From Chitinophagaceae bacterium UBA7600 (GTDB taxonomy: Bacteria > Bacteroidota > Bacteroidia > Chitinophagales > Chitinophagaceae): a stretch of 64,000 nucleotides of DNA. The DNA is taken from assembly GCA_002478885.1 (NCBI GenBank), contig DLKC01000025.1, forward strand, positions 1-64,000, given 5' to 3'. Position 1 is the first letter of the stretch. Every line of letters begins with the position of its first letter. Shown piece after piece: positions 1-64,000 of the stretch. A program made the translations under genes and the position numbers. Under the pieces are notes generated by a model. It did not search any database and was not told where the DNA came from. It saw nothing but the letters and a program-made list of their open reading frames with translations.

Positions 1-1254
1 CATTTTCATGCCGACTTTGTAAGCGGCCATCTTGACCTTGCGCAGGCCACCGGCGCCACCATTGTTTATGGTCCGGGCACGGAAGCCGGCTTTAAATTTC
101 ATCTTGCTACAGACGGCGAACAATTTAAAATAGGCGAATTAACACTGGAAGTATTGCATACACCGGGCCACACCCTGGAAAGCAGTTGCTATCTGCTGAA
201 AGATGAGAACGGGAAAGATTATGCCATATTTACGGGCGATACACTGTTTGTTGGTGATGTAGGGCGCCCTGACCTTGCTCAAAAAGGCCTTGAGCTGACC
301 ACCAATGACCTCGCCGGAATGTTGTATGACAGTCTTGAAAAAAAGATAAAACCGCTTTCCGATGCTGTAATCGTGTATCCCGCCCACGGAGCAGGAAGCA
401 GTTGTGGCAAGAACCTTGGGCCAAACAGTTACAGCAGCATTGGCGATGAAAAGCTTGGCAATTATGCGCTCCAGCCCCAGACCAAGGACGAATTTATTAC
501 GGCTGTTACGGAAGGGCTTGCCGCCCCGCCGCAATATTTCCCGGTAAATGCCAGGATAAACAAAGAAGGTTACGAAAGCATAGATGCATTGCTTGAAAAA
601 GCTTTGCAGCCGTTAACCGTGGAAGCTTTTAAAGCCTTCATGCAAAACGACGAAGTAATATTACTCGATACAAGACGATCTGAAATATTTGCCAGGGGTT
701 TTATACCCGGGAGTATTTTTATTGGCCTCGAAGGACGCTTTGCCGAATGGGCCGGAAGCCTCTTGCCTTTCGAAAAAAACATTCTGCTGGTGACCGAACC
801 CGGGAAAGAAAAGGAAACGGTAGTGAGGCTTGCGCGTGTAGGTTTTCAGCAATTCGCAGGATACCTCAAGGGAGGCTTCGAAGCGTGGCAAAAAGCGAAA
901 GAACCGGTAGATATGATCATCGAAGTGGAAGCCGACGAACTTGCCATGGACCTGCCTTTTGATCCGCAGCTCGTGGTGGTGGATGTGCGCCGCGAACCCG
1001 AGTTTGCCGAGGGCCACGTTAAAGGTGCGGTAAACATGCCGCTAAGCAATTTAACCGATCCCGGAAGCATGGCCGATATCGATGACACCGACAATTTATA
1101 CCTCCACTGCGCCGGCGGCTATCGCAGTGTTATCGCCGCATCGTTAATGAAGCGCCAGGGTATACACAACCTGCGCAATATTACCGGCGGCTGGGATAGT
1201 ATAAAAGAAGAAACCAGAATTCCTACTGAAAAGAGTGTGGAAGTGCTTAATTGA
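1..1254 (+). CDS. MBL-fold hydrolase with two rhodanese domains, CstB/persulfide dioxygenase-like (5' partial)
   Basis: The reading frame is open from the first base, so the start codon lies outside the window; 417 residues are visible. The metallo-beta-lactamase part shows the end of the HxHxD metal motif (HFHADF at the very start), then HTPGHT, GDTLFVGDVGRPDL and YPAHGAGSSCG, which supply the remaining metal ligands. Two rhodanese domains follow. The first (about residues 205-305) has no cysteine at the catalytic loop (LLVTEPGKE) and should be inactive. The second (about 310-405) keeps the loop HCAGGYRS with its Cys. This MBL-inactive rhodanese-active rhodanese order matches CstB-type enzymes, which oxidise persulfides to sulfite or thiosulfate in the cytoplasm; this function is inferred from the family. 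A copy of the intergenic repeat follows the stop codon. Confidence 0.85.
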   Translation, partial: HFHADFVSGHLDLAQATGATIVYGPGTEAGFKFHLATDGEQFKIGELTLEVLHTPGHTLESSCYLLKDENGKDYAIFTGDTLFVGDVGRPDLAQKGLELTTNDLAGMLYDSLEKKIKPLSDAVIVYPAHGAGSSCGKNLGPNSYSSIGDEKLGNYALQPQTKDEFITAVTEGLAAPPQYFPVNARINKEGYESIDALLEKALQPLTVEAFKAFMQNDEVILLDTRRSEIFARGFIPGSIFIGLEGRFAEWAGSLLPFEKNILLVTEPGKEKETVVRLARVGFQQFAGYLKGGFEAWQKAKEPVDMIIEVEADELAMDLPFDPQLVVVDVRREPEFAEGHVKGAVNMPLSNLTDPGSMADIDDTDNLYLHCAGGYRSVIAASLMKRQGIHNLRNITGGWDSIKEETRIPTEKSVEVLN

Positions 1255-1267
1255 GGTACAACATTTT

Positions 1268-1319
1268 ATGTTCCCGGCTTTTGCACTTCTGGCAACATCG
1301 TTGCGTCGCACACTTGTAC
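1268..1319 (+). repeat. 54-bp intergenic repeat, copy 1a (type A core)
   Basis: Core at 1300-1319 (GTTGCGTCGCAC, then ACTTGTAC). The left arm TTCCCGGC and middle block GGCAACATC are present. It is in sense orientation, starting about 14 nt after the MBL/rhodanese stop codon, and faces copy 1b 44 bp further on. Confidence 0.85.
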
Positions 1320-1363
1320 TGTTGCCCTTTACTGAAAAGTTTATTGCTGAATAAAGCGGTGGC

Positions 1364-1420
1364 GCAGAAGCGAGTGACACAACAAAAGCCCGATGGGAAT
1401 TCAAAAGCCTGCTCCATAAA
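1364..1420 (-). repeat. 54-bp intergenic repeat, copy 1b (type B core)
   Basis: Core at 1364-1383 reads GTTGTGTCACTC on the minus strand, the B variant. The unit abuts the stop codon of the acyltransferase gene at 1423 in its sense direction. With 1a it forms an inverted pair between two convergent genes. Confidence 0.75.
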
Positions 1421-1422
1421 AC

Positions 1423-2307
1423 TTACACCACGAGTTTGCCATATTTTTCTTCGTCGAACTCAAACTTCCACCGGCGATGGCTCCAAAGATAGCAGGAAGG
1501 ATTATTGCGAATCGATTGTTCTACAAACTGCATCATCTGCCTCGTGATTTCTCCGTGAGGCAGGCTGCGTGGATCGGTGGTGAGTAAAACCATATCTGTT
1601 TTGTAGTAACCTCTTTTTACTTTATAGAAATTGCACATCACCACGGCTGTATCTGATATTTTTGCTGTGCGCTCAGGCCCTTTTACGATGGGCGTCATCT
1701 TGCCGAAGAACTTTGTCCAGTAAGCTTTTGACGGATCGCCCGGGTTTTGATCGCCCACTAACGCAAGACAATACTGTGTTTTACTGTAAGGGAGAAACTT
1801 ATTACTGAAATCTGTTGCGGGCACCAGAATAGCGCCAAATCTTTTTCGCATGTATATAAATGCCCGGTCAAATATTTTATTGGTTATGGGCATGTAAACG
1901 GTAATCAGCGGATACTCGAACTGGTGAGAATAACCTGCATTTGCAAACTCCCAATTAAAAAAATGGCCCGAGTGTAACTGCACTTTTTTACCAGTCTTAT
2001 ACAAATCGTTCACTACTTCAAAATTGCCGGTATATCTTTTTTCCAGTTCTTTTTCGGTCATGGAAAAAAGTTTGATTGTTTCAATAAAATTGTCGATAAA
2101 CCCTTTGTAGAAATCGCGCTCGATTTTCGCTCTTTCAGCCGCTGTTTTTTCAGGAAAAGCGATCAGGAGGTTACCGGCAACAACGTCTCGCCTGTAACGG
2201 ATAACATGATAAATAAGAAAAGAAATGCCATCACTTAAAATGTACAGCACGCACCACGGCAAAAGAGAGAGCAGGTATAAAAAACCAAATACGATATAAT
2301 ACATCAA
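1423..2307 (-). CDS. Lysophospholipid/lipid A acyltransferase, LpxL/HtrB family
   Basis: 294 residues. The protein has an N-terminal membrane anchor (about residues 3-35) and the family HX4(D/E) catalytic motif as GHFFNWE near residue 115. The C-terminal YLWSHRRWK segment is typical of late acyltransferases. The family transfers an acyl chain from acyl-ACP to a lipid A precursor at the cytoplasmic face of the inner membrane; in Bacteroidota it is also annotated more loosely as a lysophospholipid acyltransferase, so the exact acceptor is open. The gene converges on the MBL/rhodanese gene, with two facing repeat copies between them. Upstream nadB lies on the same strand about 60 bp away, so co-transcription is possible. 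Confidence 0.85.
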   Translation of the reverse strand: MMYYIVFGFLYLLSLLPWCVLYILSDGISFLIYHVIRYRRDVVAGNLLIAFPEKTAAERAKIERDFYKGFIDNFIETIKLFSMTEKELEKRYTGNFEVVNDLYKTGKKVQLHSGHFFNWEFANAGYSHQFEYPLITVYMPITNKIFDRAFIYMRKRFGAILVPATDFSNKFLPYSKTQYCLALVGDQNPGDPSKAYWTKFFGKMTPIVKGPERTAKISDTAVVMCNFYKVKRGYYKTDMVLLTTDPRSLPHGEITRQMMQFVEQSIRNNPSCYLWSHRRWKFEFDEEKYGKLVV

Positions 2308-2370
2308 TTATTTATTTCGGGTTGCATTTGGAAATAACAATCCTGTTTAAAAACCTGTGCATGCCAGGCA

Positions 2371-3987
2371 TTAAAGTACCACATTTTGCAAAAGGCTGCT
2401 CTTTTGCGGATGGTCTGTATTGAAGTGTAAGCCCCTGCTTTCTTTTCTGAATTCGGCGCCTTTCACAATCAGGTATCCAACGGTTATGATGTTTCTCAGC
2501 TCACATAACTGCGGAGAAACTTTTGTAGCCTGGTATAACTGTTCCGTTTCCTCATGCAGCAAATCGAGACGTTTCATGGCGCGGTTCAAACGCACATCGG
2601 TGCGAACGATACCAACATAATCGCTCATAATCTGCTGCAATTCTTTCTGGCTTTGTGTGATAAGAATCATCTCTTTGGGGTCTGTTGTGCCCTTTGCATT
2701 CCAATCGGGGATATTATCGATCCGGTCGTTGGCGAAAAGATCGGGGTTCTCCCCTGCACTTCGTACAGAGTCCAGAAATGCACGGTGTCCAAATACCATC
2801 GCTTCCAGCAAGCTGTTGCTCGCAAGGCGGTTTGCCCCGTGCAACCCGGTACTCGCGCATTCACCGGCCGCATATAAATTAACGATCGACGTACGTGCGC
2901 ATTCATCGGTTTTTATTCCGCCGCAGCTATAGTGTGCGGCGGGTGCAACAGGAATCATGTTGTGCATCACATCGATACCAATGCTTTTGCATTTTTCATA
3001 AATATTTGGGAAATGGTGAAGAAATTTTTCTTTATCGAGGTGCCTGCAATCAAGATAAACATGTTCGGTACCGGTACGCTTCATTTCGTTATCAATTGCC
3101 CGGGCAACAATATCGCGTGGTGCAAGGTCTTTGCGCGGATCATATCGCTCCATAAACGCCTCACCGTCTTTATTGCGGAGAATGCCGCCATCGCCGCGAA
3201 CAGCTTCTGTTATCAAAAACGACGGTGATATGCCCGGCTCATACAGTGCTGTTGGGTGAAACTGTATAAACTCCATATTTTCTATACGCCCCTTTGCCCT
3301 GTATACCATAGCAATGCCATCGCCGGTAGCAATTTTCGGATTGGTAGTTGTTCTATAGGCCTGTCCGCAACCACCACTCGCCATAAGGGTTATGCCGGAT
3401 AATATTTTTTCTATCTTATTGGTGAGTAGGTCCAGCACATATACGCCGTAACAGGTGATATCTGTTGTTGATTTGGTTACAAGGTATCCAAGGTGATGTT
3501 GCGTAATAATGTCGAGCACAAAACAATGGTTCAATATTTCCACATTTTTTAATAAATAAACTTCTTCAAGCAATGCCCTTTCCATTTCCTTGCCGGTAAC
3601 ATCTTTGTGATGCAGTATGCGGTGCTCGCTGTGCCCGCCTTCCATACCCAGTGAATATTCGCCTTGCGCATCTTTGTCAAAACGTGCACCATATTCAATA
3701 ATTTCCCTTATACGCTCGGGACCTTCTTTCACCACTATTTCCACCACCGCTTCATTGCACAAACCATCTCCGGCGATCAGGGTGTCTTCGATGTGTTTTT
3801 CAAAGCTGTCATTCTCTTCGTCCCACACACCGGCGATACCTCCCTGTGCGTACTTCGTATTGGTTTCATCGGCATGCGTTTTTGTAATAACAATTACCTT
3901 CTTCTCCGGAAAATGCTGTGCAACTTTTATCGCATAACTAAGACCAGCAATTCCTGACCCGATCACTAAAAAATCTGTTTTAAACAT
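2371..3987 (-). CDS. nadB: L-aspartate oxidase
   Basis: 538 residues, the normal length for NadB. An N-terminal FAD-binding GSGIAG motif lies at residues 9-14, followed by the YAQGGIAGVW segment. The HYSCGGI motif of the active-site region and the ASNSLLEAMVFG segment place it in NadB rather than in succinate dehydrogenase SdhA. The enzyme oxidises L-aspartate to iminoaspartate, which NadA uses to make quinolinate for de novo NAD synthesis in the cytoplasm. No nadA or nadC is visible here, so the pathway genes are not clustered in this window. The 660 bp upstream region contains one orphan repeat copy. Confidence 0.95.
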   Translation of the reverse strand: MFKTDFLVIGSGIAGLSYAIKVAQHFPEKKVIVITKTHADETNTKYAQGGIAGVWDEENDSFEKHIEDTLIAGDGLCNEAVVEIVVKEGPERIREIIEYGARFDKDAQGEYSLGMEGGHSEHRILHHKDVTGKEMERALLEEVYLLKNVEILNHCFVLDIITQHHLGYLVTKSTTDITCYGVYVLDLLTNKIEKILSGITLMASGGCGQAYRTTTNPKIATGDGIAMVYRAKGRIENMEFIQFHPTALYEPGISPSFLITEAVRGDGGILRNKDGEAFMERYDPRKDLAPRDIVARAIDNEMKRTGTEHVYLDCRHLDKEKFLHHFPNIYEKCKSIGIDVMHNMIPVAPAAHYSCGGIKTDECARTSIVNLYAAGECASTGLHGANRLASNSLLEAMVFGHRAFLDSVRSAGENPDLFANDRIDNIPDWNAKGTTDPKEMILITQSQKELQQIMSDYVGIVRTDVRLNRAMKRLDLLHEETEQLYQATKVSPQLCELRNIITVGYLIVKGAEFRKESRGLHFNTDHPQKSSLLQNVVL

Positions 3988-4646
3988 GAGCTCTGTTTAC
4001 TTATTTAATTGTTGACTGGCAGCGTCGTTTTTGTGTTGCCGGCACTGGTATTTCATGTCGTCGCCTGTTGGCGCTATAGTGCCGGTTTTATATTCCACCA
4101 CAACCGCCTTGCTGCGCACTGTACCAGCCGTACAAGTGAGTGACACAACAAAAGCCCGATGGTTATTCTACTGCCGGTAAAATAACCAGCAGCAGTTTAA
4201 ATACAAACTAACAAAAGATTTGCTAACCGATATTATTTTATTTAAGGTCAAAACAGGTAGTTGATACCGGCCATTGCGTGTAAAACCCCGCTGAAAATGG
4301 TATCGACTACGTGCCCGCACCGCATTTGCAACCTGTATTTTGCAGTCGCATTTATGAAATTTTTGAAACTGGATAAAACAAATGAAACCTTATTGAAGCA
4401 TGTGAAAAATCACGGATCAAATGGTGAGAATACACTTTTTAAAACATGTTGAACAGCAGTACATTGCAGTATAATTAAAGGCCGTTGCTAACCTATCTTA
4501 CTTTTTTGCGGCCGATGCAAAACAACCTGCCCTTTACCCTTAAAAGGCTTGTTACAACAGCACCACTCCATGATTTTCTGCATTAACCAGGGGTTATTAT
4601 TTGCCCATTCGGTAAATCTTTTAATTAACCTAAAAAAACAAACACC
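3988..4646. other. Intergenic region between divergent nadB and the 738-aa gene
   Basis: No convincing gene. It holds repeat copy 2 at 4130-4185 and a possible decayed copy at about 4036-4075 (CCGGC followed by TCGCCTGTTG). An open frame at 4261-4452 begins with TTG, has no family resemblance I know, and is not accepted as a gene. Promoters for both flanking genes must lie here, but I could not identify a clear TTTG/TAnnTTTG pair. Confidence 0.6.
4130..4185 (-). repeat. 54-bp intergenic repeat, copy 2 (type B core)
   Basis: Core at 4130-4149 is the B type (minus strand GTTGTGTCACTC then ACTTGTAC). The left arm TTTTACCGGC is at the high-coordinate end. This copy is not adjacent to a stop codon; it lies about 140 bp upstream of nadB. 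Confidence 0.8.
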
Positions 4647-6863
4647 ATGTCAATCAAAATGCAGGGCTCATGGCTCGTCAGAGTCAAATCAAGGAATGCC
4701 GTTTTTGCACAGGAATTCCAGATCCAGGGCGCCGTTATCGGCAACGGCACTTATGCCGGCAATATTTCCACACCGGAAATTTTTGTTACAGGCAGCAACT
4801 GGTCGATCACTATTCTGAATAACCCCGGCCCGGGTTTCATTCCATCCGAAATGCAAATCAAATTCCCGGTATCCGGAGGGGGCTTTTATTCATTCGACAT
4901 TGAATCGAACGATGCCGGCAACGATGCCGATTTTAACGATCTTGTGTTAACCTGCCGTACGCCAATTGATGCCGATGATTACCTTATTTACGGGCACATT
5001 GGCTATTACTCCGGCATCTGCTTTAATCCTTGTGCAAGGCGTTATATCGTTATTGATACATTGTCCTCATTGAGGGAAGCGTTGAAAAACCCTTCGCTGA
5101 AAGAACTGATCAGCACTTATTATCCAAAACGCATCGACGATCTGAAAGCCCGTGTGAATTTTGTGGCGTTAAACCCACAACCGTTGCCTCCCGGCCCTGA
5201 TCCATTCACAACCATGTTGATCCCGGTAAATGACAACATGGCTATCCCCCCTAAACAACAAGTGTTGGTCAGAAGCAAGGCTGATTCAATGAAAGTCGGC
5301 AATTCAAAGGATGGTTCATCTCTTGCCTTCAACAGGTTGCTTGCTTCTGAAACACTGCCGTTTGCATCGCAGTCAGCCAGCAATATTTCCATTTCTGATC
5401 AGGTGCGCATTTCCGCGGCAAGCATTGCAGATAAGTTCAGGCTATACTGTGAAACCGGCAGTTTGCCAAGCGCCATTTTAAACGTGGCAGAATACGACAG
5501 AAGTTCAGCAGAACTGGCTGGCGGTTCATACACCGGTGATGGTTCCCGCGAAATACTGGGGCAAATTGTAAGCGACCGTAATGGCAACTATATTTTCCGT
5601 TTCCGCATGAGCGGAGCACAGGTAGCTGATGAGATCACCACGGATACCGCAGCAGGGGAAGACAGCAATATTCAGGTAGCACCGGATATCATGCTACAGC
5701 TGCTTTGTCATGGCTCCTCTATACCAGCGTATGAAACCGCACCAGACTGGAATATCAATCATCTTCAACGCATAGATGTTTGCGTACCCAAGGAAAAATC
5801 ATGTCTTATACCGATGCCATGTAACGGGCAGCACATTATACAAGGTATTGGCAATATCGTACTCGGACCCCCGTCTGCCAGCGGCGAAAGAATTGGTTCG
5901 AACAATTTTCTCAACTCAAGTGGTATTATTACCGCATTCGGAAGCGGCGCACCCGCTGCAAGATGTGCTGCATGGTATAGCACTTTGCAACTGAGAGGTT
6001 GTTTAAGTAACAGCGCGGTGAAATACTATCGCATCTGGCACAAACCCAATTCCATTTTTGCGTCATTCACCCAGTTTACGCAGCAATTCTCTTTGCCACA
6101 TTTTGTGGGCCCTAACGTGGTTGATGCATTTGTGTTCGACACTTCCCGAAATGCCTACCTGAACGTAGAAAATGATCCCGGGGGAAACTGGCTTATTGCT
6201 TTCAGGAATATCAAAGCAAGAATTGACACTACTGCACCAGGCATAGGGAACGGTTCGCATGTTTTCAAAATCCAGGGACTGGATGCATCGCTCAATCCTG
6301 TTGGCATCGAAGAATCTGTGGTGTTGTATATCGACAATAACCCTGTTCAGTCAGACATTAATACCGAGATAACAATGGAAGGCGTAGGTACGCTTGGTGA
6401 ATGCGCTTTGTTTACTTTGCCTGAAGGCAATGAAGCACCGGGCATGACGGTTAAATTCCGCGCCACACATAATGTTGCAGGAACCACCGGTTTCATGAAC
6501 AGTTACGGCTTGAGCATGCTTAAGGGGGCACACGGCTTTGCCTTCACTCCTGCCGCAGCGGCCGCTAATTTCCCCGCACCACCATTTCTTGACAATGTTG
6601 ACAACAGCGGAAGGTTTTATGTACACGGGGATAACTTAAATTGCAATACTTTCTTCAGAGGTACCACCAATGAAATAACCGCCGATAGCGATCATTACTA
6701 TGCCACAACGCTTAGACCTGCATCAGGCGGATGGCTTGAGCCGGGTCAAAAATTCTGTGCATTTGGCATCTCGCTCAGCTATTCATTAAGGTTGACCAAT
6801 GGTGAAGGGATGTATCCCACATTAACCACAAGCACCGTCTTGATAGGCATTCAACGTCCGTAA
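4647..6863 (+). CDS. Unrecognised 738-aa protein with LNPQPLPPG motif
   Basis: Not recognised as a whole. The ATG at 4647 follows an A-rich stretch, usual for this phylum. There is no signal peptide or membrane segment at the N-terminus. Residues about 1-110 form a beta-rich region ending in an acidic DAGNDADFNDLVL segment, which resembles the calcium-binding DUF4114-type signature. Residues 175-183 read LNPQPLPPG, followed by PDP, a proline-rich linker; I recall this motif from many uncharacterised bacterial proteins but cannot verify it here. The remainder is Ala/Ser/Gly/Asn-rich with beta-strand character, ending without a T9SS sorting domain. The DUF1360-like gene starts one base after its stop, so the two are almost certainly one operon. 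Function unknown; a structural or surface-assembly role is only a guess. Confidence 0.8.
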   Translation: MSIKMQGSWLVRVKSRNAVFAQEFQIQGAVIGNGTYAGNISTPEIFVTGSNWSITILNNPGPGFIPSEMQIKFPVSGGGFYSFDIESNDAGNDADFNDLVLTCRTPIDADDYLIYGHIGYYSGICFNPCARRYIVIDTLSSLREALKNPSLKELISTYYPKRIDDLKARVNFVALNPQPLPPGPDPFTTMLIPVNDNMAIPPKQQVLVRSKADSMKVGNSKDGSSLAFNRLLASETLPFASQSASNISISDQVRISAASIADKFRLYCETGSLPSAILNVAEYDRSSAELAGGSYTGDGSREILGQIVSDRNGNYIFRFRMSGAQVADEITTDTAAGEDSNIQVAPDIMLQLLCHGSSIPAYETAPDWNINHLQRIDVCVPKEKSCLIPMPCNGQHIIQGIGNIVLGPPSASGERIGSNNFLNSSGIITAFGSGAPAARCAAWYSTLQLRGCLSNSAVKYYRIWHKPNSIFASFTQFTQQFSLPHFVGPNVVDAFVFDTSRNAYLNVENDPGGNWLIAFRNIKARIDTTAPGIGNGSHVFKIQGLDASLNPVGIEESVVLYIDNNPVQSDINTEITMEGVGTLGECALFTLPEGNEAPGMTVKFRATHNVAGTTGFMNSYGLSMLKGAHGFAFTPAAAAANFPAPPFLDNVDNSGRFYVHGDNLNCNTFFRGTTNEITADSDHYYATTLRPASGGWLEPGQKFCAFGISLSYSLRLTNGEGMYPTLTTSTVLIGIQRP

Positions 6864-6864
6864 T

Positions 6865-7176
6865 ATGAACGTTTATTATTTCATTCTTTCCGTATTGGCT
6901 GTTTGGCGGCTTACCCACTTGCTGGGCAAGGAAGACGGGCCGTTTGACATCATCTTTCTCTTACGGAAAAAAGCAGGAGCAGTCTTCTTCGGAAGCCTGC
7001 TCGACTGCTTCTATTGCCTCAGTGTTTGGATGGCAGCTCCTTTTGGCTTGTGGCTTGGCAATGGCTGGATCGAAAAAATTCTTACCTGGCTTGCCTTGTC
7101 AGGCGCAGCTTGTTTACTTGAGCAAGCCACCACAAAAAATGGCGGCCCGGGGCAAACAACCTACCATGAAGACTAA
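6865..7176 (+). CDS. Small membrane protein, DUF1360-like
   Basis: 103 residues. The protein has an N-terminal hydrophobic helix containing the WRLTHLL segment, a short charged stretch, a second hydrophobic segment with the CFYCLSVW motif (residues about 49-56), and a third helix near residues 67-87. The WRLTHLL...DCFYCxSVW pattern is that of DUF1360, a family of small bacterial membrane proteins, some described near spore-coat genes in Firmicutes. The role is unknown. The ATG lies one base after the stop of the 738-aa gene, which implies translational coupling. A sense-oriented repeat copy follows the stop. Confidence 0.8.
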   Translation: MNVYYFILSVLAVWRLTHLLGKEDGPFDIIFLLRKKAGAVFFGSLLDCFYCLSVWMAAPFGLWLGNGWIEKILTWLALSGAACLLEQATTKNGGPGQTTYHED

Positions 7177-7190
7177 CGAGGTTTTTCTTT

Positions 7191-7243
7191 TGGAGCCCGG
7201 CAACAAAAATTTAATCGGCTTTTCTTGCGTCGCACTCTTGTAC
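7191..7243 (+). repeat. 54-bp intergenic repeat, copy 3 (type A core)
   Basis: Core at 7224-7243, with left arm GAGCCCGGC at 7192-7200. It is sense-oriented and begins 15 nt after the DUF1360-like stop codon. It separates that gene from the small CNCG gene. Confidence 0.85.
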
Positions 7244-7306
7244 GCTTAGTAATTTCATTGGGCAGAAAAAACACCATATAAACAAAAAATTAAAACCGTT
7301 TAACCT

Positions 7307-7561
7307 ATGTGTAATTGCGGAAACAAACGATCAGCCATCAGTACCCAACATCAGCCTGCCGCACAACAGGTATTTCATAACAACATCAGTGACCAGCATT
7401 TTGTGTACAGCAATTTTGAGTATACAGGTAAAACCGCACTTACCGCGATCGGTAATGTGTCTGGCAGAAAATACCGGTTCAGCTACCCCGGCGATGTGCA
7501 AGCAATTGATAGACGCGATGAACCGGGAATGTTGGGGATACCTGTGCTGAAGAAAAGATAA
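7307..7561 (+). CDS. Small CNCG-motif hypothetical protein
   Basis: 84 residues, beginning MCNCGNKR. The two N-terminal cysteines with following basic residues could bind a metal, but no second pair is present. The rest contains a compact beta-type segment (YTGKTALTAIG, then GRKYRFSYPGDVQ). It has no signal peptide. The ATG at 7307 follows an A-rich leader. It lies on the same strand as the 738-aa and DUF1360-like genes and may form a functional group with them, although a repeat copy lies between. I recall no characterised homologue. Codon use and a clean start suggest a real gene. Confidence 0.65.
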   Translation: MCNCGNKRSAISTQHQPAAQQVFHNNISDQHFVYSNFEYTGKTALTAIGNVSGRKYRFSYPGDVQAIDRRDEPGMLGIPVLKKR

Positions 7562-7665
7562 AATTCCTTATCTCTCCTTTGATAAAAAAACAGTTGCAAT
7601 ACGGCATTTTCATGGGCTTAGCTGAGCAACGTGCCTGTATTGCCATGACGCATAGCGTGCAGAAA

Positions 7666-7720
7666 GCATAAGTGTGCGACGCAAGCGAAGTTGAACAGCA
7701 CTACTGAAGCCGGGCCCAGC
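7666..7720 (-). repeat. 54-bp intergenic repeat, copy 4 (type A core)
   Basis: Core at 7666-7685. The left arm GGGCCCGGC lies at about 7709-7717, immediately after the ispG stop at 7727. Sense orientation relative to ispG. The end of the core is degenerate (ACTTATGC). Confidence 0.85.
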
Positions 7721-7726
7721 AAAATT

Positions 7727-9742
7727 CTACGCAGGTTCCACCCAGGCTTCGTTTTCGCGGAGTAAATTAATGAGTTCATCAACTGCCACCTCGCTATCAA
7801 CATTGCGTTTTACTACTTCTTTGCCTTTATATAAGGTGATCTTGCCAACGCCGCTACCAACGTAGCCAAAATCGGCATCGGCCATTTCGCCGGGACCATT
7901 TACGATGCAGCCCATAATCGCAATCTTAACGCCCTTCAGGTGATTGGTGCGTGAACGGATTTTTGCTGTTGTTTCCTGCAGTTCGAACAAAGTGCGGCCG
8001 CAACTCGGGCAACTGATATACTCTGTTTTGGAAATGCGGGTACGCGTAGCCTGTAAGATGGCAAAAGCCGTGGAGTTAATAAATTGCTCCGGCGTTTTAT
8101 TGTTGAGATAATTTCTGCCGGATGCGTTTTGTTCCCTGGCCGCGGACGAAATATCATAACTCTTTTGCTGCATGCCCAGGCTTATACCATCGCCAAATCC
8201 ATCGAGCAACAAAGCGCCGCATTCTGTTGCATAATGAATGAGGTGTTCGTCGGCTGTTTGCCAGCGGCTGTCGCACATAATCACTACCGGGTTTTTAATA
8301 TCGCGGTTCATCAGTTCGAGGAACATACGACGCACAGATGGCATTGCATGTTGATTGGTTGAACTTAAGCAAATCACTACTGTCGGGTCATTGGATAATT
8401 CGGCCAGGTAAGTAAAATCGTTTAATGCTGTTTCATCATTGAAGCAATCGATCATTACAAAATTGAGCGTGCTGCTCTTCCAGCTGCCATGCAGGTAGCC
8501 GCTGCCGTTGAATATGGGAAAGTATTTTGTTTTGTCTTTAGCAAGGTTCCAAATGGCGGGATATACCAACACTTTTAATGTGCCCGGCAATTCAAAGTCC
8601 ACCAAGGCATGGCCGCTGAAAATATAGTCGGCGGCAGCGTCGCTGATATTCCATTTATCGGTTGCAGTATTGTAAGTATAACCCACACTTTGCAAAGATT
8701 CGGGTGTTATGTGAGCCAGTTTGCTTAGGTCGGCAATAACGACCGGTACGTGAGTACCGCCAATATTATCGACGACAAAAGTTTGCCTGCGTTTGTAGGC
8801 AAAAGGCGTATATGGAAGGTGAACAATTGCGGGTATCTCACCGTCTTTATTTACGCTGTTGGCGTGGTAACGTTTAACAAGGTCGCGGCAGACCGGAATC
8901 TCCAGTTCAGGATCCTCTGTCAGCGACACCCTGATCGTATCGCCAATACCATCTTCCAGCAAAGTGCCAATACCTGCCGCACTCTTTACGCGGCCATCTT
9001 CTCCATCGCCAGCTTCGGTAACGCCGAGATGCAATGGATAGCATTCGCCAAATTCAGCATCCATTTGCTGAATCAGCAAGCGGTATGCCTGCACCATTAC
9101 CTGCGGGTTGCTTGACTTCATGCTTAGAACAATATTGTGGTAGGCTTCGGCCCGGGCAATACGCAAAAACTCCATTGCGCTTTCTACCATGCCCATTGGC
9201 GTATCGCCATAACGGCTCATGATACGGTCGCTTAAACTGCCATGGTTGGTGCCGATACGCATTGCAGTTCCGTATTCCTTGCAAATTTTCAACAGTGGCG
9301 TAAAGCGTTCCCTTATCCGCTCAATTTCTTCGGCATATTCCCCATCGGTGTATTCCAATTGCTCAAACTTTTTCTTATCAACGTAATTGCCCGGATTCAC
9401 TCTCACCTTTTCTACAATTCTCGCAGCAATCTCTGCAGCATTTGGTGTAAAGTGAATGTCGGCGATCAAGGGCGTGTTATACCCTCTTTTACGCAGTTCA
9501 TTTTTTATGTTGAGTAAATTTTCCGCTTCTTTTTTTGAAGGGGCGGTAATACGTACCAGTTCGGCGCCCGCTTCAATGCAACGAATACTTTGCTCCACTG
9601 TAGCAATCGTATCCATTGTATCAGTGGTGGTCATTGTTTGTACGCGTATGGGGTTATGATTACCGAGCAACAGGTCACCGATTTTCACTTCCCTTGTTTT
9701 TAACCTGCTGTATGCCGTGAGTGAATTACAATACAATTGCAT
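7727..9742 (-). CDS. ispG: 4-hydroxy-3-methylbut-2-en-1-yl diphosphate synthase, long form
   Basis: 671 residues, compared with about 370 for the E. coli enzyme. Residues about 1-290 form the TIM-barrel domain (VQTMTTTDTMDT, ADIHF, VRVNPGN, GTNHGSLSDR). An insertion of about 270 residues follows, as in the Bacteroidota/Chlamydia/plant type. The C-terminal domain carries the [4Fe-4S] ligands as CPSCGR and MGCIVNGPGE. The enzyme reductively opens methylerythritol cyclodiphosphate to HMBPP in the non-mevalonate isoprenoid pathway in the cytoplasm. The gene is about 115 bp downstream of the batC-like gene on the same strand. Confidence 0.97.
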   Translation of the reverse strand: MQLYCNSLTAYSRLKTREVKIGDLLLGNHNPIRVQTMTTTDTMDTIATVEQSIRCIEAGAELVRITAPSKKEAENLLNIKNELRKRGYNTPLIADIHFTPNAAEIAARIVEKVRVNPGNYVDKKKFEQLEYTDGEYAEEIERIRERFTPLLKICKEYGTAMRIGTNHGSLSDRIMSRYGDTPMGMVESAMEFLRIARAEAYHNIVLSMKSSNPQVMVQAYRLLIQQMDAEFGECYPLHLGVTEAGDGEDGRVKSAAGIGTLLEDGIGDTIRVSLTEDPELEIPVCRDLVKRYHANSVNKDGEIPAIVHLPYTPFAYKRRQTFVVDNIGGTHVPVVIADLSKLAHITPESLQSVGYTYNTATDKWNISDAAADYIFSGHALVDFELPGTLKVLVYPAIWNLAKDKTKYFPIFNGSGYLHGSWKSSTLNFVMIDCFNDETALNDFTYLAELSNDPTVVICLSSTNQHAMPSVRRMFLELMNRDIKNPVVIMCDSRWQTADEHLIHYATECGALLLDGFGDGISLGMQQKSYDISSAAREQNASGRNYLNNKTPEQFINSTAFAILQATRTRISKTEYISCPSCGRTLFELQETTAKIRSRTNHLKGVKIAIMGCIVNGPGEMADADFGYVGSGVGKITLYKGKEVVKRNVDSEVAVDELINLLRENEAWVEPA

Positions 9743-9858
9743 AATATTTATTTGCCGGTTTGCGTACGATCATCTTTTCAATTGCAAAAATAACACTTGG
9801 TGACCCAATAAAGTTTTGAGAAACGGTGATATTGTAAACGGCAAAAGTCAGACGTGGG

Positions 9859-10458
9859 TTACCAGTCTTTTTCCGGGTTCTTTGTGGTGGGCTTTTTGCG
9901 AAGTGCTTTCTGAAGCTGCTTTTCTTTATCTCTCAGTTCGTCAAATTTCTGGTTGATCGTTTCCTGGCTGGCTTCCTTGCTCTTGTTTTTATCGTCTTTT
10001 GGTTTGGATTGATTATTTGGCTTGTTTGCCTGCTGCTGCTTTCTCAATTCATTGATCGCTTTCTGCAGATTTTCCCTCGCATCATTATCAGCAGGATCAA
10101 GCATCAACGATTGCTTGAACGATTCAATGGCATCGGTTAGTTTATGCTGGTTCACCTGCACCACAGCTTTATTAAACATTGCCTTAGCCTTTATATTCCT
10201 GTCAACGGCGTCATTGAATTTCTCATAATACTTCTCAGCTTCTGCATCCCTGCCCAGTTTGTGCAATGTATTACCGCTGTTAAACAGGGCGGCATTGTTG
10301 TCAGGCTCGATCGAAAGCGCCTTTTTGTATTCATCCATTGCCTCCGCAAAAGCAGAACGGTTGTATGCATCATTACCCTGTTGCACATAACTGTTAGCCT
10401 GCTGCGCTTGCACAGTGGTAAAAAACAAAAGGAAGTATATCGTCAATAATTTTTTCAA
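9859..10458 (-). CDS. batC: TPR protein of the Bat operon, BatC-like
   Basis: 199 residues. There is a signal peptide of about 18 residues (MKKLLTIYFLLFFTTVQA). Three tetratricopeptide repeats follow (about residues 22-125: AYNRSAFAEAMDEYKKAL, AALFNSGNTLHKLGRDAEA, AMFNKAVVQVNQHKL). The tail is a Lys/Gln-rich charged region with probable coiled coil. It sits downstream of a BatB-like VWA gene, the usual context for BatC in Bacteroidota. Bat proteins were linked to aerotolerance in Bacteroides fragilis, with an uncertain envelope role. batD, batE and the MoxR ATPase are absent from this window, so the operon is split or lies elsewhere. The symbol rests on context and domain type. Confidence 0.75.
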   Translation of the reverse strand: MKKLLTIYFLLFFTTVQAQQANSYVQQGNDAYNRSAFAEAMDEYKKALSIEPDNNAALFNSGNTLHKLGRDAEAEKYYEKFNDAVDRNIKAKAMFNKAVVQVNQHKLTDAIESFKQSLMLDPADNDARENLQKAINELRKQQQANKPNNQSKPKDDKNKSKEASQETINQKFDELRDKEKQLQKALRKKPTTKNPEKDW

Positions 10459-10481
10459 ATGCTTGTATTGATCGTTATTGT

Positions 10482-10536
10482 TTTGAACCGGGCATTTTCT
10501 GCATTGGTCATCACCTGTTGCGTCGCACTCTTGTAC
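10482..10536 (+). repeat. 54-bp intergenic repeat, copy 5 (type A core)
   Basis: Core at 10517-10536, left arm TTTTGAACCGGGC at 10481-10493. It lies between the batB and batC genes but in the antisense orientation. Confidence 0.85.
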
Positions 10537-10580
10537 TGCTATTCATTATCGAGTAAGACTCTTACTTCAGCTACCGGGTG

Positions 10581-11597
10581 TTAAAAGTTATCCTGGCCTT
10601 TCCTGGTTAACCTCTTTCTCTCCGGCACAAAAATTTCACCGATCAGTATCAGCAGCGCAATGCCAATGAAGAAAGGCGTAAAAGACAAATATTCTTTTTC
10701 GCCCCCGCTTTCTATCAGCTTTTTATCTATGCCATCCAGTTCTTTGCCAACGACGGTTGAAGTATTCAATACATTGTCAAGATGAAAATAATTGCCGCCT
10801 GTTGCCGATGCAATATTCACCAGTTCTTCCTCACCCAGTTTGCTGATGACCGTTTTTCCATCTGCATCTGTCTTATACGACCCTGTACCCGGTTCGGTAA
10901 TAGGTGAGCCTTCCGCCGTGCCAATACCAACGGTATAAACAATCACACCCTGGTCAGACAATGCCTTTGCAGCCCTCACCGCATCCGGGTCATGGTCTTC
11001 GCCATCGGTGATTAAAACGATTGCCTTATGTGATTTCTCTTTTGTATCAAGAGATGTTCCGCATAACTGCAATGCGCTACTAATGACTGTTCCCTGCACG
11101 GGCACGGCATCGGGGGTGGCGTTGGATAAAAAGAGTTTTGCCTCGGCCAGGTCGGGTGTTAACGGCATTTGTAAATAGGCCTGCCCTGCAAACAAGACCA
11201 GTCCAACCCGGTCGTTGGATGAGTGATCGATAAGAGCACTAACCAGTTGTTTTGCGCGTTCGAGGCGCGTTGGCTTTATATCACTGCTTAACATACTTTT
11301 GCTTACATCAAGCGCTATCATAATATCTATGCCTGCTGTTTGCTCTTTGTCGCCTGAAACAGGTTTGCGAAAATTTGTAGCGGCCAGCACCAGGAAAGCA
11401 AGCGCGATAAGCGTGGCAATAAATTTTATTTTGTAAAGCTTTGCAGCATGTTCAGAAGTAAGGCGGTTCACCAGCTCTTCGTCGCCGATTATATTTTTTG
11501 TTTTTTGTTTCCAGCGAAGCACCATAATGAAGATGAGCACCAATGGTACAAGTAGCGCCAGGCCCCATAAAAATTCGATGTGTTCAAATGATAGCAT
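10581..11597 (-). CDS. batB: VWA-domain membrane protein, BatB/BatA-like
   Basis: 338 residues from the chosen start at 11597 (MLSFEHIEFLWGL). A longer in-frame start at 11636 exists, but its extra 13 residues precede what looks like the conserved family N-terminus. The protein has two N-terminal membrane helices (about residues 8-27 and 55-72). The von Willebrand A domain carries an intact MIDAS motif DVSKSM and downstream TDGEDHD. A C-terminal membrane helix lies near residues 310-328. This helix-helix-VWA-helix layout is that of BatA and BatB; a family tree would be needed to separate them. The following TPR gene suggests BatB. The product should sit in the inner membrane with the VWA domain in the periplasm. 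Confidence 0.85.
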   Translation of the reverse strand: MLSFEHIEFLWGLALLVPLVLIFIMVLRWKQKTKNIIGDEELVNRLTSEHAAKLYKIKFIATLIALAFLVLAATNFRKPVSGDKEQTAGIDIMIALDVSKSMLSSDIKPTRLERAKQLVSALIDHSSNDRVGLVLFAGQAYLQMPLTPDLAEAKLFLSNATPDAVPVQGTVISSALQLCGTSLDTKEKSHKAIVLITDGEDHDPDAVRAAKALSDQGVIVYTVGIGTAEGSPITEPGTGSYKTDADGKTVISKLGEEELVNIASATGGNYFHLDNVLNTSTVVGKELDGIDKKLIESGGEKEYLSFTPFFIGIALLILIGEIFVPERKRLTRKGQDNF

Positions 11598-11719
11598 AGA
11601 ATGAATGTTGCAATGTACAAGCATTGAGCCAATCATTAGAAAGCTTAATTTTTTTTGTGATAAAATTAGTTACTCATTTCCTGTTGCCTCAATGCAGGCA
11701 GCCTAATGCTGCTACAAGT

Positions 11720-11775
11720 GCTGAAGTGTGCGACGCAAGTAAAGCCTCATTTTTATTCTACGGACGGGAACATAA
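11720..11775 (-). repeat. 54-bp intergenic repeat, copy 6 (type A core)
   Basis: Core at 11720-11739; left arm TTTATGTTCCCGTCC, diverged from CCCGGC. Sense-oriented downstream of the GH16 gene and its terminator. Confidence 0.8.
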
Positions 11776-11797
11776 AAAAATTCGCGGCTCCCATCAA

Positions 11798-11832
11798 ACA
11801 AAAAAGCCACCGGACTTCACAACCAATGGCTT
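11798..11832 (-). terminator. Intrinsic terminator of the GH16 gene
   Basis: On the minus strand an AAGCCA...TGGCTT stem extended by further pairs is followed by TTTTTTG. It starts about 20 nt after the GH16 stop codon. Confidence 0.7.
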
Positions 11833-11853
11833 TGTTCCTGATCTGAAAAAAAC

Positions 11854-12693
11854 TCACTCAATCATCCTGTATACTTTAACGTAATCAATCTGCATTTGGG
11901 TTGGGAAAATGCTGTCGTCAACTCCTTGCGCGCCGCCCCAGTTACCGCCAATCGCGATGTTCAAAATCATATAAAAATTCTGATCAAAGGGCCATGCAGC
12001 GAAACCAGTTCCGTTATTGATGTATTCAAAATATTTTGCATCATCGACATATCCCCTGATCGCATAAGGAGTCCAGTCAACGCGGTAAATATGAAAATCG
12101 TTTGAAGCTCCGGCAACAATCGTGGCTGCTGTTTTTTGGGTGTTCATCTGCCCGTTATAAGAAGCGGTGTGAATGGTGCAATGGACATTATCCTGGTCGT
12201 ACCCGACATGCTCCATTATATCAATTTCCCCGGAACCAGGCCAGGGACCATAGTAGTTATCGGAATTTAATAGCCAGATGGCAGGCCAAGTGCCACGACC
12301 AGACGGAAGCTTTGCCCTTATTTCGAAGCGGCCATATTTCCAATCGCCTTTTCCTTTAGACACAAGCCTGGCAGATGTATAATTTTTTCCCGAGTTCGCT
12401 TCTTTGCGTGCTGTGATAACAAGGTTACCATTGCTAATGGCTGCATTACCTGAAGCGGTGTAGGATTGCAGTTCGTTGTTGCCCCAGCCATTGGCACCAA
12501 CATCGTAGGTCCATTTCGCCGGATCGGGAGCAGCGCCGTCGTTAAAATCATCCTGCCATACGGGGTCTGCTTCAAACTGCCAGTTTTTATCAGAAACCGG
12601 CTCTGCCGGTTGGACCGGCGGAATTGTTTTTTCTTCGGTACAACCCGCTGCTGACATTACCAGAACGAGTATTACATAATTTATTCTTTTCAT
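11854..12693 (-). CDS. GH16 family beta-glucanase lipoprotein (laminarinase-type)
   Basis: 279 residues. The lipoprotein signal peptide ends in SAAGC (Cys18). The catalytic domain spans about residues 45-279. The GH16 signature ExDxxE is visible as GEIDIMEHVG, with the nucleophile and acid/base glutamates. Conserved surrounding segments include WPAIWLLNSDN before it and HIYRVDWTP after it. The family cleaves beta-1,3- or beta-1,3/1,4-glucans, and the IMEH context is typical of laminarinases. As the last gene of the SusC/SusD locus it predicts that the locus targets beta-glucan, with the enzyme anchored at the cell surface. An intrinsic terminator follows, which fits the end of an operon. Confidence 0.92.
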   Translation of the reverse strand: MKRINYVILVLVMSAAGCTEEKTIPPVQPAEPVSDKNWQFEADPVWQDDFNDGAAPDPAKWTYDVGANGWGNNELQSYTASGNAAISNGNLVITARKEANSGKNYTSARLVSKGKGDWKYGRFEIRAKLPSGRGTWPAIWLLNSDNYYGPWPGSGEIDIMEHVGYDQDNVHCTIHTASYNGQMNTQKTAATIVAGASNDFHIYRVDWTPYAIRGYVDDAKYFEYINNGTGFAAWPFDQNFYMILNIAIGGNWGGAQGVDDSIFPTQMQIDYVKVYRMIE

Positions 12694-12705
12694 CGCAAGG
12701 CTATT

Positions 12706-13980
12706 TTATTGTGCCACGAATTTCATTGTCCAAACAGTACTTGTTCCGTCACCCGCCCTTATCAGCATTTTTTTATCGCTTATTTCCAATACGCGGTATA
12801 TGTTTACCCCATTTGGCGAATCGGTGGTGCCAAAGAAGATATTTGGAGTGAGCGGTAGCCTGAATTGAGCAAGGCCTGCAACACCGCTAACAGGTGTAAA
12901 AGAGAAGTCAATATTGCTATAAGAAAGATCATCACCACATGAATAGGGTGGTGCGATGAATGTACTGCCATTGGCATTATAGCTTATCTTTTTATCTGCA
13001 GTGAATGTATACTCATCGTCTACCTGGCAGTCAGCCAAAGGACCACCTGCAAAATAAGAAGACGGGCTTGCTTCAATACCGACGGTAATTGGAGCAGGGT
13101 CTGCGGCATCAAAACGCCATTTATGGGCAGCAAGCATTGTAAGGACCTGGTCTGCAGTAAGTTTAACTACCTTTTTCAATTTAACCTGTACCAATGCGCC
13201 GTCTGCGAGCGTCCCCCTTATCACCATGTTTTCGTTATCGTAACTGATTACCGTGTATTTGTTATCTTTTACGATGTCATTCGTTCCTATAAAAGGGTGC
13301 CTGTCAGAGCCTTCGATAGGATCAAGTGTAATCACAGGATCCTGGCCTTCTTTTATGACAACGTGATATTTGGGCGCATTGGGAATACCGGGTTGGCAGG
13401 AGTACCCTGATTGTACATCAAAAGTAAAATCATTGGCTTTGTAGGTGAGACTTCCATCAGACCCGAAAATGTACACGTCATCAGACTGGCAGGAGGCCGG
13501 CGCACCTGTAAAATACACCTGCGTTGCGTCGGGCGAAAGCACTTTAATAGCATCGCCATCGTTACTCCATGTCCATTCTTTACTGTTACCACAGTCTGTA
13601 AGCGTTTTAAAGAATTCAAATTTGCATGCACCTTCGATGTAAATCTTTTTTGTTACAGAATTATTACCATTGCTGCCTACTGAAGTAAGCCGGACATCGT
13701 ATGTGCCGCCTCCTGAATAGTAATGTAACGGGCTGGCTATACCGGAAAGTTGGGTATTGTCGCCAAAATCCCATTGATAAAGAAATGCCTCTGTGCTGTT
13801 ATTTGTGAAGCTGATGCCTATAGGGTAAGGCAACGTGTCTGAAGATGCTGCATTTTCTATAAAAGAAAAGTCGGCAACGGATGCCGTACCCGTTAGCGAA
13901 GCTGTTGTTTTTGAGCACCCCGAATTAACCAGGGCAGATACACACATTGACAAAGCAATGATCAAATATTTATTTTTCAT
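12706..13980 (-). CDS. PKD-domain lipoprotein of the glucan locus
   Basis: 424 residues. The lipoprotein signal ends in NSGC. A PKD domain lies at about residues 35-115 (YQWDFGDNTQLSG, YDVRLTSVGSNG). After it come two related segments, each with an EWTWSNDGD- or KWRFDAADP-like strand, a DDVYIF or DDEYTF strand and a YSC segment, so the protein looks internally duplicated. This arrangement resembles the surface glycan-binding lipoproteins that follow SusD. No catalytic motif is seen. It lies 12 bp before the GH16 gene and 23 bp after susD, which implies one transcript. Role inferred: capture of glucan at the outer membrane surface. Confidence 0.82.
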   Translation of the reverse strand: MKNKYLIIALSMCVSALVNSGCSKTTASLTGTASVADFSFIENAASSDTLPYPIGISFTNNSTEAFLYQWDFGDNTQLSGIASPLHYYSGGGTYDVRLTSVGSNGNNSVTKKIYIEGACKFEFFKTLTDCGNSKEWTWSNDGDAIKVLSPDATQVYFTGAPASCQSDDVYIFGSDGSLTYKANDFTFDVQSGYSCQPGIPNAPKYHVVIKEGQDPVITLDPIEGSDRHPFIGTNDIVKDNKYTVISYDNENMVIRGTLADGALVQVKLKKVVKLTADQVLTMLAAHKWRFDAADPAPITVGIEASPSSYFAGGPLADCQVDDEYTFTADKKISYNANGSTFIAPPYSCGDDLSYSNIDFSFTPVSGVAGLAQFRLPLTPNIFFGTTDSPNGVNIYRVLEISDKKMLIRAGDGTSTVWTMKFVAQ

Positions 13981-14003
13981 ACAACCAACTTTTGAACGTT
14001 TAT

Positions 14004-15539
14004 TTAATAGCCATCGTTTTGTGTGAGGTTTGGATCTTTATCTATTTCTGACTGAGGTATTGGCATATAACGGTGCTTTGGAAGTATGTTAGTTTTTCCG
14101 CTTGCTCTCATTACATTGATAAAATAATTTTCATCGGGGTATCTCAAGAGATCATACCACCTGTGCATTTCAAAGGCAAATTCATGCCGGCGTTCATTAA
14201 AGACAGCATCGAGGTATTGTTGGTCTGACAGTGCATCGGCCAATGGTGCCAGCCCTGCTCTTGCCCTTACCTGGTCGATATATGGTTTGCCCAGCGTTTT
14301 GCCTGCAGCCTCTGCATAAATCAGCAACACTTCAGAATAACGGATGAACGGCACATTTAAAGCACAACTCCAGCCACCGACGTCGCCTTCCGTGTTATAA
14401 ACAGGAACAAAATACTTGCGCACATTAAAACCATAAGGTGAGCCGACCAGCGAAGCCGGTTGTGTGTATTTGAGTGAGTCTTCGGTATCGCCCGGCATCC
14501 ACATAGAAGATGGCCTGCGTTTATCAACAATTGTGTTGATATCAGATGGATTGGTTCGTTCGTAAGACTGAACGAAGTTGAGCGTTGGCACATTCCACCC
14601 ATAACCACCGGAGGCTACTATATATTGAAATCGCGGGCCAAAAAAAGTGTTCAGTTTTTGGCCCTGGCCATAGTCGCTAAAGGTTTGATTTCCGTTGCGA
14701 TATTGTATTTCAAAAACTGACTCTTTGCCATTTTCGTTTTGCAATTTGAAATTATGGGCATAGTTATCCCACAGGCTGTATTGGTTGCTGTTAATTACTT
14801 CGAGTGCCTTTGCTGCCGCATTAGATTTGTCGCCCATCCACAAATAAACATTAGCCATAAGTGCTTTTGCTGCTCCACTGGTAGCCCGCCCTTTTTCATC
14901 TGCGGGATAAGAAGAAGGCAGCACCGTTTCGGCATCTTTGAGGTCTGCTATAACCTGGTCATAAACGGCTTGTTTGGGACTTCTTGCTATTGTTGAGGCA
15001 TCTTCCAGCGAGATCACATTTGTGTAGAGAGGCACATCGCCGTAAAGCCTTACCAGATGAAAATAATACAATGCCCGAAGGAATTTTGCCTCGGCAAGAC
15101 TACGGTTCCGGATGTCTTCATTCATAACTGGAACCAGCGGAATTTTTTCGAGTACAAGATTCGCGCGGTAAATACCAAAATAGCATTGCGACCACATAAG
15201 AGAAACAATCGGATTAAATGCATCCATGGTAAAATTGTCCAGTGCTGCGGTTTCAAGCCCATCTCCACCACCACCGCCACCGAGATCACAGTCATCGCTC
15301 ATAATATCGCCAAGATGCCACGCTGCACCATTGTACATTGCCTGAAGCGGTGTGTAGGTTGCGATCACGGCCGTTAGCGCTTCGGCTTCTGTCTGGTAAT
15401 AATTTTCAACTGTCCTGGTTGGTATAGTCTGATCAATCTCCAGGAGACTTTTTTTACACTGAAACGAAATGGAGGCAATCAGTAGTAAACAGACATTTGT
15501 TTTAATATATCTCATCGACATAATAATCGTCTTTAGCAT
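14004..15539 (-). CDS. SusD/RagB family nutrient-binding outer membrane lipoprotein
   Basis: 511 residues from the first ATG; in-frame ATGs at 15521 and 15515 (MRYIKTN) are equally possible starts. The lipobox is ASISFQC. The N-terminal SusD-like region carries NYYQTEAEALTAV and MWSQCYFGIYRANLVLEKI. The C-terminal region has the SusD signature FIRYSEVLLIYAEA and the family ending with NERRHEFAFEMHRWYDLLR. SusD proteins form the lid of the SusC transporter and bind oligosaccharide at the cell surface. The Gly run GGGGGGD near residue 90 is unusual. The gene begins 9 nt after the susC stop. Confidence 0.95.
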   Translation of the reverse strand: MLKTIIMSMRYIKTNVCLLLIASISFQCKKSLLEIDQTIPTRTVENYYQTEAEALTAVIATYTPLQAMYNGAAWHLGDIMSDDCDLGGGGGGDGLETAALDNFTMDAFNPIVSLMWSQCYFGIYRANLVLEKIPLVPVMNEDIRNRSLAEAKFLRALYYFHLVRLYGDVPLYTNVISLEDASTIARSPKQAVYDQVIADLKDAETVLPSSYPADEKGRATSGAAKALMANVYLWMGDKSNAAAKALEVINSNQYSLWDNYAHNFKLQNENGKESVFEIQYRNGNQTFSDYGQGQKLNTFFGPRFQYIVASGGYGWNVPTLNFVQSYERTNPSDINTIVDKRRPSSMWMPGDTEDSLKYTQPASLVGSPYGFNVRKYFVPVYNTEGDVGGWSCALNVPFIRYSEVLLIYAEAAGKTLGKPYIDQVRARAGLAPLADALSDQQYLDAVFNERRHEFAFEMHRWYDLLRYPDENYFINVMRASGKTNILPKHRYMPIPQSEIDKDPNLTQNDGY

Positions 15540-15548
15540 TTGTAATAA

Positions 15549-18500
15549 TTAGAAGTCAACCGTAATACCGCCGAGGAAAGTCCTGGCCTGGGGATAAAAC
15601 CCGTAATCGACGCCGCCTCCAACTTCAGGATCAAGCCCTGAATATTGTGTGAAGGTTAGCAGGTTTTGAATACTGCCGTAAAGCTGAATTTTACCAAGCC
15701 CTGCAACTTTTGCCCATTTATCCGGGAGACTGTAAGCAAGCCGCACGTTCTTTATGCGTAGGTAAGAGGCATTCTCCACAAACCGGTCGGATACGCGGTT
15801 GTTTCCGTTAGGATCGTTAAGAATAAGCCGCGGCATAGAATTGCTTGTACCCGGTCCTGTCCAGCGGTTGATAACATCTTTAGAATAATTGCCATTGCTA
15901 ACACCACCTTCTGTGTACCAGCGCGTGAAGTTGAGTACCTTATTGCCTTGTGAGCCCTGGATAAAAACGCGTAGCTCAAAGCCTTTATAAGTGATCGTAT
16001 TATTAAGGCCGAAAGTGAACTTAGGAAAAGAATTGCCAAGGTTCGTGCGATCCTTTTCATTGATAATACCATCGTTATTGATGTCTTTGAATTTTATATC
16101 TCCCGGCGCTGTACTGTTCGTTGGGTCGGTACCCGGAGTTTGTACCGCACTTTTAGCAATCTCTTCCTGTGTTTGGAAGATACCGTCTGTTTGAAATCCA
16201 TAAAAGAAATCTGCCGGCATGCCGATATCAGTTCTTAAACTACCTCCTGAAATCCGGGCAAAGCCTTTGTCAAAAGAAGTACCTAGCCCAAATGAGATCA
16301 CCTCGTTCTTAAATGTGCTCATCACAAGGTTTGCGTTCCAGTTTAATTTTTTAGATGACAGTATGGTTCCGGAGACCGTAAGGTCAATACCCCGGTTTTG
16401 CAATATGCCCGTGTTATATGGCACTGAAACATAATTACCTGAAACATTGATCGGCACTACATACAGTATAAGATCTTTTGAACGTTTCTGGTAAAAGTCA
16501 AGCGCAATTGTTAGTTTGCTTTTGAAGAGTGATGCATCAATACCGATATCGAGTTGCTCATTCTTTTCCCACTTAATATCAGGATTCGAAGGAGCTGTAG
16601 GCGCAGCTCCCTGGTTAGCACCCTCAGTGCCGGAACTATTGCCCAGTGGATATTGGAAACCCTGGTCTATGCGCGTAAGGTAGCTATAGGGAATAACATT
16701 GGGATTGCCGGTGTAGCCAAAACTGCTCCTGATCTTCAAATCAGTTATCCAGTCAATTTCTTTTACAAAGCTTTCCTCTGAGATTCTCCATGCCAATGAG
16801 AAAGAAGGGAAAAAAGCGAACTTATTTGCAGGCGCAAAATTTGAGCTGCCATCTCTCCGCAAAGAGCCTGTGAAGTAAACCTTGTTATCATATGTGTAGT
16901 TCAGCCTGCCTATGTAAGAAATAAACCTGGAGGTTACATCGTCCTGGCTGTAATTGCTTATCTGGCTTACGTTCTGCGGAAGAAAAACTGCATTGTTTAA
17001 TACCGGTATCTGGTAGTTAAAGATTCCGCTTCTTCCTCCGGATAATATCGAATATTGCGTTTCCTGGAAAGTATAACCAGCTAGCGCATTAAAGCGGTGT
17101 TTGGTTTTAATTGTCTTATCGTAGGTAAGCGTGTACTCAGCCAGATAATCCGGTATGGTAACCTTAGTCTGGCCATAGCCATCTATTGTTATTGGCTGGC
17201 CACCTGAAGAAGGTGTTGCGGGTGAAAATGACTTTACATCGTTGTAAGCATAGTCAGCACCAAAGGTTGTTTTAAATTTCAGCGCTTTTATTATTTCCCA
17301 CTCGGCAAAAACGTTTCCCGTGACCCTGTATTTAGTATTGCTTGTTTTTGGAACTTCCAGGTTATATACCGGGTTTGGTTCGCTAAAGCCATCGATATTG
17401 CCGTTGCCGCCTGCATAAGTGCCATCTGCATTTCGTGGCGTTACCGTTGGCGGTGATGTTAGCGCCAATATAATCACGCTGTTAAATGCGGAGTAAGTAT
17501 CTGCCCCATGTTCAATGAACTTACTTAATGAGAGTGTATTTCCGAGTTTGATCTTATTATTCACTTTCACGTCGCCATTGAAACGCAGGTTAAATCTTTC
17601 AAAATCGGTATTGTAAACGATGCCATCCTGTTTCAGGTACCCTGCCGAAAGCATATAAGTTGCTTTGTCAGAACCACCCGATGCAGTAAGGCTTACACTT
17701 TGAATAGCGGCTTTCCTGAAAATTTCATCCAGCCATTTTGTCCCTTCACCATACTGTTGTTCAATGGCATCCGGATTGGCAAGTTTAGGAATTACATCCA
17801 ATCCACTGGCAATTCTTGCTTCACTGTTGAGTATAGCATACTCCCTCGCGTTCAACATCTCTGGTAATTGCCAGGCCTGCTGCAACCCACGATATACATC
17901 AACGCTCATTTTGGACTGCCCCGCTTTACCTCTTTTTGTGGTGATCATTATTACGCCATTCGAAGCCCTTACGCCATATATGGAAGATGCAGCTGCGTCT
18001 TTCAGCACATCGATGGATTCAATGTCATTTGTACCAAAAGAATTTAATACGTTGTCTGCCCCCTGGTCGGGCAACGGATAGCCATCTACAACGATCAACG
18101 GGTTATTCGTGCCTGTAAGCGAGGTAATGCCCCGTATTCTTATCTGTGTGCCACCGGTGCCACCGGGCGCACCGCTGCCCTGCACAATTGTAACGCCGGA
18201 AACCTTCCCCTGTAATGCCTGCGCAGCGTCTGCAACAGGCGTTACTGCAATTTCTTTTGCATTTAAAGAAGATATTGCCGTGGTTAATTCTTTTCTTTTT
18301 CGCGTGCCATATCCCACCACCACCACATCATTCAGTGTGCCTGAAGTAGCTGTCATCTGCACCTGAATATTGGTATTTGAGCCAACGACAATCTCCTGCG
18401 GGGCATAGCCTATTATTGTAAAAACCAATACGTCGCTATCATTGGCTACGTTTATTTTAAAGGACCCCGTTCTGTCGCTTGTTGTACCAAGTTTTGTTCC

Positions 18501-19034
18501 TTTAATAACAATGTTGACGCCTTCAACAGGCAGCCCGGTTTTTTGATCGAAGATGAGGCCCGTTAGCGTTCTAACCGGTGCAGCTACCTCCACTTCATTG
18601 AACGCGAAATCGGGAATAATATCGCCCGGATTTTGCAGTCGCATGGCTGCAACCATTTTTTTAAGCTCATCATTGTTTTTATATATAACATATGTACGAG
18701 TAAGCACCTTTTTATAGCGAAGGCCATAAGGTTTCAAGAGTTCATCAAGAAAATCTTCCACACCTTTGTATTTGCTCACATCCATGTACAGTTTTACATC
18801 GGGCAGAATATTCGACTCATATACAAAATCAACATCGAATATCTTTCGTGACTGTGAAAGGATCTGTGGGATAGAACTGTCTTCTTTTTTCTCGTAAGTT
18901 TCGACGGATTGCAAATTACCTTCCCCGTACTGAAAGCCTGAACGGGGCTGAGCAACTGCATTGGCAGGTCTCAATATTGACAGGCAAAACAACACGATAA
19001 GGAAAAGTTTCCCTTTTAAACTAAGTCTCATCAT
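15549..19034 (-). CDS. SusC/RagA TonB-dependent transporter with STN domain
   Basis: 1161 residues. A signal peptide ends near ANAVAQ. An STN (secretin and TonB N-terminal) domain lies at about residues 55-120 (FDVDFVYESN, then DELLKPYGLRY). It is followed by a carboxypeptidase-regulatory-like domain (about 155-230), the plug with VVVVGYGTRKRKE, and the 22-strand barrel ending in an aromatic-rich strand. SusC imports oligosaccharide through the outer membrane. The extra STN domain is the hallmark of transducers that signal to a FecR anti-sigma factor, and fecR and the sigma gene lie directly upstream. Transport and transcriptional induction by the same glycan are therefore predicted. Confidence 0.96.
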   Translation of the reverse strand: MMRLSLKGKLFLIVLFCLSILRPANAVAQPRSGFQYGEGNLQSVETYEKKEDSSIPQILSQSRKIFDVDFVYESNILPDVKLYMDVSKYKGVEDFLDELLKPYGLRYKKVLTRTYVIYKNNDELKKMVAAMRLQNPGDIIPDFAFNEVEVAAPVRTLTGLIFDQKTGLPVEGVNIVIKGTKLGTTSDRTGSFKINVANDSDVLVFTIIGYAPQEIVVGSNTNIQVQMTATSGTLNDVVVVGYGTRKRKELTTAISSLNAKEIAVTPVADAAQALQGKVSGVTIVQGSGAPGGTGGTQIRIRGITSLTGTNNPLIVVDGYPLPDQGADNVLNSFGTNDIESIDVLKDAAASSIYGVRASNGVIMITTKRGKAGQSKMSVDVYRGLQQAWQLPEMLNAREYAILNSEARIASGLDVIPKLANPDAIEQQYGEGTKWLDEIFRKAAIQSVSLTASGGSDKATYMLSAGYLKQDGIVYNTDFERFNLRFNGDVKVNNKIKLGNTLSLSKFIEHGADTYSAFNSVIILALTSPPTVTPRNADGTYAGGNGNIDGFSEPNPVYNLEVPKTSNTKYRVTGNVFAEWEIIKALKFKTTFGADYAYNDVKSFSPATPSSGGQPITIDGYGQTKVTIPDYLAEYTLTYDKTIKTKHRFNALAGYTFQETQYSILSGGRSGIFNYQIPVLNNAVFLPQNVSQISNYSQDDVTSRFISYIGRLNYTYDNKVYFTGSLRRDGSSNFAPANKFAFFPSFSLAWRISEESFVKEIDWITDLKIRSSFGYTGNPNVIPYSYLTRIDQGFQYPLGNSSGTEGANQGAAPTAPSNPDIKWEKNEQLDIGIDASLFKSKLTIALDFYQKRSKDLILYVVPINVSGNYVSVPYNTGILQNRGIDLTVSGTILSSKKLNWNANLVMSTFKNEVISFGLGTSFDKGFARISGGSLRTDIGMPADFFYGFQTDGIFQTQEEIAKSAVQTPGTDPTNSTAPGDIKFKDINNDGIINEKDRTNLGNSFPKFTFGLNNTITYKGFELRVFIQGSQGNKVLNFTRWYTEGGVSNGNYSKDVINRWTGPGTSNSMPRLILNDPNGNNRVSDRFVENASYLRIKNVRLAYSLPDKWAKVAGLGKIQLYGSIQNLLTFTQYSGLDPEVGGGVDYGFYPQARTFLGGITVDF

Positions 19035-19071
19035 AATGCAGTTTTTGGTCGTACCGTTAGAAAATCAAAAA

Positions 19072-19983
19072 TTATGGCTGGCTGATCGTCACGGTCTTGC
19101 CGTTAACGTCTACATCAATATGCAGGTTTAAAGTTGCCCGCAACACGCTGATGAATTCCTCCACATTTGTTGCGCGTAAGTCACCGGAGATTGACCTGCT
19201 TAACAATGCAGAGTCAGCAACAATTGTTTTATAACCGTAAATATCCTGTATCATTAATGCTACCGCACCTAAAGAGGTATCATCAAAATGATATTCATTT
19301 TTTACCCAACCAGAATAGTGTTCTATATTTTTCTCACCTGTTACGCTTACGTCCAGGGCAGAATCGATGCGCGCTACTTCTCCAGGCTTAAGCACGATCG
19401 ATGGCCTTGTAAGTTTTTGTATAACAGATACCGATTTACCTTTTACACTTAATTGTACTTTTCCTTCTTCCAGTGCAACCAAAGATTGACGGCGTCGTGT
19501 GTTTACGTTAAACTTTGTACCCAGTACTTCTACATCAACCTGCGATGTATGCACAATAAATTTCTGATGGGTAGTTATTTTCTTTGCCACTTCAAAATAT
19601 CCCTCCCCGTCCAGCCACACCTGCCTGTCGCCCTGTTCTTTCCATTGTTGTGGAATCTTTACGGCGGAGTTTGCATTAAGCACCAGTTTCGAGCTATCTG
19701 GCAACAGCAAAATTTTTACTTGCCCGTAGCCCGTTTTATATTCAGTAACCAGTGGCATTGTTTCCTTGTTGCTGAAATACCATGTTGCTCCAACAATCAA
19801 GACTACAATGGCAGCCGCCGATAAAAATAATCTACGCCTTTGCCGGAGCAATACAACAGTTCGATCTATTCCATCGAGTACCGCATCCCAGTTCTCCAAT
19901 CTTCTTTCTTCAGAAACCGGTTTTGCTTTAAACTCAAAAGGAAGGCCTTGCTCGTCGCCAACTGTAAATAAATTATTATCCAT
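19072..19983 (-). CDS. FecR-type anti-sigma factor
   Basis: 303 residues. The N-terminal cytoplasmic part is about 55 residues, short, and ends in RQRRR. A single membrane helix follows (about residues 54-71). The periplasmic FecR domain carries the family signature VLNANSAVKIP and GEGYFEVAKK. The C-terminal secretin-like domain (DUF4974 type) runs from about 225 to the end. FecR proteins hold an ECF sigma factor inactive until the STN domain of the partner transporter signals substrate. The gene lies between the sigma gene and susC, 37 bp before susC. Confidence 0.93.
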   Translation of the reverse strand: MDNNLFTVGDEQGLPFEFKAKPVSEERRLENWDAVLDGIDRTVVLLRQRRRLFLSAAAIVVLIVGATWYFSNKETMPLVTEYKTGYGQVKILLLPDSSKLVLNANSAVKIPQQWKEQGDRQVWLDGEGYFEVAKKITTHQKFIVHTSQVDVEVLGTKFNVNTRRRQSLVALEEGKVQLSVKGKSVSVIQKLTRPSIVLKPGEVARIDSALDVSVTGEKNIEHYSGWVKNEYHFDDTSLGAVALMIQDIYGYKTIVADSALLSRSISGDLRATNVEEFISVLRATLNLHIDVDVNGKTVTISQP

Positions 19984-20053
19984 GGATATGTATTACCTAT
20001 AAGACACATCGCAAACCTTTTTATACTCCTTTTCATTTTCCTTTTAAAAGATT

Positions 20054-20109
20054 TTATGTGCCAGGCATAAGTGCAACTATTAAACAGCTGTTGCGTCGCA
20101 CACTTCAGC
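20054..20109 (+). repeat. 54-bp intergenic repeat, copy 7 (type A core)
   Basis: Core at 20090-20109 (ending ACTTCAGC), left arm TATGTGCCAGGC. It faces copy 8. Confidence 0.85.
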
Positions 20110-20291
20110 GCCATCAATTACTTCAGCAATACACTTTTCATTGGCATCATTGTATCAACCTCGGCTTTACGTAATACAATACTTTGCTTACATATTATTG
20201 AAACTCCGGTAAGCATTCATTCATTGCAGCATATCAAGCTGCAATAGTCTTTGGTATTTTTCTGTTTATTAAAGCCGCACAGAGCGCTACA

Positions 20292-20350
20292 GTACAAGTG
20301 TGCGACGCAACGGAAGGTCAGCTGATATTACAGCGCAAGGCCCCAAAAAG
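20292..20350 (-). repeat. 54-bp intergenic repeat, copy 8 (type A core)
   Basis: Core at 20292-20311; left arm TTTTTGGGGCC on the minus strand. Sense-oriented, about 40 nt after the sigma factor stop codon. It faces copy 7. Confidence 0.85.
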
Positions 20351-20389
20351 TTCAAAACTTTTATAGAATCTTTTGTCCTTGAGATTTGT

Positions 20390-20995
20390 TTAGTGATTTG
20401 ACGACCTGTACAAAAGTGAAATGGCGAAAAATAACCGGAGCAGGCCGGCGCTTCTCATTTTTTCCAGTGCTTTTTGTTTGAAGTTTGAAACCGACTGGTA
20501 GTTGATGCCCATTACTGCGGCTATCTGGTTATGATCCATGCCCGCAAAGTAATGGAGGTATATTACTTCTTTTTGCCGCCTGGGAAGGGTATTCAATAAC
20601 ACGAGCACTTTGTCGTGGAGGGAGTTATCTTCTTCTTTTTTCATCACGATCTCGTCGTGCGAAAACTCGATATCGGGCTGGCGTGACACCTTTACTTTTA
20701 ATTGTTGCAGTTGCCGGTTTCTTATGTTATTGAGTATCTGCCTGCGAAGTGATGTCATCATATAAGCCTTTACAGACTTTACTTCAGGTAGTTTTGCTCT
20801 TTTGGTCCAGAGCTTTATAAAAAGTTCCTGCACGCTGTCATCCGATAGTGATTCATCACCGAATTGAATTTTCAGCGCGTAGTTATACAGCACAGCAAAA
20901 AGCATTTTATGTAATTCGGCAAATGCCTGCTCGTCTCCAAGTAAAAATGCCTGCCATTGTTCTCGTAACGCAATATTTTCAGGTGTCTCGGACAT
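20390..20995 (-). CDS. ECF-type RNA polymerase sigma factor
   Basis: 201 residues from the ATG at 20995 (MSETPEN). A longer frame opens at 21106, but the extra 37 residues are hydrophobic and span the predicted promoter at 21026-21055, so the shorter start is chosen. Region 2 is visible (YNYALKIQFGDESLSDDSVQELFIKLW) and region 4 forms a helix-turn-helix (LPRRQKEVIYLHYFAGMDHN then IAAVMGINYQSVSN). Neighbouring fecR and STN-susC make it the effector of transporter-coupled induction of the glucan locus. Confidence 0.92.
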   Translation of the reverse strand: MSETPENIALREQWQAFLLGDEQAFAELHKMLFAVLYNYALKIQFGDESLSDDSVQELFIKLWTKRAKLPEVKSVKAYMMTSLRRQILNNIRNRQLQQLKVKVSRQPDIEFSHDEIVMKKEEDNSLHDKVLVLLNTLPRRQKEVIYLHYFAGMDHNQIAAVMGINYQSVSNFKQKALEKMRSAGLLRLFFAISLLYRSSNH

Positions 20996-21025
20996 GTTTT
21001 TTGTAAAATATGCTATGAACTTTAT

Positions 21026-21055
21026 CAAACGTACAAAAAACAAATTGAAAACAAA
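21026..21055 (-). promoter_or_regulatory. Bacteroidota-type promoter of the sigma factor gene
   Basis: The minus strand carries TTTG (21052-21055), an 18-bp spacer, and TACGTTTG (21026-21033), which match the Bacteroidota -33 TTTG and -7 TAnnTTTG consensus. It lies 30 nt upstream of the chosen ATG at 20995. Confidence 0.65.
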
Positions 21056-21110
21056 TTTGAAGGTGGTTACAAGTCGGGCTGAAAACAGTTGTAACAGCGT
21101 GCACACTGCC

Positions 21111-21156
21111 GAATAAAAAAAACCGTGAGCACTGAAATAAATTTCAGCGTCACGGT
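21111..21156 (-). terminator. Intrinsic terminator of the T9SS binding protein gene
   Basis: On the minus strand an AACCGTGA...TCACGGTT stem with an inner CTGAAAT...ATTTCAG stem is followed by a run of eight or more T. It is about 55 nt after the stop codon at 21212. Confidence 0.85.
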
Positions 21157-21211
21157 TAATTGTTGGCCTGTTAAGGCTGATTGTTTAACTACTGCTTATT
21201 TACGAAAGCGT

Positions 21212-23536
21212 TTATTCGACTACCAATTTGGCGCTCTGCTGTTTTGCACCATCAGACAGTTTAATAATATACAACCCTTTCAGCAGGCTGCTTACGTCGA
21301 GGTTTTGAACAGTGTTGGAGAGTGCTTTATCAAAGCTTCCTGATTTTACAACTTTGCCATCAGCGCTTACCACGTAATAATGTGCGGATGCAGCTTGTAT
21401 AGCGCCCAATGCAACGGAGACTTTTGCCCTTGCAGGGTTAGGAAACACATTAAGCACATCTGTATTCGCAACAGCAAAATTCAAAGACCGTGTTGGAGAA
21501 TAGTAAGTTGTTCTGCCATCGAAGTCAACCTGCTTGAGACGGTAATAGTTTACACCTGCTGCCGGTGTAAAATCGGTTGCGGAATAATTATTAGTGCTTC
21601 TGCCATTTCTGCCTGCAACAAAAGCAATCTGTTTCCAATTTGCCGCGTCGGTGCTGCGCTCCACTGCAAAGCCTTTATTGTTTTGTTCAGAAGCAGTCGT
21701 CCATTGCAAGACAGCTGTGCTGCTCTTCTGTGTTACTTTAAATTCGGTAAGATTTACAGGCAACAATGAATTGTAGAAATAAACATTATCAACATAAAGT
21801 GTGCTGTTAGATCCTATGAAAAGCATCTGCGCAAGGTGTGATCTTGCTTTCAGATTAGTGAAGTCGCTCAGTTTAAGATCATAACTAACCCATCCAGCTT
21901 TTGCAGGAACAAAATCAAGCTGCGATTCAGTATCATCGCCGCCACCAAATACACCATCGGCACCAAAATCAACGAGCTTAACACCAAATGTTGTTGCATC
22001 TGGTGTCCAGATATCAACATGATAATAATCCATGGTTGTAGCATCGATGGTTTTACTGGTGAACTCTATACCTGAATAGTTAAGGCTTGTATATTTTTTG
22101 GTATCGTTACCGGCAATCTGTACATCTACAACATCCGCGGCATCCCAACTTGCAGACCATGTATCAACAACAACATTTGTGTATGCATTACTAAACAGGG
22201 AAATAACAGAAGCTGCGTTTTTTGTAGGTGTTGGCGCTGCAGTCGTTGGCTCTGATCCACCAGTGCCGCCAGGCCTGTAGAAATAAATATTATCAAGAAA
22301 AACCGTGCTTCCGCTGGCAGGTGTACCAACAAATTTAAACTGGATAATGCTTGTTAACGGGATAGTATAATTTGAAAGATCAATATCAAAACTATTCCAG
22401 CCAGATAAGGTTGGCGTTAGCGTAACCTTTTGCTCAGGCTGACCTGTAACAATCGGGTAAACATCAAAAGCTGTGCAATCCGGGGTCCAGAGATCAATAT
22501 GAAGTTTGGTCATACCAGAAGCATCAATCGCAGAAGCAAATTGCACCCCCTGATAGTTAAGGCTTGAATACTTCTTTGTTGCGTCGCCTGCAACAGAAAC
22601 TTCTGAATAGGTTGTTGCCTGGCCCCAGTTAGGGTACCAATCGGTATTTGCCAGGTTGCTGTACGCACCACTGAAAAGAGAAATAACATCTGCCGGGTTT
22701 CTTGCAGGCGGTGCAGGTGCTGCAATAGATGGACCTACAGGCGCCGTTACATTAACGGTAAGCAAGCCTGAAGCGTTTACTGCTCCCAGCTTTCCTGTTA
22801 TGTTGGTAGTGCCCGCAGTTAATGCAGTGCCTACACCCAATGCATCAACAGTAGCAACTGCAGTATTGGAACTGGTCCAGGAGAAATAAGCCTTTGCTGT
22901 TTGCATTTGCTGGTTCACAGCGTTTACCGGCCATGATGAAACAACGCCATTGGCCCCAAAGGTTGACCCGACTTCTTTGCTTACCGTTTCAGTTGCAAAA
23001 GATGCTGTAGGAGTACCTATGATGCCGCCCCCAACATTTTCATATTGTATGTCATCAATCCAAATGGTATACGCACCTTCGCCTGATCCTTCAGCGAAAT
23101 GAAAAAGCCCGGTTTCTGCCGTTAATTTGGCGGCAACGGGAATAGGAATGTAGTATTTCACCCAGTCTGATGTAAGCGCCACGCCGTTGCGCTCTACTGC
23201 ATAGGTTGTTGTAGCTGCGTTATTGCCGAGACCAACGCCGTCAAGCAAAAACGCTTTGCTTTCCTTTGCCCAAAAGGTTACTGCGTTATAAGCAGACAAG
23301 TTTTTAGGGGCGTCGGCCACGAGTGCACCTCCTGTATAACCCGTGGTTACATTTATTTTTAATGAAGCGGTGCCGGAGTGATGTTGCGTGGCATCGATTG
23401 ACAAGTCGTTCGTTGAACCTCCAAAAGGCACAAATGCAACGCCGGCCGCGTAATTATCGCCGAATACTACTAACTGTGCATTTATTTTAAAAATAAAAAG
23501 CACTGACATAAAAAACAGTAGGTAAACTTTCTTCAT
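21212..23536 (-). CDS. Secreted multidomain carbohydrate-binding-type protein with T9SS sorting domain
   Basis: 774 residues from the ATG at 23536, which begins the signal peptide MKKVYLLFFMSVLFIFKINA; an in-frame start at 23680 would add 48 residues before this signal and is rejected. Residues about 20-190 form a beta-sandwich (IWIDDIQYENV). A Big_2-like Ig segment follows (about 200-285). Two related domains (about 310-440 and 455-595) share LFS.AY.N, DT.KKY.SLNY.G and the ending VYLDN-like FLDNIYFY/YVDNVYFYN. A fibronectin-like segment and a T9SS C-terminal tail (NVFPNPARAKVSV, GLYIIKLSDG) end the protein. No catalytic motif is recognised. Its place beside the glucan locus suggests a surface glycan-binding role. 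Confidence 0.85.
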   Translation of the reverse strand: MKKVYLLFFMSVLFIFKINAQLVVFGDNYAAGVAFVPFGGSTNDLSIDATQHHSGTASLKINVTTGYTGGALVADAPKNLSAYNAVTFWAKESKAFLLDGVGLGNNAATTTYAVERNGVALTSDWVKYYIPIPVAAKLTAETGLFHFAEGSGEGAYTIWIDDIQYENVGGGIIGTPTASFATETVSKEVGSTFGANGVVSSWPVNAVNQQMQTAKAYFSWTSSNTAVATVDALGVGTALTAGTTNITGKLGAVNASGLLTVNVTAPVGPSIAAPAPPARNPADVISLFSGAYSNLANTDWYPNWGQATTYSEVSVAGDATKKYSSLNYQGVQFASAIDASGMTKLHIDLWTPDCTAFDVYPIVTGQPEQKVTLTPTLSGWNSFDIDLSNYTIPLTSIIQFKFVGTPASGSTVFLDNIYFYRPGGTGGSEPTTAAPTPTKNAASVISLFSNAYTNVVVDTWSASWDAADVVDVQIAGNDTKKYTSLNYSGIEFTSKTIDATTMDYYHVDIWTPDATTFGVKLVDFGADGVFGGGDDTESQLDFVPAKAGWVSYDLKLSDFTNLKARSHLAQMLFIGSNSTLYVDNVYFYNSLLPVNLTEFKVTQKSSTAVLQWTTASEQNNKGFAVERSTDAANWKQIAFVAGRNGRSTNNYSATDFTPAAGVNYYRLKQVDFDGRTTYYSPTRSLNFAVANTDVLNVFPNPARAKVSVALGAIQAASAHYYVVSADGKVVKSGSFDKALSNTVQNLDVSSLLKGLYIIKLSDGAKQQSAKLVVE

Positions 23537-23874
23537 TGTGTTTATTTTATGATCCTGAAATGTTTGCTGATTGATGGAAGATTGGCAGGACTGCCCGTGA
23601 CGATTGCATCCACCCTGCTCTTGAAGTATTGTGCTGTGGCTTTTAACCGGTACGTTACAATATAATTTTGGCTTGCGCATGCAGTCGTGTTATGCATGTG
23701 ACACGCAGCAGGAATTTTTATACCCCAATTTTTATATAATTTTCTTTTTTTGGGCAAAGGTTTTACAGGATAGACCATCTTGTTTAACGTCGAAGGCCAG
23801 ATATTAATAAACGCTAGACAATAAAGCATAAGAAGTCGGTAGGCCGGATTTAGCAGGAAGGAGATTTTAAAGAT

Positions 23875-23927
23875 GTGTTACCCGACAGACAATCGTTGAG
23901 CAGCATCGTTGCGTCGCACTCTTCAAC
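23875..23927 (+). repeat. 54-bp intergenic repeat, copy 9a (type A core)
   Basis: Core at 23908-23927 (ending CTCTTCAAC); left arm TGTTACCCGAC. It faces copy 9b. Confidence 0.85.
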
Positions 23928-23958
23928 GCTTTGTTCTTTGCCGGGCTTTTCACGGAAC

Positions 23959-24014
23959 GTACAAGAGTACTACGCAACCGGCGATGCCACGAGCACTTGT
24001 GCCCGGGCAAATAA
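23959..24014 (-). repeat. 54-bp intergenic repeat, copy 9b (degenerate core)
   Basis: Core at 23959-23978 reads GTTGCGTAGTAC then TCTTGTAC on the minus strand, so the palindrome is broken. Left arm TTTGCCCGGGC and middle block TGGCATC are well kept. Sense-oriented, directly after the terminator of the 107-aa gene. Confidence 0.8.
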
Positions 24015-24021
24015 GGATTAT

Positions 24022-24054
24022 AAAAAACAATCGCCCTGCTTGCGCAGAGCGATC
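24022..24054 (-). terminator. Intrinsic terminator of the 107-aa gene
   Basis: On the minus strand, ATCGCTCTGC-GCAA-GCAGGGCGAT followed by TGTTTTTT. Repeat copy 9b begins a few bases after the T-run. Confidence 0.75.
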
Positions 24055-24146
24055 ATCTTTTGACATACGGCAAAAATAAATTTCCGTAGTCAGGTGTTTT
24101 GTTTAAACATTTTTATTTATGCAAATACTGTACCGCAGCATAAAAG

Positions 24147-24470
24147 TTAGTCAGTGCTGTTGTCTTTTGGCACCTTGGTAATAAACCAATGATAGAGTTC
24201 TTCTTCGTTTTTTTCATATTCCGGAGCAGCGTCTACGCTGTATCCCTGTATTCCATTACTATCTTTCATAACATATATAAAAGAAGATTCGTTAGGGTTA
24301 ACCATATCTTCGAAATGATAGACTTTTGTAATCTGCAAATCACGGGGCTCATAGTATTTGCCCATGCCTGAAGTAAATCCAGCGCGTGTCATTTTAAATT
24401 CACGGTAACCTTTCTTCTGGAATTTTTCCACCATAGAATCTATTGGTGAATAAGCGATGATTGTATGCAT
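24147..24470 (-). CDS. Hypothetical protein, 107 aa
   Basis: Not recognised. It is a small, soluble, charged protein without signal peptide or membrane segment (MHTIIAYSPIDSMVEKF at the start). The composition is Tyr/Glu/Lys-rich with a probable alpha/beta fold. The ATG at 24470 is followed by good coding character, and an intrinsic terminator lies about 90 nt after the stop, which supports an expressed single-gene unit. It stands between the T9SS binding protein gene and icmF, both on the same strand but well separated, so context gives no functional hint. Confidence 0.65.
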   Translation of the reverse strand: MHTIIAYSPIDSMVEKFQKKGYREFKMTRAGFTSGMGKYYEPRDLQITKVYHFEDMVNPNESSFIYVMKDSNGIQGYSVDAAPEYEKNEEELYHWFITKVPKDNSTD

Positions 24471-24849
24471 GTTAATTTTTTTTAGTGATCGAAATTTGCC
24501 GGATTAAACCCGGCTCTTATTTCCTTAAAAACTTATGGGTATAGAGACCGCTTAGAAATGCAATAGTTAAACGGGCAGGAGCGATTTTTTTTTCTCTTAA
24601 CAAATGATTAGAGAATCGGACAATCGATATGCCAAAAGTGAAGACTGTGACTTAAATTTTGTTAAGGATAAAAGCCTTATTTAATGTAAAATAAATTAAC
24701 AAAACGAGCGCATGGAACCTGCGCTAAATACAAGAGATGAAATGAATATGGTGAGACGACATTCGTCAATAGCACAACCATGGCAGACACTCTTTCGGAG
24801 CGCAGTAATTTACAACCCAGAGGACCACTATTACTGGTGAAAACGGCAG
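24471..24849. other. Intergenic region downstream of icmF
   Basis: AT-rich and without an accepted gene apart from a weak small frame at 24712-24840. A CCGGATTAAACCCGG hairpin lies about 40 nt upstream of the 107-aa gene (about 24511-24525). No copy of the 54-bp repeat is found here, which is notable because most gene ends in the window have one. Confidence 0.5.
24712..24840 (+). CDS. Possible small ORF, 42 aa
   Basis: ATG GAA CCT... to TGA gives 42 residues rich in Arg, His, Tyr and Trp (MEPALNTRDEMNM at the start, PEDHYYW at the end). It is convergent with icmF and ends 9 bp before its stop. A TTTTG about 55 nt upstream could be a -33 element, but no TAnnTTTG was found. Evidence is only an open frame with two early ATGs; it may be chance. 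Confidence 0.2.
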   Translation: MEPALNTRDEMNMVRRHSSIAQPWQTLFRSAVIYNPEDHYYW

Positions 24850-27800
24850 TTACATATTTCTGCGATACTGGCCGCCTACTTCAAAAAGTGCATGGGTAAT
24901 TTGTCCAAGGCTGCAATATTTAACCGTTTCCATCAGAGCTGCGAAAAGGTTTCCCCCTGTTACTGCAACCTCTTTAAGCTTTGCAAGCATGTTGGCCGAA
25001 TATTTTTCATTGCGTTGATGAAATGCTTGCAGATTTTCTATCTGCAATTCTTTTTCCTCCCTTGTACTTCGGATAACCTCGCCTGGTATAACCGTGGGCG
25101 ATCCTCTTTTATTGAGGAAGGTGTTGACGCCAACTATGGGCAGTTCGCCGGTATGTTTGAGCGTTTCATAATGCAGGCTTTCCTCCTGTATTTTGTTGCG
25201 TTGATACATGCGCTCCATCGCGCCCAGCACGCCGCCACGCTCTGTAAGGCGATCGAACTCTGCCATCACTGCTTCTTCTACCAGGTTGGTTAATTCCTCT
25301 ACCAGGAAAGCGCCCTGGTTGGGATTTTCGTTTCGTGTGGTGCCAAGTTCACGGTTAATAATAAGCTGAATGGCCATGGCGCGGCGCACACTTTCTTCTG
25401 TTGGTGTGGTAATAGCTTCGTCGTACGCGTTTGTGTGGAGACTATTGCAATTATCATAGATGGCGTACAAGGCCTGCAATGTTGTGCGGATATCGTTAAA
25501 ATCGATCTCCTGTGCATGCAAACTGCGGCCACTTGTTTGTATATGGTATTTGAGCATCTGGCTTCGGCTGTTTGCTTTGTATTTGTGCTTCATAGCCTTT
25601 GACCAAATGCGCCGGGCAACACGGCCAATAACACTATATTCAGGATCCATCCCGTTGCTGAAGAAGAAAGACAAGTTGGCAGCAAAATCATCGACATGCA
25701 TACCCCGGCTCAGGTAATATTCTACATACGTGAATCCATTGGCTAAGGTAAACGCCAGCTGCGTAATCGGGTTAGCCCCGGCTTCGGCAATATGATACCC
25801 GCTGATGCTCACGCTGTAAAAATTACGAACCTTCTGCTCAATAAAATACTCCTGAACATCGCCCATTAATTTCAACGCAAATTCCGTTGAAAAAATGCAG
25901 GTGTTTTGAGCCTGGTCTTCTTTTAAAATGTCGGCCTGCACGGTGCCACGCACCTGTTGCAGGGCACGTTCTTTGCATTCCGCATAAATATGGGCAGGCA
26001 GCACTTCATCCCCACTAACACCAAGCAATTTTAATCCAAGCCCACTGTTACCTTCCGGCAGCCTTTCCGGCGAAGCCGGATTATAATAAACGGGCTTCCG
26101 CAGATGTTTGAATTTTTCGGTGATCTTTTCATTAACCACGGGCCATTGTTTATTTGCCTCTATCCAATGCTCGCATTGCTGGTCTATGGCAGCATTCATG
26201 AAAAATGCGAGTAACACAGGCGCAGGACCATTGATAGTCATGCTTACCGAAGTTTTTGGGCTGCACAGATCAAAGCCGCTGTATAGTTTTTTCGCATCGT
26301 CAACCGTGGCAATACTAACGCCGCTGTTACCCACCTTGCCATAAATATCGGGGCGATGCCCGGGATCTTCTCCATAAAGTGTAACGCTGTCAAAAGCCGT
26401 TGATAAACGGTGTGCCGGCTGTCCTAAAGAAACATAGTGAAAGCGCTTGTTCGTGCGTTCGGGACCACCCTCACCGGCAAACATCCTTGTAGGGTCTTCC
26501 CCTTCCCGTTTTAAAGGAAAGACGCCTGCCGTGTAAGGAAATTCACCCGGTATATTTTCCTGAAGCTGCCAGTTAAGAATATCGCCCCAATCGTTGTATT
26601 TTGGTAACGCCACCCTCGGAACAGGCAACCCGCTTAAGGAAGTTGTGGTGAGCGGCAACTGGATAGTTTTATCCCTTACTTTATATTCAAATACAGCTCT
26701 GCTATAACGCTCTTTAACCAGAGGCCAGCTCTGCAATAGCTGCTTATTATCTGCGGTAAGTTTTGCTTCGTATGATTTGTAAAGCTGTTCAATGTTTTCA
26801 ACGGGTCCGGCATCGCAAGTCTTCATTGCCTGAATTGTGCCGTCTATTTTGTAGAGGATTGAGGCAACAGCGGCTTGCTCCTTTGCCAGGCCGTTGTAAG
26901 ATCTGATCACATCGGCTATCTCGCCGAGATAACGTACCCTCGCCGGGGGAATGATCAACGACCTGTTTACCGTGTCTTTATGTTTAAAATGTTCAATGCT
27001 GCCAAATTTCAGTTTTGTCTTTGTCTCAACCGCCTCTATCAATCTTTCAAACAGCTCATTAATACCGGCATCATTGAATTGAGACGCGATGGTTCCAATA
27101 ACGGGTAGTTCTTCGTCTTTCGTGCTCCACAAACCATGATTACGTTTGTATTGCTTGCGCACATCTGCCAGTGCATCCAATGCACCTGCCTTATCGAATT
27201 TATTGATGGCGATCACATCCGCATAGTCCAGCATATTGATTTTTTCCAGTTGAGAAGCCGCTCCATATTCCGGTGTCATCACATATAGGCTCGTATCGCA
27301 ATGATCAAGTATTGAAGCGTCGCTTTGCCCCACGCCGGCCGATTCAAGAATAATAAAATCATACCCGGCTTCTTTGCATATATCAATTGCTTCCTGCACG
27401 TGTTCGCTCAAGGCGCGGTCGCTTTCGCGTGTTGCCAGGGAACGCATATACGCCCGTGGATGATGAATGGAATTCATGCGAATACGGTCACCCAACAAAG
27501 CACCACCCGTCTTTTTCTTCGAAGGATCAACAGAGATTACCGCAATTGTTTTGTCAGGAAAATAGTTAAGGAACCTGCGCACGATCTCATCTGTTACTGA
27601 AGATTTTCCCGCACCGCCTGTGCCTGTGATTCCCAAAACAGGCCCTGCAGCTGCTATCCGCTCTGCTGCTGTTTTTTCACCAATGCCATTCTCCGCATTG
27701 GTAATTTTCCGGGCTATCTTCCGCACATCTTTCCATTCGCCCAATCTCATCGCTATGTTATATACACCGTTGCCGTTTAAAGAATAATCACATGATCTTA

Positions 27801-28206
27801 TTACGTCTTCGATCATCCCTTCCAATCCCATTTTCCGACCATCATCCGGACTATAGATTTTCGTAATGCCGTAGTGATGCAGTTCTTCAATTTCATTTGG
27901 CAAAATCGTGCCACCACCGCCGCCAAAAATCTTTATATGCCCGCACCCGTTCTCGTCCAACAGGTCTTTCATGTATTTGAAAAACTCTACATGACCACCC
28001 TGGTAGCTCGTTATAGCAATGCCTTGCGCGTCTTCTTCAATCGCGCATTCTACAATCTCCGCAACTGAGCGGTTATGTCCAAGGTGAATAATTTCAGCGC
28101 CCTTGCTCTGCATAATCCTGCGCATGATATTGATCGCTGCATCGTGGCCGTCGAAGAGACTCGCCGCTGTAACTATGCGTACTTTATTTGTTGGTGTATA
28201 CGACAT
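24850..28206 (-). CDS. icmF: Fused isobutyryl-CoA mutase IcmF (B12-dependent)
   Basis: 1118 residues. The N-terminal cobalamin-binding domain (about 1-140) carries DGHD (Asp19, His21), the lower-ligand motif, and a glycine-rich GGGGG near residue 95. A MeaI-type P-loop GTPase follows, with GTGGAGKSS (about 195-203) and the specificity motif NKFDKAG (about 330). The C-terminal TIM-barrel mutase domain runs from about 560 to the end. The three-part fusion identifies IcmF, which interconverts isobutyryl-CoA and n-butyryl-CoA (some also accept pivalyl- or isovaleryl-CoA) with a built-in chaperone G-protein. Ordinary methylmalonyl-CoA mutase has a separate two-subunit layout. No acyl-CoA dehydrogenase or other branched-chain genes lie nearby. 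Confidence 0.93.
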
Positions 28207-28223
28207 AAAAGTTCTTGTTGCTG

Positions 28224-28231
28224 CAAATGTA
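28224..28231 (-). promoter_or_regulatory. Possible -7 element of icmF
   Basis: The minus strand reads TACATTTG, matching TAnnTTTG, 17 nt before the icmF ATG. The expected TTTG at -33 is only approximate, so this is a weak call. Confidence 0.35.
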
Positions 28232-28304
28232 TGTAATTCAAATCAGCGATTAACAAGCGTTAGCTTAATGAGCACTGCAGTTGATTTACAGCAGCGTGGC
28301 ATTA

Positions 28305-28358
28305 TTTTGTCCCGGCACAGTCGCCTCATGGCATCTTCGTTGCGTCGCACTCTTGTAC
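28305..28358 (+). repeat. 54-bp intergenic repeat, copy 10 (type A core)
   Basis: Core at 28339-28358, left arm TTTTGTCCCGGC, middle block TGGCATC: all three blocks intact. It lies between the beta-propeller lipoprotein gene and icmF, antisense to both, with no partner. Confidence 0.88.
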
Positions 28359-28389
28359 TTTTATTTCACCGTTGAGCTTTTGCTGATCA

Positions 28390-29313
28390 TTACGGCAAAC
28401 TATCAGTAACAGGAAAATAAACATTTACTTCCGGGTGCATCGTGTAGAACTTGTAACGCTTACCATCATTTACCAGTATGCCACTTGACTTGTTATTCCC
28501 GACTATTGGGTTACCACTGAATTTTTTCCAATGAACAAGGTCATCAGACATTGCCAAATTGGTGCTCCATTCGTGCCAGTCTTTATATGCAGAAGCATGG
28601 TAATAACCATAATAGCGTCCATTGTATTTTACCACCTGGTTCATGGCAACAGCATATCGGTCGTATTGTTCCGGGCCCATTTTTAAAACAGGGTCATCCT
28701 GTACATTGGTCCATACTTTCAGGTCTTTAGAAGTGGCGAGCCATATACCAAGATCATCTCTTTCATAAAACAAATACCAAACCGCTTTTTCTTTAATAAC
28801 AAAAGGAGTTCCATAAGAACCTTTGGATAGTCCTGTGCCATCCGCTTTGCGAATATCAAGGTTGCCTTGTTCTGTCCAGTGAATACGGTCTGTTGAGATC
28901 AGCATGTGTGCAGTATCGCCCTTGCCCTCTGCAAACATGTAGTACATGCCATCAGACTTAATTACGCACATGTCTTCCACCCAACCGAGGTTGTATATGG
29001 GATTGTCTTTATAACGCGTCCAGTTATAACCATCCGGTGATGTAGCATAGCCCAACCATTTTACACTATCGATATTGGTATAACCGGTGTACCACAAATG
29101 ATACATGCCGTCTTCTTTCAGAATGTAGCCACGTTCTCTTATTTCATTGTCCCAGGTATTGGTGCCTGTTGCGGTAAAAACAGGGTTTCCTTTGTAAGAA
29201 ACAAAATGCACCATTTCAGATGGAAAACCATCGGGAGTGAGGGAGGTTGTTTTTGTTGTGCTGCATTTAGCGAACATGAACACGACAAGAACGAGTAGGT
29301 TTATTTTTTGCAT
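28390..29313 (-). CDS. Beta-propeller glycosidase-like lipoprotein (GH43/GH130-type)
   Basis: 307 residues. The lipoprotein signal ends in MFAKC (Cys17). The rest shows repeated blades with the pattern WYTGYTN, LGYATSPDGYNWTRY, MYYMFAEG, WYLFYERDDLGIWLATSKDLKVW and YGYYHASA, typical of five-bladed propeller glycoside hydrolases. The Asp/Glu catalytic set of GH43 or GH130 cannot be assigned without alignment, so activity is not certain. As a lipoprotein it should be exported to the envelope, acting on short oligosaccharides. It lies upstream of icmF on the same strand, about 180 bp apart, with an antisense repeat copy between them. Confidence 0.78.
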   Translation of the reverse strand: MQKINLLVLVVFMFAKCSTTKTTSLTPDGFPSEMVHFVSYKGNPVFTATGTNTWDNEIRERGYILKEDGMYHLWYTGYTNIDSVKWLGYATSPDGYNWTRYKDNPIYNLGWVEDMCVIKSDGMYYMFAEGKGDTAHMLISTDRIHWTEQGNLDIRKADGTGLSKGSYGTPFVIKEKAVWYLFYERDDLGIWLATSKDLKVWTNVQDDPVLKMGPEQYDRYAVAMNQVVKYNGRYYGYYHASAYKDWHEWSTNLAMSDDLVHWKKFSGNPIVGNNKSSGILVNDGKRYKFYTMHPEVNVYFPVTDSLP

Positions 29314-29395
29314 GACAAAAATTCTATGGTTTGAATGTAAGCTTTTTTGTTATCAAGTTAGTCAGCAGTAATGAATGCCGCGTATTGGTAGGAAC

Positions 29396-29450
29396 GTACA
29401 AGTGAGTGACACAACAAAAGCTTCATAGCATTGCAGCAGCCGAGTTCATA
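29396..29450 (-). repeat. 54-bp intergenic repeat, copy 11 (type B core)
   Basis: Core at 29396-29415 is type B. The left arm TTTATGAACTCGGC starts directly at the T-run of the terminator. Sense-oriented downstream of the first S74/T9SS gene. Confidence 0.85.
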
Positions 29451-29484
29451 AAAATAAAAAAGCGGCACAGGTATGCGCCGCTTT
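29450..29484 (-). terminator. Intrinsic terminator of the first S74/T9SS gene
   Basis: On the minus strand AAAGCGGC-GCATACCTGT-GCCGCTT followed by TTTTATTTTT. It lies about 20 nt after the stop codon at 29505. Confidence 0.88.
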
Positions 29485-29504
29485 GCATGCAATTTTCATG
29501 GGCA

Positions 29505-31601
29505 TTATTCCTTCACAAACTTTATGGTTTGGGTTTTTCCGTTGTCGAGATATTGAATGATGTAGGTACCCGCACTGAGCGAGCTTATATTCATAACAAC
29601 ATTATTGCTGTTAACGACTTGCCTGAGCAGTTGCCTGCCTTGCATGTCGATGATATTGATCATGCCCGTTTTGTTTAACCCGCTTATGGTTACAGCAGAT
29701 TTGGCCGGGTTTGGTTGCACCTTTATTGCGGCCACAACACTATTTACCGTAACGGCTGAAGTTGTTTCAGTCGCAGTGGCAGTTGTTTGTGACTGCTTTA
29801 TTGTACGCAATTCATTGGTAAGCGCATCGATTTTTGCATCCTGCTCCTGCAATGCTTTTACCAGAAGTGGTATAAGCTCGGTGTAGTTGACAGCCTTGAA
29901 ATCGATTTTTTCATTTTGCTCCGACTTCATTGCCTGCGCTTCAGCTTCGGTCGACGCTGCCTTGTGCGGATTGGCATCTTTGGTTTCAAATGTTGTTTCT
30001 TTCACAAGGTTGGGCAATATTTTTTCAACGTCCTGGGCAATTAATCCATAATGATTTCCTTTGGGAAGATTCATTTTGGAATAGCTGCCGTCGTTACGGA
30101 ATTCATAATTCTTAGGCTTCAGCTGATTGATTATGTCCATAGCATTGTTTACTTCTCTGATGTTCTTTTTCAGTTTTGCATCAGAGCCGAGGTAAGAACC
30201 GGTACTGTAAGTATCGCCATTGAAATAAGCAGTGTAATACAAAGGATCACCTTCAGCATACAACGCCCTGTAGTTGCTTGAATAAGCATACATGCCGTAA
30301 GAGCTGGATGAAATTCCGTACACACCGTATCCACTTGTTGAATTGCCATAAGCGCCGTCACCTGATGCGCTTTGCCCATAAATGCCAGGCCCACTGCCCG
30401 CATTGGTGCTATAGATTGTTGCAACACCGGATGCCGTGCTGGATTTGGAAATAAAAATTCCATAGTTGATTCCTGATTTGGATATATTCAACGCAGTATT
30501 ATCAACAGGATCGGTGATGTTGATGCCGCCATAAGAGGATGAACCATTCACATTAAGCGCAAACGCTGCATTGGTAACTCCGCGAATACCAACAATGCCT
30601 GTAAATGCAGCGTTTCCGCTAACATCAAGCTTGTTGACTGGTGCGCTGTTGCCTATACCAACATTACCATTGACATAGAGCCCGTTTGCAGGCCCGGCCA
30701 CCGTGCTACCGACGGTTACACCACCGGCATTATCTACAAAAAGCCTTGTAGTGCCATTGGTTTGTACCCGCAAAGCATCTTCATTTAAAGCTGCATTTAT
30801 GTGCAGTTTTGAACTCGGTAATGTAGTGCCTAAGCCAAGACGCCTGTCAGCATTGGTCAAACGCATGCCTTCGATGTTGTTAGATCTGAACACCACGTCC
30901 ACAGCGTCTGTTGTTCCAAGAAAATTAGTTGCCGCACTGAGGCCGGAATTGCCAGTGGTTCTCCAAAAGTTAGCGCCACTTACGGTAAAGTTGGGATAGC
31001 TGCCACTTACAGAAATACCATTACTGCCTGATAATGAAACAATCTGGTCAGGAGCTGTATTATTAAAAGTTGTTCCCACGAGGCTAAGGCCTGTGCCTGC
31101 TGTATAAGTGCTGTTATTATCGTTACTCCAGGTTAGTATGCCTGCGCCATTTGTTTTTAGCACCTGGTTATTGGAGCCGTCGGTTGCCGGCAGAGTATAC
31201 GCGCCGACCCTAACCGTGCTGCTGAATACACCAGCACCGGTGTTCGCATCCACATAAAACACTGGTATGGCAGCGCCATCGCGGAATTCATAGCGAACAT
31301 TGGTTTGATTAAAGAATAAACCATAGTTAGGGTTCCCGGAATACTGGAATGCATATTTGTTACCTCCTACCCGCAGGGAAGCATTACCACCAAAAGAGAG
31401 ATTGCCTGTTGCGCTGTCAATATCAAGATATTGAGCTGGCTTTCCAAAACGGGCACCGCCCGCTACCTGCAGTGAGGAAACCGGTGTAGTGGTGTAAATG
31501 CCTGTACGGCCGGAATTTGGAAAGATGTTTTGCGCGTCTACATTTTTTTGCACCAAAAAAGAAAGTGCGAGCATCGTAGCATAGGTTAATTGAGTTTTCA
31601 T
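29505..31601 (-). CDS. Secreted protein with S74 intramolecular-chaperone domain and T9SS tail (paralog 1)
   Basis: 698 residues. It has a signal peptide (about 1-23), a long beta-rich repeat region with sequence like phage tail fibre and trimeric stalk proteins (for example NSAPVNKLDVSGNAAF and short SYGMYAYSS/GYGVYGISS repeats), and a peptidase S74 domain at about 475-590 (SDAKLKKNI, NHYGLIAQDVEKILPNLV). In phage endosialidases this domain trimerises the fibre and then cuts itself off at a Ser. A coiled coil (EQDAKIDALTNELRTIKQ) follows, then a T9SS C-terminal tail (KVQPNPAKSAVTI). It is probably displayed or secreted through the outer membrane. Confidence 0.85.
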   Translation of the reverse strand: MKTQLTYATMLALSFLVQKNVDAQNIFPNSGRTGIYTTTPVSSLQVAGGARFGKPAQYLDIDSATGNLSFGGNASLRVGGNKYAFQYSGNPNYGLFFNQTNVRYEFRDGAAIPVFYVDANTGAGVFSSTVRVGAYTLPATDGSNNQVLKTNGAGILTWSNDNNSTYTAGTGLSLVGTTFNNTAPDQIVSLSGSNGISVSGSYPNFTVSGANFWRTTGNSGLSAATNFLGTTDAVDVVFRSNNIEGMRLTNADRRLGLGTTLPSSKLHINAALNEDALRVQTNGTTRLFVDNAGGVTVGSTVAGPANGLYVNGNVGIGNSAPVNKLDVSGNAAFTGIVGIRGVTNAAFALNVNGSSSYGGINITDPVDNTALNISKSGINYGIFISKSSTASGVATIYSTNAGSGPGIYGQSASGDGAYGNSTSGYGVYGISSSSYGMYAYSSNYRALYAEGDPLYYTAYFNGDTYSTGSYLGSDAKLKKNIREVNNAMDIINQLKPKNYEFRNDGSYSKMNLPKGNHYGLIAQDVEKILPNLVKETTFETKDANPHKAASTEAEAQAMKSEQNEKIDFKAVNYTELIPLLVKALQEQDAKIDALTNELRTIKQSQTTATATETTSAVTVNSVVAAIKVQPNPAKSAVTISGLNKTGMINIIDMQGRQLLRQVVNSNNVVMNISSLSAGTYIIQYLDNGKTQTIKFVKE

Positions 31602-31821
31602 GTCAGCAAATTTTTAATTTAATGCCTACTTTTTTAAAGGGTATTCGGCAAATTCCCTTTTACCGGTAAATATGTCAAAGACGCGCATTACATCGATAAT
31701 GATGCAGTGTGCTGATCTTTTTTTATTTTATCGAATTGGGTTAAGCCTGAACTAAGTGCAACTAATTTTTTCGAACACGGCGGAGAACTCATTATTCAAT
31801 TACCATTGAGTCTTGTAATAC

Positions 31822-31876
31822 TTAGATACCAGCTGCTGATTACTGTGGCATCACCTGTTGCGTCGCAATCCGTTCA
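31822..31876 (+). repeat. 54-bp intergenic repeat, copy 12a (type A core, decayed end)
   Basis: Core begins at 31857 (GTTGCGTCGCA) but its last third (ATCCGTTCA) has decayed. Left arm ATACCAGC and middle block TGGCATC are present. It faces copy 12b. Confidence 0.75.
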
Positions 31877-32098
31877 TCGTCCGGGTCAAATATTGAGCTA
31901 ATGAATACGCTGAATGGTAAATAATTTTCGTCTTTTTCAAAAGTTAGCCTGGTGTTTAGTCGAGTGCCGTATTCTTTATTCAAAAATAGAAAAGGAAGAA
32001 AAAAAACTGCGCGTATAAATACGCAATTTTCTGTGCTGTTATACGATGGTCCGGTAAGGCAAACTGTTATTGGAACGTTGTTGCGTAAAGCTGCATAA

Positions 32099-32153
32099 GC
32101 TGAAGTGTGCGACGCAACAGCAGATGCCATACGTTACAAATGCCGGGCTCATA
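32099..32153 (-). repeat. 54-bp intergenic repeat, copy 12b (type A core)
   Basis: Core at 32099-32118 with TGGCATC and left arm TTTATGAGCCCGGC, all blocks intact. Sense-oriented, starting within the T-run of the preceding terminator. Confidence 0.88.
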
Positions 32154-32185
32154 AATAAAAAAGCGATACTGTAGTACCGCTTTTA
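32154..32185 (-). terminator. Intrinsic terminator of the second S74/T9SS gene
   Basis: On the minus strand AAAGCGGTAC-TACA-GTATCGCTT (one G-T pair) followed by TTTTATTT. It lies about 20 nt after the stop codon at 32204. Confidence 0.85.
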
Positions 32186-32203
32186 CAACTTGCCTTTAAC
32201 TAG

Positions 32204-34060
32204 TTAATTTTTTACAAGCTTTTGCGTTTGCACCTGGCCGTTACTTAAATACTGCACGATATAGGCTCCTTCACGAAGGCTGCTGATATTTATGTTTTCG
32301 CTATTTCCTGTAACCTGCCTGCGGAGTACCTGGTTGCCCTGCATATCGATTATAGTAATAACGCCTGACTTTTGCAGGCCATTGATGGTTACCTTGGATT
32401 TTGCAGGATTAGGGATCAGTTTTATTGCTGCAGTAATCGGGTTGTCAGACTGTAGTGCTTCGCCTGTTTCAGTCGCGTTGGCAGTTTGATTTTGTACAAC
32501 TTTTTCAACGAGTTTGGTTAAGGCCTCTATTCTTTTATTTTGTTCGTCTATGATATTTTGCTGTTGCTGCATGCCACGGATAAGTACGGGAATAAAAGCG
32601 TCGTAGTTGATGCCCAGTACAGCAGTAGGTACTTTTTTTTGTTCGCCGGTTATTTCATCCCGTATATATTCATGATCCCAGACAGCTTCAGGCAAAACTT
32701 TCTGCACTTCCTGTGCTATCACACCCATGCGGTCTCCCTTATCGGGGCCTTTGTTCCATTTAAAGCGCACAGAACGGAGTTTGAGTATTTCTTTAAGGCC
32801 ATAGTCGAGATCGCGTATACTGTTTTTCTCTCTGGCATCAGAAGTGTTGATGGTACCGTCTACGGCCCACACATCCACCCAGCGGTGATTAGATACACCC
32901 AGCCCGTTGAGTATGCCATCTGCTTGGTTAATAAAATCGCTGTTACAGGCAATCACATTGGAGCCACTGTCATAGAATGATTCAATGCTGCCAAACTTAA
33001 ATGTGCGGCCGAATGTTGATAGGTTTCCTAGAGAGTCTAACGTCATTCTCAATCCGTCATTATTTGTTCTGAAACTGAAAGCGTTGCTCAGGCCTGAGTA
33101 TACGATTGAACCGTCGCTTGAGTTTAGGTTGTCGCCAAAATAGATTCCCCGATCGAAGGAGGACAAGCTAAGTAATTGAATGTTCACAGAGCCTCCGTTT
33201 TCAATTAAAAGGGCAGCATTAGACGATACAATCGAGGTGCCGGAACTGGCTTTTTTGATATGCAACTTTGCCAGCGGGTTGTCAGTACCGATACCCACAT
33301 TCTTATTGGAGTTAAGAAGCCTGATCACTTCTGTATTGTTGACGCGGAAAACAAGATCTTTTGCATCGGTCGTACCGATAAAATTGGTTGTAGTATTGGT
33401 ACCTGCATTGCCGCTTGTACCCCACAGACCGGTCCCGTTTAAAGCAAAAGATGGGTAGGTGCCTGAAACGTCGATGCCATTTGTCCCGGCAAGAGTTACT
33501 AACTGGTCGGGCGCTCCATTGCTGATAATGTTTGATGAGATGTTGATACCTGTTCCGGCGGTTAGCACCGGCGTGTTATTGTCGTCGCTCCACGCAAGAA
33601 TTCCTGCCCCATTTGTTTTCAGCACCTGGCTGTTTAATCCATCAGTTGCAGGTAATGTATAGCCGCCTACTCTCACAGCAGCATTGAATGCGGCTGCGCC
33701 TGTGTTGGCATCGATCCAGAAAACGGGCAATGCAGCACCGTCGCGAAACTCATAACGTGTGCTGCCCTGGTTAAAGTATAAGCCGTAATTTGGATTGCTC
33801 GATAGTTGAAATGCATACCGGTTGCCACCAACCCTTAGTGCGGCATTACCGCCAAATGATAAATTACCCGTAGCACTGTCTATGTTTACCCATTGTGTTG
33901 AATTACCTATGCGAGCACCGCCCGCCACCTGGAACGATGTCACAGGGCTGGTCGTGTAAATGCCTGCCCGACCTGATGATGGGAAAATGTTTTGTGCCGG
34001 ACAGCGAAAAGCAAGCATCAAAATAAACATACATGCTGCAAGGGCTGGTATTGTTTTCAT
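32204..34060 (-). CDS. Secreted protein with S74 intramolecular-chaperone domain and T9SS tail (paralog 2)
   Basis: 618 residues. The first 170 residues are very close to paralog 1: both have AQNIFP(N/S)SGR(T/A)GIYTT, VAGGAR.G, NLSFGGNA.LRVGGN and RVG.YTLPATDG. The middle stalk differs (short tail-fibre-like region with GIGTDNPLAKLHI). The S74 domain is at about 405-490 (TSDAREKNSI, GVIAQEVQKVLPEAV), followed by a coiled coil and the T9SS tail (KLIPNPAKSKVTI). The pair arose by tandem duplication with divergence of the middle. Adhesin-like surface display is the inferred role. No phage structural genes lie nearby. Confidence 0.85.
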   Translation of the reverse strand: MKTIPALAACMFILMLAFRCPAQNIFPSSGRAGIYTTSPVTSFQVAGGARIGNSTQWVNIDSATGNLSFGGNAALRVGGNRYAFQLSSNPNYGLYFNQGSTRYEFRDGAALPVFWIDANTGAAAFNAAVRVGGYTLPATDGLNSQVLKTNGAGILAWSDDNNTPVLTAGTGINISSNIISNGAPDQLVTLAGTNGIDVSGTYPSFALNGTGLWGTSGNAGTNTTTNFIGTTDAKDLVFRVNNTEVIRLLNSNKNVGIGTDNPLAKLHIKKASSGTSIVSSNAALLIENGGSVNIQLLSLSSFDRGIYFGDNLNSSDGSIVYSGLSNAFSFRTNNDGLRMTLDSLGNLSTFGRTFKFGSIESFYDSGSNVIACNSDFINQADGILNGLGVSNHRWVDVWAVDGTINTSDAREKNSIRDLDYGLKEILKLRSVRFKWNKGPDKGDRMGVIAQEVQKVLPEAVWDHEYIRDEITGEQKKVPTAVLGINYDAFIPVLIRGMQQQQNIIDEQNKRIEALTKLVEKVVQNQTANATETGEALQSDNPITAAIKLIPNPAKSKVTINGLQKSGVITIIDMQGNQVLRRQVTGNSENINISSLREGAYIVQYLSNGQVQTQKLVKN

Positions 34061-34382
34061 TTTATCGAGGTTTTATTTAGGTTAAATAACGGATAGTTTA
34101 CAAGCCAGGAAGCGTCTGCCAACCTTTTCACAGGAATGAAAAATAAGACGTGGCTTTCCTATTTTTGACAGCATCTTACCTACCGCAACTGCTTTAATAA
34201 ACAGGCACCGTTAAAAATCTGCTTTAAGATAAAAAAATTTATAACGTAACAGTACTTTTATACGAGGCATTTATTGGATCTGCGGTGCAGCCCTCTGGGC
34301 ATTTGGATAACCTTATTTTTACTTCAAAAAAGCTTTTGAACAGGGTTTTTATTATTTCTACATTCATTGAATAATCGACGGT
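34061..34382. other. Divergent promoter region (S74 paralog 2 / membrane protein pair)
   Basis: No gene or repeat copy. The region is AT-rich and must hold two divergent promoters. Confidence 0.5.
34335..34366 (+). promoter_or_regulatory. Possible promoter of the DUF2157-like gene
   Basis: TTTG (34335-34338), a 20-bp spacer and TACATTCA (34359-34366) resemble the Bacteroidota promoter, although the -7 element departs from TAnnTTTG at two positions. It is 17 nt before the ATG. Confidence 0.35.
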
Positions 34383-35378
34383 ATGGACATAAAAATTTTT
34401 GAGGTATTGTCAGAACAGAAACTGATCACAAAAGAGGAACTAAATGCTGTAAAAGTCTTTAATGAACAGGAGCCTGTTTCTGTTCACCGCGATCTACTTA
34501 CAGCATTGTCTGCCGGTATTCTTCTATTGATAACTGGACTTGGGATTTTGATTTATGAGCATATTGATACGATTGGTCACGACACTATTATAACGTTAAT
34601 TGCTCTCGGTTTCATAAGCTGCTTTATTTATTGTTTTAGAAAGTCGTCGGGTTACAGCAATAAAGAAGTGAAGTCACCTAATGTTTGGTTTGACTATATA
34701 TTACTGCTTGGCGCTTTGTTGTTACTTCTTTTTATTGGTTATATCCAGTACGAATACAACGTGTTTGGGAACCGGTGGGGCATGGCTGCATTTATTCCCA
34801 TGATAATCCTATTCTTTACCGGGTATTATTTTGATCACCGGGGTATTTTATCGCTTGCGATAACAAATCTTGCCACATGGCTGGGCATAACAGTCACGCC
34901 CATTGAAATACTCAGCGCCAACGATTTTTCAGATGAACGCCTGATTTACTCAGGTTTGATACTCGGCACCGTTCTGATCGCCATTTCGATGTTTACAGTC
35001 AAAAAAATGATCAAAGAGCATTTCGCCTTCACCTATAAAAATTTTGGAGCACATATCTTGTTTATTTCATTGACCGCGGGAATGATCCACTTTGATGACA
35101 TTTATATTTTATGGTTTCTCGCGCTTACACTTGCAAGCCTTTTAATGTTCCGGGATGCGTTGAAAGAAAAATCCTTTTACTTTTTTGTGATTACTGCACT
35201 ATACCTATTTTTCGCATTAAGCTATGTAATTATTAAACTGCTATACTATATCAGTGACGACATAGGCATTTTCTACCTGGGACTTATTTATCTTATTGCT
35301 TCAGGTGTAGGGCTCATAAAAGTGCTGATGAAATACAATAAAAAAATCAAATCGAATGACAGCTTACGACAAGAATAA
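34383..35378 (+). CDS. DUF2157-like multi-pass membrane protein
   Basis: 331 residues. A cytoplasmic N-terminal helix region (about 1-38, with ITKEELNAV) is followed by about eight to nine hydrophobic helices. This layout, with a short soluble lead and then a polytopic membrane domain, fits DUF2157. The function of this family is unknown. The next gene starts inside its last codons (overlap of 23 bp), so the two are translated together. Confidence 0.75.
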   Translation: MDIKIFEVLSEQKLITKEELNAVKVFNEQEPVSVHRDLLTALSAGILLLITGLGILIYEHIDTIGHDTIITLIALGFISCFIYCFRKSSGYSNKEVKSPNVWFDYILLLGALLLLLFIGYIQYEYNVFGNRWGMAAFIPMIILFFTGYYFDHRGILSLAITNLATWLGITVTPIEILSANDFSDERLIYSGLILGTVLIAISMFTVKKMIKEHFAFTYKNFGAHILFISLTAGMIHFDDIYILWFLALTLASLLMFRDALKEKSFYFFVITALYLFFALSYVIIKLLYYISDDIGIFYLGLIYLIASGVGLIKVLMKYNKKIKSNDSLRQE

Positions 35379-36522
35379 TCTATACAATAACTACGTTCAG
35401 CAACAGGCCACCGCTGCTTTTAAAAACAAATTGATCGGAGCAAACAGCCTTTCAAAAATCAGCGAAGCGCTCCCTTTTAGGCTTTATACCCCGAATTTTT
35501 TTGTAAGGATCGGCCTGGGCATATTGTCCGTCGTTGCCATACTTTTTTCCACAGTTCTTGTTGGCGCAATCAGCAGCGCCTCCAGTGATAGCGCGTATGT
35601 TTCGCTTGCTGTTATTCTCGCCCTAATTTGTTATGGACTACTGGAATTATTTGTTGCCTCCAATAAATACTATAACGCCGGCATTGATAACGTTTTACTT
35701 TTCGCAGTAGTTCTTTTTTTTATCGTGGCTTTCAACATCATTGATTACCCGGGGCAATACCAATATACAAGTGCGTTTTGCGCAGTGCTCTGCTGCTGGC
35801 TTGCTATCAGATTTAATGACAGTTTCATGGCCGGGTTATCGTATGCGTCAATTATTGCACTTTGTTTTTTCACCTGCGCCAATGCCGGCACAACAGGCAA
35901 ACTAGTTGCACCTTTCATTATCATGTTAGTGTCGGCCATGTTATTCTTAGTTATTAAAAATATGCTCGCACGGTATACCCTGGTTTTATATTTACGCTGT
36001 TTTAAGATAGCTGAGTTGCTTTCATTGATAAGCTTCTATGCATCACTCAATTATTTTGTAGTAAGAGAATTGGGAAGCCTGCTTTTGGATAATCCGATAC
36101 AGCCAAATGAAGAAATTCCTTTTGGCTGGCTTTTCTGGTTTTGCACTGCCGTCATTCCGCCAGCATATGTTTATTACGGCATTTACAGGAAGGATCTCCT
36201 TTTTGTAAGAACAGGAGTTGTACTGGCCGTGGCAAGCGTTCTTACATTTCGTAACTATTACGCTATTTTACCAGCATCGGTTGCGATGGTTCTGTTCGGC
36301 TCGCTTCTTATTATCGTAAGTTACCTGCTGATAAAATACCTGAAAAAGCCAAAAGGTGGCTTTACGTCTATTGCAACTTCAGCTTCCGAAAGGCTACATC
36401 CTGACGCTGAAGCGTTGATCCTTGCACAGGCATTTGGGCGTGGCAATAGTCATCATGACGGCGGTGTTGACTTTGGCGGCGGTAGTTCCGGCGGTGGCGG
36501 CGCTACCGGAAGTTTTGACTAA
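35356..36522 (+). CDS. DUF4401-like membrane protein with Gly-rich tail
   Basis: 388 residues. A soluble start (about 1-50) is followed by about ten membrane helices. The C-terminus is a soluble tail with His and a striking Gly-rich end (DFGGGSSGGGGATGSFD). DUF2157 and DUF4401 proteins often occur as adjacent genes, and the 23-bp overlap here agrees. The Gly/Ser end resembles the tail of TPM-domain proteins, but no TPM domain is present. Function unknown; the two products probably form a membrane complex. Confidence 0.7.
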   Translation: MTAYDKNNLYNNYVQQQATAAFKNKLIGANSLSKISEALPFRLYTPNFFVRIGLGILSVVAILFSTVLVGAISSASSDSAYVSLAVILALICYGLLELFVASNKYYNAGIDNVLLFAVVLFFIVAFNIIDYPGQYQYTSAFCAVLCCWLAIRFNDSFMAGLSYASIIALCFFTCANAGTTGKLVAPFIIMLVSAMLFLVIKNMLARYTLVLYLRCFKIAELLSLISFYASLNYFVVRELGSLLLDNPIQPNEEIPFGWLFWFCTAVIPPAYVYYGIYRKDLLFVRTGVVLAVASVLTFRNYYAILPASVAMVLFGSLLIIVSYLLIKYLKKPKGGFTSIATSASERLHPDAEALILAQAFGRGNSHHDGGVDFGGGSSGGGGATGSFD

Positions 36523-36580
36523 TCCCGCTTAAGATTGAAAGGCGTGTTCTATTGCTGTTATTGCTGCTCAGGGCGATGCA

Positions 36581-36634
36581 GTAAACGAGTGCGACGCAAC
36601 GAAGATGCCATTTGCTGTAATGTCGGGCACATAA
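36581..36634 (-). repeat. 54-bp intergenic repeat, copy 13 (type A core)
   Basis: Core at 36581-36600 (end altered to CTCGTTTAC), middle block TGGCATC, left arm TATGTGCCCGAC. Sense-oriented and joined directly to the gltD terminator. Confidence 0.85.
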
Positions 36635-36658
36635 AAAAAACCCGGCATAGAACCGGGT
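36632..36658 (-). terminator. Intrinsic terminator of gltD
   Basis: On the minus strand ACCCGG-TTCTATG-CCGGGT followed by TTTTTTT, about 28 nt after the gltD stop codon. Confidence 0.88.
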
Positions 36659-36685
36659 GTCAGTTTATCATTTCAAAGCCAGTTA

Positions 36686-38188
36686 TTAAAACGAAAATGC
36701 GAAGGATGCATCTTTGCTTTCCAGCAGGGAATGCCCCATCAAAAACTCATCAACTTTCCTTGCGCACTCTCTTCCTTCACTGATTGCCCATACAACAAGT
36801 GATTGTCCGCGCCGCATGTCGCCGCAGGCAAATATTTTCGAAATGTTCGTCTGGAAAGCTTTTTCACTGGCCTTTACATTTCCTCTTTCATCGAGCTCCA
36901 CATCGAGTTCTTCGATCATCCCTTCATGCTGCGGATGAACAAAACCCATCGCCAGCAATGCAAGTTCACAAGGTATTTCTCTTTCGCTACCTTCTACTTC
37001 AACAAAGCTTGCAGGCCTTCCGTCGTCTGTTATCTTCCATTCAAGATCTACGATTTTTAGTGCCTTCAAATTGCCATTCTCGTCGCCAACAAAATTTTTT
37101 GTAGCAATGGCCCATTGTCTTTCGCAACCTTCTTCGTGTGAAGAAGAAGTTTTTAAAATCATCGGGTATGTTGGCCATGGCATAAACGGAGTGCGTGCTT
37201 CAGATGGCTTTGGCAAGAGCTCAAACTGTGTTACCGACAATGCCCCATGCCTGTTGGATGTACCTACGCAGTCGCTGCCGGTATCGCCCCCGCCAATGAC
37301 CACAACATGTTTGCCGTTTGCGCTAAGCTCTTGGTGAAAAATGTTACTCTCAATTTGCGCATTGGCCAATGGATCTTTACCTGCATTTCTTTTATTCTGC
37401 TGCTTTAAAAACTGCATCGCAAAATAAACACCGTTTAGTTCACGACCATGAATATTCAAATCGCGTGGCGTTGTTGAACCTCCTGCCAGTACAATGGAAT
37501 GATATTCCCTCAGCAGATCATTCAGGCTTATGTTAACGCCAACATTAGCATCGCATTTAAACACAATTCCTTCCTGTTCCATTACTTCGATACGCCTGTC
37601 TATCACCCATTTTTCCAATTTAAAATCGGGAATGCCGTAACGCAGCAAGCCGCCGGGCGCATCGTCCCTTTCAAACACGGTTACATTGTGGCCGGCATAG
37701 TTTAACTGGGCTGCAGCAGCAAGGCCTGCAGGGCCTGAACCTACCACCGCTATCTTTTTACCGGTGCGCATATTTGGAACACGCGGCTTTACCAATCCAT
37801 TTTCGAACGCGATCTCTATGATATGTATCTCTATTTCTTCAATAGCAACAGGAGGTTGGTTAATACCAAGCACGCATGCACTTTCACACGGTGCCGGGCA
37901 AATGCGGCCGGTAAACTCGGGAAAGTTATTGGTAGATGTAAGAATGTCGTATGCATCTTTCCAGTTCTTTCGATATACAGCATCGTTAAATTCAGGAATA
38001 ACGTTGCCCAGCGGACAACCACTATGGCAAAACGGAACCCCGCAATTCATGCAGCGCGCCGACTGCTGATTCAATTTATCGGCCGCATATTTATCAATAA
38101 ATTCATTATAATCATTCAACCTTTCCTGCACCGAACGTTTTGCAGGCATTTCTCTTGTAAACTCTATGAAACCTGTTGGTTTACCCAT
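36686..38188 (-). CDS. gltD: Glutamate synthase small subunit
   Basis: 500 residues. The N-terminal region binds two [4Fe-4S] clusters (CMNCGVPFCHSGCPLGN near 40-57 and CPAPCESACVLG near 97-108). An FAD-binding GSGPAG motif lies near residue 150 and an NADPH-binding GGGDTG motif near 300. The subunit passes electrons from NAD(P)H to GltB for the conversion of glutamine and 2-oxoglutarate to two glutamates. It lies downstream of gltB on the same strand, but separated by about 200 bp holding an inverted repeat pair, so separate transcription is possible. Confidence 0.96.
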   Translation of the reverse strand: MGKPTGFIEFTREMPAKRSVQERLNDYNEFIDKYAADKLNQQSARCMNCGVPFCHSGCPLGNVIPEFNDAVYRKNWKDAYDILTSTNNFPEFTGRICPAPCESACVLGINQPPVAIEEIEIHIIEIAFENGLVKPRVPNMRTGKKIAVVGSGPAGLAAAAQLNYAGHNVTVFERDDAPGGLLRYGIPDFKLEKWVIDRRIEVMEQEGIVFKCDANVGVNISLNDLLREYHSIVLAGGSTTPRDLNIHGRELNGVYFAMQFLKQQNKRNAGKDPLANAQIESNIFHQELSANGKHVVVIGGGDTGSDCVGTSNRHGALSVTQFELLPKPSEARTPFMPWPTYPMILKTSSSHEEGCERQWAIATKNFVGDENGNLKALKIVDLEWKITDDGRPASFVEVEGSEREIPCELALLAMGFVHPQHEGMIEELDVELDERGNVKASEKAFQTNISKIFACGDMRRGQSLVVWAISEGRECARKVDEFLMGHSLLESKDASFAFSF

Positions 38189-38220
38189 TATCAGTAACTT
38201 TTAAATTGACGATTTAATTT

Positions 38221-38276
38221 TTTATGAATCCGGCTCCAACGCTATTTGCGGCTTCCGTTGCGTCGCACTCTTGTGC
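38221..38276 (+). repeat. 54-bp intergenic repeat, copy 14a (type A core)
   Basis: Core at 38257-38276 (ending CTTGTGC), left arm TTTATGAATCCGGC. It lies 33 bp upstream of gltD in the opposite orientation and faces copy 14b. Confidence 0.87.
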
Positions 38277-38353
38277 CTGGGCAAGTGCATCAGCAGGCAC
38301 AATGTCTGGTTTGTCACTGCACATACAGCTTATGGACGACCGACGGCCGGAAC

Positions 38354-38390
38354 GCACAAGTGAGTGACACAACAGCCGATGCCCAAAGAA
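38354..38390 (-). repeat. 54-bp intergenic repeat, copy 14b (type B core, truncated by gltB end)
   Basis: Core at 38354-38373 is type B and the middle block GGGCATC is present. The expected left arm position is occupied by the gltB stop codon and last codons, so the unit is truncated or merges into the gene. Confidence 0.8.
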
Positions 38391-41300
38391 CTATTTGCCC
38401 ACAGCAACAGAAACTGCTTTTTGCTGAAGTACTTTTTTATAGTCAGTTGGAAATACTTTTATAAAATTCTTCAGTTGATTATCAAAATCAGACAGCACGA
38501 ATTGCGCTACGGTACTTCCGGTAAAATGCGCGTGCTTCTTCACCATTTCGTGCAATACCTGCGCATCGGCTTCATCCAGCGGATCGAGCTCTACCATTTC
38601 CATATTGCAGAGTGAGGCAAACTTTTGCTGCACATCATAAACATAGGCAACCCCACCGCTCATTCCTGCTGCGAAGTTGCGGCCTGTTGCGCCGAGAATA
38701 ACGGCAACACCACCGGTCATGTATTCGCAACCATGGTCACCCGTTCCCTCCACAACTACTTTTGCACCGGAGTTGCGCACACAGAACCTTTCGCCAGCTT
38801 TGCCGCGTATGAAGGATTCACCGCTTGTTGCACCATAAAAAGCAACATTACCAACTATAATATTTTCTTCGGGCACGTAAGTCGAATTCTTGGGTGGATA
38901 CACTATAAGCTTTGCACCGCTAAGGCCTTTGCCAAAGTAGTCGTTGGCATCGCCTTCGAGCTCAAGCGTTACTCCTTTTGTGTTGAATGCGCCAAAACTT
39001 TGACCGGCTGTTCCGGAGAATTTAAAATGAATTGTTTCATCCGGCAGCCCTTCTGCCTTGTATATTTTGGTGATCTCGTTAGAAAGAATTGTTCCTGCAG
39101 TGCGGTCTGTATTTTTAATTGCAAAAGAAGCGAACACTTTCTCCATCGAATCCAATGCAGGCTTTGCAGCCTTCAACAATTGCCAGTCTAATACGTCGGC
39201 AATACCATGATCCTGCTCTTCCTGTTTATAAAGGCCTACATACTCTGTTGCAGGTTCCTTGTAAAGTATAGGCGAAAGATCGAGCTTGCTGTATTTCCAG
39301 TGTGTTACATTTTCTCTTGCTTCGAGGCAATCGACCTGGCCAATCATTTCGTTAACCGTTCTAAAACCAAGTTCAGCCATAATCTCTCTTAATTCCTGCA
39401 CAATGAAACGGAAGAAATTAATTATGTGATCTGGATTACCGGTAAACCGTTTGCGGAGTTCGGGGTTTTGTGTAGCCACACCAACAGGGCAGGTATTCAG
39501 GTGACATTTACGCATCATAATACAGCCTTCAACAACAAGCGCAGCAGTAGCAACACCCCATTCTTCCGCACCTAACAATGCTGCAATCGCAACATCACGA
39601 CCAGTTTTCAACTGGCCATCTGTTTGCACGGTAACGCGGCTCCGAAGTTTGTTACGAACCAACGTCTGGTGTGTTTCGGCAAGACCGAGTTCCCACGGTA
39701 AACCGGCATGTTTGATAGAACTGATCGGCGACGCGCCGGTTCCGCCATCGTGACCGGAAATAAGCACTACGTCTGCTTTCGCCTTCGTAACACCTGCGGC
39801 AATCGTACCAACGCCAGCCTTTGAAACAAGCTTTACATTGATGCGTGCTGCACGGTTGGCATTCTTTAAATCAAATATCAATTGCGCTAGATCTTCTATA
39901 GAATAAATATCGTGATGCGGCGGCGGAGATATCAAGCCAACACCGGGAGTTGAGTGCCGGGTGCGCCCTATCCAGTCGTCTACCTTATGGCCAGGCAACT
40001 GACCGCCTTCACCGGGCTTTGCCCCTTGCGCCATTTTGATCTGCAATTCGTCGGCCTCTGTCAAATAGTAACTCGTCACACCAAACCTTGCAGACGCGAC
40101 CTGCTTGATTGCCGAACGCATACTGTCGCCGTTGGCCAATTGCTGGTAACGAATTTCATCCTCCCCACCTTCACCTGTATTGCTTTTACCACCTAAGCGG
40201 TTCATAGCAATCGCCAGTGTAGTGTGTGCTTCCCAGGAAATAGAGCCAAAGCTCATTGCTCCAGTAGCAAACCGCTTATAAATATTTTCTGCCGGCTCTA
40301 CTTCTTCGATAGCAATGGCCGGGCGATTTTTCTTAAACTTAAACAAACTGCGCAGTGTGCAGGCCTTTTCACTCTGGTCATTCACCAATTTAGAATACTT
40401 TTTAAAAGTATTGTAGTCATTCATTTTGGTTGAATACTGCAACAGGTGAATTGTCTGGGGATTAAATAAATGGAATTCACCCTTGCGTTTCCATTGATAC
40501 AGACCACCAACAGGCAATCTTTCCACGGGAATATCCTTTCTTGAAAATGCGAAGAAATGCTTTACGAGTGTTTCTTTGGCAATTTCATCGAGCCCCATTC
40601 CCTCAATGCGCGAAGTGGCGCCGGTAAAATATTTATTTACGACATCCTGGTTTAAACCGATGATCTCCATTATCTGCGCGCCTTGGTAAGACTGAAGGGT
40701 AGATATCCCCATTTTTGAAAACACTTTCAACAAACCATCGCAAACAGCTTTTACGTAGTTTTTCTTTAGTATTTCCGGATCTACGTCGGTTTCCAGTTTG
40801 CCGGTAATTTTCAGGTTACGTATTGTTGAAAGAGCGAGATAAGGGTTAATAGCTGTCGCGCCAAATGCAAGAAGACAAGCAAAATGATGCACTTCCCAAA
40901 CATCGCCGGCTTCTACAACAATACCTACTTTACCACGCAAGCCCTTTCTTATAAGGTGGTGGTGGACAGCCGCCGTCGCCAATAAAGAAGGCATTGCGGC
41001 ATGATCACTGTCAACCGCACGGTCGCAGAGCACAAGCACTTCAAATCCATCATTGACGGCATCTTCTGCATATCGACAAAGCCTGTCAAGACCTTTTTTT
41101 AAGGAACCAGGCTTGCCGTCTGCCCTAAAATAGGTCTGCAAGGTTTTTGCCTGAAAAATTCCGGTATCGATACTTCTTATTTTTTCCAGCTCATGGTTAG
41201 TTAACACCGGATGTTTCAACGCGACCGTGTGACAAGAAAGCGGGTCTTCACTCAGCAGGTTATCATTGTTGCCGACAAAAGCCGCAAGCGACATTACCAT

Positions 41301-42917
41301 GCGTTCTCTAATGGGATCTATAGGGGGATTTGTAACCTGAGCAAACAGTTGTTTGAAATAAGCACTCAGGTGCTGAGGTTGGTCACTTAAAACTGCCAAT
41401 GGTACGTCTGTTCCCATTGAACCAATTGGCTCTTTACCATCGATAGCCATTGGCGCAATAATGGTTTCAAGATCTTCGGTGCTATAACCAAAAGATTTAT
41501 GATATTTTAATATTTGCTCCGGTAAAAGATGCGTAAACATTACTCTTGGTTCGGGCAGCTCTTCCAGCCGTATTTTATATTTGTTCAACCACTCACCATA
41601 AGGTTTTTGAGAGCAGATCGTTTGCTTAAGTTCATCATCACTGATAATCCTGCCCTGCTCCATATCGACAACGAACATTTTACCAGGTTGCAATCTCCCT
41701 TTTTCAATGACAGTGGTCGGATCAACAGGCAAAGCACCGGTTTCCGAAGCCATAATAACCCTGTCATCGCTTGTTACACAATAACGGGACGGCCTCAGTC
41801 CATTGCGGTCGAGTGTCGCACCAATAATTTTACCGTCAGTGAAAGATATGGAAGCCGGACCATCCCATGGTTCCATCATGGAGGCATGATATTCGTAAAA
41901 TGCCTTTTTCACCGGGTCCATCTGTTCGTTGCCGTCCCATGCTTCCGGGATTAGCATCATCATAACATGTGGCAATGAGCGGCCCGTGAGCGTAAGTAGT
42001 TCGATCATATTGTCGAGACAAGCAGAGTCACTCTGGCCGGCAGTAACGATGGGCAACAACATCTCCATCTCTTCTTTTGTAAAGAAAGGAGAAGTAAACC
42101 CATGCTCGCTCGTCTTTAACCAATTAATATTTCCCTGGAGTGTGTTGATTTCACCATTATGTGCGATAAACCGAAAGGGCTGCGCCAGTTTCCAGGATGG
42201 AAAAGTATTGGTAGCAAAACGGGAATGGACTAAACCAAAAGCTGAAACCACCCGCTTATTGCTTAAATCGGGAAAATAATCCCTAACCTGAGTGCTGGTC
42301 AACTGGCCTTTATAAATCACGGTCTTATAAGAAAGCGAAGCGATATAAAAACCTATGACGTCCTGCCGCACTGTTGCATTGATTGTATGGGAAGCGTAGT
42401 TGCGCAATACAAAAAGCTTGCGCTCAAATTCCATGGGGTTATTTATATGATCAGGACAAATGATAAATACCTGTTCAATTTCAGGCTCAACCGAAAGTGC
42501 TGTTGGGCCAATATTTGCAGGATTTACAGGGACTTTTCGATAAGCGAGTATCTCAAGACCGAGCATTTCTGCACAACGGCTGAAAATTTCACGACACTCT
42601 TCTCTTAAGCGCAGTTCTCGCGGGAAAAAGATAACGCCTGTACCATACTTACCAAACGGGGGCAGGTGAACGCCAAGCTTAATGCACTCATCAAAGAAAA
42701 ATTCATGCGGCGTTTGGATCATAATACCCGCACCATCGCCGGTATTGTTCTCACAACCGCAGGCACCACGGTGTTCCATATTTTCCAGAACGGTGAGTGC
42801 GTCCGAAATGTTTTTGTGGCTTTTGTTTCCTTTTATATTAGCCACAAACCCTATTCCACAGGCATCATGTTCAAAGGCGGGATCGTATAATCCTGCCATT
42901 CTTCCTTTTACAGTCAT
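38391..42917 (-). CDS. gltB: Glutamate synthase large subunit
   Basis: 1508 residues, normal for the family. The N-terminal class II glutamine amidotransferase domain has its nucleophile at Cys20 (EHDACGIGFV), so a 19-residue propeptide should be removed. The central and FMN-binding synthase domains follow (GEGGEDEIRY, ISGHDGGTGASP, LGAEEWGVATAALV). The [3Fe-4S] ligands are in CIMMRKCHLNTCPVG near residue 1130. The C-terminal GXGXG-type beta-helix domain (GDHGCEYMTGG, GRNFAAGMSGG) is complete. Together with GltD it makes glutamate from glutamine and 2-oxoglutarate. A near-palindrome lies about 110 nt upstream. Confidence 0.97.
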   Translation of the reverse strand: MTVKGRMAGLYDPAFEHDACGIGFVANIKGNKSHKNISDALTVLENMEHRGACGCENNTGDGAGIMIQTPHEFFFDECIKLGVHLPPFGKYGTGVIFFPRELRLREECREIFSRCAEMLGLEILAYRKVPVNPANIGPTALSVEPEIEQVFIICPDHINNPMEFERKLFVLRNYASHTINATVRQDVIGFYIASLSYKTVIYKGQLTSTQVRDYFPDLSNKRVVSAFGLVHSRFATNTFPSWKLAQPFRFIAHNGEINTLQGNINWLKTSEHGFTSPFFTKEEMEMLLPIVTAGQSDSACLDNMIELLTLTGRSLPHVMMMLIPEAWDGNEQMDPVKKAFYEYHASMMEPWDGPASISFTDGKIIGATLDRNGLRPSRYCVTSDDRVIMASETGALPVDPTTVIEKGRLQPGKMFVVDMEQGRIISDDELKQTICSQKPYGEWLNKYKIRLEELPEPRVMFTHLLPEQILKYHKSFGYSTEDLETIIAPMAIDGKEPIGSMGTDVPLAVLSDQPQHLSAYFKQLFAQVTNPPIDPIRERMVMSLAAFVGNNDNLLSEDPLSCHTVALKHPVLTNHELEKIRSIDTGIFQAKTLQTYFRADGKPGSLKKGLDRLCRYAEDAVNDGFEVLVLCDRAVDSDHAAMPSLLATAAVHHHLIRKGLRGKVGIVVEAGDVWEVHHFACLLAFGATAINPYLALSTIRNLKITGKLETDVDPEILKKNYVKAVCDGLLKVFSKMGISTLQSYQGAQIMEIIGLNQDVVNKYFTGATSRIEGMGLDEIAKETLVKHFFAFSRKDIPVERLPVGGLYQWKRKGEFHLFNPQTIHLLQYSTKMNDYNTFKKYSKLVNDQSEKACTLRSLFKFKKNRPAIAIEEVEPAENIYKRFATGAMSFGSISWEAHTTLAIAMNRLGGKSNTGEGGEDEIRYQQLANGDSMRSAIKQVASARFGVTSYYLTEADELQIKMAQGAKPGEGGQLPGHKVDDWIGRTRHSTPGVGLISPPPHHDIYSIEDLAQLIFDLKNANRAARINVKLVSKAGVGTIAAGVTKAKADVVLISGHDGGTGASPISSIKHAGLPWELGLAETHQTLVRNKLRSRVTVQTDGQLKTGRDVAIAALLGAEEWGVATAALVVEGCIMMRKCHLNTCPVGVATQNPELRKRFTGNPDHIINFFRFIVQELREIMAELGFRTVNEMIGQVDCLEARENVTHWKYSKLDLSPILYKEPATEYVGLYKQEEQDHGIADVLDWQLLKAAKPALDSMEKVFASFAIKNTDRTAGTILSNEITKIYKAEGLPDETIHFKFSGTAGQSFGAFNTKGVTLELEGDANDYFGKGLSGAKLIVYPPKNSTYVPEENIIVGNVAFYGATSGESFIRGKAGERFCVRNSGAKVVVEGTGDHGCEYMTGGVAVILGATGRNFAAGMSGGVAYVYDVQQKFASLCNMEMVELDPLDEADAQVLHEMVKKHAHFTGSTVAQFVLSDFDNQLKNFIKVFPTDYKKVLQQKAVSVAVGK

Positions 42918-43021
42918 ACTTTTTCTCTAATTTATAGTAAAAATACAAGGCAGGCAATCGGGATAAAATTACGAAGAAAACACCAATCCCTATTGACAAT
43001 TTTCAAATAATACCCGGATTG

Positions 43022-43037
43022 ATTGATAATTATCGAT
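43022..43037. promoter_or_regulatory. 16-bp near-palindrome upstream of gltB
   Basis: An ATTGATAATTATCGAT sequence with a perfect GATAATTATC centre and one mismatched pair. It lies about 105 bp upstream of the gltB ATG and could be an operator. No regulator is identified. The same 298-bp region also holds an ACGACG-GGTTTA-CGTCGT hairpin at 43169-43186 without a T-run, near the 3' end of the first Usp gene. Confidence 0.3.
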
Positions 43038-43215
43038 AAAATGACAAAATGATTGCAGAAACTGAGGCGAACATTAGTTAGGATTGAAAAGCCTCCAAAG
43101 GAAGTAGTATTCCCAAAAGATATTGATGCAGTTGAGTGTACGTTGTAGTATCTGTCATAGCGGTTCTTACGACGGGTTTACGTCGTTGAGCGATGCATTG
43201 ATTTCTCCTACCCGG

Positions 43216-44040
43216 CTAGTTTTGATGAGCAATAAACACAGGCAGATTATTGTTCCTGATAATTTCTTCAGCGAAACTTTTACTAAGCATCCCGGAAATT
43301 CCAGATCGCCCGTAAGAACCCGTTACGACTAATTTATTTTTTTCTTCGGCTGCCCATGCCGGAAAAAATGTTTTTGCAGCGAAATGCATTTTCTCAATAT
43401 TCAGCTCACTGAAATGACAGGCTGCATACTCGCTTAAAAAACCGAGTGATGGAATTGTTGCAGTGTCTTCGTCTTTTATGTAAACGATATTTGCAGGTAA
43501 GCGGGTTAGTTCGGGAAAAAGGTAGCAGAATTGCTTCATTGCATAAAGACTGTCTTTTTTCCCATCGTAAGCCAGCAATATTTCGGACGGCGCTTCAAAG
43601 TGATCAGGCACGACTATAACAGGACACTCAGCGCTGTGGATTGTTTGCTTTAGGTAACTGTTGGGGTGATCATAATTGAAGTCAGTGCGAAACTGCGCAC
43701 TGCTAATAACCAGTAAGTCTGCGAACCTTGTTTCTTTTGCTATCTCATCCAGGTTCCAAAATTCCGTTTCGCGGTGGATTCTATACTCTATTTCATTTTT
43801 TTTGCAGCCTCGCTCAAACATCCCGATGCTGTATTTTATTTCGCTTTCATTGTCTTCCTTATAGTCGATGTAAGCATCTGCGTAACCCCCGATTGCAGTA
43901 GCGAGTAACATCTGATAATTTACTGAAGCAAAAAAAACGCCTGTAACCTTAACAGGTTCCAGTGAACTGAGCCATTTTATAAAATCAAACCCGGCTTCAG
44001 AAAAGTTTTTTCCATCGCAGGCAAAGAGTATTTTTTTCAT
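43216..44040 (-). CDS. Universal stress protein, two UspA domains (first of three)
   Basis: 274 residues from the ATG at 44040 (MKKILFACDGKNFSEAG). The frame opens further upstream to 44253, but the extra 71 residues precede the normal Usp start. Two Usp domains are present (about 1-140 and 145-274). The nucleotide-binding motif GX2GX9G(S/T) is absent from the first domain. In the second it is altered (GSYGRSGISGMLSKS, where Lys replaces the last Gly). ATP binding may therefore be weak. It is divergent from the next usp gene, with a 166-bp shared regulatory region. Confidence 0.85.
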   Translation of the reverse strand: MKKILFACDGKNFSEAGFDFIKWLSSLEPVKVTGVFFASVNYQMLLATAIGGYADAYIDYKEDNESEIKYSIGMFERGCKKNEIEYRIHRETEFWNLDEIAKETRFADLLVISSAQFRTDFNYDHPNSYLKQTIHSAECPVIVVPDHFEAPSEILLAYDGKKDSLYAMKQFCYLFPELTRLPANIVYIKDEDTATIPSLGFLSEYAACHFSELNIEKMHFAAKTFFPAWAAEEKNKLVVTGSYGRSGISGMLSKSFAEEIIRNNNLPVFIAHQN

Positions 44041-44128
44041 GACTTTACATTTTCTGGTAGAGAACGTTTTACGTATCAAAGCTAATGAGCGTAAGTAAAA
44101 AACATTATGACTATTGTGTAACAAAAGA

Positions 44129-44140
44129 TGATTAATGTCA
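44129..44140. promoter_or_regulatory. Possible CRP/FNR-type site between divergent usp genes
   Basis: TGA-TTAATG-TCA, a TGA-N6-TCA dyad, located between the two divergent usp starts. The half-sites beyond TGA do not match each other. It has the same spacing as the better dyads at 49007-49042 and 51225-51236. Confidence 0.3.
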
Positions 44141-44206
44141 GGTTTTGAGATAATCAGAGTCATACCGTTGAACTCCGGGGAAGAATAGCTTTGAGAAAAT
44201 AAGCAT

Positions 44207-45088
44207 ATGAAAGCAGTTTTAATAGCAACGGATTTTTCTGATGCTTCCCGCAACGCTGCCTTGTATGGTTTGGAACTTGCCAGGGCAATGAAAGCTACAG
44301 CGGTGCTTTTTCATGCATACGAAAATCCAGTGTTTGCACCGGATGCAATTATCATAAGCTCCTTCGGGAACATGGGCAAAATTGCCGGTGAGCAATTGGT
44401 AAAAGAATCTAACCGTATTGCCGCTGAAAACAGCTATCCATTTGAAACATGTTGTGAAGAGGGAAGTCCGGCTCAGGCTATTATGAAAAAAGCAGATGAA
44501 ATTGATGCATCATTGATCATAACAGGGTTCAAAATTGCCGGCAAGACCATTAGGCAAATATTCGGTAGCACGGTAACATCCTTAACAAAACACTCTGCCA
44601 AAACTGTATTGATTGTACCTGAGCAAGCAAAGTTTTCTATTCCAGATTCTATCGTGTTTGCAAACGACCTATCAGTGTATACGGATATTCATGTACTGGA
44701 CGACCTGAAAGCAATTGCTGAGCATTTTAAGGCAAGGTTATTTGTAGTGAAAGTGGTGAAAAACAAATCAGCGGGATGGCACGAGGCGATGACTACGCCA
44801 GAAACACTGCTGATGTCGGTAAGGAAAATCGACTCTGAATTTGATTACCCGGTTGGCAAGGATATCGTTTATACGCTGAACGAGTTCACAGAGAAACACC
44901 GTGTAAAAATGGTTGCAATGATGCCGCATAAACATTTCTGGACTGACGCATTCTTTGGCAAACGCAATACCTCGGCTATGGTTTTCCACACCAAAATTCC
45001 GTTGCTGATTTTGCCTGAGAAAGACTATAACGATCTATTTAGGCAAATGAAAACAGATAATAAGGTGCCGCAAGGCCTGTTGATGTAA
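44207..45088 (+). CDS. Universal stress protein, two UspA domains (second of three)
   Basis: 293 residues. The first Usp domain (about 1-147) starts MKAVLIATDFSDASRNA. Its nucleotide motif reads GFKIAGKTIRQIFGS, with Ile in place of the second Gly. The second domain (about 150-275) is more diverged, ends in FHTKIPLLILPE and lacks the motif. Usp proteins bind ATP or other ligands and accumulate under stress in the cytoplasm. The gene is followed after 126 bp by a third usp gene on the same strand. Confidence 0.88.
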   Translation: MKAVLIATDFSDASRNAALYGLELARAMKATAVLFHAYENPVFAPDAIIISSFGNMGKIAGEQLVKESNRIAAENSYPFETCCEEGSPAQAIMKKADEIDASLIITGFKIAGKTIRQIFGSTVTSLTKHSAKTVLIVPEQAKFSIPDSIVFANDLSVYTDIHVLDDLKAIAEHFKARLFVVKVVKNKSAGWHEAMTTPETLLMSVRKIDSEFDYPVGKDIVYTLNEFTEKHRVKMVAMMPHKHFWTDAFFGKRNTSAMVFHTKIPLLILPEKDYNDLFRQMKTDNKVPQGLLM

Positions 45089-45144
45089 GCATATGGCGAT
45101 CTGATTGCAAAAAAATGATGCAAGTAAAACAGACGGTCTACCTT

Positions 45145-45173
45145 TTTGCCACATGATAAATAGTAGACCGGAA
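45145..45173. repeat. Short inverted repeat before the third usp gene
   Basis: GGTCTAC and GTAGACC arms enclose about 21 bases in the 126-bp gap between the second and third usp genes. There is no T-run, so it is not a classical terminator. It could be an operator or chance. Coordinates are approximate. Confidence 0.3.
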
Positions 45174-45214
45174 TTACGAAAGATTTTCCAGTAATAACCT
45201 GCATTTTACAAACC

Positions 45215-46066
45215 ATGAAAAAGATTCTTGTCCCGGTTGATTTTTCAGAAAGTGCCGCAAATGCGTTGCGTTATGCGCTTGAGCTGAATAGACATTTTTC
45301 TGCGAAAATAACGTTACTGTATGTCTTCGATATGCAGGTGGCCATCAATATTCTTCCGCCTGAACTGAATGAAAATTACATTGATTTTGTAAGAGGTTTC
45401 GAGGAAGACTTGCAACATTTTCTCGACAAATACAGCAAGGAATATAGTGGATATGAATACGAAATTAAAGTACTCGCCGGTGAAGATAATAGGGTGATAG
45501 TGCGCTATGCAGCTACCGAAAAAGCTGACCTGATCATTATTGGAAATAAAGGAGTAGGTGGCCTCAGGAAATGGTTTTTTGGAAGTGTTGCAAAATATGT
45601 GCTCACCCATTCTCCTATTCCTGTGATAGCAATACCTGTTGGCTTTTCTTTTGATAAGATCCGCAGCATTTTGCTGGCATCAGATTTTCTGGAAGAGATT
45701 TCTGATGAGCAACACGCTTTCTTAACCGGCTTTGCTGATAAACTAAAGGCCGACATAGATCTCGTGCATGTAAACAGCAACGGCCTTTTTAAAAACCCAA
45801 AAAAGGAGTCTATTTTTCGTTACCTGCAATTACAGTTCAACAAAAATCCACACCTGTTAACCGTTGAAAAAGAACAGGATGTTGATATGGCTATTAAAAA
45901 TTTTATGGAGGCTCATAACACCGGGTTGACAGTTATTATACCACATGAGCATATGATGCTCGATAGCATGCTCTCAGTAAATCATACCGAAAGACTGATG
46001 GCATTACTCGAACAACCATTGATGACGATACCTTCAATGGAACGTCAAAACAATGTTCCCGCATAA
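45215..46066 (+). CDS. Universal stress protein, two UspA domains (third of three)
   Basis: 283 residues. The first domain (about 1-145) starts MKKILVPVDFSESAANAL and keeps a perfect GX2GX9GS nucleotide motif (GNKGVGGLRKWFFGS), so this paralog is the best candidate to bind ATP. The second domain (about 150-275) is degenerate. The protein is closest in arrangement to the other two Usp proteins, and the trio probably results from local duplication. The P-type ATPase gene follows after 191 bp, with a repeat copy between. Confidence 0.9.
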   Translation: MKKILVPVDFSESAANALRYALELNRHFSAKITLLYVFDMQVAINILPPELNENYIDFVRGFEEDLQHFLDKYSKEYSGYEYEIKVLAGEDNRVIVRYAATEKADLIIIGNKGVGGLRKWFFGSVAKYVLTHSPIPVIAIPVGFSFDKIRSILLASDFLEEISDEQHAFLTGFADKLKADIDLVHVNSNGLFKNPKKESIFRYLQLQFNKNPHLLTVEKEQDVDMAIKNFMEAHNTGLTVIIPHEHMMLDSMLSVNHTERLMALLEQPLMTIPSMERQNNVPA

Positions 46067-46124
46067 GCCGCACGCTTCTGGAGTCAAATAAACCGATGTT
46101 TTTTTGTTGCCTGTTGATACAGGC

Positions 46125-46180
46125 GCACAAGTGTGCGACGCAACAGCAGCTGCCACCAGACATTTAGCCTGGTTCACAAA
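46125..46180 (-). repeat. 54-bp intergenic repeat, copy 15 (type A core)
   Basis: Core at 46125-46144, with minus-strand left arm TTTTGTGAACCAGGC and middle block TGGCAGC. It lies between the third usp gene and the P-type ATPase gene, opposite in orientation to both. Confidence 0.85.
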
Positions 46181-46257
46181 AGCCCCTTTACAAGGGCGTT
46201 AAACCACACTCTTACACGAAACTGCAATTACTTACTTTCCTGCATTAAATAAATAGC

Positions 46258-48750
46258 ATGGTACTGAGACGAGAGCGCATTAACGGGTTAACGAAAGAAC
46301 AGGTGGCTGACTCACGCAGGCTGAACGGCCCCAACACGCTTAACCTGCAAGAACATAGTACTTTTCTTCATGTGGTAAAAGACGTTGTACTAGAGCCTAT
46401 GTTTATTCTGCTGATGGTTGCGTGCATCATTTATTTTTTACTCGGCGGGTATGAGGAAGGATTTATTATGCTGGCGTCGATCTTCATTGTTGCAGGCATT
46501 TCTCTTTACCAGGAAGTCAGAAGCCGAAACGCAGTTGACGCGCTAAAAAAATCGGCAGCGCCGCGGGCTACCGTTATCCGCGACGGAGCCGAAATAATCA
46601 TTGCAACCGAGGCCCTAGTTGTCGGGGATATGGTAATGTTGGAAGAAGGTGCAATAGTGCCTGCCGATGGCATTATTCTTTCGGCAAATGATCTTTCACT
46701 GAACGAAGCCATTCTTACAGGCGAGTCCTTACCCGTTACGAAAACAGCAGGCGATGTAAACACTGTTTACAAGGGAACATTGGTTAACAGCGGCGCGGCA
46801 ATGGTTGAAGTTGCAGCTGTTGGCCGCAACACGATGTTTGGAAAAATCGGGCTTTCTTTAGTCGAAGTAAAAGAAACAGCCACGCCATTGCAAGTGCAGG
46901 TAAAATCATTTGTACGAAGCATGGTGTGGTTTGGAGCTATCGCCTTTCTTTTGATCGTTGGTTATCATTTTTACGAGACAAAAGATTTTTTCTATTCGTT
47001 GTTACAGGGCCTAACACTTGCCATGTCGGCACTGCCTGAAGAAATACCTGTAGCCTTCAGCACATTCCAGGCACTTGGCGCTTATCGGTTGTTAAAAAGC
47101 AACATTATTGTAAAGCAACCGCAGCAGGTGGAAACATTAGGATCAGCGACAGTGATATGTGCAGATAAAACAGGCACACTAACCCAGAACAAAATGAGCA
47201 TTGCCAGGATGTATGACGCTGTTCAAGACCGCTTAATTGACTGCAAAGAGTCGTTAGAAGCTGACAGCGAATTGATGGAGTATGCCATGTGGTCAAGCGA
47301 AACCGAACCTTTCGACCCAATGGAGAAGGCCATTCACGAATGCTACGCAAACATCGCTACAGAAGATAAAAGGCGTTTATACAAACAGGTGCATGAATAC
47401 CCCATTGGCGGCAAACCTCCAATGATGACGCATGTATTCCAGGATGAATCAGGGGACAGGGTAATCGCAGCAAAAGGAGCGCCCGAAGCGATCTTAAATC
47501 TCACAAACCTTAACAGCGATGCAATAGAAAAAATAGAGGAACAATCGCTTTTACTTGCTGGAAACGGCTATCGCGTGCTAGGCGTTGGTAGAGCTATATG
47601 GCATGAAAATTTTTATCCGGTTGCCCAACAGGAATTTCGTTTTGTGTTTCTCGGCCTCATTGCTTTTAACGATCCGCCAAAAGAAAATATACCCGAAACC
47701 ATCCAGTTGTTTCATAAAGCTGGTATCGAGGTAAAAATGATCACTGGTGACTATGCGGAAACGGCGGTCAGCATTGCAAAACAGATTGGCCTCAGCAACA
47801 GCGGGTACGATTTTGTAACAGGCGACAACATCGTGCACATGAGCAACGAAGCCTTAAGAAAGAAAGTAAAAGAAGTGAACATTTTTGCCCGCATGTTTCC
47901 CGAGGCGAAATTAAAAGTGGTGAATGCATTGAAAGAAAACGGCGAAATTGTCGCCATGACAGGTGATGGTGTTAACGATGGCCCGGCCTTAAAGGCAGCA
48001 CATATTGGAATAGCCATGGGTAAACGTGGCAGCGAGGTTGCAAAAGCGGCAGCATCGTTAATACTGGCCGATGACGACCTTGCACACATGGCCGAGGCCG
48101 TTGCACTGGGCAGAAAGATCTATAACAACCTAAAGAAGGCAATACGCTATATCGTATCCATACACATACCAATCATACTTATTGTAACGTTGCCGATCGT
48201 TTTACATTGGAAGTTTATCGATCTCTTTTCTCCCGTGCACGTTATTTTTCTTGAGCTTATCATGGGGCCAACATGTTCGATTATTTATGAAAACGAGCCT
48301 ATTGATCCAAACGCCATGATGCTACCGCCGCGCAAAATGCGCAACACATTCTTTACTGCAAGGCAATTATGGATAAGCATTTTGCAGGGCCTGCTAATTA
48401 CCCTTGGCTGCATGGGCATGGGGTACATCTTTATGAGCGGTGGCGATGCCGGCATGGTGCGTACGGTCATCTTCATTACGCTTTTATTCAGCAATATTTT
48501 TCTAACACTTGTCAACCGCTCATTTGAATTTCCGGTGTGGGTAACAATGCGCTATAAAAACTACCTTGTTCCGCTAATGAGCTTTGTTACCCTTGCGTTT
48601 ATCGCGGCCCTGCTATACGTGCCATTTATGCGACAATTGTTTTTATTGCAACAACTTCCTGCAATTGTGTTGCTGCAATGTATCGGGGTAGCCTTCACTA
48701 GTACCTGCTGGATCGATGTCTTAAAAATGCTGCAAAACAGAAAATTATAA
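46258..48750 (+). CDS. P-type cation-transporting ATPase (P2-like)
   Basis: 830 residues. N-terminal cation-ATPase domain (INGLTKEQVADSRRLNGPN). The actuator motif is TGESLPV near residue 158. M4 carries PEEIP, where Ca2+ pumps usually have PEGLP. The phosphorylation site is Asp303 (DKTGTLTQNKM). The hinge is TGDGVNDGPALK, with GKRGSEVAKAAASLILADDD after it. C-terminal helices follow. This matches P2-type pumps (Ca2+ or related) but the ion cannot be assigned. Similar pumps (CtpF) occur in the mycobacterial DosR regulon. The product is an inner membrane protein. Confidence 0.9.
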   Translation: MVLRRERINGLTKEQVADSRRLNGPNTLNLQEHSTFLHVVKDVVLEPMFILLMVACIIYFLLGGYEEGFIMLASIFIVAGISLYQEVRSRNAVDALKKSAAPRATVIRDGAEIIIATEALVVGDMVMLEEGAIVPADGIILSANDLSLNEAILTGESLPVTKTAGDVNTVYKGTLVNSGAAMVEVAAVGRNTMFGKIGLSLVEVKETATPLQVQVKSFVRSMVWFGAIAFLLIVGYHFYETKDFFYSLLQGLTLAMSALPEEIPVAFSTFQALGAYRLLKSNIIVKQPQQVETLGSATVICADKTGTLTQNKMSIARMYDAVQDRLIDCKESLEADSELMEYAMWSSETEPFDPMEKAIHECYANIATEDKRRLYKQVHEYPIGGKPPMMTHVFQDESGDRVIAAKGAPEAILNLTNLNSDAIEKIEEQSLLLAGNGYRVLGVGRAIWHENFYPVAQQEFRFVFLGLIAFNDPPKENIPETIQLFHKAGIEVKMITGDYAETAVSIAKQIGLSNSGYDFVTGDNIVHMSNEALRKKVKEVNIFARMFPEAKLKVVNALKENGEIVAMTGDGVNDGPALKAAHIGIAMGKRGSEVAKAAASLILADDDLAHMAEAVALGRKIYNNLKKAIRYIVSIHIPIILIVTLPIVLHWKFIDLFSPVHVIFLELIMGPTCSIIYENEPIDPNAMMLPPRKMRNTFFTARQLWISILQGLLITLGCMGMGYIFMSGGDAGMVRTVIFITLLFSNIFLTLVNRSFEFPVWVTMRYKNYLVPLMSFVTLAFIAALLYVPFMRQLFLLQQLPAIVLLQCIGVAFTSTCWIDVLKMLQNRKL

Positions 48751-48765
48751 CGCAGTTTTAGTTTT

Positions 48766-48820
48766 TCGTGACCCCGGCTCTACCTCCCGTATCGACTGCT
48801 GTTGCGTCGCACACTTGTGC
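48766..48820 (+). repeat. 54-bp intergenic repeat, copy 16 (type A core)
   Basis: Core at 48801-48820 (ending ACTTGTGC); left arm CGTGACCCCGGC. Sense-oriented, starting 16 nt after the ATPase stop codon. Confidence 0.87.
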
Positions 48821-49006
48821 TGTAGGGCTACTTGCAGCAAACCCTCATCTTTCAAACAGAATCTGAAAACCATCGACGGTTGCCGGCTCGTGCCGAAAGT
48901 GAACGAACGTTTTAACTGTTCAAACCTGTATAAGAAAGCAAGCAAACCTTTCGCATTGAGTACAACAAAATCCGCCTGTCATAAAGTATAAGCGCCGGTA
49001 TAAACT

Positions 49007-49042
49007 ATGAGCACACTCATGCGGTCATTTGAGCAAACTCAT
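49007..49042. promoter_or_regulatory. Tandem CRP/FNR-type dyads upstream of the phosphoribosyltransferase gene
   Basis: Two inverted repeats of the same design: ATGAG-CACA-CTCAT (49007-49020) and TTGAG-CAAA-CTCAT (49029-49042). Their centres are 22 bp apart, that is, two helical turns. The half-site/N4/half-site spacing equals that of FNR (TTGAT-N4-ATCAA). The nearby response regulator with a CRP-type HTH is the natural candidate to bind here. This is inferred, not shown. Confidence 0.5.
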
Positions 49043-49211
49043 ACAATAGCGTTTCGCATGATGTGTACATTTATCGGGCTTATTGCGAGCCTGTGCGATA
49101 ACCTGCTTTACAATCCATTGATAAAAAGGGTTAGGCAAATGAAAACTGTGTAACGGCAACGGAAAGCATTGTACCGAAGGCTTGAAGTGCAATGATTTAT
49201 AAATTAAGCTT

Positions 49212-49847
49212 ATGTATTTTAAAAACAGGTCAGATGCTGCGGCTACACTGCTCCCCCGGTTGGAGAAATTCAGGGGCCTGAAGGTTATTCTACTTGCAGT
49301 GCCTGAAGGTGCGGTGCCGGTTGCATGGCAACTTGCAAAGAATTTGGATTTCCCGGTCGACCTGCTCATGGTAAAAAAGCTCGGCCACCCGCTTAATAAA
49401 GAATTTGAAATAGGCGCAGTTTGCCAGGATGAAATTTACACCGAACACCCGGCAGGCATATCAGAGACCTATATAGCGCGAGAATCTGAACGGATAAAGG
49501 AACAATTGCAGGAGCGTTACAATAAATTAATGAACAATAAAGATCCTTTACCAGTAAAAGACAAAATCGTTTTAGTAATTGACGAGGGCATTGCCAGCGG
49601 CAAAACACTAATGGCAGGTATTAAAATGCTGAGAAAAAAATCCCCATCAAAAATTATTGTGGCTGTTCCGGTGTCATCGGCGGAAGCCGCAGAAAAAATA
49701 AGTACAGTTGCTGATGAATTTATCTGCGTGTTTAAACCTGAGCAATTTGAGTCGATTGCACAATTTTACGATGAACTCCCACTTGTTGAAGACGGCGAAA
49801 TACTTGCATTGCTTGAAGAACTAAACAAAAGAACGCTAACAGCCTAG
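49212..49847 (+). CDS. Phosphoribosyltransferase-domain protein of the stress island
   Basis: 211 residues. It begins with a short unusual lead (MYFKNRSDAAATLLPRLEKF). The PRPP-binding signature is VLVIDEGIASGKT (about 118-130), a variant of the family VDDGIATG loop. Orphan proteins of this type are often fused to or placed beside dienelactone hydrolase and Usp/Hsp20 genes, and their substrate is unknown. Mycobacterium tuberculosis has a DosR-regulated phosphoribosyltransferase-domain protein (Rv0571c). No purine or pyrimidine genes lie nearby, so a salvage role is unlikely. Confidence 0.83.
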   Translation: MYFKNRSDAAATLLPRLEKFRGLKVILLAVPEGAVPVAWQLAKNLDFPVDLLMVKKLGHPLNKEFEIGAVCQDEIYTEHPAGISETYIARESERIKEQLQERYNKLMNNKDPLPVKDKIVLVIDEGIASGKTLMAGIKMLRKKSPSKIIVAVPVSSAEAAEKISTVADEFICVFKPEQFESIAQFYDELPLVEDGEILALLEELNKRTLTA

Positions 49848-49988
49848 CAGCCTGTCGCACATGCCTGTAAACTATAATCATTAATAATTGCTTCGCCCTA
49901 TCTGCTTTTAAAAAAATGCTACGAAACTTAAAGTACGCCGGCGTAATATGCACGCAAAAGCAACGAGCCGCCGCCCAAAGTTTCTGCC

Positions 49989-50043
49989 GTACAAGTGAGT
50001 GACACAACAGGTGATGCCATGCGCATAGTTGCTGGTTCCAAAA
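49989..50043 (-). repeat. 54-bp intergenic repeat, copy 17 (type B core)
   Basis: Core at 49989-50008 is type B. Middle block TGGCATC and left arm TTTTTGGAACCAGC are present. Sense-oriented downstream of the AI-2E permease gene. Confidence 0.87.
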
Positions 50044-50068
50044 AGACATTTACAGAAATTGGGTGGGA

Positions 50069-51145
50069 TTACTTTTTCTTTTCCGGCTTTTCATCGATGC
50101 CTAATATGTCTGCTACCAGTTCCATTCCTGGGGTATGGTCTGCAACAAGTTTTAAGATGGCCGCAAATGGAATAAACAGTATAAGGCCTGCCGAGCCCCA
50201 GACAATTCCTCCTGCAAAAATTACAATAATAAGCATAAGCGTGTTTAACTGCAGTTGCTGGCTTACAGCCCACGGAAAAATTAAATTAGCCTCAAGGTAT
50301 TGTACAAAAGCAAAAACAGCGATAACTCCTAGCGGGTAAAGAATCGAATTATAAGTGATCCATGAAATAGTAATGGGTAAAAGCGACGCCGAAATAATAC
50401 CCACATAGGGAATAAATGTGAGTATAGAAGCCAGAAAACCGAACAATATTGCATGAGGAATACCGAGCAACAAAAGACCAATACTGTTTAGCACGCCAAC
50501 GACTAGATAAACCAGGGCCATGCCCTTGATGAAATGAAAATAAGACACAATGGAAAGCTGTAGTATTTCCCGCACGTTTATTTTGGGGAACATTTTTTCA
50601 AGTACGGTTATAAACCTGCGCCGGTAATACAAAATAAGGAAGGCATAGACCGGCACGAGCAAAAAGAAAACAGAAGATATAATCGAAGTAGTCAAAAAAT
50701 CTTTCAGTAACTGGAAAAAATAGCCAGAAGAATTTTTAAATATTTGCTGCAACCAATCCTGCTGCGTCTGCCTGGTGATGTTCCAGCTATTATACAGATA
50801 GTCGCCCAGGTTAACGAAAGCCACCTGGAGCCTATCACTAATTGCCGGCCATTCTTTCGTGAAGCTTGTAAACTGTGAAACGACCAGCACGGCAATTCCT
50901 GCAAACAGCAAAAGTAACATAGATAGGCTAATTAGAATAGCCGGCGACCTTGGCACGCCTTTTTTCTCCAGCCATTTACAGATAGGGTAAAGCACAAAGC
51001 TGATAAGCAATCCAAAACTTAATGGAATAAAGATGGAGCGCCCTTCGTATAGCAGAAAACAAGCAACTGCGAAGGTGAGCAGTAATTGTGGAAAGTTGCT
51101 GCTTGCAATTAACTTTCTGTTGTGAAGGCCAGCATCGTAAGTCAT
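50069..51145 (-). CDS. AI-2E family transporter (TqsA/PerM-like)
   Basis: 358 residues with about eight membrane helices and a long loop between helices three and four (FVNLGDYLYNSWNITRQTQ). The family motif region FIPYVGIISASLLPI lies near residue 245. The family includes the quorum-signal exporter TqsA and PerM-like permeases, and some members are Na+/H+ antiporters, so substrate is uncertain. It is divergent from the histidine kinase gene, sharing a 158-bp upstream region with a TGAC-N4-GTCA dyad. Confidence 0.85.
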   Translation of the reverse strand: MTYDAGLHNRKLIASSNFPQLLLTFAVACFLLYEGRSIFIPLSFGLLISFVLYPICKWLEKKGVPRSPAILISLSMLLLLFAGIAVLVVSQFTSFTKEWPAISDRLQVAFVNLGDYLYNSWNITRQTQQDWLQQIFKNSSGYFFQLLKDFLTTSIISSVFFLLVPVYAFLILYYRRRFITVLEKMFPKINVREILQLSIVSYFHFIKGMALVYLVVGVLNSIGLLLLGIPHAILFGFLASILTFIPYVGIISASLLPITISWITYNSILYPLGVIAVFAFVQYLEANLIFPWAVSQQLQLNTLMLIIVIFAGGIVWGSAGLILFIPFAAILKLVADHTPGMELVADILGIDEKPEKKK

Positions 51146-51224
51146 AATAACAGCATCAGTTTGCTGCAGTGTAAATGTGGCAATTAACCTTTAATTTTCT
51201 TATAATAGGGATCAATTCGAAAAC

Positions 51225-51236
51225 TGACATACGTCA
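51225..51236. promoter_or_regulatory. CRP/FNR-type dyad between AI-2E permease and histidine kinase
   Basis: TGAC-ATAC-GTCA, a perfect 4-bp dyad with N4 spacing (TGA-N6-TCA). It lies 80 bp upstream of the permease ATG and 68 bp upstream of the kinase ATG. It could mark autoregulation by the receiver-CRP protein. Confidence 0.4.
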
Positions 51237-51303
51237 TAGGAGCTGTCGAACGAAAAACGAATCTTAAATTTTAAATTTTATCTTTATCAATAAAGAAGAC
51301 TGA

Positions 51304-52812
51304 ATGATAAAACTGATCAGGAGCAATGCCAATGCAATAGCAGCAGTTATTTTTTTAGCATCAGTAGTGGCCGGTGTATTTTTTCCAGACTACATTATTA
51401 CCGATCTCGGTTTTACAATAGCAATACTCATCACTTATTTCAGCACCGACAAAACGACGATTTTGTTTGGAGTGTCCGCGATTATCGTAGAACTGATCTC
51501 TGCATTTTACCCACATCATATTCTTGCAAAGGAGGAAATATTTGCGCAGCACACTTATGTAATAGTTCAAATATTCCTGATGGTAATGATGTTGTTGTTT
51601 ATTAAACAGGCAGCAGCTAAAACGGAAAGAGATAAAAACTATTACGGTTCATTGTTTAATAACGCAACTGAGGGTATTTTACTGGTGAATGATAAATCGG
51701 AAATTATTCTCGCCAACCCGGCAACTTTAAGACTTTTTCAGTATGAAAGTGAGGAGTTGATCGGGCAAAACGTAGATATACTGGTGCCGATGAACTTCAG
51801 AACAAACCACCGAATGCAGAATGCCACTTACTTCAAAAAACCGGAAACACGTGTAATGGGTGAAGGTCGAGATCTTTTCGCAGTAAGAAAAGATGGCGGC
51901 CAGTTTCCGGTGGAGATAAGCCTGAGTGCCTTCAAAGATAGCGGAGCCACGTTTGTAATCGCTTTTATTGTGGATATTACACGGCGTAAAGAAATGGAAA
52001 GTGAGGTGCTGAAGAAGCGGGATGAGTTGGAATTGATCGTTGAGGAAAGAACGCTTGTATTACAGGAAGCATTGCGAAAACTTGAGCATTCGCAGGAAGA
52101 ACTAACCGAACTGCTTGAAAAGGAAAAGGAATTGAGTGATATAAAAAGTCGCTTTGTATCGATGGCTTCACACGAATTTCGTACTCCGTTAAGTACGGTG
52201 CTTTCTTCGGCTGAATTGATTGGCCAATACCGGCAAACCGATGACCAGCCAAAACGCGACAGGCATATAAAAAAGATAAAGGATTCTGTACATCACCTGA
52301 ACGATATACTCGAAGATTTCCTGTCGCTTGGCAAGTTGAATGAAGGTGGCATTCAATGCCAGTATTCAATTTTCAGCCTACATGAACTACTGGAATCAGT
52401 TAAGGAGGAAGTTGAGGTTTCCAAGAAAAAAGGTCAGCAAATAGTAATAAATGACGTGGGATGTACGGATATTGCAACCGATAAAAAATTACTGAGGAAT
52501 GTGCTTATCAATCTTATGAATAACGCACTTAAGTATTCGTCGGAGGGGCAGGTAATCTGGGTTAATGCTCATTGTAACAACGGCATCATTAAGCTTTCGG
52601 TAAAAGACGAAGGGGTTGGTATTCCGGAAGAGGATCAACCACACCTTTTTAGTACGTTCTTCAGGGGTAAAAATGTTTCCAACATACAGGGAACAGGCCT
52701 TGGGCTGCATATAGTTAAAAGATATGTTGATTTGCTTAACGGGCAAATAAAGCTGGAAAGTAAATTGGAAGTTGGCACTACCGTTCACGTAATTATACCA
52801 GAAATTAAATGA
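51304..52812 (+). CDS. Membrane-bound PAS histidine kinase
   Basis: 502 residues. Four membrane helices occupy about residues 11-101. A PAS domain follows (about 112-228). It carries His169 in FRTNHR and Arg189 in GEGRD, 20 residues apart; FixL uses His200 and Arg220, also 20 apart, for haem ligation and oxygen sensing. A coiled coil (about 229-280) leads to the HisKA domain with His290 (SHEFRTPLS) and the ATPase domain (NALKYSSEG, DEGVGIPEED, GTGLGLHIVK). Haem binding is only a hypothesis, because many non-haem PAS domains share this segment. The response regulator gene starts 10 bp after the stop. Confidence 0.9.
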   Translation: MIKLIRSNANAIAAVIFLASVVAGVFFPDYIITDLGFTIAILITYFSTDKTTILFGVSAIIVELISAFYPHHILAKEEIFAQHTYVIVQIFLMVMMLLFIKQAAAKTERDKNYYGSLFNNATEGILLVNDKSEIILANPATLRLFQYESEELIGQNVDILVPMNFRTNHRMQNATYFKKPETRVMGEGRDLFAVRKDGGQFPVEISLSAFKDSGATFVIAFIVDITRRKEMESEVLKKRDELELIVEERTLVLQEALRKLEHSQEELTELLEKEKELSDIKSRFVSMASHEFRTPLSTVLSSAELIGQYRQTDDQPKRDRHIKKIKDSVHHLNDILEDFLSLGKLNEGGIQCQYSIFSLHELLESVKEEVEVSKKKGQQIVINDVGCTDIATDKKLLRNVLINLMNNALKYSSEGQVIWVNAHCNNGIIKLSVKDEGVGIPEEDQPHLFSTFFRGKNVSNIQGTGLGLHIVKRYVDLLNGQIKLESKLEVGTTVHVIIPEIK

Positions 52813-52822
52813 CTATTGGTTT

Positions 52823-53884
52823 ATGGAAAAAACGACAATTCTTATTATCGACGACAACGAAGACATCAGGGAGAATACCGCTGAAATACTGGACCTCGCC
52901 GGTTACCGAACTCTTACGGCTGAAAACGGAAGAGTGGGAGTTGATATCGCCGCCAGGGAAATGCCGGCGATCATCGTTTGTGACATTATGATGCCAGAAC
53001 TTGATGGCTACGGCGTACTTCACCTGCTGCATAAAAACCCGGAAACACAAAGTATTCCTTTCATTTTCCTCACCGCAAAAACGGAAAGGTCTGATTATCG
53101 CAGAGGGATGGAGATGGGTGCAGATGACTACCTTACCAAACCTTTCACCCAGGTCGAGCTCATGAACGCGATTGAAGCTCGATTGAAGAAAATACGCATC
53201 CTTAAGGAAGAGTATGCTCCTAACCAGCAGGGTTTTAACTCACTGATAAAAGATGCAAAGAATGCCGGCTTACTCGAAAAAGTTGCCAACGCTTACGAAG
53301 TTATCAGTTACACTAAAAAACAGGTTCTGTATAATGAGGGTAAAAGACCAAAGCATCTTTTTTACCTGGAAAAAGGGAAAGTCAAATCTTATAAAATGCA
53401 TGAGGATGGTAAAGAATATATTACCGACCTGTATAATGCCGGGGATTTTATCGGTTACGCAGCGCTGATAGAAGACACCAATTACGATGACACAGCTGTA
53501 GTTATTGAAAATGCTGAAATAATGCTTATTCCCAGAGAAGATTTTCTACAGTTTATATATACAGACCCGGCGATCGCTGCAAGGTTCATCAAAATCATCA
53601 CGCATAATGTGAAGGCGAAAGAAGAACGCATGCTTAATCTTGCCTACAGTACACTACGCAAAAGAGTTGCCGCCGCATTGTCTGACATCTATAATAAATT
53701 CCAAAAAGGAAGCGCTTCGCCGTCACTCGACATTACCCGCGAAGATGTGGCAAATTATGTAGGAACGGCAACAGAGTCGCTTATTCGCACCATTACCGAT
53801 TTTAAATCTGAAGGACTTGTTGATGTAGTCAACGGCAAAATCAGGATTACCAACATAAAAAATCTCCAGGATTTACTTTATTAA
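52823..53884 (+). CDS. Response regulator with receiver, cNMP-binding-like and CRP/FNR HTH domains
   Basis: 353 residues. The receiver domain has Asp10, Asp11, the phosphoacceptor Asp54 (CDIMMPELDG), Thr84 and Lys106, all intact. A cyclic-nucleotide-binding-type beta-roll lies at about 150-275. A CRP-type helix-turn-helix lies at about 295-335 (ITREDVANYVGTATESLIR). The recognition helix keeps the Glu and Arg of ExxxR, which in CRP and FNR read the TGA half-site. This fusion differs from the NarL-type DosR. It is the cognate partner of the adjacent kinase and a plausible regulator of the island. Confidence 0.9.
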   Translation: MEKTTILIIDDNEDIRENTAEILDLAGYRTLTAENGRVGVDIAAREMPAIIVCDIMMPELDGYGVLHLLHKNPETQSIPFIFLTAKTERSDYRRGMEMGADDYLTKPFTQVELMNAIEARLKKIRILKEEYAPNQQGFNSLIKDAKNAGLLEKVANAYEVISYTKKQVLYNEGKRPKHLFYLEKGKVKSYKMHEDGKEYITDLYNAGDFIGYAALIEDTNYDDTAVVIENAEIMLIPREDFLQFIYTDPAIAARFIKIITHNVKAKEERMLNLAYSTLRKRVAAALSDIYNKFQKGSASPSLDITREDVANYVGTATESLIRTITDFKSEGLVDVVNGKIRITNIKNLQDLLY

Positions 53885-53885
53885 T

Positions 53886-53922
53886 TAAAAAAAATACTGC
53901 GGCAATATCTTGCCGCAGTATT
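53886..53922 (-). terminator. Strong intrinsic terminator (mainly minus strand)
   Basis: A perfect 13-bp stem AATACTGCGGCAA / TTGCCGCAGTATT with a TATC loop. On the minus strand it is followed by TTTTTT. It lies between the convergent response regulator gene and the two hypothetical genes, and may also work on the plus strand. Confidence 0.88.
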
Positions 53923-53945
53923 GCCAACTTTTATTTCCAGCATAG

Positions 53946-54317
53946 TTATGAAATGATTTCACCCATAACATTTTGCTGATGCAGCGTCCATCCGCTTGTA
54001 AGAGTTGTTTCAAGCCATATGTTACCTGATTTGCGTAACACTTCGGCGTGTACACCAAAAGTCTCATATAACTTCTTTTCAAGCTGAGCAACAGTCATCT
54101 CATCATCCACGGCTATTTCGCCCCCTTTCACGCTTTTCCTGCTGTCGTTTAGTTTATAACGGGGATCCATAAAGGGTTTAACAGTGGTTGATTTTACCAT
54201 TGCATCATGCAGACCATAGAACTCTAATTTAAGGTATGGGAAATATGCATTAAACTGGTCTTGCACGCTGCCGATATTCCCCTCCTTGTTTACGATTATT
54301 TTCATATTAGTGCGCAT
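53946..54317 (-). CDS. Hypothetical protein, 123 aa, of the stress island
   Basis: Not recognised. The first ATG is at 54317; another at 54305 (MKIIVNKEGNIG) gives a 119-residue form that I consider equally likely. It is a soluble alpha/beta-type protein with the segment AQLEKKLYETFGVHAEVLRKSGNIWLETT near the C-terminus, and no signal peptide or membrane helix. It starts 2 bp after the stop of the 127-aa gene, so the two are co-translated. An intrinsic terminator follows. Confidence 0.7.
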   Translation of the reverse strand: MRTNMKIIVNKEGNIGSVQDQFNAYFPYLKLEFYGLHDAMVKSTTVKPFMDPRYKLNDSRKSVKGGEIAVDDEMTVAQLEKKLYETFGVHAEVLRKSGNIWLETTLTSGWTLHQQNVMGEIIS

Positions 54318-54319
54318 AA

Positions 54320-54703
54320 TTAAATTAATGCCGAGGCCGACAAAAAGCGGTTAATAGAGCGCTGCAATTCAATCAGCAGGTTATAATTGCTTTTCATCAG
54401 GTCAAATAATTCATTGCCATCGTTTCTGACGGTTTCGCCTGAATAAAGATTTTCGTAAGGCCCTCTCCAAAACATCTTCCCGTTGTTAAGGCTGCACAAT
54501 ATCCTTTCCTCCGTAGCTTTTAAACCTTCACCAACCTCCTTAATAGAAGCGTAGTAACCTTTTATTTCTTCGCACTCCTTTATTTCGGGCTTAGAAAAAC
54601 TTGCCTGGTTAAGCGCCTCTTTCGACTGTTCAAGTCCTCTCCTGAACAATTGTACTTCGTTCAGCCAATTCATGCATTCTTTGTATAGAATATTAGTAAG
54701 CAT
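54320..54703 (-). CDS. Hypothetical protein, 127 aa, of the stress island
   Basis: Not recognised. It is predicted to be mostly alpha-helical and charged (WLNEVQLFRRGLEQSKEALN, LLIELQRSINRFLSASALI), suggestive of a small helical bundle. The first ATG is at 54703, with another possible start at 54673. It lies immediately downstream of the Hsp20 gene on the same strand, after an intrinsic terminator, and overlaps nothing. With the 123-aa gene it forms a pair that appears specific to this island; function is unknown. Confidence 0.68.
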   Translation of the reverse strand: MLTNILYKECMNWLNEVQLFRRGLEQSKEALNQASFSKPEIKECEEIKGYYASIKEVGEGLKATEERILCSLNNGKMFWRGPYENLYSGETVRNDGNELFDLMKSNYNLLIELQRSINRFLSASALI

Positions 54704-54762
54704 TCGTTTTATGGGTCGGCATCAAATGGTGCATCGCTCCAAACCTGGCACAGAGGAAAGGG

Positions 54763-54802
54763 TAAAAAAAAAGCCCGGCAGTACCATAAGGTACATGCCG
54801 GA
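54763..54802 (-). terminator. Intrinsic terminator of the Hsp20 gene
   Basis: On the minus strand CCGGCATGTACC-TTAT-GGTACTGCCGG followed by GCTTTTTTTT. About 16 nt after the Hsp20 stop codon. One mismatch interrupts the stem. Confidence 0.88.
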
Positions 54803-54817
54803 GCTCATGTACCACCT

Positions 54818-55273
54818 TTAACTGATCGAAATCGTTTTCGCCGTTGCAGGCTTTTCTACTTCTTTCTTTGGGATAGTGATCTTCAATTCACCGTTATCAT
54901 ATTCCGCCAGAATTTTGCTCTCATCGCAATCTTCAGGCAGCATAAATGAACGGCTCCAACTGGAATAATTGTATTCACGGCGGTTATAACGGCCTTCTGT
55001 CTTCTCTTGTTCATCCATTTCTTTTTCCGAGCTAATGGTCATAACGCCTTCCTTTATTTCAATTTTTATGTCGTTCTTTTCAAGTCCTGGGGTCGCTATT
55101 GTCAGGCCATAAATACGGTCTGTTTCCTTAGCATTAACCGGGGGTCTATTCATCACCTTCCCCATGTTAACGAACTCGTCTATCGGAGTATTAAAAAACC
55201 TGTCGAGCCATCCGCTGTTTTCAAACATTGATGGCCAGCCATTTTTCGGCTTTGAAATTGCCCTGGTGTCCAT
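54818..55273 (-). CDS. Small heat shock protein Hsp20
   Basis: 151 residues. The alpha-crystallin domain spans about 48-138 (GLTIATPGLEKNDIKIEIKE at its start, YNRREYNYSSWSRSFMLPED in its middle, LKITIPKKE at its end). The C-terminal anchor motif is (I/V)xI-like (ISIS). It is an ATP-independent holdase chaperone in the cytoplasm. The N-terminal arm is short (MFENSGWLDRFF). The gene lies at the edge of the stress island; in M. tuberculosis the DosR regulon also contains an Hsp20 (HspX). Confidence 0.93.
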   Translation of the reverse strand: MDTRAISKPKNGWPSMFENSGWLDRFFNTPIDEFVNMGKVMNRPPVNAKETDRIYGLTIATPGLEKNDIKIEIKEGVMTISSEKEMDEQEKTEGRYNRREYNYSSWSRSFMLPEDCDESKILAEYDNGELKITIPKKEVEKPATAKTISIS

Positions 55274-55619
55274 ATATTTTGATTTTGGTTTTTATCAGCT
55301 CCCAAAAACCTGTCTCATTTGCGAGTCAAAAATATAGTACGGCACCAACCTGCTTTATGACGCCTCTAACAACCCCGCATGATTTTAGTCAGGTATTCTG
55401 GCAGCAGCGACAAAAGCATTTTTTGGAACCCGGCTGCGAACCATCTGGAATCGCCGGTTGCGTCGCACTCTTCAGCTGCCGAAACGTAGCCGGGCAAATT
55501 TTAAACACGACTCTTTTATCATCGCATTAATTAGGCAATGCGTATTCCATGCTACTGGTAACCAGTATTAGCAAGTTCCCTCAACCTTATTTCATTATCT
55601 TGCCAAAAAAAATTTTTGA
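55274..55619. other. Divergent promoter region (Hsp20 / Gfo-Idh-MocA)
   Basis: No gene. It holds repeat copy 18. No CIRCE-like inverted repeat was seen upstream of hsp20. Confidence 0.55.
55421..55476 (+). repeat. 54-bp intergenic repeat, copy 18 (type A core)
   Basis: Core at 55457-55476 (ending CTCTTCAGC), left arm TTTTTTGGAACCCGGC. It lies between two divergent genes, so it follows no stop codon. Confidence 0.87.
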
Positions 55620-56627
55620 ATGCCATTATCTTTCGCGATTGTTGGGTGTGGGCGAATTGCTCAGCGGCATGCAGAAAAAATGCAACCTTACGGATCACTT
55701 ACTGCTGTTTGCGATGTAGTTCCCGAAAAGGCAGATAAACTCGCGCAAAAATATAACAGCAAAAGTTTTTATTCCATCGAATCTTTGCTTGCAAGCGGAG
55801 CTCCGATAGATGTTGTTGCTATTTGTACTCCCAACGGATTACATGCGCAACACAGCATTGCCGCGCTTAAAGCCGGCATGCACGTACTCTGCGAGAAACC
55901 CATGGCCATTGCTTCTGCCGATTGCCTTCAAATGATAGAAGCTGCAAAAATCAACAACAGAAAATTGTTCATCGTAAAACAAAACAGGTTTAATCCACCG
56001 GTTGCAGCGGTACAACAAATGATCGCTGCAAAAAAAATGGGCAACATTTTCAGCATGCAGCTCAACTGTTTCTGGAACCGCGATGCTGCCTATTACAAAG
56101 ATTCATGGAAGGGAACAAAAGCAATGGACGGAGGAACACTTTATACACAGTTTAGTCATTTTATCGACCTTCTTTACTGGTTTTTCGGTGATGTAAAAAA
56201 TATAAGTGCTGTTACAATAAATGCCGCACATAAAAAAACGATCGAATTTGAAGATTGCGGCGCTGTCCTGCTACAATTTGAAAACGGTATAATAGGAACC
56301 ATAAACTACACCGTTAACAGCCACCGAAAAAATATGGAAGGCTCGCTTACAATCTTTGCTGAAAAAGGAACTATAAAGATTGGCGGGGAATATTTGAACG
56401 AGCTCGAATACCAGTGTGTCGATGATGGTTTACAGATAAGCAATTTACCTGCGGGCAATCACGCCAACAACTATGGAACATATACCGGCTCAATGAGCAA
56501 CCACGATAAGGTGTATGAAAACCTCAACGATGTATTATTACACGGCGGAGAGATGTACACAAACGCTGATGAAGGTTTAAAGACCGTGGAGATCATTGAA
56601 AGAATATACAAAGCTGCTGCTTTATAA
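55620..56627 (+). CDS. Gfo/Idh/MocA family oxidoreductase, WbpB/WlbA-like
   Basis: 335 residues. The Rossmann NAD-binding motif is GCGRIAQRHA at residues 9-18. The EKP motif is CEKPMA, near residue 98. The segments NRFNPPV and WNRDAAYYKDSWKGTKAMDGGTLYTQFSHFIDL resemble UDP-GlcNAcA 3-dehydrogenases (WbpB/WlbA), which act in the synthesis of diamino-uronic acids of surface glycans. The substrate is inferred. It is convergent with a glycosyltransferase gene, in keeping with an envelope polysaccharide role, though no complete cluster is present. Confidence 0.85.
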   Translation: MPLSFAIVGCGRIAQRHAEKMQPYGSLTAVCDVVPEKADKLAQKYNSKSFYSIESLLASGAPIDVVAICTPNGLHAQHSIAALKAGMHVLCEKPMAIASADCLQMIEAAKINNRKLFIVKQNRFNPPVAAVQQMIAAKKMGNIFSMQLNCFWNRDAAYYKDSWKGTKAMDGGTLYTQFSHFIDLLYWFFGDVKNISAVTINAAHKKTIEFEDCGAVLLQFENGIIGTINYTVNSHRKNMEGSLTIFAEKGTIKIGGEYLNELEYQCVDDGLQISNLPAGNHANNYGTYTGSMSNHDKVYENLNDVLLHGGEMYTNADEGLKTVEIIERIYKAAAL

Positions 56628-56681
56628 AAATTGCCTCACTCTTGGTTTATTCTGTTTGTGTTTTTCGCATAGTGATATGCA

Positions 56682-56736
56682 GTTGAAGAGTGCGACGCAA
56701 CAACAGCTGCCATTGGTGCGAAAGCCTGGTACAAAA
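56682..56736 (-). repeat. 54-bp intergenic repeat, copy 19 (type A core)
   Basis: Core at 56682-56701 (ending CTCTTCAAC), left arm CTTTTGTACCAGGC. Sense-oriented downstream of the GT4 gene. Confidence 0.87.
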
Positions 56737-56752
56737 GCTTTCAGCTGATATA

Positions 56753-57952
56753 TTAGAGTTGCTGTAGCTGTTTCATAAAATCGCTGGCAATTTTATCACG
56801 GCGAAAATAATTGTTCACGTACTCCTTACCGTTAGTGCCAAGCGTTGCTGCCAATTGCCGATCATTAAAAAGTGTGAGTATTTTTTTAGAGAGATCTTCT
56901 GCATTTTCGGGCTCGAAATACAACCCGGCCTTCCCCTCATCGATGAACAGTGCCTTTGCCTCACCCTCCACGCCAAGCAAAATTGGTTTGCCAATACCAA
57001 GCGGTTCGAAAAGCTTGGAGGGTATCGCGCCTTTAAAAAGATCAAGCTTGCGCAGCGGTACTATGTATGCATCGCACTGCTGTATCCAATGCATCATGGT
57101 TTCTGATGGCTGGTTGTCGATGAAGGTTATATTATTTGCGTGCAATTGCCGTTGCAACGCAACGAGTTTTTCTTTTACTGGCCCATCGCCGATGATATAA
57201 AAATGGATGCCCTTATATGCTTTAAGGTTATCTGCTGCCCGCAAAATTACTTCAAGACCTTGTGCATGTCCGATGATGCCCGCATACATTAAAACAAACT
57301 GGCTGCCGGTCTTTAAAGAACTTGTGTGGCCATTGAGTTTATGCAGGTCGATACCATTGGGAAACCAGAATAATCTTTTTTGCGGCTGCATCTGACGAAT
57401 TGCTTCAATGATGCCTTTTGTTTGCCCGCTGATGAGATCTGCGTTTTTATAGATCCAGTTAGCCAGCCGGTAAGCGCTGTTGATGATAAAACGGTTTTTA
57501 ATGATCCCCATTTTTTCGGCACTTTCCGGCCACAGATCAGATACGTTAAACACGAGTTTGCATTTCCATTTGCGCTTCAACATTACTGCAGTAATGCCTA
57601 GGAACAATGGCGGCGACTCGCAGATAATGATATCGTAAGGCTGTAATCTTTTGCCTGCACTGTACCATGAACTTGTAACGAAAGAGAAATAGTTCATCAG
57701 TCTTTTAATCATTCCTGTGCTACTGCTTACATAAATAGAAGAACGGTGAACATTTATTCCATCAACGGTTTCCTGTAAATATTTTTTGCCCCTGTATTCG
57801 GGGAATATTTCGTAACGGGGATAATTAGGCATGGCTGTTTGCACCTCCACTTCGTTGCCAAAAGCAGCAAGATGTTTTGCAAGACTGGAAAGCCTGTTTT
57901 GAGGTGCGCCTGTTTCAGGCGGATAATATTGGGTTAAAATAAGTATGCGCAC
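56753..57952 (-). CDS. Glycosyltransferase family 4, WbuB-like
   Basis: 399 residues. An N-terminal YYPPETGAPQNRLSSLAKHL segment is typical of the WbuB group (GT4, L-fucosamine transferases). The C-terminal GT-B donor domain has FPNGIDL, LMYAGIIGHAQGLE and the GT4 motif AIPSKLFEPLGIGKPIL with its Glu. The enzyme transfers a sugar from a nucleotide donor onto a lipid-linked oligosaccharide at the cytoplasmic face of the inner membrane. It is upstream of no other glycosyltransferase here. Donor and acceptor are not known. Confidence 0.9.
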   Translation of the reverse strand: MRILILTQYYPPETGAPQNRLSSLAKHLAAFGNEVEVQTAMPNYPRYEIFPEYRGKKYLQETVDGINVHRSSIYVSSSTGMIKRLMNYFSFVTSSWYSAGKRLQPYDIIICESPPLFLGITAVMLKRKWKCKLVFNVSDLWPESAEKMGIIKNRFIINSAYRLANWIYKNADLISGQTKGIIEAIRQMQPQKRLFWFPNGIDLHKLNGHTSSLKTGSQFVLMYAGIIGHAQGLEVILRAADNLKAYKGIHFYIIGDGPVKEKLVALQRQLHANNITFIDNQPSETMMHWIQQCDAYIVPLRKLDLFKGAIPSKLFEPLGIGKPILLGVEGEAKALFIDEGKAGLYFEPENAEDLSKKILTLFNDRQLAATLGTNGKEYVNNYFRRDKIASDFMKQLQQL

Positions 57953-58090
57953 AGTAAGTTAGATTTTCCAGGACATTGACAGGTTTCTCTGCTGCATATC
58001 GGTTTATCTGGGATGCCTGGAGATTGAATAAAGCGGTATATAATGCTGCCGTGCAATATCAGCATTTTTTTTGTTTTGTTTCTGTCAAGT

Positions 58091-58711
58091 TCAAAGAAAG
58101 GCGGCAAGCTGTTTGAAATGGAATATCTTATTGGTGATATCAATATCGGGGTGAACCCGGAGTGTGTCGTATAAAACCCAATCAATGCCGCTTTGTTTCG
58201 CTGCTTGTATTTCTGAATGCGGATCGTCTCCCACGACCAGCACATCACTTTTTAAATAACTATGCCGTGAAAGTATTTCTTTGAACATTTTCTTTTTAGT
58301 TAGGAAAGATAAAGCTGGGTCTACAATGTGTATCTCCTCAAAGTCTTTTTCAATACCCAATTGCTTTATTTTGCTTCGCTGCAATGTTGTAAAACCTGTG
58401 GTGACCAAAAATTTCGGGAGCGCTATTTTTTTTATTTCAACATAGTCTTCAAAGGGAGTCATAGGCTTTTCGTAAGTAATGTTCTTCAATAGCTCAAAAC
58501 CTTCGCTGGAAAGCTTCTCACTAAAATTGAATTCCGCAGCCACCCGCTGGTAAGGTTTGCGCATAATTTCTTTTTTTACCTCTTCAAAACTTCCCTGGTA
58601 CTCACCAGATTCGCTGATGAGTTGAAATAAATTGCAGAATAAATCCTGACCGATTTGCTGAACCGGATAAATCGTGTTGTCAAGATCGAGTATGAGTGCC
58701 TGCTTTGGCAT
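58091..58711 (-). CDS. HAD superfamily hydrolase
   Basis: 206 residues. Motif I is DLDNT (DxDxT, Asp9 and Asp11), motif II is VTTG near residue 105, motif III is the Lys in TKKKMF, and motif IV is GDDPHSE. The first helical cap (about 16-85) places it in the C1 cap group, similar to pyrimidine 5'-nucleotidases and phosphoglycolate phosphatase-like proteins. The substrate is unknown. It lies between the CapK-like gene and the GT4 gene on the same strand, about 140-150 bp from each. Confidence 0.88.
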   Translation of the reverse strand: MPKQALILDLDNTIYPVQQIGQDLFCNLFQLISESGEYQGSFEEVKKEIMRKPYQRVAAEFNFSEKLSSEGFELLKNITYEKPMTPFEDYVEIKKIALPKFLVTTGFTTLQRSKIKQLGIEKDFEEIHIVDPALSFLTKKKMFKEILSRHSYLKSDVLVVGDDPHSEIQAAKQSGIDWVLYDTLRVHPDIDITNKIFHFKQLAAFL

Positions 58712-58797
58712 AATGAATTGTCTTCTGAATGTTATAACTATACGCCAATATTAGTTCGATAAAAAATAAGCAGCTTTGTTTCCGTAAAGTCACCACA

Positions 58798-58853
58798 GTT
58801 TAAGACTGTGACGCAACAGTTGATGCCACAACTACCGCTGCTGGCTTCACAAC
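58798..58853 (-). repeat. 54-bp intergenic repeat, copy 20 (intermediate core)
   Basis: Core at 58798-58817 reads GTTGCGTCACAG on the minus strand, with only one of the two symmetric A-to-B changes. Middle block TGGCATC, left arm TTGTGAAGCCAGC. Sense-oriented downstream of the CapK-like gene. Confidence 0.82.
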
Positions 58854-58860
58854 TACTTTG

Positions 58861-60255
58861 CTAAATGGAACCGGTCAACTTCGAAATCACTGCCTGGAAT
58901 TTGCCATTGTTGTTTAGCGGTATTTCTTTCACGGTTTCTATAGTAATGCTGATCTCACCAAGCTGACTTTCTATGCGTTTGCGAATGGCTATTTCTTCGT
59001 CGCTAACAAGCATACCATCGGCTACAAGCCTGATCTGAATTTCATCTAGGCTGCGTTGAATTACCTGCGCCTGCTTTACAGAATGCAATCCGTTGAACAC
59101 ACTGTGAAAACGGACCATCTGCCTGCCGTCTTTACCAACGATAACATCTTCAATGCGGCCGACCACTTCCTGCACCACAGGCATGTGCCTTCCGCAACTA
59201 CAGGTTTTATCGGACATGATCATCGTGTCGCCGATTTTGTACCGGATCAATGGCTGATCGTAGTTAACAAAGCCGGTACAATAAACATCGCCTGCAATGC
59301 CAGCGGGCACAGGCTTCATTTCATTGTTCAGCAGTTCAATAATTCCCGCATCAGGACTGATATGCAGGCTTCCATGCTCACACTCGGTAATGAGTGCACA
59401 GGCTTCAACGCCGCTCCATCCATCAAAAGTCTTACAGTGATAAACATCGCTGAATGTTTGCCGCATTTCCGGCGTAAGCTTTTCGCTTGATGTAATCACT
59501 GCCTTCAACAATGGCGCATCAAGATTCATCTCTTTGAAAAATCTTGCAAGTAAAAAATTACTCACCGCGTAACCGGTCATGTACTGCAGCTGATATTTTC
59601 TGATGCCTTCTAGATAACTCTTTGCGTTAACAGCGCTTATATGATAGGCCGAAAAATAAACCTGCTTTTCAAAAATATTATAGCGGTAGAAAGGTGCTGT
59701 ATTAACGGCCTTTGGCAAAACTCTCCGGCCACCAATCATACCGCGAGGTATAAAACTACTTACGCCGGCCCAGTTGCGAACTCTTGATTCAAACAATGCC
59801 ATCCAACGTTGGTGCATCGCATGAGAGAACAGAAGTTGTGTAGGTGTTCCGGTACTTCCGCTACTGGCTATGAATGTGCCGTTCTTCTCTCTTTCTGCTG
59901 CAAGCAGCGTTGATTTGCCAAATATTCGCAGGTTTTCTTTTGTGAGTATGGGCAATACTGCCAGCCCTTCAACATTTATTTTTTTTAGCTGATCAACATT
60001 AATACCAGCATTGGAAAAGGATTCGTGGTAATAAGGCACATTCGTAAAAGCATGAACAAGCAGTCGATGTAATTGCTGCTGTTCATATTCGGCCCATTGC
60101 TGAACAGTATAATTTTCACGTTCCTTCGCCTGGGCATATTCGTGGGCAAACATACCCCCAAACCTTCGCTGTTTCCATTGCCAGCCATAGGCCGACACCA
60201 TCAGGTTTTGCATCCACAAAGGGCTGTGAGCATATATATTTTCCTGTAACCTCAA
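58861..60255 (-). CDS. CapK/PaaK-like adenylate-forming enzyme
   Basis: 464 residues. The AMP-binding P-loop is SSGSTGTPT near residue 133, and downstream segments (DGWSGVEACALITECEHG, YKIGDTMIMSDKTCSCGR, GRIEDVIVGKDGR) match the phenylacetate-CoA ligase/CapK family. In capsule loci such CapK proteins are thought to activate acyl groups or modify polysaccharide. It is probably cytoplasmic. Neighbouring GT4 and Gfo/Idh/MocA genes favour the capsule rather than phenylacetate degradation; no paa genes are seen. Confidence 0.85.
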   Translation of the reverse strand: MRLQENIYAHSPLWMQNLMVSAYGWQWKQRRFGGMFAHEYAQAKERENYTVQQWAEYEQQQLHRLLVHAFTNVPYYHESFSNAGINVDQLKKINVEGLAVLPILTKENLRIFGKSTLLAAEREKNGTFIASSGSTGTPTQLLFSHAMHQRWMALFESRVRNWAGVSSFIPRGMIGGRRVLPKAVNTAPFYRYNIFEKQVYFSAYHISAVNAKSYLEGIRKYQLQYMTGYAVSNFLLARFFKEMNLDAPLLKAVITSSEKLTPEMRQTFSDVYHCKTFDGWSGVEACALITECEHGSLHISPDAGIIELLNNEMKPVPAGIAGDVYCTGFVNYDQPLIRYKIGDTMIMSDKTCSCGRHMPVVQEVVGRIEDVIVGKDGRQMVRFHSVFNGLHSVKQAQVIQRSLDEIQIRLVADGMLVSDEEIAIRKRIESQLGEISITIETVKEIPLNNNGKFQAVISKLTGSI

Positions 60256-60363
60256 TTTAAAAGCGCAGCTTCAACACTGCAAAAGATTTTCGACGTCAGT
60301 AAATATTATTTCTATTTGAACCAAAAATAAGCAGGCTTGTTAAATTTGCATAAACTCTCTTTT

Positions 60364-60543
60364 ATGGGCATCTGGCGGCAAATGGCAGAATACCTCTACA
60401 TAAAAAAACGTGATCCAAATAGTCCACGTACACAATGGATTAAATATATGCACGGTATGAACCGAATTTCGCTGATCATGTTCGTGGTCGCACTTCTCAT
60501 TATGCTGCTTAAGTTTATTATTCTTCCTTTGTTTGGCAAATAG
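60364..60543 (+). CDS. Small membrane protein, 59 aa (DUF6728-like)
   Basis: 59 residues from the ATG at 60364 (MGIWRQMAEYLYIKKRDPN); the frame opens 27 bp earlier with TTG, which is not favoured. The N-terminal half is soluble and basic (YIKKRDPNSPRTQWIKYMHGMNR), the C-terminal half is one membrane helix (about 39-55) ending in LFGK. The layout is like the small Bacteroidota DUF6728 group; this assignment is from memory. Function unknown. It is divergent from the CapK-like gene and convergent with lpxB. Confidence 0.72.
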   Translation: MGIWRQMAEYLYIKKRDPNSPRTQWIKYMHGMNRISLIMFVVALLIMLLKFIILPLFGK

Positions 60544-60560
60544 CTTTTACCACAATTCAA

Positions 60561-60614
60561 TTTGCTACAGGCAGCAGTCCCCGTGTAATCGCTGGTTGTG
60601 TCACTCACTTCAGC
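60561..60614 (+). repeat. 54-bp intergenic repeat, copy 21 (type B core)
   Basis: Core at 60595-60614 is type B (GTTGTGTCACTC then ACTTCAGC). Left arm TTTGCTACAGGC. Sense-oriented, beginning 18 nt after the stop of the 59-aa gene. Confidence 0.82.
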
Positions 60615-60650
60615 GTTCTGAACTTCAATGAGCCATTGCTGTTGCCGTTG

Positions 60651-61775
60651 TTAACGTGGAATGCCTTTTACAAAAAGGTATATACTTTCAGCGGCTTTTG
60701 CTGAAGCATCGCCACCCCGGCTAAGCAGTTGTTTCAGTTCGGCGTAATCTTTTTGAATAGCGGATGCTTTTTGCCGGTTGTTGAGCAGCAGGTCAAGCTC
60801 TCTTTCAAGATTATCAATGGTAAGATCATTTTGGATGAGCTCCGTTACAACAAGCTTATCCATGATAAGATTAACCAACGAGATATATTTTATTTTGATG
60901 AGCCTTTTGGCAATCTGGTAGCTGATGTTACTGCCTTTGTAACAAACGACCTCAGGCACCGCGAACAATGCCGTTTCCAATGTTGCGGTGCCGCTTGTAA
61001 CAAGTGCCGCCACAGATTTTGCCAGCAACGCGTAAGTTTCATTTCGAACAGAAGAAACGTTGTGGTACGCTTGTAACAATGGTTCATAAAAACCATCTTC
61101 CTGACCCGGCGCTTTTGCAACAATAAACTCATAACCGGGAAACGATTTACTCACTTCAAGCATAATGGGCAGCTTCTTTAATATCTCCTGTTTGCGACTG
61201 CCTGGCAAAAGTGCAATAACTGATTTGCCGTTTGTAATTTCACTGACGGATGTTGGATTTTCTTTAAACTTATCGATTACCTGTACCAGTGGATGACCAA
61301 CATATTCCACGTCCCAGTTCCAACGGTTTTTATAGTAGTCTTTTTCGAAAGGAAGAATCACCAGCATCTTGTCTATATACTGCTTCATCTTTTTAACGCG
61401 GCCTTCTTTCCAGGCCCAAACCTGCGGAGAAATATAGAATACAATCTTATAGCCCTGGGCTTTGGCCCATTGCGCCACGCGGAGATTGAATCCCGGGTAA
61501 TCTATCAGCACGAGCACATCGGGTTGAAAAAGCTGAACATCATCCTTGCAAAATTTTAGATTGTTCAGTATCGTTCGCAGGTTCATAACAACTTCAACAA
61601 AACCCATGAAAGCAAGCTCTTTGTAATGCTTTACAATTAAACCACCTGCGCTTTGCATAAGATCGCCACCCCAGCACCGTATTTCAGCCTGTTCATCGAG
61701 TCTTTTCAACTCTTTGATGAGGTTGCTGCCATGAAGGTCGCCACTTGCTTCGCCCGCAATTATATAATACTTCAT
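60651..61775 (-). CDS. lpxB: Lipid-A-disaccharide synthase
   Basis: 374 residues, the usual length. The N-terminal motif GEASGDLHGSNLI and the segment CWGGDLMQSAGG are those of LpxB (GT19). The C-terminal part carries VTSGTATLETAL and VCYKGSNISYQIAKRLIKIKY. The enzyme joins UDP-2,3-diacylglucosamine and lipid X to lipid A disaccharide at the inner membrane. It shows that the organism makes lipid A, in accord with the LpxL-like acyltransferase near the start of the window. Confidence 0.95.
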   Translation of the reverse strand: MKYYIIAGEASGDLHGSNLIKELKRLDEQAEIRCWGGDLMQSAGGLIVKHYKELAFMGFVEVVMNLRTILNNLKFCKDDVQLFQPDVLVLIDYPGFNLRVAQWAKAQGYKIVFYISPQVWAWKEGRVKKMKQYIDKMLVILPFEKDYYKNRWNWDVEYVGHPLVQVIDKFKENPTSVSEITNGKSVIALLPGSRKQEILKKLPIMLEVSKSFPGYEFIVAKAPGQEDGFYEPLLQAYHNVSSVRNETYALLAKSVAALVTSGTATLETALFAVPEVVCYKGSNISYQIAKRLIKIKYISLVNLIMDKLVVTELIQNDLTIDNLERELDLLLNNRQKASAIQKDYAELKQLLSRGGDASAKAAESIYLFVKGIPR

Positions 61776-61924
61776 TCCGGTTTGGTTCTTAGAAGTGTGA
61801 TTTCGTTCTTTAAAAATAATAGCTGCAAAATACGATTAGTTTTAGTTGCCCTGTGAGCGGCGGCGAAATGTGTGTATGGATATAACAAGAGGAAACGCAT
61901 AGCTTGCCACTTGCAGTTGCCACA

Positions 61925-61977
61925 GTTGAAGAGTGCGACGCAACAGCAGCCGCACAGCGAACCGATGCCGGGTTCAA
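61925..61977 (-). repeat. 54-bp intergenic repeat, copy 22 (type A core)
   Basis: Core at 61925-61944 (ending CTCTTCAAC), left arm TTTTTTTGAACCCGGC, the closest to consensus. Sense-oriented, starting within 10 nt of the DinB stop codon. Confidence 0.88.
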
Positions 61978-61982
61978 AAAAA

Positions 61983-62492
61983 TTACAAATATCTTTCTTT
62001 AATCACAGCCATATGATGGAGTAAATGCCCGAATGTAATGTATGCAAGCGCGTTTGCTGTAATCGCATTATTGCTTGCAGTGCCCGATTGGCTCAGTTGT
62101 TCTTCGTTAAGAGTGGAGAGCATCGCATCGTTTGCTTTGCGCAGTAAAACGAACTCGTCTTTCAATGACTGAAAACTGCGTTCTTCAGCAAACGAGTTGG
62201 CAGCATATTCGTTCTCATCGAACCCGGCAAGAGGTGTTTTGTCTTTGCGTGCTATACGAAGCGTACGGTAAACAAAAACACGCTCTGCATCTATCACATG
62301 CAGCAGCAGATCCTTGAGTGTCCACTTGCCTTCGGCGTAAGCATAGTTTTCTTTTGCTTCCGGCAGGCTGCTATAAAATTGTTCGATCACTGATGAGTGA
62401 TTGGCGATCGTTTCTTTTACCGATTCGCCCTGTACATAGCCGATATACTTGTGATAGAATGAGGCAGAATCAGTGGGTAATGGTCTGGCCAT
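61983..62492 (-). CDS. DinB family protein
   Basis: 169 residues, a four-helix bundle of the DinB/YfiT type. Likely metal ligands are the His in WTLKDLLLHVIDAERV (about residue 65) and the paired His in FGHLLHHMAVI near the C-terminus. The family includes thiol-dependent and Zn-binding enzymes of diverse substrate; role unknown here. The gene follows the subtilase gene by one base, so they are co-transcribed. Confidence 0.88.
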   Translation of the reverse strand: MARPLPTDSASFYHKYIGYVQGESVKETIANHSSVIEQFYSSLPEAKENYAYAEGKWTLKDLLLHVIDAERVFVYRTLRIARKDKTPLAGFDENEYAANSFAEERSFQSLKDEFVLLRKANDAMLSTLNEEQLSQSGTASNNAITANALAYITFGHLLHHMAVIKERYL

Positions 62493-62493
62493 A

Positions 62494-64000
62494 TCAATTG
62501 TTTTCTTTTGGTTTGACTAGCGTGGGTTTCACTTTTTTGGGATTCCTGCTATCGGATGGTTCAGGTTTCAGGCCGGCTGCTATTTCAACCGCCTGGTAAG
62601 CATTTACAACACCGCCTGAAATACTAAGAGCATGCATATTAGAAGGCTTTTCTGTGCCGGGCACCGTAACAGCCAGCGTATCGGCATATGCTTCGGCTGA
62701 TTTGTCGATGGCGTAGATCACCTGTTTTGCTGAGAGCGCCGGGTAGTAAGAGCGAATGAGTGCCGCAATGCCTGTAACCACCGGCGCAGCCATGCTGGTA
62801 CCATTTAGGAAACCGTACTGGTTATGCCCCGGCAGCGTTGAATAAATTTTTATGCCAGGTGCAAAAACATCAACTGTAGCTTTGCCGTAGTTGCTGAAGT
62901 CGGCAACAATTTCACCTTTGGCCACATCGGCATCGCCACTGGCACCTACCGACAAAAAATTCGTTGCTTTTGTATGGTAAGCCATGAGGTATGCGTTGGG
63001 GAAGACATCTACACTGTCAGTATTATGCGATTCATTCCCGGCGGCACGAACAATAAGCACATCTTTTAATTCGGCATATCGTACTGCTTCATCTACCCAT
63101 TTCTTTTCAGGTGAAAAGCTTTTTCCAAAACTCATGTTTATAACGGTGGCTCCATTGTCGACTGCATATTTTATGGCAAGGGCAATGTCTTTATCATACT
63201 CATCGCCATCGGGAATTGCTCTTATCATCATGATCTTCACATGATCTGCTACACCATTTACACCAATGTTGTTATTTCTTACTGCGGCAATAATTCCCGA
63301 TACATGTGTGCCATGCATAGGGTCGGGGCCCATGATATCATTATTGCCATAATAACGGTCGTTGATATCGTAATAATTGTCTTTGATCACCTGGGCCCTA
63401 TAGTCGGGAGGACGATTTAGTTTATTATCGATCTCCCTTTTTTTTCCTTCCACATAATCCTCCAGGTCGCTGATGAGACTTTTGTTGGTTTGATCTTCCA
63501 CGTCATTCAGCATTTTCAAACAGGTAATATAGCCCATCTTTGCCTGCTTGCCTTTTGATGTCTCGGGCTGAAATTTCTCCAGTTCATCCTGGGTGTATTC
63601 GTCTTTATTCATCTCGGCCCTGATGACCTGGTCATTCTTTTTCAACGAACGGCAAATAACATCAAGCATCTGCACCTGCATCTTTTCATCAGGGTCTATA
63701 TTCATCTGGCCGGAAGCTTTTACCCATTCATTGTACTGCCATTTTTCGTCTTCGGTAAATGCAGATGTATCAAGATTGCTGGTGCTGAATTTATCTTTAA
63801 AGTGATAGTAAACCCTCGATCTTTCATCATTGGCCTTGTTCAGGTTATTGCCGTCGGAGTTACCAAGAAAATTCCAGCCGTGTATGTCATCCACATAGCC
63901 GTTATGATCATCATCGATACCATTGCCAGGAATTTCTTTTGTATTTATCCAAAGTATATCTTTCAGGTCTTCATGCGCTGTATCAACACCGGAATCAATC
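62494..64000 (-). CDS. Subtilisin-like serine protease, S8 family (5' partial)
   Basis: The frame is open to the window edge, so the N-terminus (signal peptide and propeptide expected) is missing; about 502 residues are visible. All three catalytic elements are present: Asp in DSGVDTAHEDL near the 5' edge, His in HGTHVSGIIAA, and Ser in NGTSMAAPVVTGIAAL. About 190 residues separate the Asp and His motifs, much more than in subtilisin, with a charged, mostly helical insert. This is known from other Bacteroidota subtilases. The oxyanion Asn lies in RAAGNESHN. No T9SS tail is present at the C-terminus, which ends in a Lys/Pro-rich stretch. The DinB gene follows one base after the stop. Confidence 0.93.
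   Translation of the reverse strand, partial: IDSGVDTAHEDLKDILWINTKEIPGNGIDDDHNGYVDDIHGWNFLGNSDGNNLNKANDERSRVYYHFKDKFSTSNLDTSAFTEDEKWQYNEWVKASGQMNIDPDEKMQVQMLDVICRSLKKNDQVIRAEMNKDEYTQDELEKFQPETSKGKQAKMGYITCLKMLNDVEDQTNKSLISDLEDYVEGKKREIDNKLNRPPDYRAQVIKDNYYDINDRYYGNNDIMGPDPMHGTHVSGIIAAVRNNNIGVNGVADHVKIMMIRAIPDGDEYDKDIALAIKYAVDNGATVINMSFGKSFSPEKKWVDEAVRYAELKDVLIVRAAGNESHNTDSVDVFPNAYLMAYHTKATNFLSVGASGDADVAKGEIVADFSNYGKATVDVFAPGIKIYSTLPGHNQYGFLNGTSMAAPVVTGIAALIRSYYPALSAKQVIYAIDKSAEAYADTLAVTVPGTEKPSNMHALSISGGVVNAYQAVEIAAGLKPEPSDSRNPKKVKPTLVKPKENN

Follow-up and report, generated by a model that had tools for sequence, protein, structure and literature searches.

We describe a small dispersed element of about 84 bp that lies between genes in a Chitinophagaceae bacterium and in other genomes of its family, and whose short core is nearly the same from copy to copy while the flanking arms drift. 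On this pattern we propose, with moderate confidence, that the core is retained as a DNA-protein recognition site for a putative protein. The copy number, the position, the convergent pairing, the near-invariant core between drifting arms, a longer gap at an occupied locus and a contrast between split and unsplit cores are established at the sequence level; from these we infer that the core is read by a protein, as DNA, and how the element spread. A non-autonomous unit of about 84 bp, single or as a convergent pair, would have inserted between genes long ago. Its core of 12-20 bp would be kept as the target of a DNA-binding or DNA-processing protein that is sequence-specific and probably dimeric, and the arms (T-run, CCGGC, TCAGCA) would add weaker contacts or context.

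Anatomy of the element and its copies in the window

The window is the first 64,000 nt of contig DLKC01000025.1 (assembly GCA_002478885.1) from Chitinophagaceae bacterium UBA7600, whose whole genome of 5.47 Mb we call G000. A profile built from 155 copies in 456 kb (the window and 20 stretches of G000) shows conservation over roughly 84 bp, between about -42 and +40 relative to the core start, and is flat beyond; the initial annotation, which had missed the right arm, described a 54-bp family with units of 52-59 bp. In order, the element comprises a T-run (at about -38 to -33 relative to the core start), the word NNCC(C/A)GGC, then, after some variable sequence, a short word, the core with consensus GTTG(C/T)GTC(G/A)C(A/T)CNCTT, GTRC or CARC, and a right arm that ends near TCAGCAA. 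A TG before NNCC(C/A)GGC can be placed in 261 of 482 copies, in 198 of these at 33 or 34 nt 5' of the core.

Several parts of the design first described are retained in altered form. The T-run of the left arm was confirmed, whereas the arm sequence is degenerate, and TGGCATC is one form of the short word rather than a fixed block, with alternatives such as TTAAGC. The 20-bp core comes in two main types, GTTGCGTCGCAC (C-type) and GTTGTGTCACTC (T-type), set apart by three linked bases, with GTTGCGTCGCAATCCGTTC as a minor third. Arm words and core words occur mixed between copies. No GTAG adjoins the conserved core in the 155-copy profile. A sigma-54 promoter (TGGCATC-N4-TTGC) was rejected, as fewer than half of the copies have the GG, and so was a ten-base periodicity of the conserved positions, for which no peak was seen (P 0.51 by permutation). 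Along the chromosome, the two strands are used about equally in 20 stretches of the genome G163.

The window holds 26 copies between positions 1258 and 61986, the same number as first reported: 23 fit the core pattern [GC]TTG[CT]GTC[GA]C[AT]C and three have altered cores (23936, 31815 and 58775), which were added to the scan after being read, so that the total leans on this choice of inclusion. At up to two mismatches GTTGCGTCGCAC has 25 matches in the window, including a few chance ones within genes and missing T-type copies, against a shuffle mean of 4.4 (maximum 10; 100 shuffles). The copies, with strand and core type, are as follows.

1258..1342, plus, C-type core GTTGCGTCGCACACTTGTAC; convergent pair with 1341..1425, filling the gap between convergent genes
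1341..1425, minus, T-type core GTTGTGTCACTCGCTTCTGC
4107..4191, minus, T-type
7182..7266, plus, C-type (CTTGCG start)
7643..7727, minus, C-type (CTTGCG start), directly 3' of the GcpE (ispG) stop
10475..10559, plus, C-type, antisense, in the VWA-TPR gene gap
11697..11781, minus, C-type (CTTGCG start)
20048..20132, plus, C-type; convergent pair (221 nt) with 20269..20353
20269..20353, minus, C-type
23866..23950, plus, C-type; convergent with 23936..24020
23936..24020, minus, altered core GTTGCGTAGTAC
28297..28381, plus, C-type
29373..29457, minus, T-type
31815..31899, plus, third core type GTTGCGTCGCAATCCGTTCA
32076..32160, minus, C-type
36558..36642, minus, C-type (CTCGTTTAC); T-run doubles as the tail of an upstream terminator-like hairpin
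38215..38299, plus, C-type; convergent C/T pair with 38331..38415
38331..38415, minus, T-type
46102..46186, minus, C-type
48759..48843, plus, C-type
49966..50050, minus, T-type
55415..55499, plus, C-type
56659..56743, minus, C-type
58775..58859, minus, altered core GTTGCGTCACAG
60553..60637, plus, T-type
61902..61986, minus, C-type

The one unit described as truncated is perhaps instead the third-type copy at 31815..31899. As first noted, the window carries no transposase: a Pfam scan of 40 non-overlapping ORFs, kept from 52, found no transposase family among them.

Distribution between genes and across the family

The family is larger than first claimed. Genome-wide, the exact 12-mer core GTTGYGTCRCWC occurs 1,333 times in G000 compared to once for a reversed-pattern control, and the 20-nt core at up to two mismatches 1,820 times compared to 0 controls, about one per 3 kb. 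The location outside genes was borne out in stretches of G000, G163 and G081, where, with a simple ORF caller (ORFs of at least 150 codons), 9 of 157, 9 of 191 and 14 of 218 copies that match the core pattern fall in ORFs against 127, 153 and 172 expected, far from the equal frequency within genes that would have spoken against the family. Most of the in-ORF copies (27 of 32) sit no more than 100 nt from the called ORF start.

Relatives for synteny were gathered via the GcpE (ispG) gene, with gaps taken as the distance between tblastn matches, which can overstate them. The VWA-TPR gap measures 122 nt with its element copy in the window; in the 25 relatives with both genes matched as direct neighbours it spans 2 to 116 nt, with a median of 20, which suggests added length at the occupied site. 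The convergent gap at 1254-1423 (168 nt) is occupied by a C/T pair; among the 16 relatives in which the same gene pair lies within 300 nt, the gap is shorter in 15 and longer in one (L043, 225 nt), and in five more the two genes are at least 700 nt apart.

Across 294 genomes of the same family, with the reversed sequence as control, the 20-nt core was found in 146 genomes and 68 of 101 genera (0 reversed controls), at 0 to 1,691 per genome. As the 20-mer is missing from the other 148, any function would be dispensable. Counts vary within genera, with 0 and 246 in g4, 0, 108, 0, 11 and 0 in g7, and 1,378 and 1,691 in g81. Six zero-copy congeners of genomes that do carry the element, searched for decayed copies at up to two mismatches, gave little sign of them, with 11 matches compared to 8 controls in total (matches/controls: G126 2/3; G003 3/1; G006 2/2; G199 0/0; G292 4/0; G213 0/2). 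In IMG/VR viral contigs, the 20-mer was seen in 11 stretches on 10 contigs.

Among 80 relative loci found through GcpE, L053 alone is dense (5 copies) and four others have one match each, and the top match (L028, 83% identical) has no element copy in 20 kb. Within genus g113, sites recur in two or three species at rpsD-rpoA, a UbiA-family gene, enolase and lepA. For the 14 orthologous genes of G163 and G081 that could be tested on their 3' side, a copy is present in both genomes at 6, in one at 5 and in neither at 3; the sharing of sites appears to be about at chance level and the cross-species evidence is thin. All six shared sites have the same orientation.

A near-invariant core and how to read it

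Copies altered at core positions 1-11 number 1 of 157 in G000, 6 of 196 in G163 and 2 of 218 in G081, or 9 of 571 in sum, counting copies with at most one mismatch over 15 scored positions and leaving out 9, 8 and 3 two-mismatch sequences, some of which are chance matches or of the third type. The arms, scored ungapped and hence with inflated difference, differ at 61-64% of positions between copies of one genome. With its core nearly unchanged while the arms drift, the element looks like a maintained recognition site, not ordinary repeat debris. Among 482 copies chosen with a pattern open to intermediates, core positions 4, 8 and 10 read C-G-A in 328, T-A-T in 151 and otherwise in 3. GYG-T-CRC is an odd palindrome with both halves changing together, and of the 463 unsplit copies with an intact right core half, 458 have an intact left half too (116 of 117 in G000).

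Between tandem genes, 48, 59 and 26 copies (G000, G163 and G081) are sense and 35, 54 and 15 antisense; orientation is near neutral there. On either strand, no consensus RNA base pair was found among 71 low-copy elements. Together, these two results argue that the site would act as DNA. Counted against a recognition site are the few cases of orthology, the single copies being slightly less intact than paired ones, and the search for a protein partner, which found none. Among the protein clusters neighbouring 69 low-copy loci there was no candidate owner; 26 clusters span at least two of these loci, and apart from a RAYT pair they mostly reflect orthologous gene neighbourhoods in related genomes.

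Cores that have been split offer a contrast within G000. The 17-nt palindrome TGCCGGCTTAYCCGGCA occurs 22 times in this genome and, by reading, lies between two core halves in all 22, of which an automatic flag caught 19, the other three having altered right halves. The bases 5' of it are CGATAG in 5 and (A/G)TAG in 9 of the 22, and the palindrome preceded by (G/A)TAG is known only as an insert in G000 cores; a looser pattern has one match each in five other genomes of the 294. The hairpin module is lineage-specific, about 23 nt long and placed identically within the core of 22 elements with unrelated arms (left-arm identity 0.351 among split copies compared to 0.379 among plain ones). The left half is intact in 15 of the 22 split cores and the right half in 14. 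Where the long right half is undamaged, 5 of 7 split cores also keep an intact left half, compared to 116 of 117 unsplit ones in G000 (Fisher P=0.008); when only the right 6-mer has to be intact, 10 of 14 split cores do so (P=4e-4). We read this more frequent change as constraint lost after splitting, although damage at insertion may be an alternative source. Related events are seen at rpsD-rpoA: G189 and G285 have an intact copy, in G113 a different palindrome splits it, and in G241 it has been replaced. Most matches from a generic split-core search were false.

The low core decay could also come from a process that rewrites cores, instead of from selection. The core would then be a cassette rewritten in place by copying, through enzyme-guided conversion or single-strand exchange, which would hold more than a thousand cores in a genome identical, with the arms left to drift. 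Unlikely as we judge it, such rewriting would explain why the linked core types exist almost without intermediates, why at one orthologous place in G163 and G081 a C-like core GTTGCGTCACAC stands opposite a T-type core, why arm and core words are mixed, and how the hairpin module came to lie in 22 elements with unrelated arms.

A core kept for a binding protein also has to be weighed against a true REPIN/RAYT system, in which the convergent pair is a replicating hairpin copied by a RAYT (Y1 transposase). Among neighbours at most 260 nt apart in the stretches of G000, G163 and G081, 70 are convergent, 4 divergent and 0 tandem, and convergent pairs have their T-runs outward and right arms inward. 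In G163, a C-type core faces a T-type one in 32 of 37 convergent pairs (binomial P 6e-7) and spacings repeat, 63 occurring eight times and 70 three times, with a cluster at 130-145; mixed pairs are without preference in G000 (10 of 24, 8.2 expected) and G081 (5 of 9, 4.5 expected). Such pairs would suit a REPIN, as would the state of the cores. Counting those with up to two mismatches, mismatch-free cores make up 97 of 114, 101 of 122 and 162 of 175 singles (G000, G163 and G081) compared to 50 of 58, 75 of 84 and 48 of 48 doublets, the singles being slightly less intact in each genome.

RAYT genes do lie near some copies (in G000, G081, G028 and G185), as does a Y1 gene in G241. In G000 one core has its start 72 nt 5' of the RAYT start, a split core lies just 5' of a RAYT gene in G081, and a RAYT or Y1 gene is found within about 600 bp at 3 of 69 loci (70 sites, 30 low-copy genomes). 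The element is, however, recognised within 100 nt of only 2 of the 30 best RAYT loci (G000 and, split, G081), and many of 21 RAYT flanks show other palindromes by eye. RAYT is present in 18 of 25 genomes with at least 50 copies compared to 161 of 269 others (P=0.29), and in four such copy-rich genomes (G024, G094, G245 and G295) no RAYT or Y1_Tnp match passed the score thresholds. G241 has its lepA-side copy in common with two congeners, and the copy is probably older than the adjoining Y1 gene. The core alone does not fold, the two 20-nt cores giving -0.6 and -1.2 kcal/mol (z 0.77 and 0.03). As the owner of the element RAYT is disfavoured by its flanks and by the lack of copy-number tracking; we consider a REPIN/RAYT system unlikely.

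A protein bound to the core might instead halt the polymerase while the T-run occupies the RNA-DNA hybrid, making the element a roadblock terminator or insulator, an explanation that we find distinctly unlikely. The T-run is present about 31-38 nt before the core whatever the gene context, the cores stand at a median of 41-51 nt 3' of the stop where both neighbours run in the element's sense, and some copies trail terminator-like hairpins. Yet hairpins below -8 kcal/mol precede 0-45% of copies depending on class, sense and antisense numbers are similar, and some copies lie in the rpsD-rpoA gap, where termination would be harmful.

DNA uptake words (DUS/USS) are common within genes. That the core is such a word, maintained by biased uptake in transformation, would fit a short, near-exact sequence at high density with clade-limited numbers, but is quite improbable for an element that is rare in genes, sits in a long, structured 84-bp context, forms convergent pairs unexpected of an uptake word and has very few one-off cores. 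The outward T-runs and inward right arms of convergent pairs also recall a classical MITE, in which a lost DDE transposon would have left its two ends in inverted orientation; this we hold to be very improbable, as copies are mostly single (107 of 155 in G000, 114 of 188 in G163 and 71 of 89 in G081, leaving 48, 74 and 18 paired) and near-identical copy pairs are few. A structured RNA or small peptide encoded by the element is extremely improbable despite the start-codon-like TG that often stands 3' of the T-run, since consensus pairing is lacking in the 71 low-copy elements, Rfam at gathering thresholds gives 0 matches in the window, and the frame from the TG to the core is not maintained (121, 98 and 42 across the three frames), which speaks against a peptide.

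Known repeats and meaning

ERIC and other enterobacterial repeat units are intergenic elements of about 100 bp; ours is of a similar scale and placement, with a sequence not known to be related. The initial annotation had likened the family to REP and BIME elements in layout with a sequence of its own, and as a dense, intergenic, dispersed family it bears this out. REPINs fold, occur mostly as doublets, decay when single and accompany RAYTs (PMC3116915, PMC8049555, PMC8266576), with 61% of REPs in doublets in SBW25 (PMC3116915, PMC8049555). With the REPINs and BIMEs of Pseudomonas and E. coli (PMC3116915, PMC8049555, PMC8266576) our element shares the intergenic location, a copy number in the hundreds to thousands, inverted doublets whose loops vary, a conserved short core and discrete core groups; it departs from them in a core without a fold or GTAG tag, in arms conserved out to 84 bp, in being mostly single with singles slightly less intact than pairs, and in having no RAYT link.

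CGTC-tagged REPs (PMC3733652) have stems of 8-9 bp and loops of 4-5 nt, carry CGTC at one end and in most cases a CCA tail, and are reported from Bacteroidetes too, mostly as inverted dimers. Our element resembles them in the CGTC or TGTC of its core and in having no dedicated transposase, and differs in that this tetranucleotide is central in a short palindrome and there is no stem-loop. The first claim, that no Bacteroidota element of this design has been described, holds within the literature searched, the CGTC-tagged palindromes being of different structure. Six core strings, forward and reverse, had no occurrence in that literature of 5.39 million papers, and subject searches, which included the RepRanger paper (PMC12306157), gave no description of the element, with subscription papers outside the scope of both. 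Rfam, proposed at the outset for comparison, gave no window match. The interpretation first put forward is partly supported; it had missed the convergent pairing, the patchy family-wide spread and the near-invariant core.

With more than 1,000 copies and a core that withstands change from genus to genus, the repeat offers a natural experiment in the retention and loss of dispersed sites, with copy-rich genomes standing beside zero-copy congeners that have hardly any decayed traces. Because the core is short and exact, it could serve directly as bait for a partner protein, and the split cores already provide loss-of-function controls. Rewriting of the core in place, if true, would add a new route by which dispersed DNA is homogenised.

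A hairpin module within split cores

In G000, the genome of the window, the sequence TGCCGGCTTAYCCGGCA at the centre of the element core is a hairpin module: all 22 copies (L313-L334) occupy this position, 19 of them flagged automatically and 3 placed by reading, and none was found outside element cores elsewhere in the genome. The module is preceded by (A/G)TAG in 9 of the 22 copies.

The third core type and filler sequence

The minor, third core type reads GTTGCGTCGCA(A/T)T(C/A)CGTTC and occurs 13 times in 720 kb of G081, 5 times in 400 kb of G163 (both genomes of the same family) and twice in 456 kb of G000.

Third-core-type copies and filler-bearing loci
Window 31815-31899: element copy with the third core type
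L219-L256 (G081): examples of the third core type
L301 (G241, rpsD-rpoA gap), L213 and L205 (both G163): filler with AGCTATGAGC- and GCTCATAGC-like words

Such filler, rich in these words, occupies or takes the place of the central part in some of the elements and pairs. In genus g113 (L171, L274, L300), short GC-rich palindromes lie close to elements, one of them within a core.

Duplication, transposase genes and viral contigs

At L010, two near-identical pairs of T-type cores (9725-9795 and 11374-11444), 1.65 kb apart, are apparently a local duplication. RAYT-like Y1 transposase genes are present at L138 (G000 C1) and L140-L164; many are flanked by their own palindromes, which, as read by eye, vary among genomes. 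Exact 20-mer cores, one or two in each, also occur in 11 stretches (L302-L312) of 10 IMG/VR viral contigs; these stretches may come from the edges of prophages or from the host's own DNA.
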